This document shows, piece by piece, positions 1 to 64,000 of a stretch of 64,000 nt of DNA; position 1 is the stretch's first letter, and every line of letters begins with the position of its first letter. A model generated the notes under the pieces. It was not told the DNA's origin and ran no database searches. It was given only the letters and a program-made list of their open reading frames with translations. A program made the position numbers and the translations under genes. Source of the DNA: Panorpa germanica (taxonomy: Eukaryota; Arthropoda; Insecta; Mecoptera; Panorpidae); NCBI GenBank assembly GCA_963678705.1, contig OY783215.1, positions 15,295,740-15,359,739 on the forward strand, written 5' to 3'.

Positions 1-1158
1 ATTTATGGAGTATAAATCCATATCTTCCGTATGCCATGCGAAGCTGGTTTTCCACGTGCCAAAATACAGGTACGAGTTATTAACACCGTCGATAGTATAA
101 TTGTAATCGCGAACTACGTAATCTAATATGCTGCCTAATTTGTTAATGTTCCATGAGGAACAATGGTCATCCGTTAGACTCGCCAAAACATCAATTCCAT
201 AAATGGGAGCACCTTTTACAACATCCTCCCAATATATTCGCTCCAAGTCTTCGTGATCATGATGTAGAGGAGTTTCTTTTTCGCACGATGTCGCATTTTT
301 CTTAAATTGCTTTAAACTCGTTTGTCTTTTTTTCGCATTTAATTGTTCATATATGCCTTTTGTTTGCGTCTCAGTAACATGCTGAGCAACTGGTGTTTTA
401 ATTTTGAACGTCGTTTCGTCCATTCTATACCCATTTTTACTTGGAACCCATTCCGGAGGCGGAATAATTTTGCAAATTCCTGCTTCATGCGCACCAACGG
501 ATTCAATGTACGAAATGAATTTGTTAAAATCTTGGAATTCGTCCCAAGTCGGTCGGAAAACTTTTATGGAGGGTACTGGGTATCCAAACTTAAAGTCTTC
601 TCCATCTTCTTCGTGTGTTGTTTGACACTTCGGCACTGTGTAACCGTCCTCTGTTGTTAGACACTCCGGCACTGTGTAACCGTCCTCTGTTGTTAGACAC
701 TCCGGCACTGTGTAACCGTCCTCTGTTGTTAGACACTCCGGCACTGTGTAACCGTCCTCTGTTGTTAGACACTCCGGCACTGTGTAACCGTCCTCTGTTG
801 TTAGACACTCCGGCACTGTGTAACCGTCCTCTGTTGTTAGATACTCCGGCACTGTGTGAACGTCATCTGTTCTTAGATACTCAGGCACTGTGTAAACGTC
901 ATTTCTTCTTAGATAATCCGGCAGTGTGTGAACGTCATTTGTGGTTTCAAACAAGGGTCTGTTCTGATCACCCACTATTACGTCCCGTGGTCCTTCACCA
1001 CTGGTCAATGTTTTGTTCTTTATAGCTTTCCGGTACCGCTCTATGTATCCATTAATGCTAACTGCAATTTATTTAATTATATTAATATTACTTATCTTAT
1101 ATATTAGGTATTATATGTTCGTTAAATACAATAATTAAAACTTACCCGTAGAATTCAT
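1..1158 (-). CDS. KDM4-like JmjN/JmjC histone lysine demethylase, copy 1 (3' part outside window)
   Basis: Two exons on the minus strand. Exon 1 is 1146-1181, with ATG at 1158-1156 and a GTAAGT donor. Exon 2 runs from 1061 to the window edge, with acceptor TTGCAG. The frame is open with no break. The protein would start MNSTVSINGYIERYRKAIKN, then nine 12-residue repeats, the JmjN domain and the start of JmjC. It is cut just after the HTED iron-ligand motif, so the second iron histidine and most zinc ligands lie outside the window. Family role: iron(II)/2-oxoglutarate-dependent removal of methyl groups from histone H3 lysines in the nucleus. Differences from copy 2 include two extra repeats, Gly to Glu in LFGTT, Glu to Asp in the acidic stretch before JmjN, and Met to Ile in GSMLDY. 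None disrupts the fold obviously. Family assignment is strong. Whether this copy is expressed cannot be seen. Confidence 0.85.
613..936 (-). repeat. 36-bp coding minisatellite, 9 units (copy 1)
   Basis: Nine in-frame 36-bp units encode 12-residue repeats such as DGYTVPECLTTE. The gene-5' units are diverged (DVHTLPDYLRRN, DVYTVPEYLRTD). Six central units are identical or nearly so. The total is 324 bp, 72 bp longer than in the other two copies, an exact two-unit expansion. Confidence 0.95.
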
Positions 1159-1181
1159 TATGCCTTTTTGAAGTAGACTAT

Positions 1182-2451
1182 CTGGAAAATAAAAAAAATA
1201 AATTATTCTATAAAGTCACATGTGATTACATCTTATAATTAACTAAACCGCTTCTTGAGTTTATAATTGTTAATTTATAAATAATATATTGAATATTATT
1301 TTTATAGCGTTTCATTTTCCTATATTAAAACAGCAATATGAGACACTAATTGGTTAATTTATATATTATGTAATAATATTTAAGTTATCTAATACTTGTA
1401 TAGTCTATTATCATTTGAATATTTGCTTAAATGTTCTGATTAGCTATGTAAATTAAAGTTCGATTTAACACCGAATTAATTTTGATTGACACCACTACTC
1501 CGAATCGACTGTTTACTTCACCGACGTCTTGTGAAATAATGTGTTATGCGAACAGTAGTATTCATTATTTTGTAATGATTACTATCTTTACTTATTATAA
1601 ATTATTGTATTTAATATAATTAATTTTATTTCTTTATTTTAACACTAAAACTGAGTGAGTAGGAATGGAGCTTAAATCATTGTTCACAAACTCAATTAAA
1701 ATTCAAAAACTTTACTTGTCAAGAATAATAAAAAAAATTCTTATAAAAATTTAAATTATATATCTGTCTCGTTTGTTCTAATACAACGTATACATAAGTA
1801 CATCTCTTTCCTACTACCACCAAAATGGCGCCGCCAGACACCTGTTTGTAGGTATAAATATTTAACAATAAAATAATATGAGAAATTATTAGAAGTTATT
1901 CATTTAAGAATCAAATGAAATAAGTCGTTCCAAAAATATACAAATATGACAACTAATTAGGGACAGGAGTTTGTGAATGTATAAAATAATCTACCCTCAA
2001 AAGATATTCGTTTACAATCTAATCGGACAGAAGAAATATTATAATAAATTTTTCTCTACAATATCATATTTTACAGTTTATAATAAACAAAAATGAAATA
2101 CACCTTCGCGGAGTCTCATGTACATGCATAAAACATAAGAAACATAGACCAAACACATGAAATATTGGAAATCGTTTTGAGTCAAATCATAATATAATGC
2201 GTTATGACATATATTTCAATATATAAATTTGTTTGAGAATTTAATAAATATGTTTTTTGTTTAGTTAATATATTACAAAAAATGTCATAGCAATTAGTAT
2301 TCACAAAAACATCACAGAATCGTTTCTAATATAATTCAAAATATCACATTTAAGACAAAATTTCACATTTTCAAATATAAAATAATAGAAAATCTAATGT
2401 TTCTTTATTTTGTATAATTTTACAAAATTCTATAATAATATCATATTAGAC
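1182..2451 (-). other. Putative first intron of KDM4-like copy 1
   Basis: AT-rich sequence between the 36-nt coding exon 1 and a possible upstream donor at 2456/2455. No ORF or known repeat is visible. It is almost base-for-base the same as 53162-54430 and 62801-64000, so it is part of the amplified unit. Confidence 0.5.
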
Positions 2452-2455
2452 TTAC

Positions 2456-2715
2456 CTTTCGCAAATTATATATGTTATAATTTTTAATTTCCTTGGAATT
2501 CGCCAATCACTATTTAGCACATGCACAAATTTTATAAAAATAGTTAAATGTATATAACTTACAATGTGATCAGTATGAATTACAAAGTATAAATGATTTT
2601 TATCGTAGAAATTGTTTGCTCTTATAGTCAACGCTCTGTAGTTCAATATGAAAACTAAACAAATATAAGGGCGGGTCCAACTACCATGCAAATTTAGTGG
2701 AAACGCCCTTTGCAT
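2456..2715 (-). promoter_or_regulatory. Candidate 5' UTR exon and promoter of KDM4-like copy 1
   Basis: Read on the minus strand, the segment ends in GCGAAAG followed by a strong GTAAGT donor at 2455-2450. Upstream it holds GC-richer patches (GGGCGTTTCC, GGACCCGCCC) and an octamer-like ATTTGCAT. If spliced to exon 1, the joined frame has an in-frame TAA shortly before ATG 1158, which supports that ATG as the start. The segment is conserved in copy 2 (54435-54694). A second GTAAGT lies at about 2560. Transcription start and exon limits are inferred. Confidence 0.35.
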
Positions 2716-3172
2716 ATGAACCTGGCGGATGCTTTATTAATTTAAAAAGCTGATGATTTACTTAATATAATATAAAATCTATCATTTGTGTTCTCAGTAA
2801 AGATATCATTTAAAGTAGTTTAATGTAATTAAAAATTTGGTAATTTACTTAGATCCATTGTGTTTTTAAAAATTTGAAAGTTTATTTTGGTTATTGTAGA
2901 ATTATTATTTTATATTACAAGTTCAAGGAGCAACTAAATTAAAAATATTGTAATCCTAATCTTTTGCATTGTTAATTTATAAATTATTTTCACTTTTCGT
3001 TGCAAACCAAATACATTCGCATAATCGAATAAAAAAGGAAGCTAATATTCGCGAATTCGAATATTCGTTACATCCCTAGTATATAGTATAAATATTTTAT
3101 TATTAGGTTTTTGTTTTTTCAAGTAAAAATATATTATAAATATAGTATTATTGTAATAATATGAACGTATTA

Positions 3173-3424
3173 CCCAGTAAACAATTTAGCAAAGTGTCCT
3201 GTTTTGTGACGTTTCTATCACTATTGCATTTCAATTATAGTTCGCATCAACTTTATCATCATGTGTATTTCCACAGGTTGAGTAATTTCGCCATTGTAGA
3301 TGATGAAATAGACAATTCATATGAACGGTTCTGAGAAACTGGACTGTAAATGAACTCTTTTATCACAGAGAAATCATACACATCTTCAATATGATGGTAA
3401 AGTGACTCCAAAATGTTTACTGGA
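3173..3424 (+). mobile_element. MITE, CCCAGTAAACA family, 2-bp target duplication (TA)
   Basis: About 252 bp with terminal inverted repeats CCCAGTAAACAATTT and AAAATGTTTACTGG(A). It is flanked by TA on both sides. The same insertion is present at 55150-55401 in the copy 2 flank, so it entered before the gene cluster was amplified. Confidence 0.85.
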
Positions 3425-4370
3425 TATCACCCACATTATATAATCCATATTTATGAAAGGTGAGAAAGAAACAGTCCAAAGGGCACGCGAGAGATGCTAC
3501 CTCATTAAGCGCCTTGATTAGAAAGACGCCAAAGAGCAAAATCGGGTTGCCCACTGTAATTTAAATTCACGGTAAACTATTCTTAGGTAAATGTGCACAT
3601 CTACTTTAAATTTATCTCAGACCGTCCATGGATGCCAAAATGCAGACTGATGACTTGCAATTACACTTCACTTATATTTAATTAAATTAAAATCAACTTT
3701 TAGGTATTTACGGAGGTACAGGGCCTATTCATAAATGATGAAAATGTCGCGAAATGTGAAGGACCGATAAAATAGTTAAAATACATGCTGTCTCAAAATT
3801 TGAGTGACCTAGGGTGTATAGTTTTCTTTATGTGATTAAAAAGAGCCCATTTTCATATGCATCAGAACTTTTAGCTCAATTTTATCACAACAATTTTACC
3901 TTTTAACTATGAAAAAATGGTGTCACGGTTTTCAAAAACTACGTGTATCACCAAATCATATGTAAATTTACAACATTGCCAAATTTATTATTACTTTTTC
4001 AAAATATTTAATTTAAATTTAAATTGAATTAATATAAATTTGATATTAATTATAAGTAATTTTTTAATTATGAAACTATTATATGCATAAAAATATAATT
4101 TGAACATGCCAAAAGCCATTTTATTGGGAATTTCATTTTCGAAGGTACGCAGGTCCCATATTTACCCCGTTCTCATATATTTTCAATTTCGTAATTCGTA
4201 TTACAGGTAGATAAACTTTTTGCATTAACGGGGCGGTCTGTACTTTCTAAACAAATAAAAATACCATACGAATATCTCACCCATACCCATATCTCAATAA
4301 AACATTTTACAAATATTTTACAAATATTTTCGCCAATTTGAGGCGGCAATATTTGTTTAAGGGATTAGTC

Positions 4371-4660
4371 CACTCTGACATTTTTATAAAAACAAATTCC
4401 TTTCTGCTTAAATTTATTACTTTATTACTTTTACTAGCTTTTATTACCTATTCTAAAAGATAACCTTGAATAGTACTTATGAATATTTCCTGGATTTTCG
4501 TTTTATTAAATATTCCAAAATTGACAGATATGTATTACCCTTTTAATTATTAGAGAAAAAAATGACTATTTTGAATCGTTAATATCCTCTATAATATTGC
4601 GAATAAAAATACTTGAATATTTGAAGTTTTTGTGCAGTTTTATATACATTCAGTATGGTT
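4371..4660 (+). repeat. End of duplicated flank plus degenerate TIR-element remnant
   Basis: Homology between the copy 1 and copy 2 flanks stops near 4475 (56487 in copy 2). The next ~150 bp resembles the right end of the 640-bp AATGGG family (TTAATTATTAGAGA and GAATATTTGAAG stretches), but diverged. A 25-bp match to about 59004-59030 marks the far side of an insertion in copy 2. Confidence 0.4.
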
Positions 4661-4686
4661 GACTTTCTGTTATCCAACTTCTTATG

Positions 4687-4720
4687 TATATAAATATCTT
4701 CCATTAGTTCAACATTCAGT
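4687..4720 (+). promoter_or_regulatory. Candidate core promoter: TATA box plus arthropod initiator
   Basis: TATATAAA at 4687-4694 lies 31 bp before the A of TCAGT (4716-4720), which is canonical arthropod TATA-Inr spacing. The following 140 bp is unusually GC-rich for the window. An open frame runs 4730-4951 (73 codons) but resembles nothing known. It may belong to a non-coding transcript or a retroelement. Confidence 0.35.
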
Positions 4721-4951
4721 TCGCGCCAATTGTTCCGTGTCATTTCTTCCGGCTGTTCTGCGTTCCCTTTGACTTTGTCTTTGATGGGGGCCTTTGGGGG
4801 TCTTTATAGGGCGTGCATCGGAGGGACGGGGAGGGGTGTTGCTTCGCATACCCACGCAAGTCAACGGAAACAAATCTCAGCGTTCATTAAACTAATATGG
4901 TTCCGAATCATTTACGGTAACATCATTTTATTAACCGTGACAAAGTGTTAA

Positions 4952-6875
4952 TAAAATAGAGTCAATATTACTCGTACTTCTTACACTTAAGTTCTGCACT
5001 CTGGGCTACGAAACACATTTAAATTGTATGCATAGTGGTTGGTTAAAACAGGGTGGTTAGAAAACTACGTATACTTTAACTATTGGACATATTATTAAAT
5101 CTCACAAATTTGATTTATTTATTAAGTCAGTAAAGTTCTTCATTTATTCCGTCATTACCTTTTTTTCACTAATTTGTTGCATTTTGTATTTACGCACATC
5201 TCTGTTTATTAGTATAAAGTATAACTAATAACTTATAATTAACAAATAATTTATCTGTGATACAATATTACTAAAATAAAGTTGAGTGTTATCCAGTGTA
5301 CATTCACCCTAATTCGAACGGCTTCGGTTTCTTCAGTCTGGGGCAGCGACTCACCGACTTTATTATAAAATTTAATATACTTGTACTTTTCTCGTTAGTT
5401 TATTTATTTAAAAACATCTTACTATAAATACAAATCAATCAGTTAAAAGAAATTGAAGCTTTAAAATATAATATACTATTTCTATTAAAATGATTTGCTT
5501 CTAACTGATAATAAATGTAAATGTATTATCTAAATAATGAATTTAAGTTTGGGAAATTCGGATGTCTGTAGTTTTTTAATTAATATACCTAAGGTCACTA
5601 AATTTGTATTTGTATTATTCAGTCTATTTTAACAGTTTTCGGAGTAAATGGACATTTTCTAAGGTTACTACAAATTCTATTAATATGCAAGCAATGAATT
5701 TGAGTTTGGAAAATTCAGATGTCTGTAGTTTTTTAATTAATATACCTAAGGTCATTAAATTTGTATTTATTGAATTAGTTATAATGTTGCTAAGTTCCGT
5801 GCAATAATTTAATCAGTCTATTTTAATAGTTTTCGGAGAAAATCATCGCCATGTGTGCTATAAACCCTTTTTGTCCGATTCAAATATATGGTATTTATAC
5901 CATATTATTATCATTATTTATGTTTTTTATATTTTGCGTATGCATTGTAAACTGTTTATTTAAATAGAAAGCATAATACACTTGCAAATATTAAATCCCC
6001 CTACTACTGCTCATTTTCGAACTTTTCGCTGACTTCAGCGACGTGAAATAAAGAATATATGATTATCAATGAAAGTTCATAAAAGTTGACTTTACCCGAA
6101 ATATTAAGATCGCAAAATGAAGGTACAACTGTCTTATGACAACTTCGTTTTTATGGTAGAATATAGACATGATGATGATATGGTATAAACATATTGAATA
6201 AACAAAGACACCGCTAACAATTATATCTTAAAACATTCGTTTCTCCAGTGTGCGACAGCTGTACTTAAATGGTGAATAACAAGCTCCATAAACTAAACCC
6301 GACGAAACGACAATGATCAACTCAAATTTGTTTTGCAGCTGCATTCAGATCAAACGACAATCAGAACTTTCCAACTGATTGTTTCTTACACCTGGGACAC
6401 ACACTGGCAAATAGTTTAAGAACTTTATAACTGCAAGTTCAATAAAGCTCACACGGGGCATGTTACAGAAAGCACGAGTACGAATTTGCATCTGCAGCTG
6501 CAACTGAAGTGCAGTGAGAAGTGCATCACAGAGCTTTTGACGAGTTGTAAAACTTTTCATTTGTTAATATAAATTGATTGTTTATTTCTTGTACAGTTAC
6601 CGTTATTTGTTCAACGAATAACGAACGACGCTGAAAGGAAGTTCAACAAAATCTTTAGGTTGGAGCGGAGGAACTCATTGTTGAACTGACAATTCATTGG
6701 TAATGAATTACAGGTCTGCAAAATGAAAATACACACAAATTCAATTAGTGTATTAGTAATTGAAAGTTATTCTTCGTTGTTTACATCGTAATTAATGTAA
6801 TTGGATTGAATTTGTATAATAAGAGAAATCGTTTACGTAACAGCTAACATTGGTGATGTTAGATCAAAAGTATTA
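4952..6875. other. Non-coding stretch with a degenerate direct repeat
   Basis: No credible gene. About 5535-5660 and 5695-5850 are diverged direct repeats. Each contains GATGTCTGTAGTTTTTTAAT, then ATATACCTAAGGTCA, and ends in AGTCTATTTTAA with AGTTTTCGGAG. The rest is AT-rich with nothing recognised. Confidence 0.6.
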
Positions 6876-6993
6876 GAATTTTTTCTCTATAACATAGACA
6901 ATTTTCAAGAAAATGCGCGGAGTCGTTTTCGAGCCACCATACGAATCGCGTAAACATATAAACATACACTTGGAACGTTTTAACATTGGATAA
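6876..6993 (+). repeat. 3' end fragment of the 'ACTAG...TATAATATAGGAT' repeat family
   Basis: Contains GTCGTTTTCGAGCCACCATA, AAACATATAAACATA, and CTTGGAACGTTTTAACATTG followed by GATAAAC. This matches the tail of the units in the 12.8-18 kb tandem array. Confidence 0.6.
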
Positions 6994-7247
6994 ACTTTAA
7001 ATGTCGTTTCTTCAAATTTCAGGTATGATTTAAGTTAAACAATGTTATTATTAAAATATGTATGTAAATTAACAAAATAATCTTCAGATTTCAGAAGCAA
7101 CACATGAGTTTAATTGAAGTATACAATTCCTAATAAAACTGAAGACATAATAGAACTAGAGTCTTATATGTATTTAAGTTTTATCTAACATAACAAAAAT
7201 TACTTGTTACGTTGTTTTTTTATAAAAGTTATTAATATACTCTACTT

Positions 7248-7497
7248 CCCAGTAAACAATTTGATGAAGTGCCCTATTTAGTGACGTTTCTATCACTGTT
7301 TCACTTCAATTATAGTTCGCATCAACGCATTCATTTGTATTCTGACAGGTGGAGTAATTTCGCCATTTGTAGCCGATAAAGTAGACATTTTATATAAAAA
7401 AATGTGAGAAACTGAACTATAAATGAACTCTTTAATGACAAAAAATCATGACGCATCTTCAATATGATGTCAAAGTGACTCCAAAATGTTTACTGGG
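7248..7497 (+). mobile_element. MITE, CCCAGTAAACA family, TSD TT
   Basis: 250 bp starting CCCAGTAAACAATTTG and ending CAAAATGTTTACTGGG, flanked by TT at 7246-7247 and 7498-7499. No coding capacity. Confidence 0.9.
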
Positions 7498-7527
7498 TTC
7501 TGACAACACTTTTGATCGTTATCAATA

Positions 7528-7781
7528 CCCAGTAAACAATTTGGTGAAGTGCCCTATTTAGTGACGTTTCTATCACTATTTCACTTCAATTATAATTCGC
7601 ATCAACTTTATCTTCATTTGTATTTCGACAGGTGGAGTGGTTCCGTCATCTGTAGCCGATAAAGTAGACATTTTATATGAAAAAATGTGAGAAACAGAAC
7701 TATAAATGAACTCTTTTATGACAAAAAAATCATGACGCATCTTCAATATGATGTCAAAGTGACTCCAAAATGTTTACTGGG
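7528..7781 (+). mobile_element. MITE, CCCAGTAAACA family, TSD TA
   Basis: 254 bp, same orientation as the copy just upstream and only 30 bp from it. Flanked by TA at 7526-7527 and 7782-7783. The different flanking dinucleotides indicate two independent insertions, not a local duplication. Confidence 0.9.
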
Positions 7782-7783
7782 TA

Positions 7784-9266
7784 TCGTTTAGTTATCAGTA
7801 ATGGTAGATAATCTAACTACCGTGATAGTAGAGATAGTATAAAGACAGTCTACATGGTTCATCTGTACATCTGGTGTTGCCTCACATTCTATGTTCACAC
7901 ATAATGAACTACACCAGTTAAAATTCCTTGACTTGACTTACATAATAAAATACATAAACATGACTTAATTAATTCATTTTACTTAATATTCCAATCATAT
8001 TTAACGATATTTTTGTTAAAAAGCAACTTAACAACTTAAATAGATGTGCTTGCTCCCCCCGTTGCCCCGTTTCCACCCTGCTTAATGTTAATTCAACCCT
8101 TGTTGCTTGTTGCCCATCGACTCGATTTGCGTTTCGACTTTATTTTTACAATTTATATAACATAATTACTAAAATGTAATTAAGGTAATTCTGAACGTTT
8201 TTCTCGCAACTAACGCGAGGGAGATCATTTAAACGTTAAATGAACAGAAACACCTAACTGCATTAATGTTCTTCTTTGTGTTACTGGTATATTACATTAA
8301 GTTTATTTCACGGTGGTCATTTATTTATTTTTTGGGGTAATTTAATTAAATATATAGCAACTAGTAATAAACCTAGCGGGATGTCAATAAGGTTCGACAA
8401 AGTATTGGAAATCTGCTTCTTCCGTACCCCTATCCCCTAACTACGCCTCTGTTCACCACCCACTTTAATATTAAAGAAAGGGAGACCTGTAGTCCGACAG
8501 AAAAAGTACAAGTTAAAAAAAAAAAGTCTGAAGTTATATTTTTAACCAATGTAAACGAACACAACTTAAAAATGAGTAGAAGAATCGAATGTTGATTTGA
8601 AATGAAAATAAGTTGAATACCTATTACAAAATTTAAACTTAGTCAATAAAATTCTTTCTATAAATGTGATGTATATGAAAAAGTTTCAAAAGGTCGGGCT
8701 TAGCTGAGATTTTCGTTCAATCAGTCATAATCGTAACAACGGTGATTTCGTTATCCCATTTCACTTCGTTCAATAAAATAGACCATCAAATTTTATAATT
8801 TTATATATAATGTAAAATAATATTTTTCAAACTTTCTGTTAAAAATAAATCACTAAGGTATAACTACTTTCTCTTTAACTGGATTGTAAATTTAAACCCT
8901 ATTTGTAACCAGACAGTCAAATGCTTTTGTTGGTGAAATTGCAAAATTAAATAAAACCCAAAGGGTGCCCGGTGGCCCGAATTTTCCAGCCCAAAAATTT
9001 AAAAACTACATACCGTCACTAAACAAATAACTTACAAACTTTCGCAAAGGATTAGCATAAAGTGTTATATATTTAAATGGACGATGCTATTATGATTTCG
9101 AAACGACCACCAGACACAAGACCAATAAAAGTTAAGTACTAACAGTACTAAGTACTTAAATAGCTATTTAAATGATAAGAAATTATTAACTTTAAGCGAA
9201 CACTTTATTGGGTTTACCCAAGGACACTTGCATAAATAGCTCCAGCTGCGGGAACACGGCTAGCAC
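7784..9266. other. Non-coding stretch, nothing recognised
   Basis: AT-rich sequence with short C-rich patches (near 8055-8090 and 8425-8460). No ORF, RNA gene or known repeat was identified. Confidence 0.6.
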
Positions 9267-9907
9267 AATGGGCTTGTGTCCTCATTTTTTAGTGGTCGAT
9301 TTTTCAATTGTTGATTGAAATTGATGTTAATAAATGTGTATTGGCGTGTCTATTTTATTAAATATCTAAATATTGACGGAGATATAGCAATTAAAAATTT
9401 GAATTGTAGTTTTAGCGCTAGAAATGGTCGGCCATATTTGTATGACATGAAATGCATTTTAACGTCAGTTATTTGTTGAGTAGGTCAGTGTTGTGGTAAT
9501 GTTTTGTAGCTGTTGGTACTCAAACAATCCAGTCAAGTCAAAGAATAATAAGTTTTTACTTTATTTAACCCTGTTAAGGCTGACATAATATTGAAATTTT
9601 ATTGTTCCTTGAAATAACTGTAAATAATATTTGATATTTTGATATATAAATACATATAGCAGAGATTTATGATCTGTAAGGTTGGTAACCTTACACAAGG
9701 ATTGTGATGTCACATGCATTTGGAGTTTGTACAACGTTGAATCCCTTTAATAATTAAAGAGACAAAATGACTTTTTTAATTGTTAATATCTCTTAACATA
9801 TAAGGAGTTATTAAAAAATAATTGAACATTTGAGGTTCTAGTAACCCACTTTATCAATATATAGTATACACTTTTATAGAAATCAAGACATAGGACACAA
9901 GCCCATT
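9267..9907 (+). mobile_element. 640-bp TIR element (AATGGGCTTGTGTCC family), complete copy
   Basis: Starts AATGGGCTTGTGTCCT and ends in its exact inverse AGGACACAAGCCCATT. No ORF, so it is non-autonomous. Other copies or fragments are 11736-12225 (-), 21812-22505 (+), 23655-23812 (-), 23912-24050 (+), 25107-25857 (-) and 33511-33911 (-). The target duplication is unclear; the flanks share only an AT dinucleotide if the ends are trimmed to GGGCTTG. Confidence 0.85.
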
Positions 9908-11735
9908 GGACGTTAATATAAATTGTAAATGCCCTATCCAGCACCTGCATTCAGCAAGTGCTGGTTATGTCCAGCCAGGATAGAGGAGCGTATCCCTGGT
10001 TGGACACAAAATATAAATATAAAGACTCTAACTAGCGAAGTAAATCCAATACAAGACATATACAAGACATACGGTCATAATTTCATTATTGGTACCGTCA
10101 AAATCATTTTCGCGCGCGCAGTGCTGACATGGAAACGAAGTTGCATAAATAGCGAACATGTGTTTCAATCATCCTAATCGATTGGAAGTATTGTTGTTCG
10201 TAGTTTATATTGTAATTGTAGTATTAATTGTTTCATGTGTAACTTGTATTTTTTTAAATTATTTTTTATTATTAACCACGAAAAAGTTTGGACGAAATCG
10301 TAGTAAAATTGGCTGCTGTTGATGGCATATCCATAAGAACAATCACTAGACCTGAGTTTATCTGAGAGTCTATAGCAAACCGTGGATATAAGTTGCTCAA
10401 AAATGAGAGTGACGTTATAAAGTCCAGAAATTGCTAATGATTTCTGCATTATTGCAGAAAATATCTAATAATCAACATTGTCATTGAAGGATAAGTCTAT
10501 AAATGATTTGGTTTTTCTAAAATATCACTATATTGGAGCAAGCAAATTAATTGTAAATAAATTACTTAGATGTTTTTTATATTTTTCTGATTTCGGACCT
10601 GACGCGGACGTCGGATTTATAAAATAATGCACCCGGATCCGATGGGTATTAAAACCCCGGGTTTTCAGAAGCTCTAGACGTAACACATTACGTTACGTTA
10701 TCTAATGCAGTCACACTCTTTAATTGCAATAACGACAAATGTGTTTTCGGGAAAATAATGTTAACTAACTGATACTGTTATATTAACAGTAAAACCGCTA
10801 TCGTAAGCAACACAAGTCCTTAAATGTTTTAAAGATAAATATCGGTGTTCAATAACTTACAGATTAGAAGGTATTGGCAAATTCCTATCTCTGACAACAC
10901 ATTTTTTAGGTAAAGGTGAAAATCCACGGGTCACACTGGGTTGCTCGCATCAAACGATTGGATTGGAGTGAAGCTGCATGCAGCGACAGCTAATGCCATT
11001 AGTTTTGTGTTTATAGTTTACTCAACCAATATTGTAGGTCTGGCTTTGATGCGAGCCATGTATACCTGTGTACGCTTACCGTAACACGCTAGAATATGGT
11101 ATTGAGATCCTTCCAGCATAATATTCTTCTACTTTTAATTTAAATTATCTGCATACAGATCAACCACATTTTGATTTTCCCTTTTGTTTATGTTAAACAA
11201 ATTTCTACCTTCATCTATTCACCAGTATTTTGTTTCAGTATTTCAACCTTGTTGTTTAATATTATTTTATAACCTTTGAACTTTGGTAATTTCGTAAATT
11301 CTATGATACGGACGCAGTGAACGATGCACTGCACACTGAGCTGTGCATGTAACTTCCCTGTTCCATCTCCTCACCGCCATAGTTTTATTTCATTAATCCA
11401 ATTACATAACTGTTAGTTAGTTAACAAACTATTGCATTATGTAATACAACCAATTGAATGTAGACAACAAATTGCTAGACAACAAGTTGCTAAAGTTTTT
11501 TGTAAAAAAGAAACAATAAATTGATTTTTATGAAATATTATTAACGTTTCCAAATAATCTTCTTTGTTTTCTGAATTACCATTAGGCTATCATTGACGAT
11601 CTTGTACTAGTTTTTTTTTTATATTATTAATTGTGTGCCTTCGGCTTTACAATCTACATTAATATTTCTTACAACATTTCATAGAACTTCAACTTAAAGT
11701 TAAACTAAACTATTCTAAACTTTTCTATTTCCTAT
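9908..11735. other. Non-coding stretch with an inverted repeat
   Basis: No credible gene. 10932-10954 and 11045-11070 form an imperfect inverted repeat (core GCTCGCATCAAA / TTTGATGCGAGC), about 139 bp end to end, which could be a small foldback element. The short frames at 9929-10177 and 10174-10449 have no recognisable similarity. Confidence 0.5.
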
Positions 11736-12225
11736 ATTGATAAAGTGGGTTACTAGAACCTCAAATGTTTAATTATTTTTTAATAACTCCTTATATGTTA
11801 AGAGATTCCACACGCATGTGACATCACAACCGCTACCTTACAACTGATAAATCTCTGCTATATGTATTTATATATCAAAATATCAAATATTATTTATAGC
11901 TATTTCAAGGAACAATAAAATTTCAATATTATGTCTGCCTTAGCAGAGTTAAATAAAATATAAACTTATTATTCTTAGACTTGACTTGATTATTTCGACT
12001 ACCAACAGCTACAAAACATTAACCACAGGACTGACTTACTCAACAAATAACTGACGCAAACTGACCATTTCTAGCGCTAAAACTACAATTCAAATTTTTT
12101 AATTTTTATATCTCCGTTAACATTTAGATATTTAATAAAATAGAAACGCCAATACACATTTATTAACATCAATGTCAATCAACAATTGAAAAATCGACCG
12201 TTAAAAATGAGGACACAAGCCCATT
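11736..12225 (-). mobile_element. 640-bp family element, minus strand, internally deleted
   Basis: Ends GAGGACACAAGCCCATT. Relative to the complete copy it lacks the outer left terminus and two internal stretches. With 9267-9907 it forms a long inverted pair separated by about 1.8 kb. Confidence 0.8.
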
Positions 12226-12814
12226 AAAGTATCCTAAACTTAAAAATTAACCGAAAAAAAAATAGTTTTGGTTTTTTTTTCAATTCTTAGTTTTATAGTA
12301 TTAGTTCACATAGTAATTTTTACTGTGTCCTAACAGTGTATTAACAAACAGTTTGTAAAACCCGATTACCACATTGAATATACCAAAACAAGATTAAATA
12401 AAATGATGAAAGGAGTGGAAAATTATTGTGGAAACTACAAAGAACAAATTTTCATCGGAGTGAATTTTAAAAAGAGGGTTAAAAAATGATTGTCGTCCTC
12501 TAAGGAATGCCCAAGTACCCGATGGGCGATGAGCGATGAGGCATCGGGGTGATGGTCCCGACGCCCAGTGTGTCAGTTAGAAACAATAAATTGTAGATTT
12601 CGTATTCATAGTGGAAACGAAAACGCGTTATAAGACAATAGACCTCTGCATTCAAATCCAATCGAGAACGGGGTGTCATCATTGGAACGCCGACAACCGC
12701 CTGCCCGCCTCTCCGCCTCTCCGCGCGCCCGCAACAACGATCTAAAGAAAGAACTCGAACGGAATAAAAACAAGTAAAAAGTAAAAGAAATTTCTATTTT
12801 GCATTATAATATAT
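12226..12814. other. Non-coding stretch, nothing recognised
   Basis: Includes a GC-rich patch near 12690-12740 (CCGCCTCTCCGCCTCTCCGC) and a short frame at 12500-12682 (-) without similarity. Confidence 0.6.
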
Positions 12815-15440
12815 ACTAGCTTTTACCCCCGTCGCAAGCGACGTGTCTTTTGTGTGTGGCTTGAACTTCATGTAAAAATTTAAATTTTAGTAACGTTTAC
12901 CCCGTTGCAAAGCGAAGTCTTTTTGCCGTGTATGATTTGAAACCATTAAAATAATTCGTAATTACATTTCATATTTAATTCTATGTTAAAATTGAAATAA
13001 TAAATAAACTCGCGCACATATACATGACATATAAATTGACTAAAAAAAATTATTTTTTTAACAAAATAAAAAATATTTTCAATTTATGCGTTATTTGACC
13101 AACTTTTTTTTAAAATTTGGGATTTTTTTTTCGATTCGTAAATAAGTTACCCAGATTAGCCTATATACAAAATTTCAACTTTCTAGCACAATTTTTACTC
13201 TCGGAAAATACTGCCCCCGTGCCCCCAAATAAAATTTTGAAATTTTGAATTTTTTTTTATAAATAATATACTTAATTATTCTAGAATCCAGAATATGAAC
13301 TTTCTCCAAAGTTCCCTTCCGGGCCCCCGAATTTCTTCAACCCCCCCTTTTTCAATTTTTGAATTTCTAATTTTTGAGAAATGTCAGCATTGATTACCTT
13401 AATACAGATGCAAAATTTCAACTTTCTATCTCTTACCAACTCAAAGTAATACAGCAAAAAAGGGCTCACTTTTTTTCCAGATTTTTCAAAATAACGGGTT
13501 TCCAGGAAATTCAGGGAAAAATCCGGGGACGCCAAAAGTCTTAGAATTTTTTTCTCTACGAAATAGGCAATTTTCAAAAACTTCCCTGGAGCCGTTTTCG
13601 AGATGCCATACAAAATTCGAACCAAACATATAAACATATAAGAATATAAGAATATAAGAATACAAATATACACCTGGGACATTATAATATAGGATGAAAT
13701 ATATATTACGAGATTTTAGGGCAATTTAGGGGTCAATTTTTTTATTGAAATATTGATTATTATATTTACGTGAATATCCTAAAAATGAGCAATATAATCC
13801 ATTTAACGTTTGAATTTTATTTTAGTGCGTAATATTTGGTTGTTTGCCTAGTAGTTGATAATGGCAATAACTTTAGTTTTATATCACGACATTTCATGAA
13901 AACTTGATGAATTGCTACAACAGTTGCTATTGCTGTGACGTTTAATTCTGTATCTCTTTTGCACTTCTCTTGCTTTATCGCGATGAGAAAGGTTGTCAAA
14001 TAATAGTGTGGAAGAAGGTGAGGAAGGAATGACGTCAAGTGATCTGTCACTTTTTTTAAATTTTTACCTCTTTAATTATTAAAGAGAGCGTAACTCTCTT
14101 TTTCCATATTTAATTTAAATTCTGTTTAATTTAAATTCTATTTAATAATTCGTAATTTCATTTCACATTTTCGTTCCATTTTTAAATAGAAATATTTAAT
14201 TCGTTCTATATTATTTTACATATAACAAATAATTTTTCATATAAATTGACTAAAAAAATTGTTTTTTTTCTTTTATTAATAATATACTTAATTATTCTAG
14301 AATCCAGAAAATGAATTTTCTCCAAAGTTCCCTACCGGGCCCCCCTTCTAATTTTTGAGAAATGTCAGCATTGAATACCTTAATACACATGCAAAATTTC
14401 AACTTTCTATCTTATAGGAATTAAAAGTAATACAGCAAAAAAGGGATCAATTTTTTTCCAGTTTTTCCAAAATTACGGGTTTCCAGGAAATTCAGGGAAA
14501 AATCCGGGGACGCCAAAAGTCTTATAATTTTTTTCTCTACGAAATAGGAAATTTTTAAAAACTTCCCTGGAGCCGTTTTCGAGATGCCATACAAAATTCG
14601 AACCAAACATATAAGGATATAAGAATATAAATATACACCTGGGACATTATAATATACTTGAGTTTACCCCTGTCGCAATGCGACATCTTTTTGGCGTGTA
14701 TCATTTAAATCCAATAAAATAATTCGTAATTAAATTTCATATTTAACTGTTCTATTTTTAAATTGAAATAATAAATAAACTCGCGCACATATAAATTGAC
14801 TAAAAAAATATTATTTTTTTATCAAAATAAAAAATATTTTCAATTTATTCGTTATTTGACCAACTTTTTTTCAAAATTTGGGATTTTTTTTTTCGATTCG
14901 TAAATAAGTTACCAAGGTTAGCCTATATACAAAATTTCAACTTTCTAGCACAATTTTTACTCTTGGAAAATACTGCCCCCGTGCCCCCCAATAAAATTTT
15001 GAAATTTTGAATTTTTTTTTATTAATAATATACTTAATTATTTTACAATCCAGAATATGAACTTTCTCCAAAGTTCCCTACCGGGCCCCCGAATTTCTTC
15101 AACCCCCCCTTTTTCTATTTTTGAAATTCTAATTTTTGAGAAATGTCAGCATTAAATAGCTTAATACACATGCAAAATTTCAACTTTCTATCTTTTACGA
15201 CTTGAAAGTAATACAGCAAAAAAGGGATCACTTTTTTTCCAGTTTTTCCAAAATTACGGGTTTCCAGGAAATTCAGGGAAAAATCTGGGGACGCCAAAAG
15301 TCTTAGAATTTTTATCTCTACGAAATAGGAAATTTTTAAAAACTTCCCTGGAGCCGTTTTCGCGCTGCCATACAAAATTCAGTACCAAACATATAAGAAT
15401 ATAAGAATATAAGAATATAAGAATATAAACATATAAGAAT
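12815..15440. repeat. 2626-bp tandem unit, first copy
   Basis: Begins CTAGCTTTTACCCCCGTCGC. It holds three diverged members of one family: 12815-13697, about 14245-14653 and about 14655-15440. Members start in ACTAG/CTTGAG + TTTACCCC + GTCGCAA and end in ACATATAAGAATATAAG with GGGACATTATAATATA. 13698-14240 is unrelated sequence, also seen diverged near 58617-59110. Minus-strand frames of 60-133 codons recur in each member but look like repeat-borne chance ORFs. Confidence 0.9.
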
Positions 15441-18066
15441 ACTAGCTTTTACCCCCGTCGCAAGCGACGTGTCTTTTGTGTGTGGCTTGAACTTCATGTA
15501 AAAATTTAAATTTTAGTAACGTTTACCCCGTTGCAAAGCGAAGTCTTTTTGCCGTGTATGATTTGAAACCATTAAAATAATTCGTAATTACATTTCATAT
15601 TTAATTCTATGTTAAAATTGAAATAATAAATAAACTCGCGCACATATACATGACATATAAATTGACTAAAAAAAATTATTTTTTTAACAAAATAAAAAAT
15701 ATTTTCAATTTATGCGTTATTTGACCAACTTTTTTTTAAAATTTGGGATTTTTTTTTCGATTCGTAAATAAGTTACCCAGATTAGCCTATATACAAAATT
15801 TCAACTTTCTAGCACAATTTTTACTCTCGGAAAATACTGCCCCCGTGCCCCCAAATAAAATTTTGAAATATTGAATTTTTTTTTATAAATAATATACTTA
15901 ATTATTCTAGAATCCAGAATATGAACTTTCTCCAAAGTTCCCTTCCGGGCCCCCGAATTTCTTCAACCCCCCCTTTTTCAATTTTTGAATTTCTAATTTT
16001 TGAGAAATGTCAGCATTGATTACCTTAATACAGATGCAAAATTTCAACTTTCTATCTCTTACCAACTCAAAGTAATACAGCAAAAAAGGGCTCACTTTTT
16101 TTCCAGATTTTTCAAAATAACGGGTTTCCAGGAAATTCAGGGAAAAATCCGGGGACGCCAAAAGTCTTAGAATTTTTTTCTCTACGAAATAGGCAATTTT
16201 CAAAAACTTCCCTGGAGCCGTTTTCGAGATGCCATACAAAATTCGAACCAAACATATAAACATATAAGAATATAAGAATATAAGAATACAAATATACACC
16301 TGGGACATTATAATATAGGATGAAATATATATTACGAGATTTTAGGGCAATTTAGGGGTCAATTTTTTTATTGAAATATTGATTATTATATTTACGTGAA
16401 TATCCTAAAAATGAGCAATATAATCCATTTAACGTTTGAATTTTATTTTAGTGCGTAATATTTGGTTGTTTGCCTAGTAGTTGATAATGGCAATAACTTT
16501 AGTTTTATATCACGACATTTCATGAAAACTTGATGAATTGCTACAACAGTTGCTATTGCTGTGACGTTTAATTCTGTATCTCTTTTGCACTTCTCTTGCT
16601 TTATCGCGATGAGAAAGGTTGTCAAATAATAGTGTGGAAGAAGGTGAGGAAGGAATGACGTCAAGTGATCTGTCACTTTTTTTAAATTTTTACCTCTTTA
16701 ATTATTAAAGAGAGCGTAACTCTCTTTTTCCATATTTAATTTAAATTCTGTTTAATTTAAATTCTATTTAATAATTCGTAATTTCATTTCACATTTTCGT
16801 TCCATTTTTAAATAGAAATATTTAATTCGTTCTATATTATTTTACATATAACAAATAATTTTTCATATAAATTGACTAAAAAAATTGTTTTTTTTCTTTT
16901 ATTAATAATATACTTAATTATTCTAGAATCCAGAAAATGAATTTTCTCCAAAGTTCCCTACCGGGCCCCCCTTCTAATTTTTGAGAAATGTCAGCATTGA
17001 ATACCTTAATACACATGCAAAATTTCAACTTTCTATCTTATAGGAATTAAAAGTAATACAGCAAAAAAGGGATCAATTTTTTTCCAGTTTTTCCAAAATT
17101 ACGGGTTTCCAGGAAATTCAGGGAAAAATCCGGGGACGCCAAAAGTCTTATAATTTTTTTCTCTACGAAATAGGAAATTTTTAAAAACTTCCCTGGAGCC
17201 GTTTTCGAGATGCCATACAAAATTCGAACCAAACATATAAGGATATAAGAATATAAATATACACCTGGGACATTATAATATACTTGAGTTTACCCCTGTC
17301 GCAATGCGACATCTTTTTGGCGTGTATCATTTAAATCCAATAAAATAATTCGTAATTAAATTTCATATTTAACTGTTCTATTTTTAAATTGAAATAATAA
17401 ATAAACTCGCGCACATATAAATTGACTAAAAAAATATTATTTTTTTATCAAAATAAAAAATATTTTCAATTTATTCGTTATTTGACCAACTTTTTTTCAA
17501 AATTTGGGATTTTTTTTTTCGATTCGTAAATAAGTTACCAAGGTTAGCCTATATACAAAATTTCAACTTTCTAGCACAATTTTTACTCTTGGAAAATACT
17601 GCCCCCGTGCCCCCCAATAAAATTTTGAAATTTTGAATTTTTTTTTATTAATAATATACTTAATTATTTTACAATCCAGAATATGAACTTTCTCCAAAGT
17701 TCCCTACCGGGCCCCCGAATTTCTTCAACCCCCCCTTTTTCTATTTTTGAAATTCTAATTTTTGAGAAATGTCAGCATTAAATAGCTTAATACACATGCA
17801 AAATTTCAACTTTCTATCTTTTACGACTTGAAAGTAATACAGCAAAAAAGGGATCACTTTTTTTCCAGTTTTTCCAAAATTACGGGTTTCCAGGAAATTC
17901 AGGGAAAAATCTGGGGACGCCAAAAGTCTTAGAATTTTTATCTCTACGAAATAGGAAATTTTTAAAAACTTCCCTGGAGCCGTTTTCGCGCTGCCATACA
18001 AAATTCAGTACCAAACATATAAGAATATAAGAATATAAGAATATAAGAATATAAACATATAAGAAT
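15441..18066. repeat. 2626-bp tandem unit, second copy
   Basis: Colinear with 12815-15440 at a constant offset of 2626 bp and no indel that I can find. One substitution was spotted (T at 13244, A at 15870). The junction is ATATAAGAAT|ACTAGC. This is either a very recent tandem duplication or an assembly duplication. Confidence 0.9.
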
Positions 18067-18068
18067 AT

Positions 18069-18132
18069 AAACAAACAGTTGGAACATTATAATATAGGAT
18101 AAACAAACAGTTGGAACATTATAATATAGGAT
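18069..18132 (+). repeat. 32-bp tandem repeat, two units
   Basis: The unit AAACAAACAGTTGGAACATT plus ATAATATAGGAT occurs twice head to tail, immediately after the large duplication. It is the terminal motif of the same repeat family. Confidence 0.85.
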
Positions 18133-18484
18133 TGAAAAGTATTAGCATAAGAAAACATGGAATAAAATGTGAAATGTATAATACAGTGTATAAAGAGTAC
18201 CTACACATAAAAAAAACAATCAAATGAAGGTTATGTACTAAACTTAGGAGATAGGGGATTAAGGTGAAACGCCTAATCCGCGAGTTAGCCTGCAGGGACG
18301 GATTATGTCGTTTGTTCAATAAAGGGCCCAATACATGCATCAATATCATTACAATATGTCTTATTCTAATGTGCGGTGCCTGGCCTAAGCCAGCAGAATC
18401 GTATTTCTCATTAACAGTTATGTATAAATATTGTATTTTGAATAAAAAACTGATGAAGGTCGAATCTCGTACTATAAGCGCCAA
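18133..18484. other. Stretch before LINE tail, nothing recognised
   Basis: Frames on both strands (18119-18484 minus, 18264-18500 plus) show no recognisable domain. It may be decayed LINE sequence belonging to the next feature. Confidence 0.4.
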
Positions 18485-19010
18485 TCAGAAATATTATTGA
18501 ATGTACGGACTGGATAAAAACAAACTAAACCAAATCGTTTACCAGATATCCTACAAGTTATATACAAAAACTATATTAAAAACAGGTACTGCTACTATTA
18601 AACAAGTACAGGTACAAAAACTATGGTATATTGAAATAATCCAAAGATTTCAGTTCAAAAAGCTAAGGATTGTCACGAATGCACCATGGTTTATACCTAA
18701 TAACGTAATACACCGGAATCTGGATATACCCACAGGTAATGAAGAAATAGTGCTCAGAATCAAAGAATACAGAGAGAGAACACCTAAACAATTTGGCCGG
18801 CTGTCTAATGTTCAATAATTTCGTAGTATGCAGACTAAAAAAGAAAGTACCTCAGGACCTATTAACCAACTAATCAGAATCTAGGATCTATTGAAATTGA
18901 GGGATGAGTCGTTGTGCACATTCCGCACAAGACACTTTATTATTGTAATACAATATTGTATACAGTTGTAATAATCTTTAGTAATCAAATAAATATATAT
19001 AAAAACAGGT
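18485..19010 (+). pseudogene. Jockey-like non-LTR retrotransposon, reverse transcriptase C-terminus and 3' UTR
   Basis: The frame 18501-18818 carries the typical Jockey-clade ORF2 tail: IEIIQRFQFKKLRIVTNAPW, then NNVIHRNLDIPT followed by EEI. The catalytic reverse-transcriptase core is absent and the upstream part is out of frame, so this is a 5'-truncated dead copy. After the stop at 18818 an AT-rich 3' UTR with AATAAATATATA runs to about 19010. Clade assignment is from remembered motif patterns. Confidence 0.75.
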
Positions 19011-19841
19011 AAATGTTATATTCCAATTCGGTCCTGGAGACACCAAGTTGATGCGAAATATAAAAAAGAAGTTATATGACAAGAAATTTGTTTTTAAAAG
19101 TAAAAGTAGATTTGAAATAGGATAATCAAAGGCACGTGCGTCCTATACCATTGCGTAATCCACACACACATACACACAGCACGTATACATTATATATTCA
19201 TATCTTCAGCTTAAGTGAAGAACGCATGTGATATGCGTTGTCTCAAAAGGGAAACAATTAGAGAGATACACGCAACGGAACCGGGATAGCGGGATTGCGG
19301 GATGACGGGATGGTGGGATACCTGCGTTACGTTGCTACGGTGCTGCCCTCATTATGAACGTGATTGAGTACTTCATTAAAACGGTACTTGTACCATTTTG
19401 TTTGTAACGCACGCTGTACATTTTGTAAAATGGTTTTACAACATGGAGGACGGTTGGTATGTGAACATTTCTAGGTTGGGTAATTAAAAATAAATTATTC
19501 ATCTAAGGTATTATATAGACAACTTTATAACAGTGTATGTGTATGGAGTAAGGTTATAAATGTTTAAGAATACGGAAAGTACCCAATTATTAATATCTTG
19601 AGGTACCTAGCGTTACTCCATTTAAAGATATTAGTTTTATTGAATAAAATGTGTGTAAGAGGTCGGATACTTTTCTCTCTGTTGATACTTTTTAAATGTT
19701 TCAAATTATTGCCCAACGAACTTGCTTCAAAGACCACGTATTGTAATGCATAATGATCTCAGTTGTTGTCATAGTAGACCTGTATATGTGACTTCACTAT
19801 TCTCCGTAAACAATTTTACGAAATGAAATGGAATGTGATGT
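19011..19841. other. Non-coding stretch, nothing recognised
   Basis: Contains a CA-rich run near 19160 and short GGGAT-rich repeats near 19281-19320. No gene found. Confidence 0.5.
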
Positions 19842-20216
19842 CCCAGTAAACATTTTGGAGTAAATTCTACTTAATTTCTATTACATATCATGAATTTTTT
19901 GTCTGGAACGTGTTCGTTTTCTATTCAGTCGTTCAAAGGAAAGGTCCTTTTTATGAGCTACAGACATTGCAACGACGGTTCACTGCTGAATTAAAAGCGG
20001 AGTAGGTTTATGATTTATGACCGGATAATAAAAATATACCCATGTGGGAAAGAAACAGAAATACTTATTGAATGATGTTGGAAAAAGAAAGAATATTATT
20101 ATGAAAAACTAACACAAAATCTGTGACAGGTAGAGAACTTGTAAAGCGTTAGAATAGAATTGTACGAGTGACTCGAACTTCACCAAATAGGACACTTCAC
20201 CAAATTGTTTACTGGG
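19842..20216 (-). mobile_element. Longer CCCAGTAAACA-type MITE, TSD GT
   Basis: 375 bp starting CCCAGTAAACATTTTGGAGT and ending ACCAAATTGTTTACTGGG, flanked by GT on both sides (19840-19841, 20217-20218). The inside differs from the 250-bp copies, so it is a related subfamily. Confidence 0.8.
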
Positions 20217-20241
20217 GTCTTTTCATTTTTTCCTATTATTA

Positions 20242-20481
20242 CCCAGAAAACATTTTGGAGTCACTTTGCCATCATATTGAAGATGCACATGACTTTTTTG
20301 TCATGAAAGAGTTTAATTTAATTTCAGTTTCTCACAGTCGTTTATATGAAATGTCTATTCTATCGGCTACAAATGGCGAAACAACTCCACCTGCCTGAAT
20401 ACAAATGAAGTTAAAGTTGATGCGAATTATTATTGATAGAAACGTCACAAAACAGGACACTTCACCACATTGTTTACTGGT
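20242..20481 (-). mobile_element. CCCAGTAAACA-family MITE, diverged, TSD TA
   Basis: Starts CCCAGAAAACATTTTGGAGT and ends CCACATTGTTTACTGG(T), flanked by TA. A further degenerate plus-strand copy seems to follow at about 20484-20647, ending ACTGGGTA. Confidence 0.75.
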
Positions 20482-20647
20482 TATTGTTTACAGAGATTTT
20501 AACCGTCAGTTGTTCAAACCAACTGCAGTTCGCATTAACTTTTTCATCGCTTGGATTCTGGCAGGTGATGTGGTTTCGATAATTATTACCTAAGCTAGAG
20601 ATATTTAATATGAACGACTGAACTGTGAGCAAACTCTGTACTGGGTA

Positions 20648-21811
20648 GCTTACCTTCTCTTCCACGCATTATTCAATAAAATCAATGCGTTTTACGCGAT
20701 GAGTGCGGACCTGTATATATAAGTAAAGTATCTATAAAGTAAAGCTAGTAATCGCTTAAAATTTAACACAGTTGACATGAACGCTCCTTTAATTATTTAT
20801 TAGTTTTAATTTATTTTAAAATATACTTTACAGAGGTGTTAAGAATTCAAAGTGACATGAGAAATTTAAATTTTACATAATTTTAAGCAAACACACTCAA
20901 CAACTTCAAAGCTGATTACAGCTCACTCATCTGAATAGACCCCCGTCATCCCCCTTCCCCCCTCTGCCCGCCCTATTCCTTCAGTACCCTTCGATCTACG
21001 TTCGTCAACTTAATCACGATTCGTACATAAAGTCTACCTACAAGTATCTATGAATGTGTTTGTATAAAATTGCTTTTGTCTGATCCATCGAATGAGATCA
21101 AACTAACAAAGATTTTAATTAAAATTAATTAAACACACACATATATAAACAAAAGATTTCATCCCTGTCTTTGTTTTCATCCTCTCTTCATCTTCATCTT
21201 CATTTGCAGCGCAAGGTTGTTGTGTTTGTTTCCGTACAATGAATCGTAATACTCAAAACTCTAAGAAGAGACGACAAAATAACAAAACGACAAAATGACA
21301 AAACGACGAAACTGTTACCATTCAAATTGAATAAAGAGAAAACACATTAGTTAGTTCGTGAATAGGATAAAAGATGGCAGCAGTTTTATAATTTGTTCAT
21401 TGTTTGGCGAATAGTAAATAGATGCATTATACTTGTAAAGTTGTACTATAAAGTGGAACTATTTGAAATTGTTCTCAACAAATACAGACATTTCTGACAA
21501 ATGCAAGCAACTTGGCTCTGTTCTGTTCTGAAGTAATAATAGAAGCCTACAATCCACTGAGTGGTGAATGGTAAATTGTCGTTACAGACATATTGTAAAT
21601 TATATAGTAACTCAATTGACTAAGTTATTAAAAACTAAACTCTTCTGTTAGTTTTCAAGAGCCCCGTTTCTGACTGACTATTGGTCATCCCTAGACTCGA
21701 TTAGGGAGGGAGAAGGAGTGGGAGATAGAGTGACAGATTTCGCAGATAGAGATTTCACAGATTTAGAAAAAAACTTATTTTTAGGACACCCTATTAGTAC
21801 TCATTGATTAG
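20648..21811. other. Non-coding stretch, nothing recognised
   Basis: AT-rich with a C-rich patch near 20940-20980 and CTTCAT repeats near 21185-21200. No gene or upstream CUB exon was found here, although the neighbouring gene would need one. Confidence 0.5.
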
Positions 21812-22505
21812 AGGTCGATTTTTCAATTGATGTTAATAAATGTGCATTGGCGTGTCTATTTTAATAAATATCTAAATATTGACGGAGATATAGCAATTAA
21901 AAATTTGAATTGTAGTTTTAGCGCTAGAAATAGTCGGCCATATTTGTATGACGTGAAATGCATTTTAACGTCAGTTATTTGTTGAGTAGGTCAGTGCTGC
22001 GGTAATGTTCTGTAGCTGTTGGTAATCAAATAATCATTTTTAGTTTTTATTTTATTTAACCCTGCTAAGGCAGACATAGTATTGAAGTTTCATTGTTCCT
22101 TGAAATATCTAAACATATAGCAGAGATTTATGAGCTGTAATGTTGGTAACCTTACACAAGGATTGTGATGTCCCAGTAAACAATTTGGTGAAGTGCCCTA
22201 TTTAGTGACGTTTCTCTCACTATTTCACTTCGATTATAGTTCGCATCAACTTTATCTTCATTTGTATTCCGACAGGTGGAGTAATTTCGCCATCTGTAGC
22301 CGATAAAGTAGACATTTTATATGAAAAAATGTTAGAAACTGAACTATAAATGAACTCTTTTATGACAAAAAAATCATGACGCATCTTCAATATGATGTCA
22401 AAGTGACTCCAAAATGTTTACTGGGGTCACATGCACTTGGAATGTGTACAACGTTGAATCCCTTTAATAATTAAAGAGACAAAATGACTTTTTTAATTGT
22501 TAATA
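21812..22505 (+). mobile_element. 640-bp family element, truncated, with nested MITE
   Basis: Matches the internal part of 9267-9907 in the same orientation. It lacks both termini and is interrupted at 22171-22425 by a CCCAGTAAACA MITE. Confidence 0.8.
22171..22425 (+). mobile_element. CCCAGTAAACA MITE nested in 640-bp element, TSD GT
   Basis: The empty site is preserved at about 9703-9716 (GTGATGTCACATGC). The filled site here reads GTGATGT, element, GTCACATGC. This proves a precise insertion with a 2-bp GT duplication. Confidence 0.95.
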
Positions 22506-22686
22506 CAATATATATTCTAATTTTCTATAACTTCATTCCAGGCTGACCTGACGTGCAGAAATACGAAACATACAGTGGGCGCCATTTTTACAAGAACAAA
22601 TTTTGTAACTTTAAAGTATGTAACAGACGGATGGGGCACGGATACAAATGGTTTCAAACTGGTTATAACAGCTGTCAAAGATCCAA

Positions 22687-24201
22687 GTAAGTAATAAAGA
22701 AATCATATATATTACATGAAATATCCAAGACACAGTACCTCTGCCTGTTGCTTCATTATTTACTCGTAAGATGGCACAGGTAAATCTAAATTCTCGGATT
22801 TTTGAGTACGTGCTTGTCATGGTAACACCCCATTTTTTTAAATTTAAAATTACTCTGGTTTCCCTTCAGAGCGAATAAATCTTTCGCCTTTTACTAAAGA
22901 TTTCCGTGGAGCGGAGCACTCAAATGAGTCTAATGACTAATTTTTTGTGTGCCCGACATTAAGTTGTTGGGCCGATAATTATAAAATCTATAAGTTCTAT
23001 TTTAAATTATGGAAATTAAACCATTCAAGAATATCTCCTCGTAAAGTAGTAAAGAATGGAGGAGAACTTTGACTTTGAACCAGGGTACTACCACTTAGGG
23101 CCTTATTCTGTATGGTATTTTCAGCGATGATAAAATTTCATCGCTGAATAATGACGTAACATGACTCTTATGACAGGAATGCATAAGGGTCATATGACGT
23201 CACTATTTACTGATGAAATTTTATCACCACTGAAAATAACATACAGAATAAGGCCCTTAGAGTAAAATTATTGGACATGGAATAAACCGCTTTAGGCCAC
23301 CCCTGTTGGAATAATATCTTGTTGGTTTAATTTCCTGATTACGTCACTGGTATGACGTATCACCCGTCGACCTTTCCACCCACACCGTGTACTATCAATA
23401 GCTCTCTGATTCTATAATCGCGTACCGTCCATTCATCACCTGGTAATTTAATTCCAATATATATTCCGAGGATTTGCTACTAGAGTTGCTTAAAGCTTTG
23501 AATTATTCTAGTTCGTTTCCGTTTTGAATTATGGTCACTAAGACCCTTCTCAGATATAGACTGTCATCAAAAGGTAATCAAAATCATGTTCGTGCTGTTA
23601 GTTAATCTATTAGAGCCATTATCTATCCTTTAATAGTGCGACATGTTACGTCATAAATATGGCCGACATCTGTAGCGATAAAACTATAATTCGAATTTTT
23701 AATTCCTATATCTCCGTCAACATTTAGATATTTAATAAAATAAAAACGCAAATATTCATTTATTAACATCTATTTCAATCAACAATTAATAAATCAACCC
23801 CTAAAAAATTAATTCAGAATCCCATTGTTATTATTATGTCAATGAAAATAGAAGCTCTATTTTAGCTTTAGCGTATTTTTACATAAGTAGTTGACAAAGC
23901 AGTAAAATATTAATGGGCTTGTAAACTCTTTTTTTTAGGGGTCGTCTTTTTAATTTTCAATTGAAATAAATTTCAATATATGTATATTGGCATTTTTATT
24001 TTATTAAATATCCAAATGTTCCGGAATTATAGCTATAACAAATTTGAATTTCGTCACAGAAGAAATAATTTTTCCTTTTTCGCAACCATTTTACAAAGAT
24101 ACTGACGGCTCTAAAATATATAAATAAAAGTCTCATATTATCTGTAAGACTCTCTGATGACGCTAAATATGAAATTTATAAAAATTGAAATGTTTTTGCA
24201 G
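22687..24201 (+). other. Intron of the Neto-like gene, with transposon fragments
   Basis: GTAAGT donor and TTTGCAG acceptor. Contains a Harbinger-like MITE (23098-23256) and two fragments of the 640-bp family in opposite orientation (23655-23812 minus, 23912-24050 plus). Confidence 0.6.
23098..23256. mobile_element. Foldback MITE, PIF/Harbinger-like, TSD TTA
   Basis: 159 bp, almost entirely inverted repeat: starts GGGCCTTATTCTGTATGGTA and ends with its near-inverse CAGAATAAGGCCC. Flanked by TTA on both sides. A 3-bp TWA target duplication and GG-starting ends are characteristic of PIF/Harbinger. Confidence 0.85.
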
Positions 24202-25106
24202 AGCACGCGTGTAAGGACTTCCGCTGTACTCTCCGGGAGTTCTGCATCAGCACAGATTTAGTTTGTGATGGAGTCAACCACTGTGGAGATGGTTCCGACG
24301 AAGCTACCAACGCTTTATGTCAAAGTATGTCATTTACGTTTGAAATTCAATTGGAATAACGTTATTATAAAATTGAATTTTAACATTGTTGTTATTATCC
24401 AATTAGATACAGAATCCAGCACGTTGCTAGGAATGGAGCTCACCTGGTTCGTGGTCCTGTTGGTCAGCTCTATTCTAGTGTTGTGCGCCTTCGCTGTGTG
24501 CATTGCCATTTGTCTTTGTCGGAGACAAACTTCCAGACAAGGTGTCCCGATGGGTAACAACACGCAAATGCAATGTAGGATGGAGTAACCTTTTCAAATA
24601 AATCTGTCAAATCATTTTTTAGGTTAATATTTTATTTAATGCAAAACAATATGATTTTTAGTGCAACAAATATATGGTTCAAACGGCGCTATGAAGCATT
24701 CGCTTCCACGTGGCGCCACCTGTCTTCCCTCGCCTGGTACGGGGGGTCCCCATCGTGTGACAGGGGGACAGGGAAACTGGGAGCACCCTGCGAGAACCCT
24801 CGGGTACCGCATCATGACGACGTCGACGGCATGGCGCCGCCTCTACTGCCAGGCAAAGTGATACTCTGCGAAGATGGTAATGACCTCACGCAGAGTCAGA
24901 AAGACGAATGGTTCGTTTAGCAGTAGGTAAGGATATTGAAACTTCAGGGGTGAGGACTGAGGGGATTGTTTAATACAATACGATGATTGTTAACAACATT
25001 AACATATGTTTGGTAACTTTTAAGGTCAAATTAACACCTAGGCGCAAATGTTTTGAAAATAGAACACGTGTAAATAATATGGGAACCCGTTTTGCACAAG
25101 ACAATT

Positions 25107-25857
25107 AATGAGCTTGTGTCCTATGTCTTAATTTCTATAAAAGTTTACTATATAATGATAAAGTGGGTTACTAGAACCTCAAATGTTCAATTATTTTTTA
25201 ATAACTCCTTATATTTTAACATATTAAAAATTAAAAAAGTCATTTTGTCTCTTTAATTATTAAAAGGATTCAACGTTGTACAACATTCCAAGACATGTGA
25301 CCTCCCGTCCGCTATATTACTATCTCTTTTATACAACAGAGCATAGAAGAGAGACAGAACTCTTAAAACTTTACAGGTTACCAACTTAACAGCTTAGAAA
25401 TCTCTGCTATATGCATTTATATTCAAAATATCAAATATTATTTACAACTGTTTCGAGGAACAATAAAGTTTCAATATTATGTCAGCCATAACAGGGTTAA
25501 ATAAAATAAAAACTTATTATACTTTGCTAACTAACGCATTCCCAGTAAACATTTTGGAGTCACTTTGACATCATATTGAAGATGCGTCATGATTTTTTTG
25601 TCATAAAAGAGTTCATTTATAGTTCAGTTTCTCACACTTTTTCATATAAAATGTCTACTTTACCGGCTACAGATGGCGAAATTACTCCACCTGTCGAAAT
25701 ACAAATGAAGATAAAGTTGATGCGAACTATAATTGAAGTGAAATAGTGATAGAAACGTCACTAAATAGAGCACTTCACCAAATTGTTTACTGGGTTCGTA
25801 CTAGATAGGTAGACATAGGCCTACCAACAGCTACAAAACATTACCACAGCACTGACC
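25107..25857 (-). mobile_element. 640-bp family element, minus strand, with nested MITE
   Basis: Starts AATGAGCTTGTGTCCTATG, the inverse-end form, and is interrupted by the MITE at 25541-25794. Its outer end is lost. It lies in the last intron of the Neto-like gene. Confidence 0.8.
25541..25794 (-). mobile_element. CCCAGTAAACA MITE nested in 640-bp element, TSD TT
   Basis: 254 bp starting CCCAGTAAACATTTTGGAGT and ending AATTGTTTACTGGG, flanked by TT on both sides. Confidence 0.9.
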
Positions 25858-26098
25858 GAATGTGTTTATGCCAGACAACTGTGTCTTTGCATTGAAGGGT
25901 GCCCGTCATATGATAATTTTGTTTTTGTTTCAGAGAGGCCTCGGCCAGGCTCGCAGGGTGAACTCCGGGCGGAGCGAGTACCCCGCCCCCCGGTCTGATG
26001 ACTTAATCCCAAAATAACGACCCCATCTGAAAGAAACAAACATGGTGGGGCGATTCATCAGAGAAATACAATAACATCTAAAACAAGGAAACAATTAA

Positions 26099-26104
26099 CA
26101 ATAA
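26099..26104 (+). terminator. Possible poly(A) signal of the Neto-like gene
   Basis: AATAAA about 100 bp after the TGA at 25996-25998. It is consistent with a genuine 3' end, but the sequence is AT-rich and the motif could be chance. Confidence 0.35.
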
Positions 26105-26119
26105 AATTTATACACAATG

Positions 26120-29100
26120 GTACAATTCTAAATTTGAGCGCCATCTTAAGCTGAATTCAAATCATATTCGAAAATGTAGTTTTTAATTATTTTATAGGTT
26201 TTATCTAAACTTTTACGAAATGTACTGAAGTAACAAAAAGCACAAGATCTTTTATTCCAAAATGTCGATTCCTCAAATGTATCACTGCCAGAAACACCTG
26301 CATTCAATATTTTAATTTTTGATTAAATTTGTTAGGTTAGGAAAAAGAAAACTAAAAAATTAACAACGTTTCTTTAGCTCACACAAAAAGTTACAACTTA
26401 ATATCAAAATAAAACAATTTTTGAAGTAATAAAAGTTATTTTATATATTAAGATTTTTTTTATTTTCAGAAAAACGTTGTCAATTTTTAGTTTTTGTCAT
26501 TTTGAATTTGGCTTAAGTCGTAGCTTAAGAAAAAGAATATATTTTTAGCCAATATACTAACTATTGGGTTGATCTGATGTGTAAAACAAATCCAATATTT
26601 TTTGCATATCATTAAATCCAATATCAAAAGTCGCACAAAAGTTGTGAACAACTATTTGTACTAAATTTAAATAAAATTCGCATTTTTCAAAATGCACAAA
26701 ATTTTCAAAATGAAATAAAATGATTCGTGTTCAATATATCAAAAATTGCGATAAAAAAAATTTATATTTTCGAAATGATTAGTATAATTGTACAGGCATA
26801 AAAAATCGATAAAATCGTAACTCGATTAAAAAAGATATCGCCATAACATTATTTAATTGACCAATCGGAAATATCTTACATACTCGTAAAACGAAACGCT
26901 TGAGTTTCATTTATACGAGTACATATATTATAATTGCATTAGTTTTAAAAAGAAAATTTAAAATTAAATTTTAAATTTATGGAAAGTTATTTTCAACCAC
27001 AAAAGAAAAATTCATGTTAAAAAAAATTAAATATAAAAAGTAGAGAAATATAAAATTTTGCTTTTTTAAAAAAATATTAATGTTAAGTGTGTACAGAAAA
27101 TCGTATCGAAATCGTTTAGAAAAACCGATTCGGGTTCGAACAAAAAATATATTTATAATGGAAGCCACGTGTCATCATCTACAAAAACTTCCAACACTTT
27201 TAAGAAAATGTGTTAATTGTTTATAAGAAGAAATTAAAATATTAGATTCAAATGTTTAAATAAAATAATTTAAAAAAAAACCGTGTGTCGTTCTAGAATA
27301 TAATTATATTGTAGAATCAAATTTTAAATATAAAATAGCCTAATTGTTTTTAGCAAATTACACTAATTAAGAAAATAAACAGATTTATTAGTCTGTGTAT
27401 GTAATTCGATATTTTAAAGACATTTTATATTTTCTCGTGATTAAAGATAATATAGATGCTGTAGATAATTCATTAATTATTATTTCTAAAGTAATTTTAG
27501 ATTTCCTTCTTGTAAATTTTATTTAAACATTCAAAAACAAAGTTGAACGTTTTAAAGTCAGTGTTCAAAGTTAGGTGTGTGCTAGTTTTACTGTTTGTGT
27601 TTTATTTTTTAACAAATATCTGAATCAATCAAATATTGATTTTGAAAATAACGAATTTCCTATTGTACATAAATTAATCTTATGTATTGAAGTTGACCCA
27701 CGCGTATACCTCATTATTTGACCACTCCATACAAGAAAAATGCATTTTTCAACTTCAAACCACTTTTCTTTTATCTGTTCAATCCATTTAATCATTTCCA
27801 ATGTAAGGTCTGGACCACACATGCGTGTTCGGGTTCCAAATTTCAATATTCGTAAAGATTCTTGTATCAATACACGAACACGAAATTTTTCGCTCCAATA
27901 GCGATTAATAACGAGTCAAGAGAACGAATAAGTGAACATGCATATGTGGACGTAGAGTTAGAATTTGTACTCATCTCAAAATTTTGATGATATTTTAACA
28001 CATGTTCTCTATTCCTCCTTCCATTTACAAAAAAAAAAACAGATTTTTTATCCATTTTAAACTATATCTTTAATAAAGAAAATCTATACAATAGAGCTTT
28101 TAGAAGAAAAATATAACAAATAATATATTTTAAGGTTAAAATTTGTATATTTTAACATTTTTAGGTTGTATAAATAAACGTATTGTAAACTTCATAGACT
28201 TTATTGACAATATGCACATTTACTATCATGCTGATATCCTATATAAATATTCGTATAGAAAATACCATCTACAAAAATCCAAAATGTCATTCATGATGAA
28301 TTAGGTGTTATTAAAATCATTAAGCAACAAGACTTGTTAAAAACTGTCAATTTGGAAATTATGGAAGTTTTTCAAAGCAACGTGACATTAAATTATTTCA
28401 AATTTTGTTATTCAATATTTTTCTTAAAATAAGTTTATTTTTCGTGTACAGATAATATTTTGGACGTAATTAACCTTTTCTTTTACGTATCCTGAATTAC
28501 GTGGCCTGAATGCCTATTGTTCTATTGCAATTAAGGTATTATTCTCTAAAATTCATTACAATCATTTTAAATTAAAACATTTGTGGTTTTTTGGATATTA
28601 TGAATATTACACTCAAGATTGCTATCTGTTACCAACCAGAAATACCACTTGATCATTGAAAAAAGTGATTTGAAAATGAATTAATAATGAATGGTTTTTA
28701 AAAAGAAGTATCAGTTCCAGTGTTCTCTTCATAGTCGAAAAACAAACAGCACTGTTAAATGTGAGTGAGAGAGAGGAAACTATAACAATAAAGAACATAA
28801 TACGTCCAGCTGTTATCTGTTTATTATTTATTGATTAACAATAAATTTATTTTAATAGAAATTATATTTTCGTCAATTAAAATAACTGTCGATATTCATA
28901 TTGACAGAGTTTCACATTTTGAATGTTATACATTTTGCTGTTACTAATTATTGTTAAAATTAGTAACAAAGAAATGTATTTTAGAAACAGTAAATATAAA
29001 ATGAATATATTAATATTAAATTTAGAAGAAATTTACAATAAAAAGATTCTATTCGTAATGAAAAATGTTTAAATTTAATATTCATGTCTTTATATACCTA

Positions 29101-32100
29101 TAAATAGTAAAAAGTAATCGATTTGTAAATTCAAAGTCAACATATAATAAATTGTATATGTAAATTATATAAGTATGTTAGGCGTCTTAGGCTAGAAAAC
29201 CATTTAACATTACCAGAGCGCTTAAAGTCGTATGCATGTGCTAAAAGTCCAAAAAATAAATAAAAATAAAATAAAATGGTAGCAAATGACTATAATAAAT
29301 AAATCATATAGACAATTTAGGACATTATAATCCACTAGACGCATTTACGTATCTTTTACGTATTTCTACATATATATTACGTAAATATCTGTTTACTGGA
29401 AATAGTCTAATGGAGAATTGATGGTTAAAGAACATATATAAAGATATTTAAATGAATTTCGTGTGTTACACATATTATATTTTCTTATTAGATGATTACA
29501 TATTTCTAAATTTATTACAGTGTCACTTAAAACAAGTTTAAATCAATTTTCTATTAGACCAGGTTTGATGTAACAAAATATTTTAAAAATCTAGATATTA
29601 AATAACTGATAAATATACTCTGTTCAGTTGCACTGTTATGACATTGACTTTGTCAACAAAAAGTCAATTTAACTAACGCCGAAGAGTAATTTACCATTTA
29701 TTTTAAACACGTCACATATTTGCTGCAATGACGTCATTACTCAATATATTGGAAGATAATAACGACTGTGTCCTTCACAGTTCAAATTTTAACATTGACA
29801 CTCAAAGAGATTTACTCAGTTTGCTATTGTATTTGAACTTCCTAAAACTATTTGACGTTGTTACCAGTATATGAGCGATATTTATATATGTATTATATAT
29901 ACGTACATAAGTAATAAACTGATAGATGTGTTAGTAGACTACAGAAGTACTCGGTTATGTGCCCTGAAATGAATTCTCTTTCTGGTAGAGATTCAATTGC
30001 TATACGGGTGCAGGAAAAAGCAAAAGTTATTCGTATAGAGTTAAGTACGGAAGATACACAGTATTTCATTGCATAATATAAGTTGTTTAACTGTACTATG
30101 AACTAACAACACTACAACCAGAGATAGAGATTGTTAAATACTCGTTACTAATATTGTTGTTGGTTGAGAGTATAGTTTAGTTGTCAATTTAGAATGTCAG
30201 AAAAATGTATAACATGTAGATTTATTTTAATTTTGAATTATATGTTAGTGTGCAAAACTTAAAGAGCGAAAAGATACACAAAATTTACTTGCAAATACGG
30301 TTCAATACATGTGGTTCATTTCAATGGTACATAATGGCAAATACATGTATTCACAGAAGAATATTTTCTTCCCATGAAATCTGCTGTCTATTAGATCTTA
30401 TCAGATTATATCACATATATGTGCATATATATAAATATATAATTTAAATCTTCAAAACTCTTGTGTAAAAATAATCTAAAATAAACTGCAAATATATTAC
30501 AAAACAAAGAAAACTCATTGAATATATTTGCAAGATATATTTCTTACCATTTTCTACTATTTGAATAAATTATCAATTAATGTTAAAGTAGCAAATTTGC
30601 TATAAAATAAAAATAAAACATTAGAGAAGAATTCTTCCAATAAGAATGACATTTATACAAATGTATTAACACAACGGATATTTTTTAATTCGTATTTTTA
30701 AAAATCAGATTTAATGAAAGGTAACAGTAATTTTGAAAAAAACTAATCGAATTTATAATAAATATAAATATTAAAAAAAAAACAATTTACAATAAGTAAT
30801 TAGTAAAAATCTGTTATCAAAAAGAAAATATAAAATACATTTCAGAAGTAGCGCCATATCAGAAATAATAGCCATATCATGTCATTTGTTTAAGCTTTAG
30901 CAGGTTACATAACTTTGTTGATAACTAACTTGTACTGTTAAGTAACAATACTCAACTTTTAGTCACGCCAACTAAAGAACGTGGTCTATTCATTGCATGA
31001 TTAGTAATACAGAGTTGTATTTCATCTACTTTCGTTCAAGTATTTTAAAACGTAACTAGTACCCGACATTTGTATTTAGGTACAACATTTTAGAATTTTA
31101 ATTATCTTTAACTTTACAGTTTTTCGAAATCTCTATCTCTGGCAACGCTGTTATTGCTGAAAGTACAAGATAATTTTCAATAAGGATAGAAAATCGCGCT
31201 ATGATTATTGACTACATTTTATTATTCTGAGTCTATTATTGAGGAAATTACATAGTTCTGCAACCTGACATTGTGGTGCACTTTGAAACAAAACCGCTGT
31301 CAATTATAGAAATCTGTTAATTTCCATAAAAATGAATAAAAATTAAATTCGGTATTTTTAGGAATAAAAATGCATCTAAATTATCTAAAGCATGCTTGTT
31401 TCTCAAATTTTCTCTTTTATGTGTGTCAAAGAGGATCAAATAAAGCTCTAGACATAACGAAAGTAACAAAATTACTTATACAGCAATAAATATGCTGTAA
31501 TGATGCAAATTTTCGTTTAACTTCTACCGACAGCAAATGGAAACAAACATTTTTGCTTTTAGATTCTTATATGTTAGTTTGAAATAACGATTTCTTAAAA
31601 TACCATACTATATGAAATAAAAGATTTGGACATTCAACAATCGCGCTACACATTGCATCTACGAATGAAGGATTTAGATGAAGCAAGAGATGAGTCAATT
31701 TCGTAACATTTTAATTTTATACAAAATTTTCATATCACTAAACCAACATTTGTTTTATCTAAAATAATTCTGCCATGACCAATTCTCATGTAATATAAAA
31801 AATATTAAAGTTAACAAGAAATATTTAAAATAATAGAAAAGAAGAACAATATAAAAATGTGTAGATTTTAGATAAAAATAAAAAAGAAAGCCAGCCATTC
31901 CACATACGCAATTAGCAAATTATTAATATGAAAAAAAATTATTATTAATAATAATATACATCTATAGTGTCAAGTCTGTGTGTATCGTTATACGTTATAA
32001 ATTAAAAAAAAATACATTCTTTAGTGAAAATAAAATTTGAAATAAAGGAAACCTTGTTTATTTTTCTAAAGTTAAAACATATTTATTTCTAAATAATTAC

Positions 32101-32803
32101 TCTTACTAATAAGGACCGTTTCTATACAAAAAATTATATGTTTACCCAAGGCCCTAACCACGGATTGCAGCATTGCTAAAAAATTAAACTACTTGTCGTA
32201 AGAGAGCACTACTATACATACTACAAAATAATTAAATTCTTTATAATGAAATTATAAGTACATTTTTTCTATAAATATATATGTAAGTTATCCTTTTTAA
32301 TTATGTTTTACCGTATTCCTTTGTTGTTCAATCTGAGTTATTTAATTAATTGAATAACAGATGTCGCTAGTAATATTATTATTATTTAATTTCTTTTAAT
32401 TAATGAACCATAAATTGTCGAGGTTATCGCAAATCATTATCGTGAATAATCATAAATATAAAGAAGAGATTAATAAACTAATCATTAATTGTCTTAATTG
32501 TATAACAATTGTCGTGCAAGTGGCGCCATTGACGACTTAAAATAGAATTTTTTTATATGCCAGATGACAATCCCCTTCGCGTTTTCGCTCGGGGCTCGTG
32601 CATGCTATTTAGATTCTCTTTGCTAGCAGCAGTACATTTGATTAAGTGGATAGTGCAGTGCTGAAAATATATTTCTGTGGCATGAACATAAACCCGTGAA
32701 TGAGTGTAAACAAATCAACTAGTATAAAAAAAGAATTGTTTTATTATATTTTAATATTGTAAACAGTTAATTACCACCTAATATTTCTGAATACTTATCA
32801 AAT
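26120..32803. other. 6.7-kb very AT-rich block without genes or recognised repeats
   Basis: No ORF above about 81 codons, and none of the window's named repeats occurs here. At 27812-27955 a short inverted repeat (CCACACATGCGTGTTCG against its inverse in GAACATGCATATGTGG) may be a small foldback. The frames at 27625-27870 and 27867-28055 (-) overlap it and look like chance. Confidence 0.55.
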
Positions 32804-32816
32804 AAACCGAAGTGCG

Positions 32817-33315
32817 ACGACACAGTTGGGTAAGAGCATTGATACTTGATTCTGACTACTGTGTTCTCGGGTTCGATCCCCGGGCCAGAGTTATATATTC
32901 TGGGTTTGATAAAATAAGATTTAATTGGTTGTGTGCAACCATAGAAAAATGAATATTGAAAAAAAAAATGATCACAAAAAGAAAAATTCGAGAACGAAAA
33001 TAGAAAAAGGAAAAAAAAAGAAAAGGAAAGAAGAAGAAAAAGAACAGCTTGGAGAGAGAGGATGAGGAAGAGATTGGATGGAAATGGGAACATATAGTTA
33101 AGGCAATTGCTGTATCATATCGAGATGCTGACATAGGAAAAGAATGAGGATCTTGGAGTTCTTTGAAATGGAATAAGGAAAGAAGCTGAAACATAGAAAA
33201 AGAAAGAATTATATTATATTGTATAAGTTATATGTTATACGAAAAATGTAATATTGATTTAAAAGTGCTAATAACTAGTTGGATGCACTGAAAAATAAAT
33301 ATTTAAAAAAAAAGA
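32817..33315 (+). mobile_element. tRNA-derived SINE, full length, 13-bp TSD
   Basis: The head ACGACACAGTTGGGTAAGAG carries an A-box-like region. The B box GGGTTCGATCCCC follows at about 32871-32882. The body is purine-rich and ends in an A-run. A perfect 13-bp target duplication AAACCGAAGTGCG lies at 32804-32816 and 33316-33328. Transcription would be by RNA polymerase III, with mobilisation by a partner LINE. Confidence 0.9.
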
Positions 33316-33328
33316 AAACCGAAGTGCG

Positions 33329-33510
33329 TGACATACAATATAGGTTATAGTTTACGTTTTCATTTCGTTTACAAAATTGTTGTTAAAATTCTCGCATAAT
33401 TTTTTTTACATACTATATTAATTATTAAAGTGTTTCGTCTTTTCCTGGATTTTGGCCAGCATTTAGATTAACAGAAAAGATTCACACATCAAAGTAAGTC
33501 AAATTTTTAG
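33329..33510. other. Short non-coding gap
   Basis: AT-rich, nothing recognised. Confidence 0.5.
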
Positions 33511-33911
33511 CTCATAAATCTCTGCTATATGTATTTATATATCAAAGTATCAAATATTATTTATAGCTATTTCAAGGAACAATAAAATTCCAATATTATG
33601 TCTGCCTTAGCAGGGTTAAATAAAATAAAAACTTATTATCATTTGATTTGACTTGCTTATTTGACTACCAACGGCTACAGAACATTACCACAGCACTGAC
33701 CTACTCAACAAATAACTGACGTTAAAATGCATTTCACGTCATAAAAATGTGGTCGACCATTTCTAGCGCTAAAACTACAATTCAAACTTTTAATTGCTAT
33801 TTCTCTGTCAATATTTAGATATGTAATAAAATAGAACCGCCAATACACATTTATTAACATCAACTTCAATTAGCAATTGAAAACCACCAAAAAATGAGGA
33901 CAAATCCCATT
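33511..33911 (-). mobile_element. 640-bp family element, minus strand, truncated
   Basis: Runs from the internal CTCATAAATCTCTGCTATAT to the terminal form GAGGACAAATCCCATT. The other terminus is missing. Confidence 0.8.
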
Positions 33912-33995
33912 GTTGTTATCTGGGCCCGTATTCCTGAGTCTTCTGAATAATGATCGTGATCGAACAGATATGATTTATATGAGTGAAACATTTTA

Positions 33996-34362
33996 CAAAT
34001 CACTTAAAAGAATATTCCTGAACTATATTAATAATTAATAATAAAATTCGCGAGGCAGACCCTGACCACATTCTGTGGCAATGTAAAAATACATCAATGG
34101 CAAGAAATGGACTCCAAACGGCGGTACTAGAGACTTCGCAGACGCTTCCTGTTAACACCGCTTTTTTGATTGAGAAACCGAGATTTATAACTGCAGTTGC
34201 CATGAACAGATCATTTTTGTTATCTGGGTATAATATATAAGAAAAGACAGAATAGTATTAGGGGCGATAAAAGGCTACGTGCCTACGAAGCCCAAAAATC
34301 TATATTAAAAAAAAAAAAAATAATAAAATTCAAGAATAGTACAGGAATATTCTTTTAAAAGT
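33996..34362. repeat. Inverted repeat enclosing LINE fragment
   Basis: AATCACTTAAAAGAATATTC near 33996 pairs with an inverse copy at 34338-34362 (GGAATATTCTTTTAAAAGTG). Together they bracket the retrotransposon fragment at 34049-34240, as if a foldback element had captured or been invaded by it. Confidence 0.6.
34049..34240 (+). pseudogene. Non-LTR retrotransposon ORF2 C-terminal fragment
   Basis: Frame reads READPDHILWQCKNTSMARN and continues to TAA at 34238-34240. The 'ADPDHILWQC' pattern is typical of the Cys/His segment after the reverse transcriptase in R1/I-type insect LINEs. There is no upstream catalytic region. Confidence 0.6.
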
Positions 34363-36520
34363 GATTACTAAGAAACGGAAATTCGTTTCTGAATTCTGGA
34401 AAAATAAGAATTTTAAAATACATAAAATAATCGAGAATTTGATGTATACTCAATGATATATTAATACATAGATTTAAATTTAAAAAAAATATATATTGAA
34501 ACCAGTTTTATGCATAGCAGACCTGAGTAACGTTGAAGTACAAGTACATCCGCAAAAACATTCAAATTAGTGCAATCTACTAAACGTTTACAGAAAGGAA
34601 TTAGGTTTTGTTATTGTTTATAATAATTTTATAATATAATAGCTATTACATGCTTTATCTTGAGACAATGTGACTAACACATTCTTCGAATTACCTCTGC
34701 TAGACAGAGTTTTTTCAATCATTTATTTGTTCCTTAAAATATTTTTAATAAATAAATCCAGTCACATGTGTTTTAATTCACACGTATCTGATTTTAAGTT
34801 GCCAAGACCTTTTAAATGTTATTTTAACCAGACGGTTAACGACGGATTGATAGCAATTACTGTAAAGGTCTTGTTTAAATTTTTATCATTCGAAAACAAA
34901 CATACGCGTTACCTTTATGCGGGGGACGGCGGCGTATTAGATGGGCACGCGCAAGTTTAGACTTGCAACTTATTTATAATTGTCTAGAAAGCGCTTTTAT
35001 GGGGTTTATTAAATTCTAATTGAAATATAGGTTACTATATGTATATGTAGTTTTATTTATGTTATGCGTTTATATTTTTTAAATATCTAAAAGTTGACGG
35101 AAATTAAAATTATTTTAAATTTTCAATTGTCATTTTACTTCACGGATTTACGTATGCAATCAGTCGACCCATGTGCAGACGGCCTAATAATACATATGCT
35201 ATTTTGCTTTATCCTGATCGTTGCTTCAATGCAATATAAATAATTATTTCTGCGAATTAATTCTAATTATTTGATACTTAAGTTATTGTGTCAATATTTA
35301 TAAATAAATAATTTTCTTCGAACAATTACGTATATGTATACAATGCGACCAACATAAGAATGTGTCTTTCTGAAGTCTTTGAAAGTTTTAGATATTTTAA
35401 AATATTTTTTATATTGGTTTTTTTTTTAAATTTGAGGCGATTTCAACGACAAGGTCATGTTTGCCTGTGGCTATATATTGGATTTAATGGAAAACATATT
35501 AGACTTTTAATTTGAATTCTTTTAATTTGAACTATAATTTTAAAGTATTATCCATTATTCTCAACTTGCTCATGCCGAAAAAGGTGAGATCTCTACGAAT
35601 ACAGCCATTTAAGTAAGAAGCAATAATTAAAGTTAATAGCAATAATATATCTTTAATTCCTGTGCAAATAAAAATTGAGCTTCTAAATTTCAACAGGAAA
35701 GCGTTCTTACATTTAAAAGTTGATACGACTGATTGCTATATAAATGTAAGCGTACATAGGTCCGCACTGCACTTATCAATCGCATTGTTTTTATTTATTA
35801 AAAGATAGAAAAGAAAGGAAGACGTATGCTGTAGAAGCTACGATTTTTAGTATTACATATTTCTATGGCTTATGGTCCAGGTAGATTGCACCGTAAACGG
35901 TTCGCGCACGTTTTATACATATCTATATATGTGTATTCCTATTCCAACTACATGCGATTGCTGACGTGTCTGGCTCGTATACCTTTAGTCGTACAAATGT
36001 ACTACGGTCATTCGTATGTATTACCCAAGGAGGTTTCTAGAAGATGAAACTCTTGCAATGCATTCAGATCTCAGTTGTTGCCTCAGTAGATACATTAATA
36101 TTGCTGCTTACGCTTTCCTTCCTTTTCTTCCATGTGTTTGACGGGGTCAGCGCGGAGCTTTAGACGTTTATTTAATATAAAAGAAGTAATTAATTATTAC
36201 AATATTAAATTTTCACTCTTACTATACATTATTAATTTATTTAGCGTTTCATAAATAATTTCCCGGGTCTCTAGAAGTTCAAAGTACGAGAACTCGGCGG
36301 CAACTCATGTTTAAAACAAGTTCTGCCTTATTAATTCTCTAACTTTCAGCCTGATACTTTTACAATATTTATAAGAATTAATAAAATTAAATTCACCAAT
36401 TCATCTTATCGTAGATTTTATGTGGCTCTTATGACTTCTTTTAACCATGAACTTGGTAATTTGAACGATTCATGGTATTTCATGTGCAAGGACATCATAT
36501 TTTATCATCAACACTGTTCT
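34363..36520. other. Non-coding stretch with degenerate repeats
   Basis: 34995-35130 is a diverged relative of the 640-bp family. 36283-36470 resembles the foldback element at 56493-56652 (CTCGGCGGCAACTCATGTTT). No credible gene. Confidence 0.45.
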
Positions 36521-36527
36521 CTATATA

Positions 36528-36853
36528 CGAGGGTATATTGATAATTCAGTGATTTTTTTTGAAGAAGCGCTTTAATTATTATCAGAGTCTCTTTTGAGCT
36601 CGATACTTTTAGTGCAGTATTTTTCCAATTTTGTTATTCCTTCCAAGTAATAGGTTTTCTCAAGGCAGTTAAAATAGGCGTTTTATTTAGTGATTTCAGT
36701 GATGACCCCTTTGTTAGACCCAAGTCTCTTAGTCAGCCTTCAGCTTAGCCATTTCTTTAGATTTGAAAACAGGAAATAGTCGTAGCGAGCTAAATCGGAA
36801 GAATATGCTGGATGGGGTAGCAGTTCGTAGCCGAATTTATGAAATTTTGCCAT
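36528..36853 (-). pseudogene. mariner transposase C-terminal remnant
   Basis: On the minus strand from 36853: MAKFHKFGYELLPHPAYSSD and onward, DLARYDYFLFSNLKKWLS then a stop. Further on, out of frame, comes KTYYLEGITKLEKYCTKSIE ending at TAA 36572-36574. These match the conserved mariner block around the third catalytic Asp (YSPDLAPSDY) and the C-terminal helix. The YSSDLARYDY form keeps the aspartates, but the frame is broken and the N-terminal two thirds is missing. The end TACGAGGGTATATTG near 36525 looks like a mariner inverted repeat. Confidence 0.8.
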
Positions 36854-38940
36854 GGTGACTATACAGTAAATCACATCGCGCGGTTAGCTGCTTTCGATTG
36901 CCGGTTATTTGTTTTCAATGGCTGTCAACTACAAACTAAATGACGCAGTTTGCTCAATACTTGACAGTAGTCTAGACAAGAGTCACTGACTTATCACACT
37001 ACCGTCGTAAATTTGGCGATGTGTACTTCGAATTCCGACACTACTTCCATCAAGTAGTATTTGCTACTACCAAGATCTGCACCTAAGGCAACTCTAGGCA
37101 GTCTTTCCAGACCTTCCTACTCATTGTAGCTTTATAATATATTATAACAAAAGTTATAAATACTTTACTTGGCCCAACGGAGGAGTTAGGTACAACGCTT
37201 CTGCACCATCCATTTTCAGGGCGAAGTTCGACACAATTCACTATCATCATCTAGTTCTTGTAGAACCTTGGCCTCTTTTAAGATTATTTTCCATTTCGTC
37301 CTAAAAGACACTTTTCTCTTCCAATTTATAATACCAATTATCGTTAGATAGTTCTTCACTTAATCTTTGCATGTTGGCGTATGTCTTCTTCTTTAAGGTA
37401 AACGTGCAAAGGTTTTCATGGCTGGCATGATACGTGAAAGAGAAAGGAAGGAAGAAAAGTTGCAACGAAGTTTCCAACGAAAACGAAAAACGAGCCATGT
37501 CGAGTCGTGTTTCGTGGCTCTATAGAATTTTTAACAGTAGCATAATACGGGATTTTATTATGTCGTATTATGAGGTATTTGTATGTATGTATGTATTTTA
37601 ATACTTTTGAATAGTATTTGTGCACATCTCCGCTCATGATGTCACCATCAAAAGCATGCAACGTAATTGCCCTGCCACCTAGAAACACAGTCGCTCAAAA
37701 CCAATTTGAAATCAGTTTAGTTACGTTCGTGCCGTGTGTTTTCTCTCACTCCTATACACGTTTGTTTTCTCACTAACAACACAGTTCCATTCTCATTCGG
37801 TTCGGGCAGATTCGGGGCTAAGGTTTGCAACCAGTCGCCTCGTGCGCGAAGGCCCTTACTGTTTAAGTGGTTTCTGTATAGTAAGTCGTATAAAGTTACA
37901 AGGCGTTTCTGTATAGTAAGTTTAAGAACTGTCTCTTTGGTGTAGACATTGATGTTTTTGTTCGTGTTTTGTTGTTTTGTCTCTCTGGTGTGAAACCGGC
38001 ATAACAAATCTATGTTCTGGTGTGTATCTATGATAAATAATTGGTATTGGAATAGAATGTGAGGTTTGAAGAGTAATCCAATTTTTCTTAATTATTTTCT
38101 TTTTTTCTCTTCAAGTTTTGTTCAATAAAGCAAATGCGCTTGATAGAAGAACTGTATTAATAGAAATATCAAAACAAGGAATTTATGTATAATATTTCAT
38201 CCTTTGTTTTACGGAATGTAGAATTGTATTTGACATTCCTGACATATTATAAAATTATACACATATTTAATTTTGATTTTTTCAAAGTATGTTAATTTCC
38301 ATAGCACACTTTTGAGGTATGCGATACGATACTGCTTCACTGGTTCGATTCTCTTCCGCGGTCATCAACTATTTAAATAAAGCTGCTGTCATCTTTCAGT
38401 TTTTATGATGTGCCCTAAAATCCGAAGATAAATGATTAAATAAATTGTGATAACATAAAGCGCCCTCCTTTATTCGGTAGTAAGGTTACGATAAAAAAAT
38501 ATTTAAATTTCTTTTATATCTATAAAACTTTATATTTCTAACACTTAAGTATAATAGTATATTAACACCATTCAACCACAGTGTCGGGATTATAGGGGGA
38601 AGGGTAAGGTGAAGAAAAGGGTCGGGGATATCGTAGAAACAGTCCCTTTTACATTATGTACTATTTGGTAATACACTTTTTATAAAGTTTTATATAATAA
38701 AACGCATGTATACATCGTTTTATTGATTAGGATATAAGATATTTTAATTTTTAGGATTTGGTGTTTTATTTACGTATTAAAAAATCCTTGCGTTTTATAC
38801 TGCTTCATGCAAATGCCAGAGCCGCCCGCTTCAGGAACCCCCAGAAAATTTGTAACGACTAAAAAATACCAAATTTCATTCTATCCGAATATTGACTAAA
38901 TATTGTAAACTAACTATAATAAATTAAGTAGCATAATTAA
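36854..38940. other. Non-coding stretch, nothing recognised
   Basis: Short overlapping frames at 37301-38007 show no domains. A small GTAT microsatellite lies near 37573-37592. A partial repeat CTGTATAGTAAGT occurs twice near 37873 and 37908. Confidence 0.45.
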
Positions 38941-39485
38941 GTTTTCATGTGAGAAAAAAGTAATAAACAAAAACAGTATTGGGCAGTTATTAAAGGGTTG
39001 CAGTGAAGGGAAGAGGTGAATGGCGGAGATAGAGATAGAGAAGGTTTATTAAAGTTTTCATAGCTTCTTGTTATATAGTTCCTTTTTATACGTACAAGCA
39101 TAGTTTATGAACGCTGTGCTTACTCGATTATTATTTTATTTTTTGTTTGTATTTATTTAATGTTTCTTGCCGTTACATTCCTGGATTACATTTCATTTCT
39201 TCCCTACTGTTATATATTTAAAAAAGCATTTCTCTCTATTATCATCCTTACTTAACTTTCTTTCTTCTCGCTCTGCCTCTTTCTTATCTCAACCATCCAT
39301 TTTCTTCTCACCCTGTCTCTAAGTAACAGTTCATCCACGCTCCTTCCAATTTCCACATACTCATAATATGCACCATCTTTTCCTTCTAGTTCCCATATAT
39401 CTTGCATATACTCTTCTCCTTTTTTCTCCAAAACATACATCCTCTTCGTCTTCCCTTTATTCCCCAGTTTGAACCTTGAAATCAT
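38941..39485 (-). pseudogene. Decayed LINE-like fragments
   Basis: The minus-strand frame 39252-39485 starts MISRFKLGNKGKTKRMYVLE. The 'RFKLGN' motif parallels 'PRFRLGNEEK' in the fragment near 59370, both being like the post-RT segment of insect LINEs. The plus-strand string TTTTCATGTGAGAAAAAAGT at 38943 is also shared with 59488. No intact domain. Confidence 0.4.
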
Positions 39486-39983
39486 TTTGATATCACTATT
39501 TCCTTTTTACTAGGTACTTCGGTATTCTTCGCGTTCACAATCGTTTATACCTCTTATTATTACTTACTGTGCATATCTTCAGCATACTTTCCTGCTCTTG
39601 CACATCTTTCCTTCATAATCCTTTCCCTAATTATTCTCTGAAACTCTCTGCTTTCATCCCATTCATTATTTTATTAGTTATATTTTGTTTCTTTTTATTA
39701 AACGTCACCTGGCTTGGAGGAGTCATTTCAGACAGTTTTTATTAACATTAATCTGACAAATTTCATCTGACTGTACAACACTTAGGACAGTACACACACG
39801 ACATCTTTCCTTTACAAACCCAGTATAGACTACCGAAAGACGCAATTCTCTAGGCTCATGCTCCACAACACAGACACACATTTCATTTAATATAAATGAA
39901 AATCACCACAGCAAAGTAGAATTATATTACTCATTTTTGACTACACAAAATCACACGAGAAAGAAATCTGAGTAGAAGACATT
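39486..39983. other. Non-coding stretch, nothing recognised
   Basis: T/C-rich sequence without repeats or genes that I recognise. Confidence 0.5.
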
Positions 39984-40321
39984 CAGGGTGTCCCAAAATT
40001 CAACGATAAGCCGGCACCAGAAGGTGGTCCTACTTGTAAGGTGTAAAGTGGAAGGTGTAAAAACTACTAGCATTCTGGGAGTTTTAATGTTTGTAGTGGA
40101 TAGCAGTGCTATTTAGGTTTCCGATACAAAAAAAAAATCAGAAATATTTGAAAAATTGTGGTTGAGTTAAAAACATCTTAAGGTGTTTCAATTTTCGAAA
40201 AAAGAAATATTTTTTTCTAATTCCTAAACAAAATGAGATAATTTTTTTCTTTTTTTCTTGTGTAGTCATGAGCAGGACCATCTTCTGGTGCCGGCTTATC
40301 ATTGAATTATGGAAAACCCTG
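39984..40321. mobile_element. 338-bp MITE with long TIRs (CAGGGTGTCCC)
   Basis: Starts CAGGGTGTCCCAAAATTCAA and ends with the inverse AATTATGGAAAACCCTG. The inner parts pair over GATAAGCCGGCACCAGAAGG / CCTTCTGGTGCCGGCTTATC apart from a mismatch, giving TIRs of about 45 bp. The target duplication is unclear and the superfamily is not assigned. Confidence 0.8.
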
Positions 40322-42055
40322 TTACTTACAATGATTCTACGACTTTCAGATGTATCTCTATGGTTTACTCATTCAAATGTGTATCCCCGACAAATGTTTA
40401 TTCCGATAACCGATCTCGATAAATCCAACGCGTATTAGCGGTATCCAATGCGTAACCATTTGATACGATAAATCCAATGCGTATGATGTGAGCCATGCAG
40501 ACCTGTGGACGATTGTATTAAATAATTCGTTGATCTTTAAGCAACCACTATTTATGCACCCTGTCCGTCACTAAATATGTTCTGTAATCTCTATAATATG
40601 TAAATCACAGTAAAAATATTCAACAAATTACTTACCGTAAGTGTAATTGATAACAAGCAGCTATTCTCAAACATGTATCAAGTATCTCACAGCGTATATG
40701 ATGTCTACAAGATGGATCCAAATATCAGACAATGTAGGGTGCAAATACCCTCGGGCTGATCTGAGTATTAGATTAGATGTTGATGCTAATTTAACGGAGT
40801 AATTAACAAGAATTATCAGATATGAATGGCGCTAACAATAAGTGAATTTAACGCGCAACGCCTGATTATTCCAACATATAAATTCACTCCAAATTATGCT
40901 CTATACATATTTTGTTTAAAATAGCATTATGTCTTTATGAGGAATGGCTATATTCGTACCAGTATCTGGTCAGTGTTACCAACTAAAAAAATATAATTTC
41001 TTTACATATGTTATTTATGCGCCAATAGTAATCAGTACAGTGGCATAAATATAACAAAATTAAGTTTTGGGTGACACTCAAGCTTAAATAATCTTCGGGC
41101 AACATATATTCTCAAGCCGGCTCTGCTTAATAGGTAAAAGACATTTTAACTTTTTCTTTACATCATCTAAAGATGTACATTGCAACAACTTTATTTAAGA
41201 AAGTCCAATGACAATTCTTTGCGTACTTAAAAGTTTTATTTTCTTTATAAATTAAAAAATAAACTTGCTTGCTTTATACTGTCATATACTAAGAATTGTG
41301 TAATACATATTTCTTATGTACTGGTACTGTTATATACTAAGTAAAAGCAAGTTATATACGAGTATTTGAAGTATATAAGTAATGATATATCGTACGAGTA
41401 CAAATTAAAAGTTTGTTTGTTTCGTACTCATACAATAAGGTACGTTGAGTACATGGATTTGATACTGAGCCCTCGTTATTGTTGCCCCGCCTCCATCTTC
41501 CTCCCGGGCCCCATGGAGAAATCTTATGGACTTAACAAGTTATTGCAACTTCCTAAGACTTTTTGAGAACTCTTCAAGTTTACGTGTACGATGAAAAATT
41601 GTACGTTACATTCACGTAATCATATACGAATGTCTATGTATTGTGAGTAGCTCATATAAGGGCAAAAATTAAAGAAAATACTTTAATCGTAGAGCGCTGG
41701 ACTGTGTTGAAAATATGTAAAGCCTGTCTTAAATTTAACCTGTGTACAAGAAAAGAATAGTTGATGCACAGTGCTGTCTTTTGCCCGTTATCAAATCGTG
41801 ATCTTCTAGTCAAGGAAAGTCGAAAAATATCAAAAATACCTCAGTTTTAACGTATTTTATATAATCCTTATATACAGGTGAGTTATGTGCCATAGATCTA
41901 GCTGTGGATCTAATCATTACTGAAGACAGACACAACACTTTAATATTATTCGACTCGTTATCAGTCATACAGTCGTTAAACAGTAAGGGAATTAATACAA
42001 AATTAGACAACAAAATTTATTATGTCAAAGAAAAAAATAAATAGAGAAATATTAA
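40322..42055. other. Non-coding stretch, nothing recognised
   Basis: Short repeated phrases GATAAATCCAA.GCGTAT near 40409-40480 and TATACTAAG near 41285-41340. No credible gene. Confidence 0.5.
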
Positions 42056-42309
42056 CCCAGTAAACATTTTGGAGTCACTTTGACGTCATATTGAAGATGC
42101 GTCATGATTTTTTTATCATAAAAGAGTTCATTTATAGTTCAGTTTCTCCCATTTTTTCATATAAAATGTCTACTTTATCGGCTACAGATGGCGAAATTAC
42201 TCCACCTGTCGGAATACAAATAAAGATAAAGTTGATGCGAACTATAATTAAGGTGAAATAGTGATAGAAACGTCACTAAATAGGGCACTTCACCAAATTG
42301 TTTACTGGG
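42056..42309 (-). mobile_element. CCCAGTAAACA MITE, TSD AA
   Basis: 254 bp starting CCCAGTAAACATTTTGGAGT and ending ACCAAATTGTTTACTGGG, flanked by AA on both sides. It lies about 215 bp before the displaced CUB exon. Confidence 0.9.
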
Positions 42310-42523
42310 AACCTAATTTGGATACCGTCACATAAGGGAATTAATAGAAATGAAAGAGCTGACCAAATGGCCTTGCGAGTTGCTTCTTTTGATAACTATA
42401 TTTCATATTTTAGAATAGCCACAATTAAATGAGAACTTTTTCTAATGAGAGATTTTTCTATGCTCTGACTCCCGCAAATTCGTAACATTATAATTGAATT
42501 TTCATTAACTTTTTTTTCTTATT

Positions 42524-42749
42524 TTCAGATCACATGCAATCACTATGCAAAAATCACTTTAACAATTATATCGTAAAATCGACGGCGGCGTCTTATGGTC
42601 CCGAAATGAACGAAATCTGGACTGCGTCGTGACGTTTCAAACGCACAGCATCTTGCAGCGCTTTATGCTGAGATTTGATGCGTTGCAGCTGGACTGCAAC
42701 GATCACCTTTATGTCTACGATGGGGCTCACGCAGTGGGCCAGCACAAGG
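42524..42749 (+). pseudogene. Displaced CUB-domain exon of the Neto-like gene, with frameshift
   Basis: Acceptor TTTTCAG and donor CACAAG|GTAAGG bound the exon. The first frame gives CKNHFNNYIVKST. After about 42582 the other frame gives GGVLWSRNERNLDCVVTFQT, then LRFDALQLDCNDHLYVYDGA, ending GQHK. Both are clear CUB signatures (paired cysteines, YVYDG). One base is missing between TCGAC and GGCGGC. The exon ends in phase 0 and the exon at 22542 starts in phase 0 with ADLTCRNTKHTVGAIF, which continues this CUB domain exactly, yet it lies 20 kb upstream. Either the gene was rearranged or this is a relic of a second copy. The single-base shift could also be a sequencing error. Confidence 0.75.
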
Positions 42750-44937
42750 TAAGGAACTAATGTATTCATAATATGTAAAACTAATATAATAATAATAATT
42801 CAACTGTGGCAAATATTAAACAGTACCCGGCGCGGGGCTCTAGAAACAACATTATTGTAGAAGCGAAGTTTGCTCTCGTGATAAATTATGTTAGTGCAAA
42901 ACAACTCCAGTACACAAGTTTGACTTGGCGTACTGTCGTATCGGTACGTAGTATGTATGTATTGTGACACAACATATGCAAAGAACACAGGAATCGACTT
43001 GCTTTGAGTGTTCTAGCCGCTCAATAAAACCACCGATTTACGTCCAAATTCGCCGTCGCTTAAATACGCTTGCAGTGTGTAACTGGCCTCAAAAATTATC
43101 GAACGCCGGTCTCTGAATCCAGTTTCGGAAACAATTATAAAATAGGTCAAAGTCAAAGTATGAACCAAGGTTTAAATAAACCACACCTTGACTGAACTAT
43201 TATAAAATCAATTATTAACCCACGATTTTTTTTATAAAATCATTAAACAATTACATAAGGAAGGTTTTTAAATATTTTCAATAATTTTGAAGTTTGTTTT
43301 CTGTCATTTTTCTCACGTTTCATGTAAAAACATAATATTTATGAAAGCGTATCACACGTGTTAAAAATTAATTAATCCTCTCATATGTTTGTTTATTGAA
43401 TCAACATTTAAACCTCTACAAATAAAACCGCCGTTTTTAAATCTTTAGATACATGTCATACATGAGTTTTAAAAATTTGTCACAGGGTTTGTCCTTTGTC
43501 ACAGAGAAATTACAATATTTACATTTTCTACTTTCATCAAAAACTCTGCTAGTGATGTGGTATATTTCACATCATCAGTAGCACCATCTATTGGCTACCT
43601 GCATTAATATGTATTTCACCTTCCGCTCGACAGGTGACAGTGCAAGCGTTTGGGGACCATCCAGCTGAAGTCCCTCTTGACCTCTTTGCATTATAGCTCT
43701 GCGTTACGCGATAATTTAGTTTGACGCTTGACAGGTCGAGTAAATTGTCATTATACATCACACACACACACTCGCATAAATTGGAAGTTGAAAAGTGTTT
43801 ATAGTGTGATGAAGAAATTTAATGGAAACAAACTTATTTTTAGGTTAGAAAACAAAATATTCTTTATTCGCTCGAACTCTCTAACTAACAACACTAACGT
43901 AGAATGTAGCATTTATTGAAATGTATTTAAAGTAATTATTTTTCGAAATTGAAGACGATTGCATATTTCTGTGAAACCTTACTTTTCTTGTTTCTGTAAT
44001 GCTTAATTAGAACTTTGGGTTTGTGGTCTGTAATACCGGTTTTAATTGGTATGTCATTTATTAAAAAGAAAACTGCATTTAGTTATAAAATCATCGTCGT
44101 CGGACATTTTTATGGGACACACAGAAACACTAGAAACAAAACTAGTCTGTTCTCAAAAAACAGAACTGTTTTAAAATAAAAGAAAACATGTCTTTGTTTT
44201 GTTTTTTTAAAACAATACTATTTTCGTGTATAACCGGGGTAAGACTAGAAACGATTGCTTGCGACCTAAGACTTTTTCAATAGAGTGTAGTCGCATTAGC
44301 ACATTTTGTTATGAGAGTAAGTTATTATTTTCCGAGCATGACTGTGATACGTACAATAAAGGGAAAGCGGCACTTTGATCAACAACCATATAAACCATTA
44401 AGTGAACATAGACGTATGAACTGAGGATTAATTCACAACTGACAACAGTGGTATATTTGATAAACATTAAAATAGAAACTTCGTCTCATTGTAAAGTGTA
44501 ACTTGAATATTGAAAAGAGAAGAATGTCGCAAATAGTCGGGTCCAAGAAATAGCAGCTGTTACAATCCGTGCTATGTTTAGGAGAAAAAAAATATTAAAT
44601 ATTGTCCTTTCCAAACCTTCATGTGTTTTTGGAAAATTCAATTTCTTCTTTCTTGAAATTGAAACCCTTCCATACATTATTAATTAGATCTTTGCAACTT
44701 TTCACTTTCACTTTTTCAATTTTTTTTTTCTTGACGCATACTCCTTTTCAACTTTTTCTCTGACCCTTTAACCCCTTGACTCCATGACCCTTTATCACAT
44801 GTATATTCCTAAATAAACTGTCAACGGAAGGAAGTAGTTTAAACCCCATGGCCCCACGGCCCGACGGCCCCCTGACTTACAGCAACCTGACATACACAAA
44901 AGTTGTACCTTCCATGACAGTCCAACTCTCTAGGGAT
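42750..44937. other. Non-coding stretch with diverged MITE
   Basis: 42850-43091 is a degenerate relative of the right part of the 671-bp element at 48134 (shared CCGATTTACGTCC and CGCCGTCGCTTAAATACG). No continuation of the CUB gene was found after 42749. Confidence 0.5.
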
Positions 44938-45180
44938 TTATTCAGGGTCGAACGAACGGTCCAGGGTCGACATGAGGTGGACAAGTGCGGGGGGTGGTGG
45001 GGCGTAGGCTGACAGATCCCCGATGATTCTGTTTATCAACTTTATTGACACAGCGATTGTGTTAGATAGGACCGTAGAAGGGGCAGCGGGGAGACAGGGG
45101 AACAAGGTAGCACCGCATGATGTTACTGATTCAACTATTTGCATTAAACATTTAACATAGTTTCCGGTTCCTGTATACAT
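44938..45180 (-). CDS. Hypothetical 80-residue ORF
   Basis: ATG at 45180 to TAA at 44938. It is GC-richer than its surroundings and opens MYTGTGNYVKCLMQIVESVT, with a proline run YAPPPPALVH near the end. The stop lies inside an AATAAA (reverse of 44937-44942). No domain is recognised. It could be a decayed exon, a small gene, or chance in a GC-rich patch. Confidence 0.25.
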   Translation of the reverse strand: MYTGTGNYVKCLMQIVESVTSCGATLFPCLPAAPSTVLSNTIAVSIKLINRIIGDLSAYAPPPPALVHLMSTLDRSFDPE

Positions 45181-45638
45181 TTAATTCAGTATTTATAACA
45201 TTTGCATTAGGTATGTACAACAGCGCCGCATATGTGGGACGGATATGTTGGAACTACTAGTACGGATATGCTGCAGGTATAAAATTGTTGTAATTTGATT
45301 ACTGGCCGTTCCTTGTAATTTGATTTCACGTTGCGACTGATCAGTGTTTATTCATTTCATAAATTTTGTTTGAACGACGTGGGTTAAACAATATTTTAGC
45401 TGAAATATTAATGGCCCTCTGTTATTTTATCAAATGTGTACATATAGTTATAGTCAAGGGACGTTCTTTGATATGTGAGTTTCATAGAAAATATTTTAAA
45501 GATTCACTTACGCTCAAACATAATCCTCGTACTCAACGTTTATATATTCTTTCGTACACATGCGTGTACTAACTGTGTTGTAATTTTAACGTACTGACTA
45601 GTGCGACTTCAACATGCGACACTAATAACAGATAACAC
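45181..45638. other. Non-coding stretch
   Basis: A 68-codon plus-strand frame at 45366-45572 has no similarity. The last 8 bp (GATAACAC, 45631-45638) are the left target duplication of the following element. Confidence 0.5.
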
Positions 45639-46656
45639 TTGGGCTTCACACGAGACGAGATAAGGCGAGAGTTTAAAAAATATCACCTCGTTCTCGATAG
45701 TTTAGAAAAAAAAGTATCGTTTTAGTCTCGGTCTCGTCTCGTCTCGTCACATCACGTTATTGTGAGACCTTACTCCTAAGATTGCCCTAAACAAAGTAAT
45801 TCATTATATTATTTCAGCTAATTATTTTTTTCAAATTCTTCACACACTAAGCATATCACTTTTTTCTCACCATTAATTGTATCAAATTTAAAAGAAAATT
45901 TAAACTTTGAAGAATTTTTTTTTATACACAGTTAATCAACTGGTTCAATTTCACTTAGTGCATCATCACTTTCATCTAATTTTGGCCTTTCTCTCAGGTT
46001 GACACTACTAACACCTACCCTCAACGACATTTTTGCGGCAAAATGTCTTCAAATATTCTTTGCATTCCAAACATTATCGCATTGTTAAAAATTTCTATTC
46101 ACATTTATTATTCGTTTTCGTTCGGCTACAAATTGTTGTAAAAGACAAAATTATTATTATTTTTTTTTTTTTATTTAACGTCGGCCTATTTCCGATGCTG
46201 AGTCCTATCACCGACGACCTCCTTCAATGTTGGCAGTATTTATGGTGTGTCGTGGCCTCATATATGTGGGCTACACCACTGCCTAATAACTGTATGATTA
46301 TGTATGACCATAATCAATATAAGTTCATAATAACCAAACCCAGAAAATATATATCTGGTCCGGGGATCGAACCCGAAGACACAGCAGTCGGCGTCAAGCA
46401 TCAATGCTCTCGCCCACTGTGTCGTCAGAGACAAAATTATAAAATAAAATATTTAACAGATTTTATATTTCGTAAATTTACAACCTCACCTTTTTTGTAA
46501 TAAAAAAAAGGGTGAACGTTTATGATGCTGTTAGGTTATTTTTCTAGCGATTTTATTATTTTTGAAATAACGTCAACGAGACTCTCAATAGTTTTCAAAA
46601 ATGTTTTGCTTTTCCGAGACGAGACGACAAGGGTCTCGTGCTCGTGTCAAGCCCTA
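45639..46656. mobile_element. hAT-like element with nested SINE, 8-bp TSD
   Basis: Ends TTGGGCTTCACACGAG and CTCGTGTCAAGCCCTA are inverse. A perfect 8-bp duplication GATAACAC flanks it (45631-45638, 46657-46664). This is the hAT hallmark, and the inverse end TAGGGCTTGACACGAG fits hAT termini. Length is 1018 bp, about 730 bp without the SINE. A 32-residue minus-strand frame (46030-45932, opening MSLRVGVSSVNLRERPKLDE) may be a scrap of transposase. Confidence 0.85.
46155..46428 (-). mobile_element. tRNA-derived SINE nested in hAT-like element, 12-bp TSD
   Basis: Minus strand: head GACGACACAGTGGGCGAGAG, B box GGGTTCGATCCCC, A-run tail. Target duplication AGACAAAATTAT at 46143-46154 and 46429-46440. 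274 bp. Confidence 0.9.
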
Positions 46657-46664
46657 GATAACAC

Positions 46665-46899
46665 TGTACTTATGCTATTCTTTAATACTCTACGGAGTAT
46701 TTTTAGTATATATAAATGTTTCCAAAAGCTTGACGGAAAGTCAAATCGAACTCGAACAAATAAGTCGAGTAGGTTCTCAGGCTCTAGTACAATCTCAGTA
46801 GTTGCATTTATATCACACTGCCAACAGAACATCTTCATTATCGCACATGGTAAATGGAACTGATCCTTTCCGACATGACAAGATTCCAAATCCAATAGT
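46665..46899. other. Short non-coding gap between SINE insertions
   Basis: No gene or repeat recognised. Confidence 0.5.
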
Positions 46900-46912
46900 T
46901 CTATATTTGTTA

Positions 46913-47191
46913 TTTTTTTTTTTTTTTTTTTTTTGATTTATTTAGCGTCGGCCTATTTCCGATGCTGAGTCCTATCACCTACGACCTCCTTCAATGTTGG
47001 CAGTATTTATGGTGTCGTGGCCTCATATATGTGGGCTACACCACTGCCTAATAATTGTACGATTATGTATGACCATAATCAATATAAGTTCATAATAACC
47101 AAACCCAGAAAATATATATCTGGTCCGGGGATCGAACCCGAAGACACTGCAGTCGGCGTCAAGCATCAATGCTCTCGCCCACTGTGTCGTC
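46913..47191 (-). mobile_element. tRNA-derived SINE, second copy, 13-bp TSD
   Basis: Same subfamily as 46155-46428. Target duplication TCTATATTTGTTA at 46900-46912 and 47192-47204. A long T-run at 46913 is the tail on the minus strand. Confidence 0.9.
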
Positions 47192-47204
47192 TCTATATTT
47201 GTTA

Positions 47205-48130
47205 ATAAATAATATTCTACCTAATTAAAATAGTAAATCATAATTATTCCTGAAATTTCTAAATTCGACATTGCATTTGCAGTATAGTGATACCGCACAT
47301 TTTTTCTTTAATCTTATGTCGTCCGATTCACGTGTCGCCCCATTCAAAGCTGATTCAGTATTCACTTCGTTTAGATATATGTATTGAGTACAGTCTCAAA
47401 AAAATACTAATTCATGTTCAGTATATCATATCATCATATTCAGTAGGTTAACCAATTAACGCCCACCTAAGGGTTTCTCATTTAATATTTCAACAAAGGT
47501 TACCAGTGGAATGAAAACTATGAATATTTTTAATAAAGCATATATATTGCTAAATTTACCAATATATGATAAAACAAACTATGTCAATGGGTGTTATTAG
47601 GCACCATTGATCAAATAACGCCCGTACTAAAATAATCAAAGAAATAACATTAAATGAAAGCATTTTCCCAAACAAATCGAAGCATTAAACATTTTCATTA
47701 AATATAATCAGTTGCAGCCTCTTGGACAATTGAAATACATATCTTCCTTAGCCATACCCACACACAGTTCATGATCATTTTTGGGCTCTTGCCGGATTCA
47801 GCATTTGAGGCTGGATATTTCGGGATTTCAAAAGTAATTTTAGCTACTTTCGGCAAGCCATTTCGTTTTCGCTATTAAACTGCATAGCACGTTGTACTAT
47901 GGGCGTTATTAGGCACAACTCCACTATGTGTTCACACATTTGTGCTAAATATTTTACCCCAAAAACAATGGATTTTTTTTAATAAATTATGAAATATAAA
48001 CACATTTACTTATGTTGAAGCTATTAAATAAAGAGTTTGTGCACAACTTTGCAAATAGCTTACCCTTCAACTTATTACCTAATAATAAAATCACAACGCG
48101 CGTCACTTCCACTTCTTATATTGCACCTGA
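47205..48130. other. Non-coding stretch
   Basis: The phrase ATGGGTGTTATTAGGCACCA recurs as ATGGGCGTTATTAGGCACAA (about 47588 and 47899), suggesting a diverged repeat. No gene. Confidence 0.45.
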
Positions 48131-48133
48131 TTA

Positions 48134-48804
48134 GGCCTGTCTCAGTATGGGACCGTATTTAAGCGAATTTCTGCCGGACGTATACGGGCTACTACGCTTT
48201 ACCTATCCGAACCATGTAAATGTAATGAGATCTCTCTGGAGCTCTCAGACTGCACGCTACAAAGCCGTGCGAATACGGGCGGCACTACCTCGCACATTAG
48301 AAGCGTATAAAGGCGAATTTTATCCAAGCGTTACCACTACTACAACGATACCCTATATGAACCTTTGTAAATGCAAAAAGCCGCGTCAGACTGGAGGGGA
48401 TACCTAACATCGCCTTTTGTTACGCTGCAATACGCGGTCAAATGAAATCTATCGGCGACATGGGTATGTTCTGCATGCAATTTATGTTTGTATTTCAGTG
48501 AATCATGGGCACGGATGCCCATACCAATAGGATAGAACTAAATTTAAATTCACGCCCACCAGAACTCAGATATATAATAAATGCTAAAGTCCCTTTAATA
48601 CCAGTAGTGTATCGATAAAAATTAAAGTTAAAGTTTGCTCTCATGATAAATTATATAAGTGTTAAAGAACTCCAATACACCCCCTAATACACGACTACAG
48701 ACATCTGTGCCACACATAGGCGCTTTGCTTTGTAGCTCATTCAAACCGCCGATTTACGTCCGAATACGCCGTCGCTTAAATACGGTCCCATACTGAGACA
48801 GGCC
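48134..48804. mobile_element. 671-bp PIF/Harbinger-like MITE, TSD TTA
   Basis: Starts GGCCTGTCTCAGTATGGGAC and ends with its inverse GTCCCATACTGAGACAGGCC; the pairing continues through CGTATTTAAGCGA (about 33 bp). TTA flanks both ends (48131-48133, 48805-48807). The 86-codon frame inside it is a by-product. Confidence 0.85.
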
Positions 48805-48807
48805 TTA

Positions 48808-50189
48808 AACTAACGCATAGCCGGAAACAGCAGCAAATGTAACAAATGACTACACCCCCTGTCTTCTCCTATCCATCACGTTTAGCGGTTTCTAGTTTTA
48901 ATATGTATGTAGTTAGCGTCAGATGGACGTTATTTGGGTCACCTACTTTACGTAGCGTTTTGTACTTAATACGGGATATACTTTTTCTTACGATCACCAT
49001 GGAACGTTGCAACTTAGTTAGAGTTTAGACCTATAATCGAGTTATTAGATGCTACTGTGTTAAATCGAAGCAGCGAAACAAGTTGCTCACAAGACTGTAC
49101 CTTGGATCCGCACATTGCTTGTGACATTACAAAGATTGATGTTTCTATCTTGAAGTGATCTGACTAGTTAAGTACTAGTTACCCCGCCCATTAACTGGAA
49201 AAAGGGGTGACGAATAAGGGGTGAGATATTTTGCTTTTGCAACCATATTAGTGAGGGTATTATCGTCGTCTTCTTCATCAGACCATAGGCACGAGCTCCA
49301 CCTCTTACAGAATTCGCTGTTGTAAATGTAAAATGAGAAAAAATAGAGTCTGTGCCAAGCCAGACAAACTAAGGCCATCTAAGGGCAAACAGATCAGACA
49401 ACTCATTATTTTAAATTACTTGTATACAAAATACGCATTTATGTCTTAAATTTTAAATTCGTGTTGCGAAAAGAACAGATTTATAAGCAATAATATTCAC
49501 AAAGTTCATTCTATTTCAAATTATAAGTTAAAATGTAAATGAAGTCATTTATTAAAATAATCTGCTTTACATTGTTACGGTAGTTGAATAACTATGGAAA
49601 AAAGTAATGTAGCAAATGTTGCCTGTAAATTAGGCGCTCAGATTTTGATTATAATGAATGTTTTAACTTTATCAATATGTCCGCCGCGTCAGAGGGAAAC
49701 TACAGTTTATGTAAATAGCACCTCCATCTTGAAGGTGGTGATGCTGCTGGGTCTGTATAGCCTCAGATTTTCATTGTATTTAACCATGAAACACACAACA
49801 AAGACGTCAGCCTAGCCCCGGAGAAATAGCTTGTCAAATTAGCATCACAAAATAACTTCTTAACTCTTTAACTAACTCCCGCTTTCGGCTTTCGGCTTTC
49901 GGCCTTCTACTTTCACGAGTAACTAAACACTACTACAGGAAGTCTACATGAATTAACCATAGATGGAAATGAAGGAACGACGGAATCATAGGGTGTAGGG
50001 CACTACGACAGGGTGTGTGGAAAAACACTTTGCTGCTTCTAATAGCCAGCTTAATTACAAAAGTAAACCCGAGTTATAGAATCGTGTATTTTCGATAGGC
50101 AGCAACTTTGTTTTTTCATCATATAAGAGAGTCAAATCCGGATTTAAATTTGTATTTTTGGAATAAAGAACCCCAATCACGCTTATAAA
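48808..50189. other. Non-coding stretch, nothing recognised
   Basis: Small tandem repeat of TTTCGGC near 49883-49905. Short frames (48846, 49175, 49594) lack similarity. Confidence 0.5.
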
Positions 50190-50248
50190 AGGTTCTATTG
50201 TTTATCTTAACAAACCATAACTCTCACAAAAATTTTGTTTTATGCCGG

Positions 50249-50931
50249 TTACCCCCGTCTTTTTGGTGTGTATGATTTGAATTTTTTCAATAATTTGACC
50301 AACTTTTTTTCAAAATTTGGAATATTTTTTTCGATTTGTAAATTAACTACTAAAGTTAGCCCATATATAAAATTACAACTTTCCGCCACGTGCTTCCAAA
50401 TGAAATTATCGAATTTTTAATTTTTTTTTTCATAATTTAATTCATTATTAAGTAATTCAAAAGAGTTTTCTCCAAAGTTTCCTACCGGGTCTCTTTTTCT
50501 ATTTTTCAATTTCTAATTTTTAAAAAATATTAGCACTGAACACCGTAATACACATGCCAAATTTTAACTTTCTATCTTTTTCGAATTAAAACACGGGGGC
50601 AATTTTTGCAGAGAGTATAAATTGTGCTAGAAAGTTGAAATTTTGTATATAGGCTAACCATAGTAATTTATTTACGAATCGAAGAATAAAATCCTAAATT
50701 TTGAAAAAAAGTTGGCCAAAAAATACATAAATTGAAAATATTTTTTATTTTGTTAAAAAGAATATATTTTTTTAGTCAGTTTATATGAAAAGTTATTTTT
50801 GTTTTTATATGTAAAATTTATATAATAGAACGAGTTAAATATTTCAATTTTAAAATGGAATATAAATTTGATTTGAAATTAAAACCACACACAAAAGACA
50901 GTCATAGTTTGCGACGGGGGTAAACTCTAGT
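50249..50931. repeat. Long foldback repeat 3' of KDM4-like copy 2
   Basis: Two members of the TTTACCCCCGTC family face each other: plus-oriented 50249-50580 and minus-oriented about 50588-50931, ending GGGGGTAAACTCTAGT. A transcript through it could form a hairpin of about 300 bp. It lies about 670 bp beyond the gene's stop codon. Confidence 0.8.
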
Positions 50932-51522
50932 TATACTGTAACACTATAGTACTCGGGTAAGTACTCAAGTAATATTCAATTTTTATAGAAAAACTATGTC
51001 ATCTGAATCGTATCTGATCATGTAAAAGAGCCTTTACATTGACTTGGTCAAACATTCCAAAAACATTGCAATATTAAAGTGCTACCTGCATTGATTGCTC
51101 CCACAACAAATGAACTTGTTTTCTTTTTCTTTCATTACCTGATTAACACATATTGAAAATGTTATGAAAAAAATCTGTTTCAAAAAATATTAAAAATTTT
51201 CTTAATTTTGCTGTAAAAGAATTTATGCCTTACAAACCATCGAATTGAATCTGTTTATACGTTTTTAGTTAAAATAAAATTGGTGATATAATTTGAATGC
51301 TTGTTATTTAAATTTTCACATTTTTACATTTTTACAGTTAAATAAGTAGCAATATTTCAATAATAATATTCGTCATAGAAATGTTCTTAAATAATAATAG
51401 GTATATAAGTATAAGTACTTAAATATTTAAATTATTACTAAAACTAAATACATAAAAAAATATCGCTTCTCTCTATTTACATATTTACATTATATTTCAT
51501 TTTTTACACTTTTAAAAATAGT

Positions 51523-51528
51523 TTTAAT
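51523..51528 (-). terminator. Possible poly(A) signal of KDM4-like copy 2
   Basis: ATTAAA on the minus strand about 70 bp past the stop. The same motif sits at 61159-61164 after copy 3. No AATAAA is nearer. Confidence 0.35.
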
Positions 51529-51596
51529 AGGTCCAATTATAAAAGTCTGTGGAACTGTGTTTTGAGGATTCCTCATAGTTGATTTAAACTGATTAA

Positions 51597-53138
51597 CTAA
51601 TCAGATTCAAATGGTTCTTCGGGATGAGGTTCATCAACATAAAGCCCCATTTTCCAGTCTTCATACTTCTCAGGTTGGAATCTCTTAACAAAGGTGTCCA
51701 TATCTATGGTCAACATACCATTTGGACATGTGCAATGCTGCACTTTCTTACCATACTCAATCCATCGTTCCGTTGCAAAATTTGAGGATTCTGCGCAATT
51801 GAATCCGTGATTAAATCCGGCATGATAGCCTAATGGAAACGTAATAATGATTTCCCCGGCTTCTTGGGTGATTACGTCAAACGGTATTTTATTTTCTTTT
51901 AAAACTTCCGGGCTAATTAACATTGTTTTGTGGCGTAGATAACCGGGGCAGAGTTTGCTTTCTGGAATATGTTTCCTAACTAAGTTTTCAAGTCTTCTAG
52001 CATGTTTAGGAGGAATGGCGTACCAAGTCTTCGGTGCGCCAAAATGCACATAATTTATGGAGTATAAGTCCATATCTTCCGTATGCCATGCGAAGCTGGT
52101 TTTCCACGTGCCAAAATACAGGTACGAGTTATTAACACCGTCGATGGTATAATTGTAATCGCGAACTACGTAATCTAACATGCTGCCTAATTTGTTAATG
52201 TTCCATGAGGAACAATGGTCATCCGTTAGACTCGCCAAAACATCAATTCCATAAATGGGAGCACCTTTTACAACATCCTCCCAATATATTCGCTCCAAGT
52301 CTTCGTGATCATGATGTAGAGGAGTTTCTTTTTCGCACGATGTCGCATTTTTCTTAAATTGCTTTAAACTCGTTTGTCTTTTTTTCGCATTTAATTGTTC
52401 ATATATGCCTTTTGTTTGCGTCTCAGTAACATGCTGAGCAACTGGTGTTTTAATTTTGAACGTCGTTTCGTCCATTCTATACCCATTTTTACTTGGAACC
52501 CATTCCGGAGGCGGAATAATTTTGCAAATTCCTGCTTCATGCGCACCAACGGATTCAATGTACGAAATGAATTTGTTAAAATCTTGGAATTCGTCCCAAG
52601 TCGGTCGGAAAACTTTTATGGAGGGTACTGGGTATCCAAACTTAAAGTCTTCTCCTTCTTCTTCGTGTGTTGTTTGACACTTCGGCACTGTGTAACCGTC
52701 CTCTGTTGTTAGACACTCCGGCACTGTGTAACCGTCCTCTGTTGTTAGACACTCCGGCACTGTGTAACCGTCCTCTGTTGTTAGACACTCCGGCACTGTG
52801 TAACCGTCCTCTGTTGTTAGATACTCCGGCACTGTGTGAACGTCATCTGTTCTTAGATACTCAGGCACTGTGTAAACGTCATTTCTTCTTAGATAATCCG
52901 GCAGTGTGTGAACGTCATTTGTGGTTCCAAACAAGGGTCTGTTCTGATCACCCACTATTACGTCCCGTGGTCCTTCACCACTGGTCAATGTTTTGTTCTT
53001 TATAGCTTTCCGGTACCGCTCTATGTATCCATTAATGCTAACTGCAATTTATTTAATTATATTAATATTACTTATCTTATATATTAGGTATTATATGTTC
53101 GTTAAATACAATAATTAAAACTTACCCGTAGAATTCAT
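51597..53138 (-). CDS. KDM4-like JmjN/JmjC histone lysine demethylase, copy 2 (complete)
   Basis: Exon 1 is 53126-53161 (ATG at 53138); exon 2 is 51597-53041; the intron has GTAAGT and TTGCAG borders. About 485 residues, close to insect KDM4 proteins (about 500) but with JmjN starting only at about residue 146, behind a repeat tract (residues 47-130). JmjC holds all expected ligands: iron by His324, Glu326 and His411; 2-oxoglutarate by Lys342 with Tyr268 and Asn334; structural zinc by Cys369, His375, Cys441 and Cys443. Motifs include FAWHTEDMDLYSINY and GYHAGFNHGFNCAES. The family removes methyl groups from H3K9/H3K36 using iron and 2-oxoglutarate. There are no PHD or Tudor domains, as usual in insects. 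The whole catalytic region sits in one exon, hinting at an ancient retrocopy (inference). An active enzyme is plausible. The function of the repeats is unknown. Confidence 0.92.
52665..52916 (-). repeat. 36-bp coding minisatellite, 7 units (copy 2)
   Basis: Seven in-frame units. The last four read DGYTVPECLTTE or a close variant (final DGYTVPKCQTTH). Total 252 bp. Confidence 0.95.
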
Positions 53139-53161
53139 TATGCCTTTTTGAAGTAGACTAT

Positions 53162-54430
53162 CTGGAAAATAAAAAAAATAAATTATTCTATAAAGTCACA
53201 TGTGATTACATCTTATAATTAACTAAACCGCTTCTTGAGTTTATAATTGTTAATTTATAAAAAATATATTGAATATTATTTTTATAGCGTTTCATTTTCC
53301 TATATTAAAACAGCAATATGAGACACTAATTGGTTAATTTATATATTATGTAATAATATTTAAGTTATCTAATACTTGTATAGTCTATTATCATTTGAAT
53401 ATTTGCTTAAATGTTCTGATTAGCTATGTAAATTAAAGTTCGATTTAACACCGAATTAATTTTGATTGACACCACTACTCCGAATCGACTGTTTACTTCA
53501 CCGACGTCTTGTGAAATCATGTGTTATGCGACAGTAGTATACATTATTTTGTAATGATTACTATCTTTACTTATTATAAATTATTGTATTTAATATAATT
53601 AATTTTATTTCTCTATTTTAACACTAAAACTGAGTGAGTAGGAATGGAGCTTAAATCATTGTTCACAAACTCAATTAAAATACAAAAACTTTACTAGTCA
53701 AAAATAATAAAAAAAATTCCTATAAAAATTTAAATTATATATCTGTCTCGTTTGTTCTAATACAACGTATACATAAGTACATCTCTTTCCTACTACCACC
53801 AAAATGGCGCCGCCAGACACCTGTTTGTAGGTATAAATATTTAACAATAAAATAATATGAGAAATTATTAGAAGTTATTCATTTAAGAATCAAATGAAAT
53901 AAGTCGTTCCAAAAATATACAAATATGACAACTAATTAGGGACAGGAGTTTGTGAATGTATAAAATAATCTACCCTCAAAAGATATTCGTTTACAATCTA
54001 ATCGGACAGAAGAAATATTATAATAAATTTTTCTCTACAATATCATATTTTACAGTTTATAATAAACAAAAATGAAATACACCTTCGCGGAGTCTCATGT
54101 ACATGCATAAAACATAAGAAACATAGACTAAACACATGAAATATTGGAAATCGTTTTGAGTCAAATCATAATATAATGCGTTATGACATATATTTCAATA
54201 TATAAATTTGTTTGAGAATTTAATAAATATGTTTTTTGTTTAGTTAATATATTACAAAAAATGTCATAGCAATTAGTATTCACAAAAACATCACAGAATC
54301 GTTGCTAAAATAATTCAAAATATCACATTTAAGACAAAATTTCACATTTTCAAATATAAAATAATAGAAAATCTAATGTTTCTTTATTTTGTATAATTTT
54401 ACAAAATTCTATAATAATATCATATTAGAC
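53162..54430 (-). other. Putative first intron of KDM4-like copy 2
   Basis: Near-identical to 1182-2451. Copies 2 and 3 share differences from copy 1 (for example GAAATCATGTGTTATGCGAC against GAAATAATG with an added A), showing they are the closer pair. Confidence 0.5.
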
Positions 54431-54434
54431 TTAC

Positions 54435-54694
54435 CTTTCGCAAATTATATATGTTATAATTTTTAATTTCCTTGGAATTCGCCAATCACTATTTAGCACA
54501 TGCACAAATTTTATAAAAATAGTTAAATGTATATAACTTACAAAGTGATCAGTATGGATTACAAAGTATAAATGATTTTTATCGTAAAAATTGTTTGCTC
54601 TTATAGTCAACGCTCTGTAGTTCAATATGAAAACTAAACAAATATAAGGGCGGGTCCAAATACCATGCAAATTTAGTGGAAACGCCCACTGCAT
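54435..54694 (-). promoter_or_regulatory. Candidate 5' UTR exon and promoter of KDM4-like copy 2
   Basis: Counterpart of 2456-2715 with the same GCGAAAG|GTAAGT donor and the conserved GGACCCGCCC and ATTTGCAT patches. A few substitutions are present. Limits are inferred. Confidence 0.35.
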
Positions 54695-55149
54695 ATGAAC
54701 CTTGATGATGCTTTATTAATTTAAAAAGCTGATGATTTACTTAATATAATATAAAATCTATCATTTGTGTTCTCAGTAAAGATATCATTTAAAGTAGTTT
54801 AATGTAATTAAAAATTTGGTAATTTACTTAGCTCCATGGTGTTTTTAAAAATTTGAAAGTTTATTTTGGTTATTATAGAATTATTATTTTATATTACAAG
54901 TTCAAGTACCACCTAATTAAAAATATTGTAATCCTAATCTTTTGCATTGTTAATTTAAAAATTATTTTCACTTTTCGTTGCCAACCAAATACATTCGCAT
55001 AATCGAATAAAAAAGAAGCTAATATTCGCGAATTCGAATATTCGTTACATCCCTAGTATATAGTATAAATATTTTATTATTAGGCTTTTGTTTTTTCAAG
55101 TAAAAATATATTATAAATATAGTATTATTGTAATAATATGACCGTTGTA

Positions 55150-55401
55150 CCCAGTAAACAATTTGGCAAAGTGTCCTGTTTTGTGACGTTTCTATCACTA
55201 TTGCATTTCAATTATAGTTCGCATCAACTTTATCATCATGTGTATTTCCACAGGTTGAGTAATTTCGCCATTGTAGATTATGAAATAGACAATTCATATG
55301 AACGGTTCTGAGAAACTGGACTGTAAATGAACTCTTTTATCACAGAGAAATCATACACATCTTCAATATGATGGTAAAGTGACTCCAAAATGTTTACTGG
55401 A
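55150..55401 (+). mobile_element. MITE, CCCAGTAAACA family, orthologous insertion in copy 2 flank
   Basis: Same insertion point and sequence as 3173-3424, flanked by TA. Inherited with the duplication. Confidence 0.85.
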
Positions 55402-56492
55402 TATCACCCACATTATATAATCCATATTTATGAAAGGTGAGAAAGAAACAGTCCAAAGGGCACGCGAGAGATGCTACCTCATTAAGCGCCTTGATTAGAA
55501 AGACGCCAAAGCGCAAAATCGGGTCGCCCACTGTAATTTAAATTCACGGTAGACTATTCTTAGGTAAATGTGCACATCTACTTTAAATTTATCTCAGACC
55601 GTCCATGGATGCCAAAATGCAGACTGATGACTTGCAATTACACTTCACTTATATTTAATTAAATTAAAATCAACTTTTAGGTATTTACGGAGGTACAGGG
55701 CCTATTCATAAATGATGAAAATGTCGCGAAATGTGAAGGACCGATAAAATAGTTAAAATACATGCTGTCTCAAAATTTGAGTGACCTAAGGTGTATAGTT
55801 TTCTTTATGTGATTAAAAAGAGCCCATTTTCATATGCATCAGAACTTTTAGCTCAATTTCATCACAACAATTTTACCTTTTAACTATGAAAAAATGGTGT
55901 CACGGTTTTCAAAAACTACGTGTATAAATATTTTTTTTTAAACTATTAGTCAAATCACCAAATCAAATGTAAATTTACAACATTGCCAAATTTATTATTA
56001 CTTTTTCAAAATATTTAATTTAAATTTAAATTGAATTAATATAAATTTGATATTAATTATAAGTAATTTTTTAATTATGAAACTATTATATGCATAAAAA
56101 TATAATTTGAACATGCCAAAAGCCATTTTATTGGGAATTTCATTTTCGAAGGTACGCAGGTCTCATATTTACCCCGTTCTCATATATTTTCAATTTCGTA
56201 ATTCGTATTACAGGTAGATAAACTTTTTGCATTAACGGGACGGTCTGTACTTTCTAAACAAATAAAAATACCATACGAATATCTCACCCATACCCATATC
56301 TCAATAAAACATTTTACAAATATTTTACAAATATTTTCGTCAATTTGAGGCGGCAATATTTGTTTAAGGGATTAGTCCACTCTGACATTTTTATAAAAAC
56401 AAATTTCTTTTGGCTTAAATTTATTACTTTATTACTTTTACTAGCTTTTATTACCTATACTAAAAGAACACCCCTGAATAGTACTTACAGTT

Positions 56493-56652
56493 CTAATTAC
56501 GATAGTTCGGCGGCGCCTCATACTTAAAACAAGTTGTGGGGTATAAACTGCCGATATAACTAAAAATAATAACTAAAATTAGCGTATTATAGATTTATAC
56601 CGCTCTTATAACCTCTTTTAAGTATAAGTCACCGCCGAACTATCGTGATTTG
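56493..56652. mobile_element. 160-bp foldback MITE
   Basis: Ends ATTACGATAGTTCGGCGGCG and CACCGCCGAACTATCGTGAT are inverse, and the inner ACTTAAAA stretches also pair. A diverged relative lies at 36283-36470. It marks the point where copy 2's flank departs from copy 1's. Confidence 0.75.
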
Positions 56653-59003
56653 GACTATATATACAATTATAACACAATACTTTTTCTTTTGCGTAAATCT
56701 GAAAAGTGCATTCTTTGAATTGGTCGCCGCGATATCTCAAGAATGCCTCATCCGATTTTAATTAAAATTACACTATCTTCCTCATAAAATTAAGAAACGA
56801 GTAAGAAGCGAGTAGGATTGTTATCGTTCGATGCCTCGTAACTTAATATTCTACCAAAAAATCGATCTTTTTTTCACACAACTATTATTTCCACAATTTT
56901 TTTAAAACTTTTTGTCCCTATTCTATTGGAATGAAGTTACAAGAAGTTTACAAATATTAAAAAAAAAAATGACGAAAAAGAATGATATTTTTTATTTTGT
57001 ATTTAATTTAAATTGTTTAGCATATGGCAATACGCTTAGTCATTCACAGTACCATTTTTAATGTAATTTATTTTTTAACTTTTCTTAATTTTTTTAGAAC
57101 ATTGCAAGGTCCAATGTTTTAAATTAAAAATGTAAAAGAAAAACTATATTACATAATAACCTCGAAAATGTGACAACCTGTCGAAATGCGATAGAATTTA
57201 TATTTAATAAAAGTTCAATGTCAGTTTGTCAAAAATTAAGAACTAAAAACAATTTCTATTGCTAATTGTTATTGAAAATAGTAATATTAATTATTTCACC
57301 TTAAATTTTGTCCAACTGTCAATATTTATATTACTAAAGAGGGCATAACGCATAAAACACGAATGTGACAAGGAATGCCTATTCTGAAAACCTGAAATCT
57401 GGATTAAAGTATTAGATAAAAACGTAAATTTAATATCAAAACAGTGAGTGGGAATGAGGCTTAATACTCTGCTACTTTTATTTTCTCCAATTAATTCTAA
57501 TGACATTATTGTTAATTATTATATTATACATTTATTGTTAGTAGTGCTAAATACTTACTTTGACATGTTTCATTATTTTCTCGTAAAAAAATTGCCTTAT
57601 AATTCTAACTCTAAAATCAAATACATTTTGAAATTAAACGCGAAGGTGCTTAAGAGCATATCGTTTTTTAAAATACTATTTGCAGTTCTTTATCTAATTA
57701 GTTTCTATAATATCTGGAATCGCTTCTACAAATGTTTACCATTTACCAGTGGCTCCTAATCGGTGCTCCGCGGAATATTTGTACTGCGAATTTATTAATT
57801 GTAATGAAAATATTGTCAAGTTAAATATTCCACATAAAATGTTTATTTAGAAAAATTAAATACTAGAAATAATCCAATACATGAGAAAAACAAATACAGT
57901 ATGAGAAAAAAAAAACACTTTTGATAATTTTTTCAGTAAAAACCCAAATCTAATTAATTAAATGGAATAATTGTTTTGTTCGTTTTACAAATTGATGTTG
58001 GATACACATAGGTTTCAACCAAATTTTAGCCTCTACTATAAGTTATAAATATTACTTTGCGAAAAAGAAATTTGAATTTTGATTGAGGAAAAGAAAAAAT
58101 GTTAAAAGTTGTTGAATTGAACCTTAAATTGTGGCGCCTCTATGTCGGTCTAACCCTATACTAATCACAATATTTATTGCCTAAATATTCATTCAGGATC
58201 CTTAAACAATTTCTATGTATTACTTTACCATTATGTTGTATATTGTATGTAGTACACTGAACCTATTCATAATATACGGGTATATATGGAACACCTTAAC
58301 AATTTCTAATAATCAATTTTGTTAAGCAGGTTTTATATGACAGTATTTCCTTTTTTTGATTTTATGGTTTAAAGGTTCTATTTGCATTTTAAATATTGTT
58401 GTGGATTTATTTCACATTTATGAAGCTACATAAAATATTTGTTGTAAGAAGATTTGCTTACCTAATACTTAATACGTCGGAATCTTTGATATTTTGACTT
58501 GTTTTACAAAAAAGAAAAATATTTGCATAAAAAATTAATAAAACTTAATTATTTAACAAGATCTCTACTAACTCGTGACTACCCTTGCCAAACTCAGTTT
58601 CTTATAAATTAGAATTTGGTTGTGAACTCTTTTTTTTGTGGACGATGTTTTATTTCTATATTAAAATATTGATTAATAAACGTATATTCACGTTTTTGTT
58701 TTATTACTTTTTTTTATATTTATTTACTTATTTGCCTTGACTTTCTTTCGTCATAGCCACCATCAAACATTTTTATACATCTTTTATAATTTATAATTCA
58801 ATTTTACAAATTTCTAAATATTTCAATAATTCACTAATTAATTTTGAATCACTTAACAAAAATTTAGTATTAACAGGAAAAGTTTTAATAACATCTAATA
58901 TATCACTATTCAATTTTGATCTTTCTAAACTATAATTTATGCATTCAAATATAATATGATCCAAAGGAACATTATATTTGTAGAACAAAGGAATATTATA
59001 TTT
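56653..59003. other. Sequence specific to the copy 2 flank, nothing coding
   Basis: Absent from the copy 1 flank. Frames at 57448-57759 and 58791-58988 have no similarity. 58617-58740 is a diverged relative of 13715-13800 in the 2626-bp unit. Confidence 0.45.
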
Positions 59004-59159
59004 GTTTTATTAAATATTCCAAAATTGATGGATATATATCTATTTAAATTTTGAATTTTGTTTAACTGCGTAATATTCCGGATGCATTCCAGTAGTTGAT
59101 GACGTCATGAACTAAAAAGAATATAATAAGCAATATTATACTTTCTATTAATACTTTTT

Positions 59160-59534
59160 ATTAATGGAATGGCGACAGATGAGGCAGAGAGAAGATGAGA
59201 CTAAGACACAAGTGTGAAAGAGAAGTTAAGAAGAAGAGACAGGCAGATATAACAGGAAACAATGGACAAAATTTAAGAGAAAAAAAAAACAATTACAACA
59301 CAAGATATTAAAGGATTTGGAAGGGAGAGATACCACAATACTTAAGAGAATAAGACACAAAAAACATGAGAAGGATTCCCAGATTTAGATTGGGAAACGA
59401 GGAGAAACAGATAATGTGCAAAGAAATGCGAGGAAAGGATGTATAGGGTGTGCGGAAAGGAGATAGAAACATTGGAGCACATACAGTTTTCATGTGAGAA
59501 AAAGGTAATAAGCAAAAAGAATATAAATAGATAA
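59160..59534 (+). pseudogene. LINE ORF2 C-terminal fragment
   Basis: Frame 59427-59534 reads CEERMYRVCGKEIETLEHIQ then FSCEKK, a C..C..H..C arrangement typical of the post-RT segment of insect LINEs. An adjacent frame gives IPRFRLGNEEKQIMC. It is frame-shifted, with no RT core. Confidence 0.6.
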
Positions 59535-59763
59535 ATTTATATTTATTTTTTCGTTTGGAAGGAGTGAGAATGTTTAGATTTAACAAGAATCATAATTGAA
59601 TTAAGTACAATGATATGTAAATAAATGAATTAAGACACAAGAATGTAGGTTTAAAAACGAGTTCTATTACAAATAGGTTTATAAATGGTTCTATTGTTTA
59701 TCTTAACAAACCATAACTCTCAGAAAATGTTTGTTTGATGCCTTTTTTGTAGATTATAATACT

Positions 59764-60578
59764 ACTAGAGATTACCCCCTTCGCAAAGCGACGTCTTTTT
59801 AGTGTTTATGATTTGAATCCAACAAAGTCATTCGTAATTTCATTTCAAATTTTAATTCTATTTTCAAATTGATTTTTTTTAACTCATTCAATAATAAAAA
59901 AAATTTTCGTATAAATTGACTAAAAAAATATATTTTTTTTAATAATTTGACCAACTCTTTTTCAAAATTTGGAATATTTTTTTCGATTTGTAAATTAGGT
60001 ATTAAAGTTAGTACATATATAAAATTTCAACTTTCTGCCCCGTGCTTCCAAATAAAATTATTGAATTTTGAATATTTTTTTTTCATAATATATTCAAAAT
60101 TCAAAATTTGAGATTTCTCTAACATTTCCTATCGGGTCTCTTTTTCTATTTTTCAATTTCTAATTTTAAAAAAATATTAGCATTGAACACCGTAATACAC
60201 ATGCCAAATTTTAACTTTCTATCTTGTACGAATTAAAATACGGGGGCAATTTTTGTCGAGAGTATAAATTGTGCTCGAAAGTTGAAATTTTGTATATAGG
60301 CTAACCTTGGTAATTTATTTACGAATCGCAGAAAAAAATCCCAAATTTTGAAAAAAAGTTGGCCAAAAAACGCATAAATTGAAAATATTTAATATTTTGT
60401 TAAAAAGAATATATTTTTTTAGTCAGTTTATATGAAAAGTTATTTTTGTTTTTATATGTAAAATTTATATAATAGAACGAGTTAAATATTTCAATTTTAA
60501 AATGGAATATAAATTTGATTTGAAATTAAAACCACACACAAAAGACAGTCATAGTTTGCGACGGGGGTAAACTCTAGT
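59764..60578. repeat. Long foldback repeat 3' of KDM4-like copy 3
   Basis: Counterpart of 50249-50931 but with a more complete left arm: starts ACTAGAGATTACCCCCTTCG and ends GGGGGTAAACTCTAGT. 815 bp, ending about 655 bp beyond the copy 3 stop codon. Confidence 0.8.
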
Positions 60579-61232
60579 TATACTGTAATACTATAGTACT
60601 CAAGTAATATTCATAGAAAAACTATGTCATCTGAATCGTATCTGGTCATGTAAAACAGCCTTTACATTGACTTGGTCAGACATTCCAAAAACATTGCAAT
60701 ATTAAAGTGCTACCTGCATTGATTGCTCCCACAACAAATGAACTTGTTTTCTTTTTCTTTCATTACCTGATTAACACATATTGAAAATGTTATTTTTTAT
60801 TGAAAAAAATCTGTTTCAAAAAATATTAAAAATTTTCTTAATTTTGCTGTAAAAGAATTTATGCCTTACAAACCATCGAATTGAATCTGTTTATACGTTT
60901 TTAGTTAAAATAAAATTGGTGATATAATTTGAATGCTTGTTATTTACATTTTTTCATATTTACATTTTTACAGTTAAATAAGTAGCAATATTTCAATAAT
61001 AATATTCGTCATAGAAATGTTCTTAAATAATAATAGGTATATAAGTATAAGTACTTAAATATTTAAATTATTACTAAAACTAAATACATAAAAAAATATC
61101 GCTTCTCTCTATTTACATATTTACATTATATTTCATTTTTTACACTTTTAAAAATAGTTTTAATAGGTCCAATTATAAAAGTCTGTGGAACTGTGTTTTG
61201 AGGATTCCTCATAGTTGATTTAAACTGATTAA

Positions 61233-62777
61233 CTAATCAGATTCAAATGGTTCTTCGGGATGAGGTTCATCAACATAAAGCCCCATTTTCCAGTCTTCAT
61301 ACTTCTCAGGTTGGAATCTCTTAACAAAGGTGTCCATATCTATGGTCAACATACCATTTGGACATGTGCAATGCTGCACTTTCTTACCATACTCAATCCA
61401 TCGTTCCGTTGCAAAATTTGAGGATTCTGCGCAATTGAATCCGTGATTAAATCCGGCATGATAGCCTAATGGAAACGTAATAATGATTTCCCCGGCTTCT
61501 TGGGTGATTACGTCAAACGGTATTTTATTTTCTTTTAAAACTTCCGGGCTAATTAACATTGTTTTGTGGCGTAGATAACCGGGGCAGAGTTTGCTTTCTG
61601 GAATATGTTTCCTAACTAAGTTTTCAAGTCTTCTAGCATGTTTAGGAGGAATGGCGTACCAAGTCTTCGGTGCGCCAAAATGCACATAATTTATGGAGTA
61701 TAAATCCATATCTTCCGTATGCCATGCAAAGCTGGTTTTCCACGTGCCAAAATACAGGTACGAGTTATTAACACCGTCGATAGTATAATTGTAATCGCGA
61801 ACTACGTAATCTAACATGCTGCCTAATTTGTTAATGTTCCATGAGGAACAATGGTCATCCGTTAGACTCGCCAAAACATCAATTCCATAAATGGGAGCAC
61901 CTTTTACAACATCCTCCCAATATATTCGCTCCAAGTCTTCGTGATCATGATGTAGAGGAGTTTCTTTTTCGCACGATGTCGCATTTTTCTTAAATTGCTT
62001 TAAACTCGTTTGTCTTTTTTTCGCATTTAATTGTTCATATATGCCTTTTGTTTGCGTCTCAGTAACATGCTGAGCAACTGGTGTTTTAATTTTGAACGTC
62101 GTTTCGTCCATTCTATACCCATTTTTACTTGGAACCCATTCCGGAGGCGGAATAATTTTGCAAATTCCTGCTTCATGCGCACCAACGGATTCAATGTACG
62201 AAATGAATTTGTTAAAATCTTGGAATTCGTCCCAAGTCGGTCGGAAAACTTTTATGGAGGGTACTGGGTATCCAAACTTAAAGTCTTCTCCTTCTTCTTC
62301 GTGTGTTGTTTGACACTTCGGCACTGTGTAACCGTCCTCTGTTGTTAGACACTCCGGCACTGTGTAACCGTCCTCTGTTGTTAGACACTCCGGCACTGTG
62401 TAACCGTCCTCTGTTGTTAGACACTCCGGCACTGTGTAACCGTCCTCTGTTGTTAGATACTCCGGCACTGTGTGAACGTCATCTGTTCTTAGATGCTCAG
62501 GCACTGTGTAAACGTCATTTCTTCTTAGATAATCCGGCAGTGTGTGAACGTCATTTGTGGTTCCAAACAAGGGTCTGTTTTTCTGATCACCCACTATTAC
62601 GTCCCGTGGTCCTTCACCACTGGTCAATGTTTTGTTCTTTATAGCTTTCTTGAACTTCTCTATGTATTCTTCAATGCTAACTGCAATTTATTTAATTATA
62701 TTAATATTACTTATCTTATATATTAGGTATTATATGTTCGTTAAATACAATAATTAAAACTTACCCGTAGAATTCAT
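61233..62777 (-). CDS. KDM4-like JmjN/JmjC histone lysine demethylase, copy 3 (complete)
   Basis: Exon 1 is 62765-62800 (ATG at 62777); exon 2 is 61233-62680. About 486 residues. Identical to copy 2 through JmjN and JmjC, so all catalytic and zinc residues are kept. Differences lie in the N-terminus: residues 8-15 are EEYIEKFK instead of NGYIERYR, one Lys is inserted (GDQKNRP), and one repeat has PEHL instead of PEYL. The first difference is eight substitutions in 25 bp, far above the background between copies. The gene repeats copy 2 at a 9.64-kb spacing with about 1 kb of shared 3' flank, and its intron runs to the window end. Likely the same nuclear demethylase role if translated. Confidence 0.92.
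62301..62552 (-). repeat. 36-bp coding minisatellite, 7 units (copy 3)
   Basis: Same unit number and order as copy 2, with a single Tyr to His change in the second unit. Confidence 0.95.
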
Positions 62778-62800
62778 TATGCCTTTTTGAAGTAGACTAT

Positions 62801-64000
62801 CTGGAAAATAAAAAAAATAAATTATTCTATAAAGTCACATGTGATTACATCTTATAATTAACTAAACCGCTTCTTGAGTTTATAATTGTTAATTTATAAA
62901 AAATATATTGAATATTATTTTTATAGCGTTTCATTTTCCTATATTAAAACAGCAATATGAGACACTAATTGGTTAATTTATATATTATGTAATAATATTT
63001 AAGTTATCTAATACTTGTATAGTCTATTATCATTTGAATATTTGCTTAAATGTTCTGATTAGCTATGTAAATTAAAGTTCGATTTAACACCGAATTAATT
63101 TTGATTGACACCACTACTCCGAATCGACTGTTTACTTCACCGACGTCTTGTGAAATCATGTGTTATGCGACAGTAGTATACATTATTTTGTAATGATTAC
63201 TATCTTTACTTATTATAAATTATTGTATTTAATATAATTAATTTTATTTCTCTATTTTAACACTAAAACTGAGTGAGTAGGAATGCAGCTTAAATCATTG
63301 TTCACAAACTCAATTAAAATTCAAAAACTTTACTAGTCAAAAATAATAAAAAAAATTCCTATAAAAATTTAAATTATATATCTGTCTCGTTTGTTCTAAT
63401 ACAACGTATACATAAGTACATCTCTTTCCTACTACCACCAAAATGGCGCCGCCAGACACCTGTTTGTAGGTATAAATATTTAACAATAAAATAATATGAG
63501 AAATTATTAGAAGTTATTCATTTAAGAATCAAATGAAATAAGTCGTTCCAAAAATATACAAATATGACAACTAATTAGGGACAGGAGTTTGTGAATGTAT
63601 AAAATAATCTACCCTCAAAAGATATTCGTTTACAATCTAATCGGACAGAAGAAATATTATAATAAATTTTTCTCTACAATATCATATTTTACAGTTTATA
63701 ATAAACAAAAATGAAATACACCTTCGCGGAGTCTCATGTACATGCATAAAACATAAGAAACATAGACCAAACACATGAAATATTGGAAATCGTTTTGAGT
63801 CAAATCATAATATAATGCGTTATGACATATATTTCAATATATAAATTTGTTTGAGAATTTAATAAATATGTTTTTTGTTTAGTTAATATATTACAAAAAA
63901 TGTCATAGCAATTAGTATTCACAAAAACATCACAGAATCGTTGCTAAAATAATTCAAAATATCACATTTAAGACAAAATTTCACATTTTCAAATATAAAA
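62801..64000 (-). other. Putative first intron of KDM4-like copy 3, cut by window end
   Basis: Matches 53162-54360 almost exactly. The candidate 5' UTR exon would lie just beyond the window. Confidence 0.5.

Follow-up and report, generated by a model that had tools for sequence, protein, structure and literature searches.

An amplified KDM4-like gene array on autosome 12 of Panorpa germanica, probably derived from a retrocopy

KDM4-like genes of the window and their array

The window, a stretch of 64,000 nucleotides of Panorpa germanica DNA, was placed by assembly search at 15.296–15.360 Mb of autosome 12 (C12). It carries three KDM4-like genes (c1–c3, also copies B, C, and D), which the preliminary description had recognized correctly: all lie on the minus strand and encode JmjN and JmjC domains with all visible catalytic residues. 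Each gene has a 13-bp first coding exon running from the ATG to a GTAAG donor, located 85 bp upstream of exon 2 (Table 1). The c1 gene continues beyond the window start, and the whole-genome sequence gives it an uninterrupted frame of 507 aa.

Table 1. Coordinates of features in the window (positions 1 to 64,000 unless stated otherwise)
Feature	Position	Strand	Remarks
c1 (copy B) exon 2, KDM4-like	1..1061	-	C-terminus outside window; match ends C12:15295287
c1 tandem-repeat linker	616..936	-	36-bp (12-aa) unit, before JmjN, 8.9 units
c1 first coding exon	1146..1158	-	ATGAATTCTACGG, then GTAAG donor
c2 (copy C) exon 2 with stop	51597..53041	-	repeat linker, JmjN, JmjC
c2 tandem-repeat linker	52668..52916	-	12-aa unit, 6.9 units
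c2 first coding exon	53126..53138	-	
c3 (copy D) exon 2 with stop	61233..62680	-	
c3 tandem-repeat linker	62304..62552	-	12-aa unit, 6.9 units
c3 first coding exon	62765..62777	-	
Segment with parts common to divergent chromosome 4 and X copies	51060..53281	-	intron and flanks included
Block common to c1 and c2	1..4479 vs 52053–56487		96.2% identical
Block common to c2 and c3	50282..54361 vs 59934–64000 (window end)		97.5% identical
Spacer and c2 region recurring along C12	2558..60010, again 15370–15451 kb		10 of 14 sampled stretches, same order, 94–100%

The domain order and closest matches place the proteins in the KDM4/JMJD2 family. JmjC and JmjN are detected by Pfam in c2 and c3 (1e-42 and 1e-14, respectively), and in the PDB c2 is matched best by human KDM4C (E 1e-121); KDM4C, KDM4B, and KDM4A rank first, followed by KDM4D and RPH1, with KDM5 after them. 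Alignment with KDM4C revealed the HxE...H, 2OG, and Zn residues, which we take to bind Fe(II), 2-oxoglutarate, and zinc as in KDM4, in all 14 C12 copies at the covered positions; c1 enters this alignment only to N198, and its remainder is covered by a protein identity with c2 that rounds to 100%. Most C12 copies may be expressed as Fe(II)/2-oxoglutarate demethylases acting on H3K9/H3K36 methylation.

The proposed amplification with retention of catalytic residues is borne out, and the array extends past the three copies of the window. Whole-genome searches of the assembly located 14 copies on one strand over 356 kb of C12. Both coding exons and their splice sites are kept in 11 copies; among the others, one has an intronic retrotransposon-like insert, one is 5'-truncated, and one is a pseudogene. 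Copy G contains a 5.7-kb insert within intron 1, and copies M and N are degenerate. A 2913-aa open frame in copy M was discarded as coding evidence because the opposite strand is likewise open for 2560 aa. The flanks were duplicated together with the genes, as had been suggested, and the measured c2–c3 period of 9636–9647 bp agrees with the tandem period of 9.64 kb described earlier.

The remaining content of the window departs from the preliminary description, which had set the copies among transposons and a decayed gene. A six-frame Pfam search of 39.6 of the 64 kb returned LDLa and a sub-threshold DUF2195 alone, with no transposon domain. The repeats seen there belong to short families. Median repeat cover in six 10-kb chunks of the window is 0.23, against 0.11 at 17 loci elsewhere (p = 0.054), so that repeat enrichment is only suggestive. 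Exons near 22.6–24.9 kb encode an LDLa domain, a transmembrane segment, and what on visual inspection looks like the end of a CUB domain; they are probably what had been called the decayed gene. Chromosome 12 has four occurrences of the transmembrane exon, identical in protein sequence.

About 57 kb of the window is repeated further along C12, through either higher-order duplication or an uncollapsed haplotype, and the count of 14 copies may include the latter. If a second haplotype was left uncollapsed, the true haploid number would be lower and copies E–F–G would be alleles of c1–c2–c3. The ordered matches across 15370–15451 kb, which differ from the window by insertions, are consistent with this possibility, as is the removal of 14 haplotypic duplications from the assembly by its curators. 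However, c1, c2, and c3 occupy a single stretch and have distinct sequences, and therefore are not all alleles of one gene. Copy E, moreover, is a mosaic whose gene equals c2 over 1701 bases while its right flank is of the c1 type (99.8%), and the step from c3 to E (10.09 kb) resembles the other steps of the array. We regard such an assembly effect as possible but somewhat doubtful; it is compatible with the retrocopy and amplification explanation developed below.

Intron loss, phylogeny, and selection

The multi-exon Kdm4 genes X20 and C17b have five intron positions in common within the JmjN–JmjC segment. C17c has four of these five, the stretch analyzed ending before the fifth, and a third C17 locus (9.030–9.036 Mb), known from whole-genome searches alone, stood outside the comparison. 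None of the shared introns is present in C10, X9, C4, or C12. Since up to five introns shared by the multi-exon Kdm4 genes of X and chromosome 17 are missing, the C12 lineage probably started as a retrocopy, and the retroposition itself would be an old event. The top JmjC match on X (L037) was excluded from the KDM4 comparison because it appears KDM5-like by eye, with a PHD-like exon and a different intron structure.

In the phylogenetic tree, which took in five of the 14 C12 copies, C4, X9, and C12 form a clade (support 100/100), within which the five C12 copies constitute a single clade (100/99) with X9 as sister (93/90). These copies appear to have moved as DNA, because intron and flank sequences are common to C12, X9, and C4. 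The possibility that the chromosome 4 copy lacks the first exon was ruled out; this exon is present approximately 1 kb upstream, without an ATG. The identity of C12 is 63% to X20, 62% to C10, and 61% to C17b, and the parent gene is not settled. The data neither establish nor reject a single origin shared by C12 and C10 (p-AU 0.279).

The stem branch of the C12 copies carries 28.5 nonsynonymous and 38.5 synonymous changes, a dN/dS ratio of about 0.18 (p 2e-12; 12 of 343 codons excluded for differing three ways), indicating past purifying selection before amplification. On the branch to chromosome 4 the ratio is 0.74 and constraint is not significant (p 0.32); dN/dS against C10 is saturated and was not used. 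The cores of the 12 copies A–L, counted without M and N and without the repeat or the sequence preceding JmjN, contain two nonsynonymous and five synonymous changes. Copies M and N show six nonsynonymous and two synonymous private changes, M having been dropped upstream of its ICKI motif before counting.

Among six copies, 4 of 1086 core coding sites vary compared with 24 of 981 in the 3' flank (p 3e-5), a contrast due to the distal flank, as the first 500 bases show 4 of 500. The coding stretch preceding the repeat is not conserved, with 10 of 122 bases variable among six copies, mostly changing residues. Between c1 and c2, 5 of 988 coding sites differ, versus 43 of 3292 in the 5' flank and intron (p 0.038). 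Copies C and H are identical over the 1086 core coding sites and differ at 1 of 583 sites in the 5' flank and intron, 10 of 122 in the pre-repeat coding stretch, and 61 of 1288 in the 3' flank, part of which resembles a repeat also found at 12.8–18 kb. Gene conversion among the C12 copies is likely. The identity within the array owes much to recent duplication and probably to conversion, and therefore intact frames alone prove little. The earlier argument for selection on the retained copies thus holds for the stem, while their being kept intact is weaker evidence than claimed, because the copies are young and homogenized and two of the 14 are degenerate.

The array could instead be a neutral passenger of a duplication-prone, repeat-containing region, multiplied by unequal crossing-over, with intactness reflecting youth and homogenization and the enzyme function residing in the canonical multi-exon Kdm4. 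The complete identity of copies C and F over 3348 bp would fit such a history, as would the amplification of other sequences such as the LDLa-transmembrane exon, the decay of M and N, the small contrast of two to five changes within the array, and the free variation before the repeat. Nevertheless, we judge it unlikely, given that the constraint on the stem predates amplification, that the c1–c2 coding sequence has diverged less than its 5' flank and intron, and that 11 copies retain both exons and splice sites.

Proposed history of the array

We consider it fairly probable that the C12 genes descend from a Kdm4 retrocopy that moved as DNA, was amplified on autosome 12, and may serve as a germ-line demethylase. 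Reverse transcription of a Kdm4 mRNA in an ancestor of Panorpa germanica would have generated an intronless short KDM4 comprising JmjN–JmjC only, which may then have acquired the small 5' exon and the fast-changing repeat linker. The short gene was presumably copied as DNA among chromosomes 4, X, and 12. On autosome 12, probably through unequal exchange, the gene and its flanks would have multiplied to the 14 assembled copies, whose similarity may be due to recent duplication together with gene conversion. Many copies could increase dosage, and the germ line, probably the testis, may be the site of action, as for KDM4D.

A more speculative proposal, which we hold to be rather improbable, sees the array as a selected dosage device, in which a demethylase, possibly with its canonical gene on the X, moved to autosomes and multiplied. 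Its role would perhaps be to clear H3K9/H3K36 methylation from the germ cells of X0 males or to act in a conflict over heterochromatin, and the rapidly changing 12-aa linker would be an evolving targeting arm. The W or Y linkage first proposed drew on mere resemblance, namely a multicopy JmjC gene within a repeat-containing region, and can be dismissed with near certainty: the array lies on autosome 12, the sequenced individual is a male with 20 autosomes plus X according to the assembly description, and the congener P. cognata is XX/X0 with no Y detected.

Comparison with known systems

Mammalian Y-linked JmjC genes, to which the array had been compared, include KDM5D and UTY. They are JmjC demethylases like the C12 genes but belong to other subfamilies and are sex-linked, and the parallel fails because the array is autosomal. 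We know of no array or repeat linker for the two Drosophila orthologues, Kdm4A and Kdm4B. As described in the source, these proteins are H3K36me3 demethylases without PHD or Tudor domains, Kdm4B also acting on H3K9 (PMC3384587). The C12 copies share this reduced architecture, and the missing PHD and Tudor domains say little in an insect because Drosophila KDM4 is short anyway.

The mammalian KDM4D–F genes are intronless and clustered. Passages of two publications describe KDM4D, KDM4E, and KDM4F (JMJD2D–F) as short members of the KDM4 family that lack PHD and Tudor domains, and KDM4E and KDM4F are termed pseudogenes in these reviews (PMC8581295, PMC6410163). The C12 proteins are likewise short KDM4s lacking both domains, whereas their array, as assembled, comprises 14 almost identical copies that have gained a 5' intron and carry a repeat linker, and it probably had a separate origin. 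Primate ELOA3 is described as a tandem retrogene array encoding a transcription protein, with variable copy number and concerted evolution (PMC10664989). It belongs to a different protein family, and its function has been shown, whereas that of the C12 array is predicted.

Mammalian KDM4D–F and primate ELOA3 are thus the closest parallels of the C12 array, which looks like a separately arisen insect counterpart of the KDM4D-type short demethylases, with a history of retrogene birth, X–autosome spread, and tandem amplification. If germ-line expression holds, the array would allow a test of why chromatin enzymes yield amplified retrogenes, in a lineage whose males are X0 and which lacks a Y.

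The Kdm4-like array on chromosome 12

The preliminary description had proposed three KDM4-like genes in the window, and analysis confirmed open frames with JmjN and JmjC domains in c2 and c3, and the third frame, c1, runs past the window start. A PDB sequence search with the c2 protein returned human KDM4C, KDM4B, and KDM4A as the nearest entries. In each gene, a short intron separates the 13-bp first coding exon (ATGAATTCTACGG, donor GTAAG) from a single large exon. The N-terminus is followed, ahead of JmjN, by a tandem repeat of 36 bp (12 residues), with 8.9 units in c1 and 6.9 each in c2 and c3.

Features annotated in the window
Feature	Position	Strand	Remark
c2 long open frame	51597-53048	minus	JmjN-JmjC protein (Pfam)
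c3 long open frame	61233-62687	minus	JmjN-JmjC protein (Pfam)
LDLa-transmembrane gene exons	22600-24930	plus	LDLa by Pfam; CUB end and splice sites judged visually
U5 spliceosomal RNA match	22850-22973	plus	89.8 bits; gathering score 40
254-bp interspersed repeat	7246-7797, 20240-20494, 22171-22432, 25525-25795, 42049-42310		77-97% identity between copies

A genome JmjC search revealed 14 matches of ~149 bits each at 15.245-15.600 Mb of chromosome 12 (C12), all on the minus strand (copies A-N; c1-c3 are B-D). By protein search, ten frames are full-length at 483/484 aa, c1 has 507, and the others have 531, 473 (95% identical), and 318 (broken). In 11 of the 14 copies (A-F, H-L), exon 1 and the two intron borders are present and exon 2 is open. 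Intron 1 of copy G holds a 5.7-kb insert with two long frames, named gag-like (486 aa) and reverse-transcriptase-like (1248 aa) by eye from sequence alone; the insert (L058, C12:15454020-15460050) resembles a non-LTR retrotransposon with an A-rich end. The first exon and border of copy N were not found by motif search. Copy M contains one stop and one frameshift, and its repeat has expanded to about 8.7 kb with 2913 open codons (219 units by TRF in the 7.9 kb examined). In this pseudogene (C12:15581550-15591900, L049+L051+L050), the expanded 36-bp coding repeat has kept its frame.

A search of the assembly (464,208,970 bases, 249 contigs) places the window at C12:15295740-15359739. Besides small scaffolds, the assembly has 21 large contigs (20 of 10.12-30.64 Mb and one of 47.99 Mb), which represent 20 autosomes and the X, the karyotype stated in the P. 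germanica genome note (464,228,243 bases in 254 contigs). The W linkage suggested for the window is excluded by this placement, the male sex of the sequenced individual given in the genome note, and the lack of a Y described for P. cognata (PMC10715201). Repeats of the window also occur in 14 of 17 other stretches sampled across the assembly.

Duplication and probable homogenisation

The order c1-spacer-c2-c3 is repeated further along C12 as E-spacer-F-G. Across 15367-15455 kb, 12 of the 16 stretches compared with the window (L052, L041, L042, L059-L071) match it in order, L064 only partly; the four without a match, at 15385, 15389.5, 15405, and 15425 kb, are probably insertions. Copy E has a mosaic structure: its gene shows no difference from c2 over 1701 bases, and its right flank is of the c1 type. 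Three of four 301-base probes (beside A, beside L, and in the A-B spacer) are 99-100% identical to the c1-type spacer, and the match of the fourth is limited to 59 bases. Judged from sequence, the E-F-G recurrence would be either a true segmental duplication by unequal exchange or a partly retained haplotype.

The U5 match lies in the duplicated spacer. C12 has four copies of the LDLa gene's transmembrane exon, all encoding identical protein, of which the outermost (C12 15614542) is perhaps the original. The 254-bp repeat also adjoins c1 and c2, and loci on two further chromosomes carry it too. Positions 12805-18067 hold a tandem duplication of 2.64 kb (99.9% identity), whose repeat family is also present next to the Kdm4 copies, at 50.3-50.9 and 59.8-60.6 kb.

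Copies C and H show no differences across 1086 bases of the coding core and 1/583 in the 5' flank and intron, versus 10/122 immediately before the repeat and 61/1288 in the 3' flank. Gene conversion or mosaic duplication among copies is likely, because selection alone would leave synonymous differences. Since the distal 3' flank resembles the repeat also found at 12.8-18 kb, the contrast between core and 3' flank is weaker there.

Origin and constraint

Protein searches identified diverged relatives that lack the introns shared by the multi-exon Kdm4 loci on C4 (79%), the X at 9.16 Mb (X9, 68%), and C10 (61%), and a fragment on C19. At the same linker position, X9 (L040) carries an acidic repeat, EEVGEEVGEEV, unrelated to the C12 12-aa repeat. 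The multi-exon loci X20 (X) and C17b share five intron positions. The part of C17c that was fetched spans four of these and has an intron at each, and none of the five positions is interrupted in C12, X9, C4, or C10. C17:9.030-9.057 Mb apparently holds three multi-exon loci (protein search; two fetched), and intron-bearing Kdm4 has therefore duplicated in P. germanica too.

The tree unites C4, X9, and C12 (100/100), with the five C12 copies used forming one clade within this group (100/99); a single clade of all intronless loci, including C10, is not rejected (p-AU 0.279). C4, X9, and C12 have intron and flank DNA in common; the later moves were therefore DNA copies. We infer from these sequences that one retroposition probably occurred at the base of the C4/X9/C12 clade. 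The parent gene may be X20, which has the shortest branch outside the array and 63% identity to C12, nearly equalled by C10 (62%) and C17b (61%).

Over 343 codons and three methods, dN/dS was 0.19-0.30 for C12 against X9 and C4, and 0.37-0.52 for C4 against X9. Parsimony gave 0.38 for the X9 lineage (p 8e-4) and 0.74 for the C4 lineage (p 0.32), whose copy lacks a start codon. The core of copies A-L has 2 nonsynonymous versus 5 synonymous changes (binomial p 0.013, for an assumed nonsynonymous share of 0.75 picked after the data were seen); M and N together have 6 nonsynonymous and 2 synonymous private changes. The earlier proposal of selection is supported for the C12 stem (parsimony dN/dS 0.18, p 2e-12). 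Variation at 10/122 bases among six copies in the coding stretch preceding the repeat counts against constraint. N-termini before the repeat are of NGYIERYRK or EEYIEK types, a variation that may reflect weak constraint or gene conversion by a different copy.

Proposed function

KDM4 enzymes demethylate H3K9 and H3K36 in a reaction that uses Fe(II), 2-oxoglutarate, and oxygen. Alignment showed the catalytic residues required of KDM4 to be present in the C12 copies at the positions covered, in agreement with the preliminary description. By analogy with testis KDM4D, the array would raise the supply of a short KDM4 enzyme where a tissue requires it.
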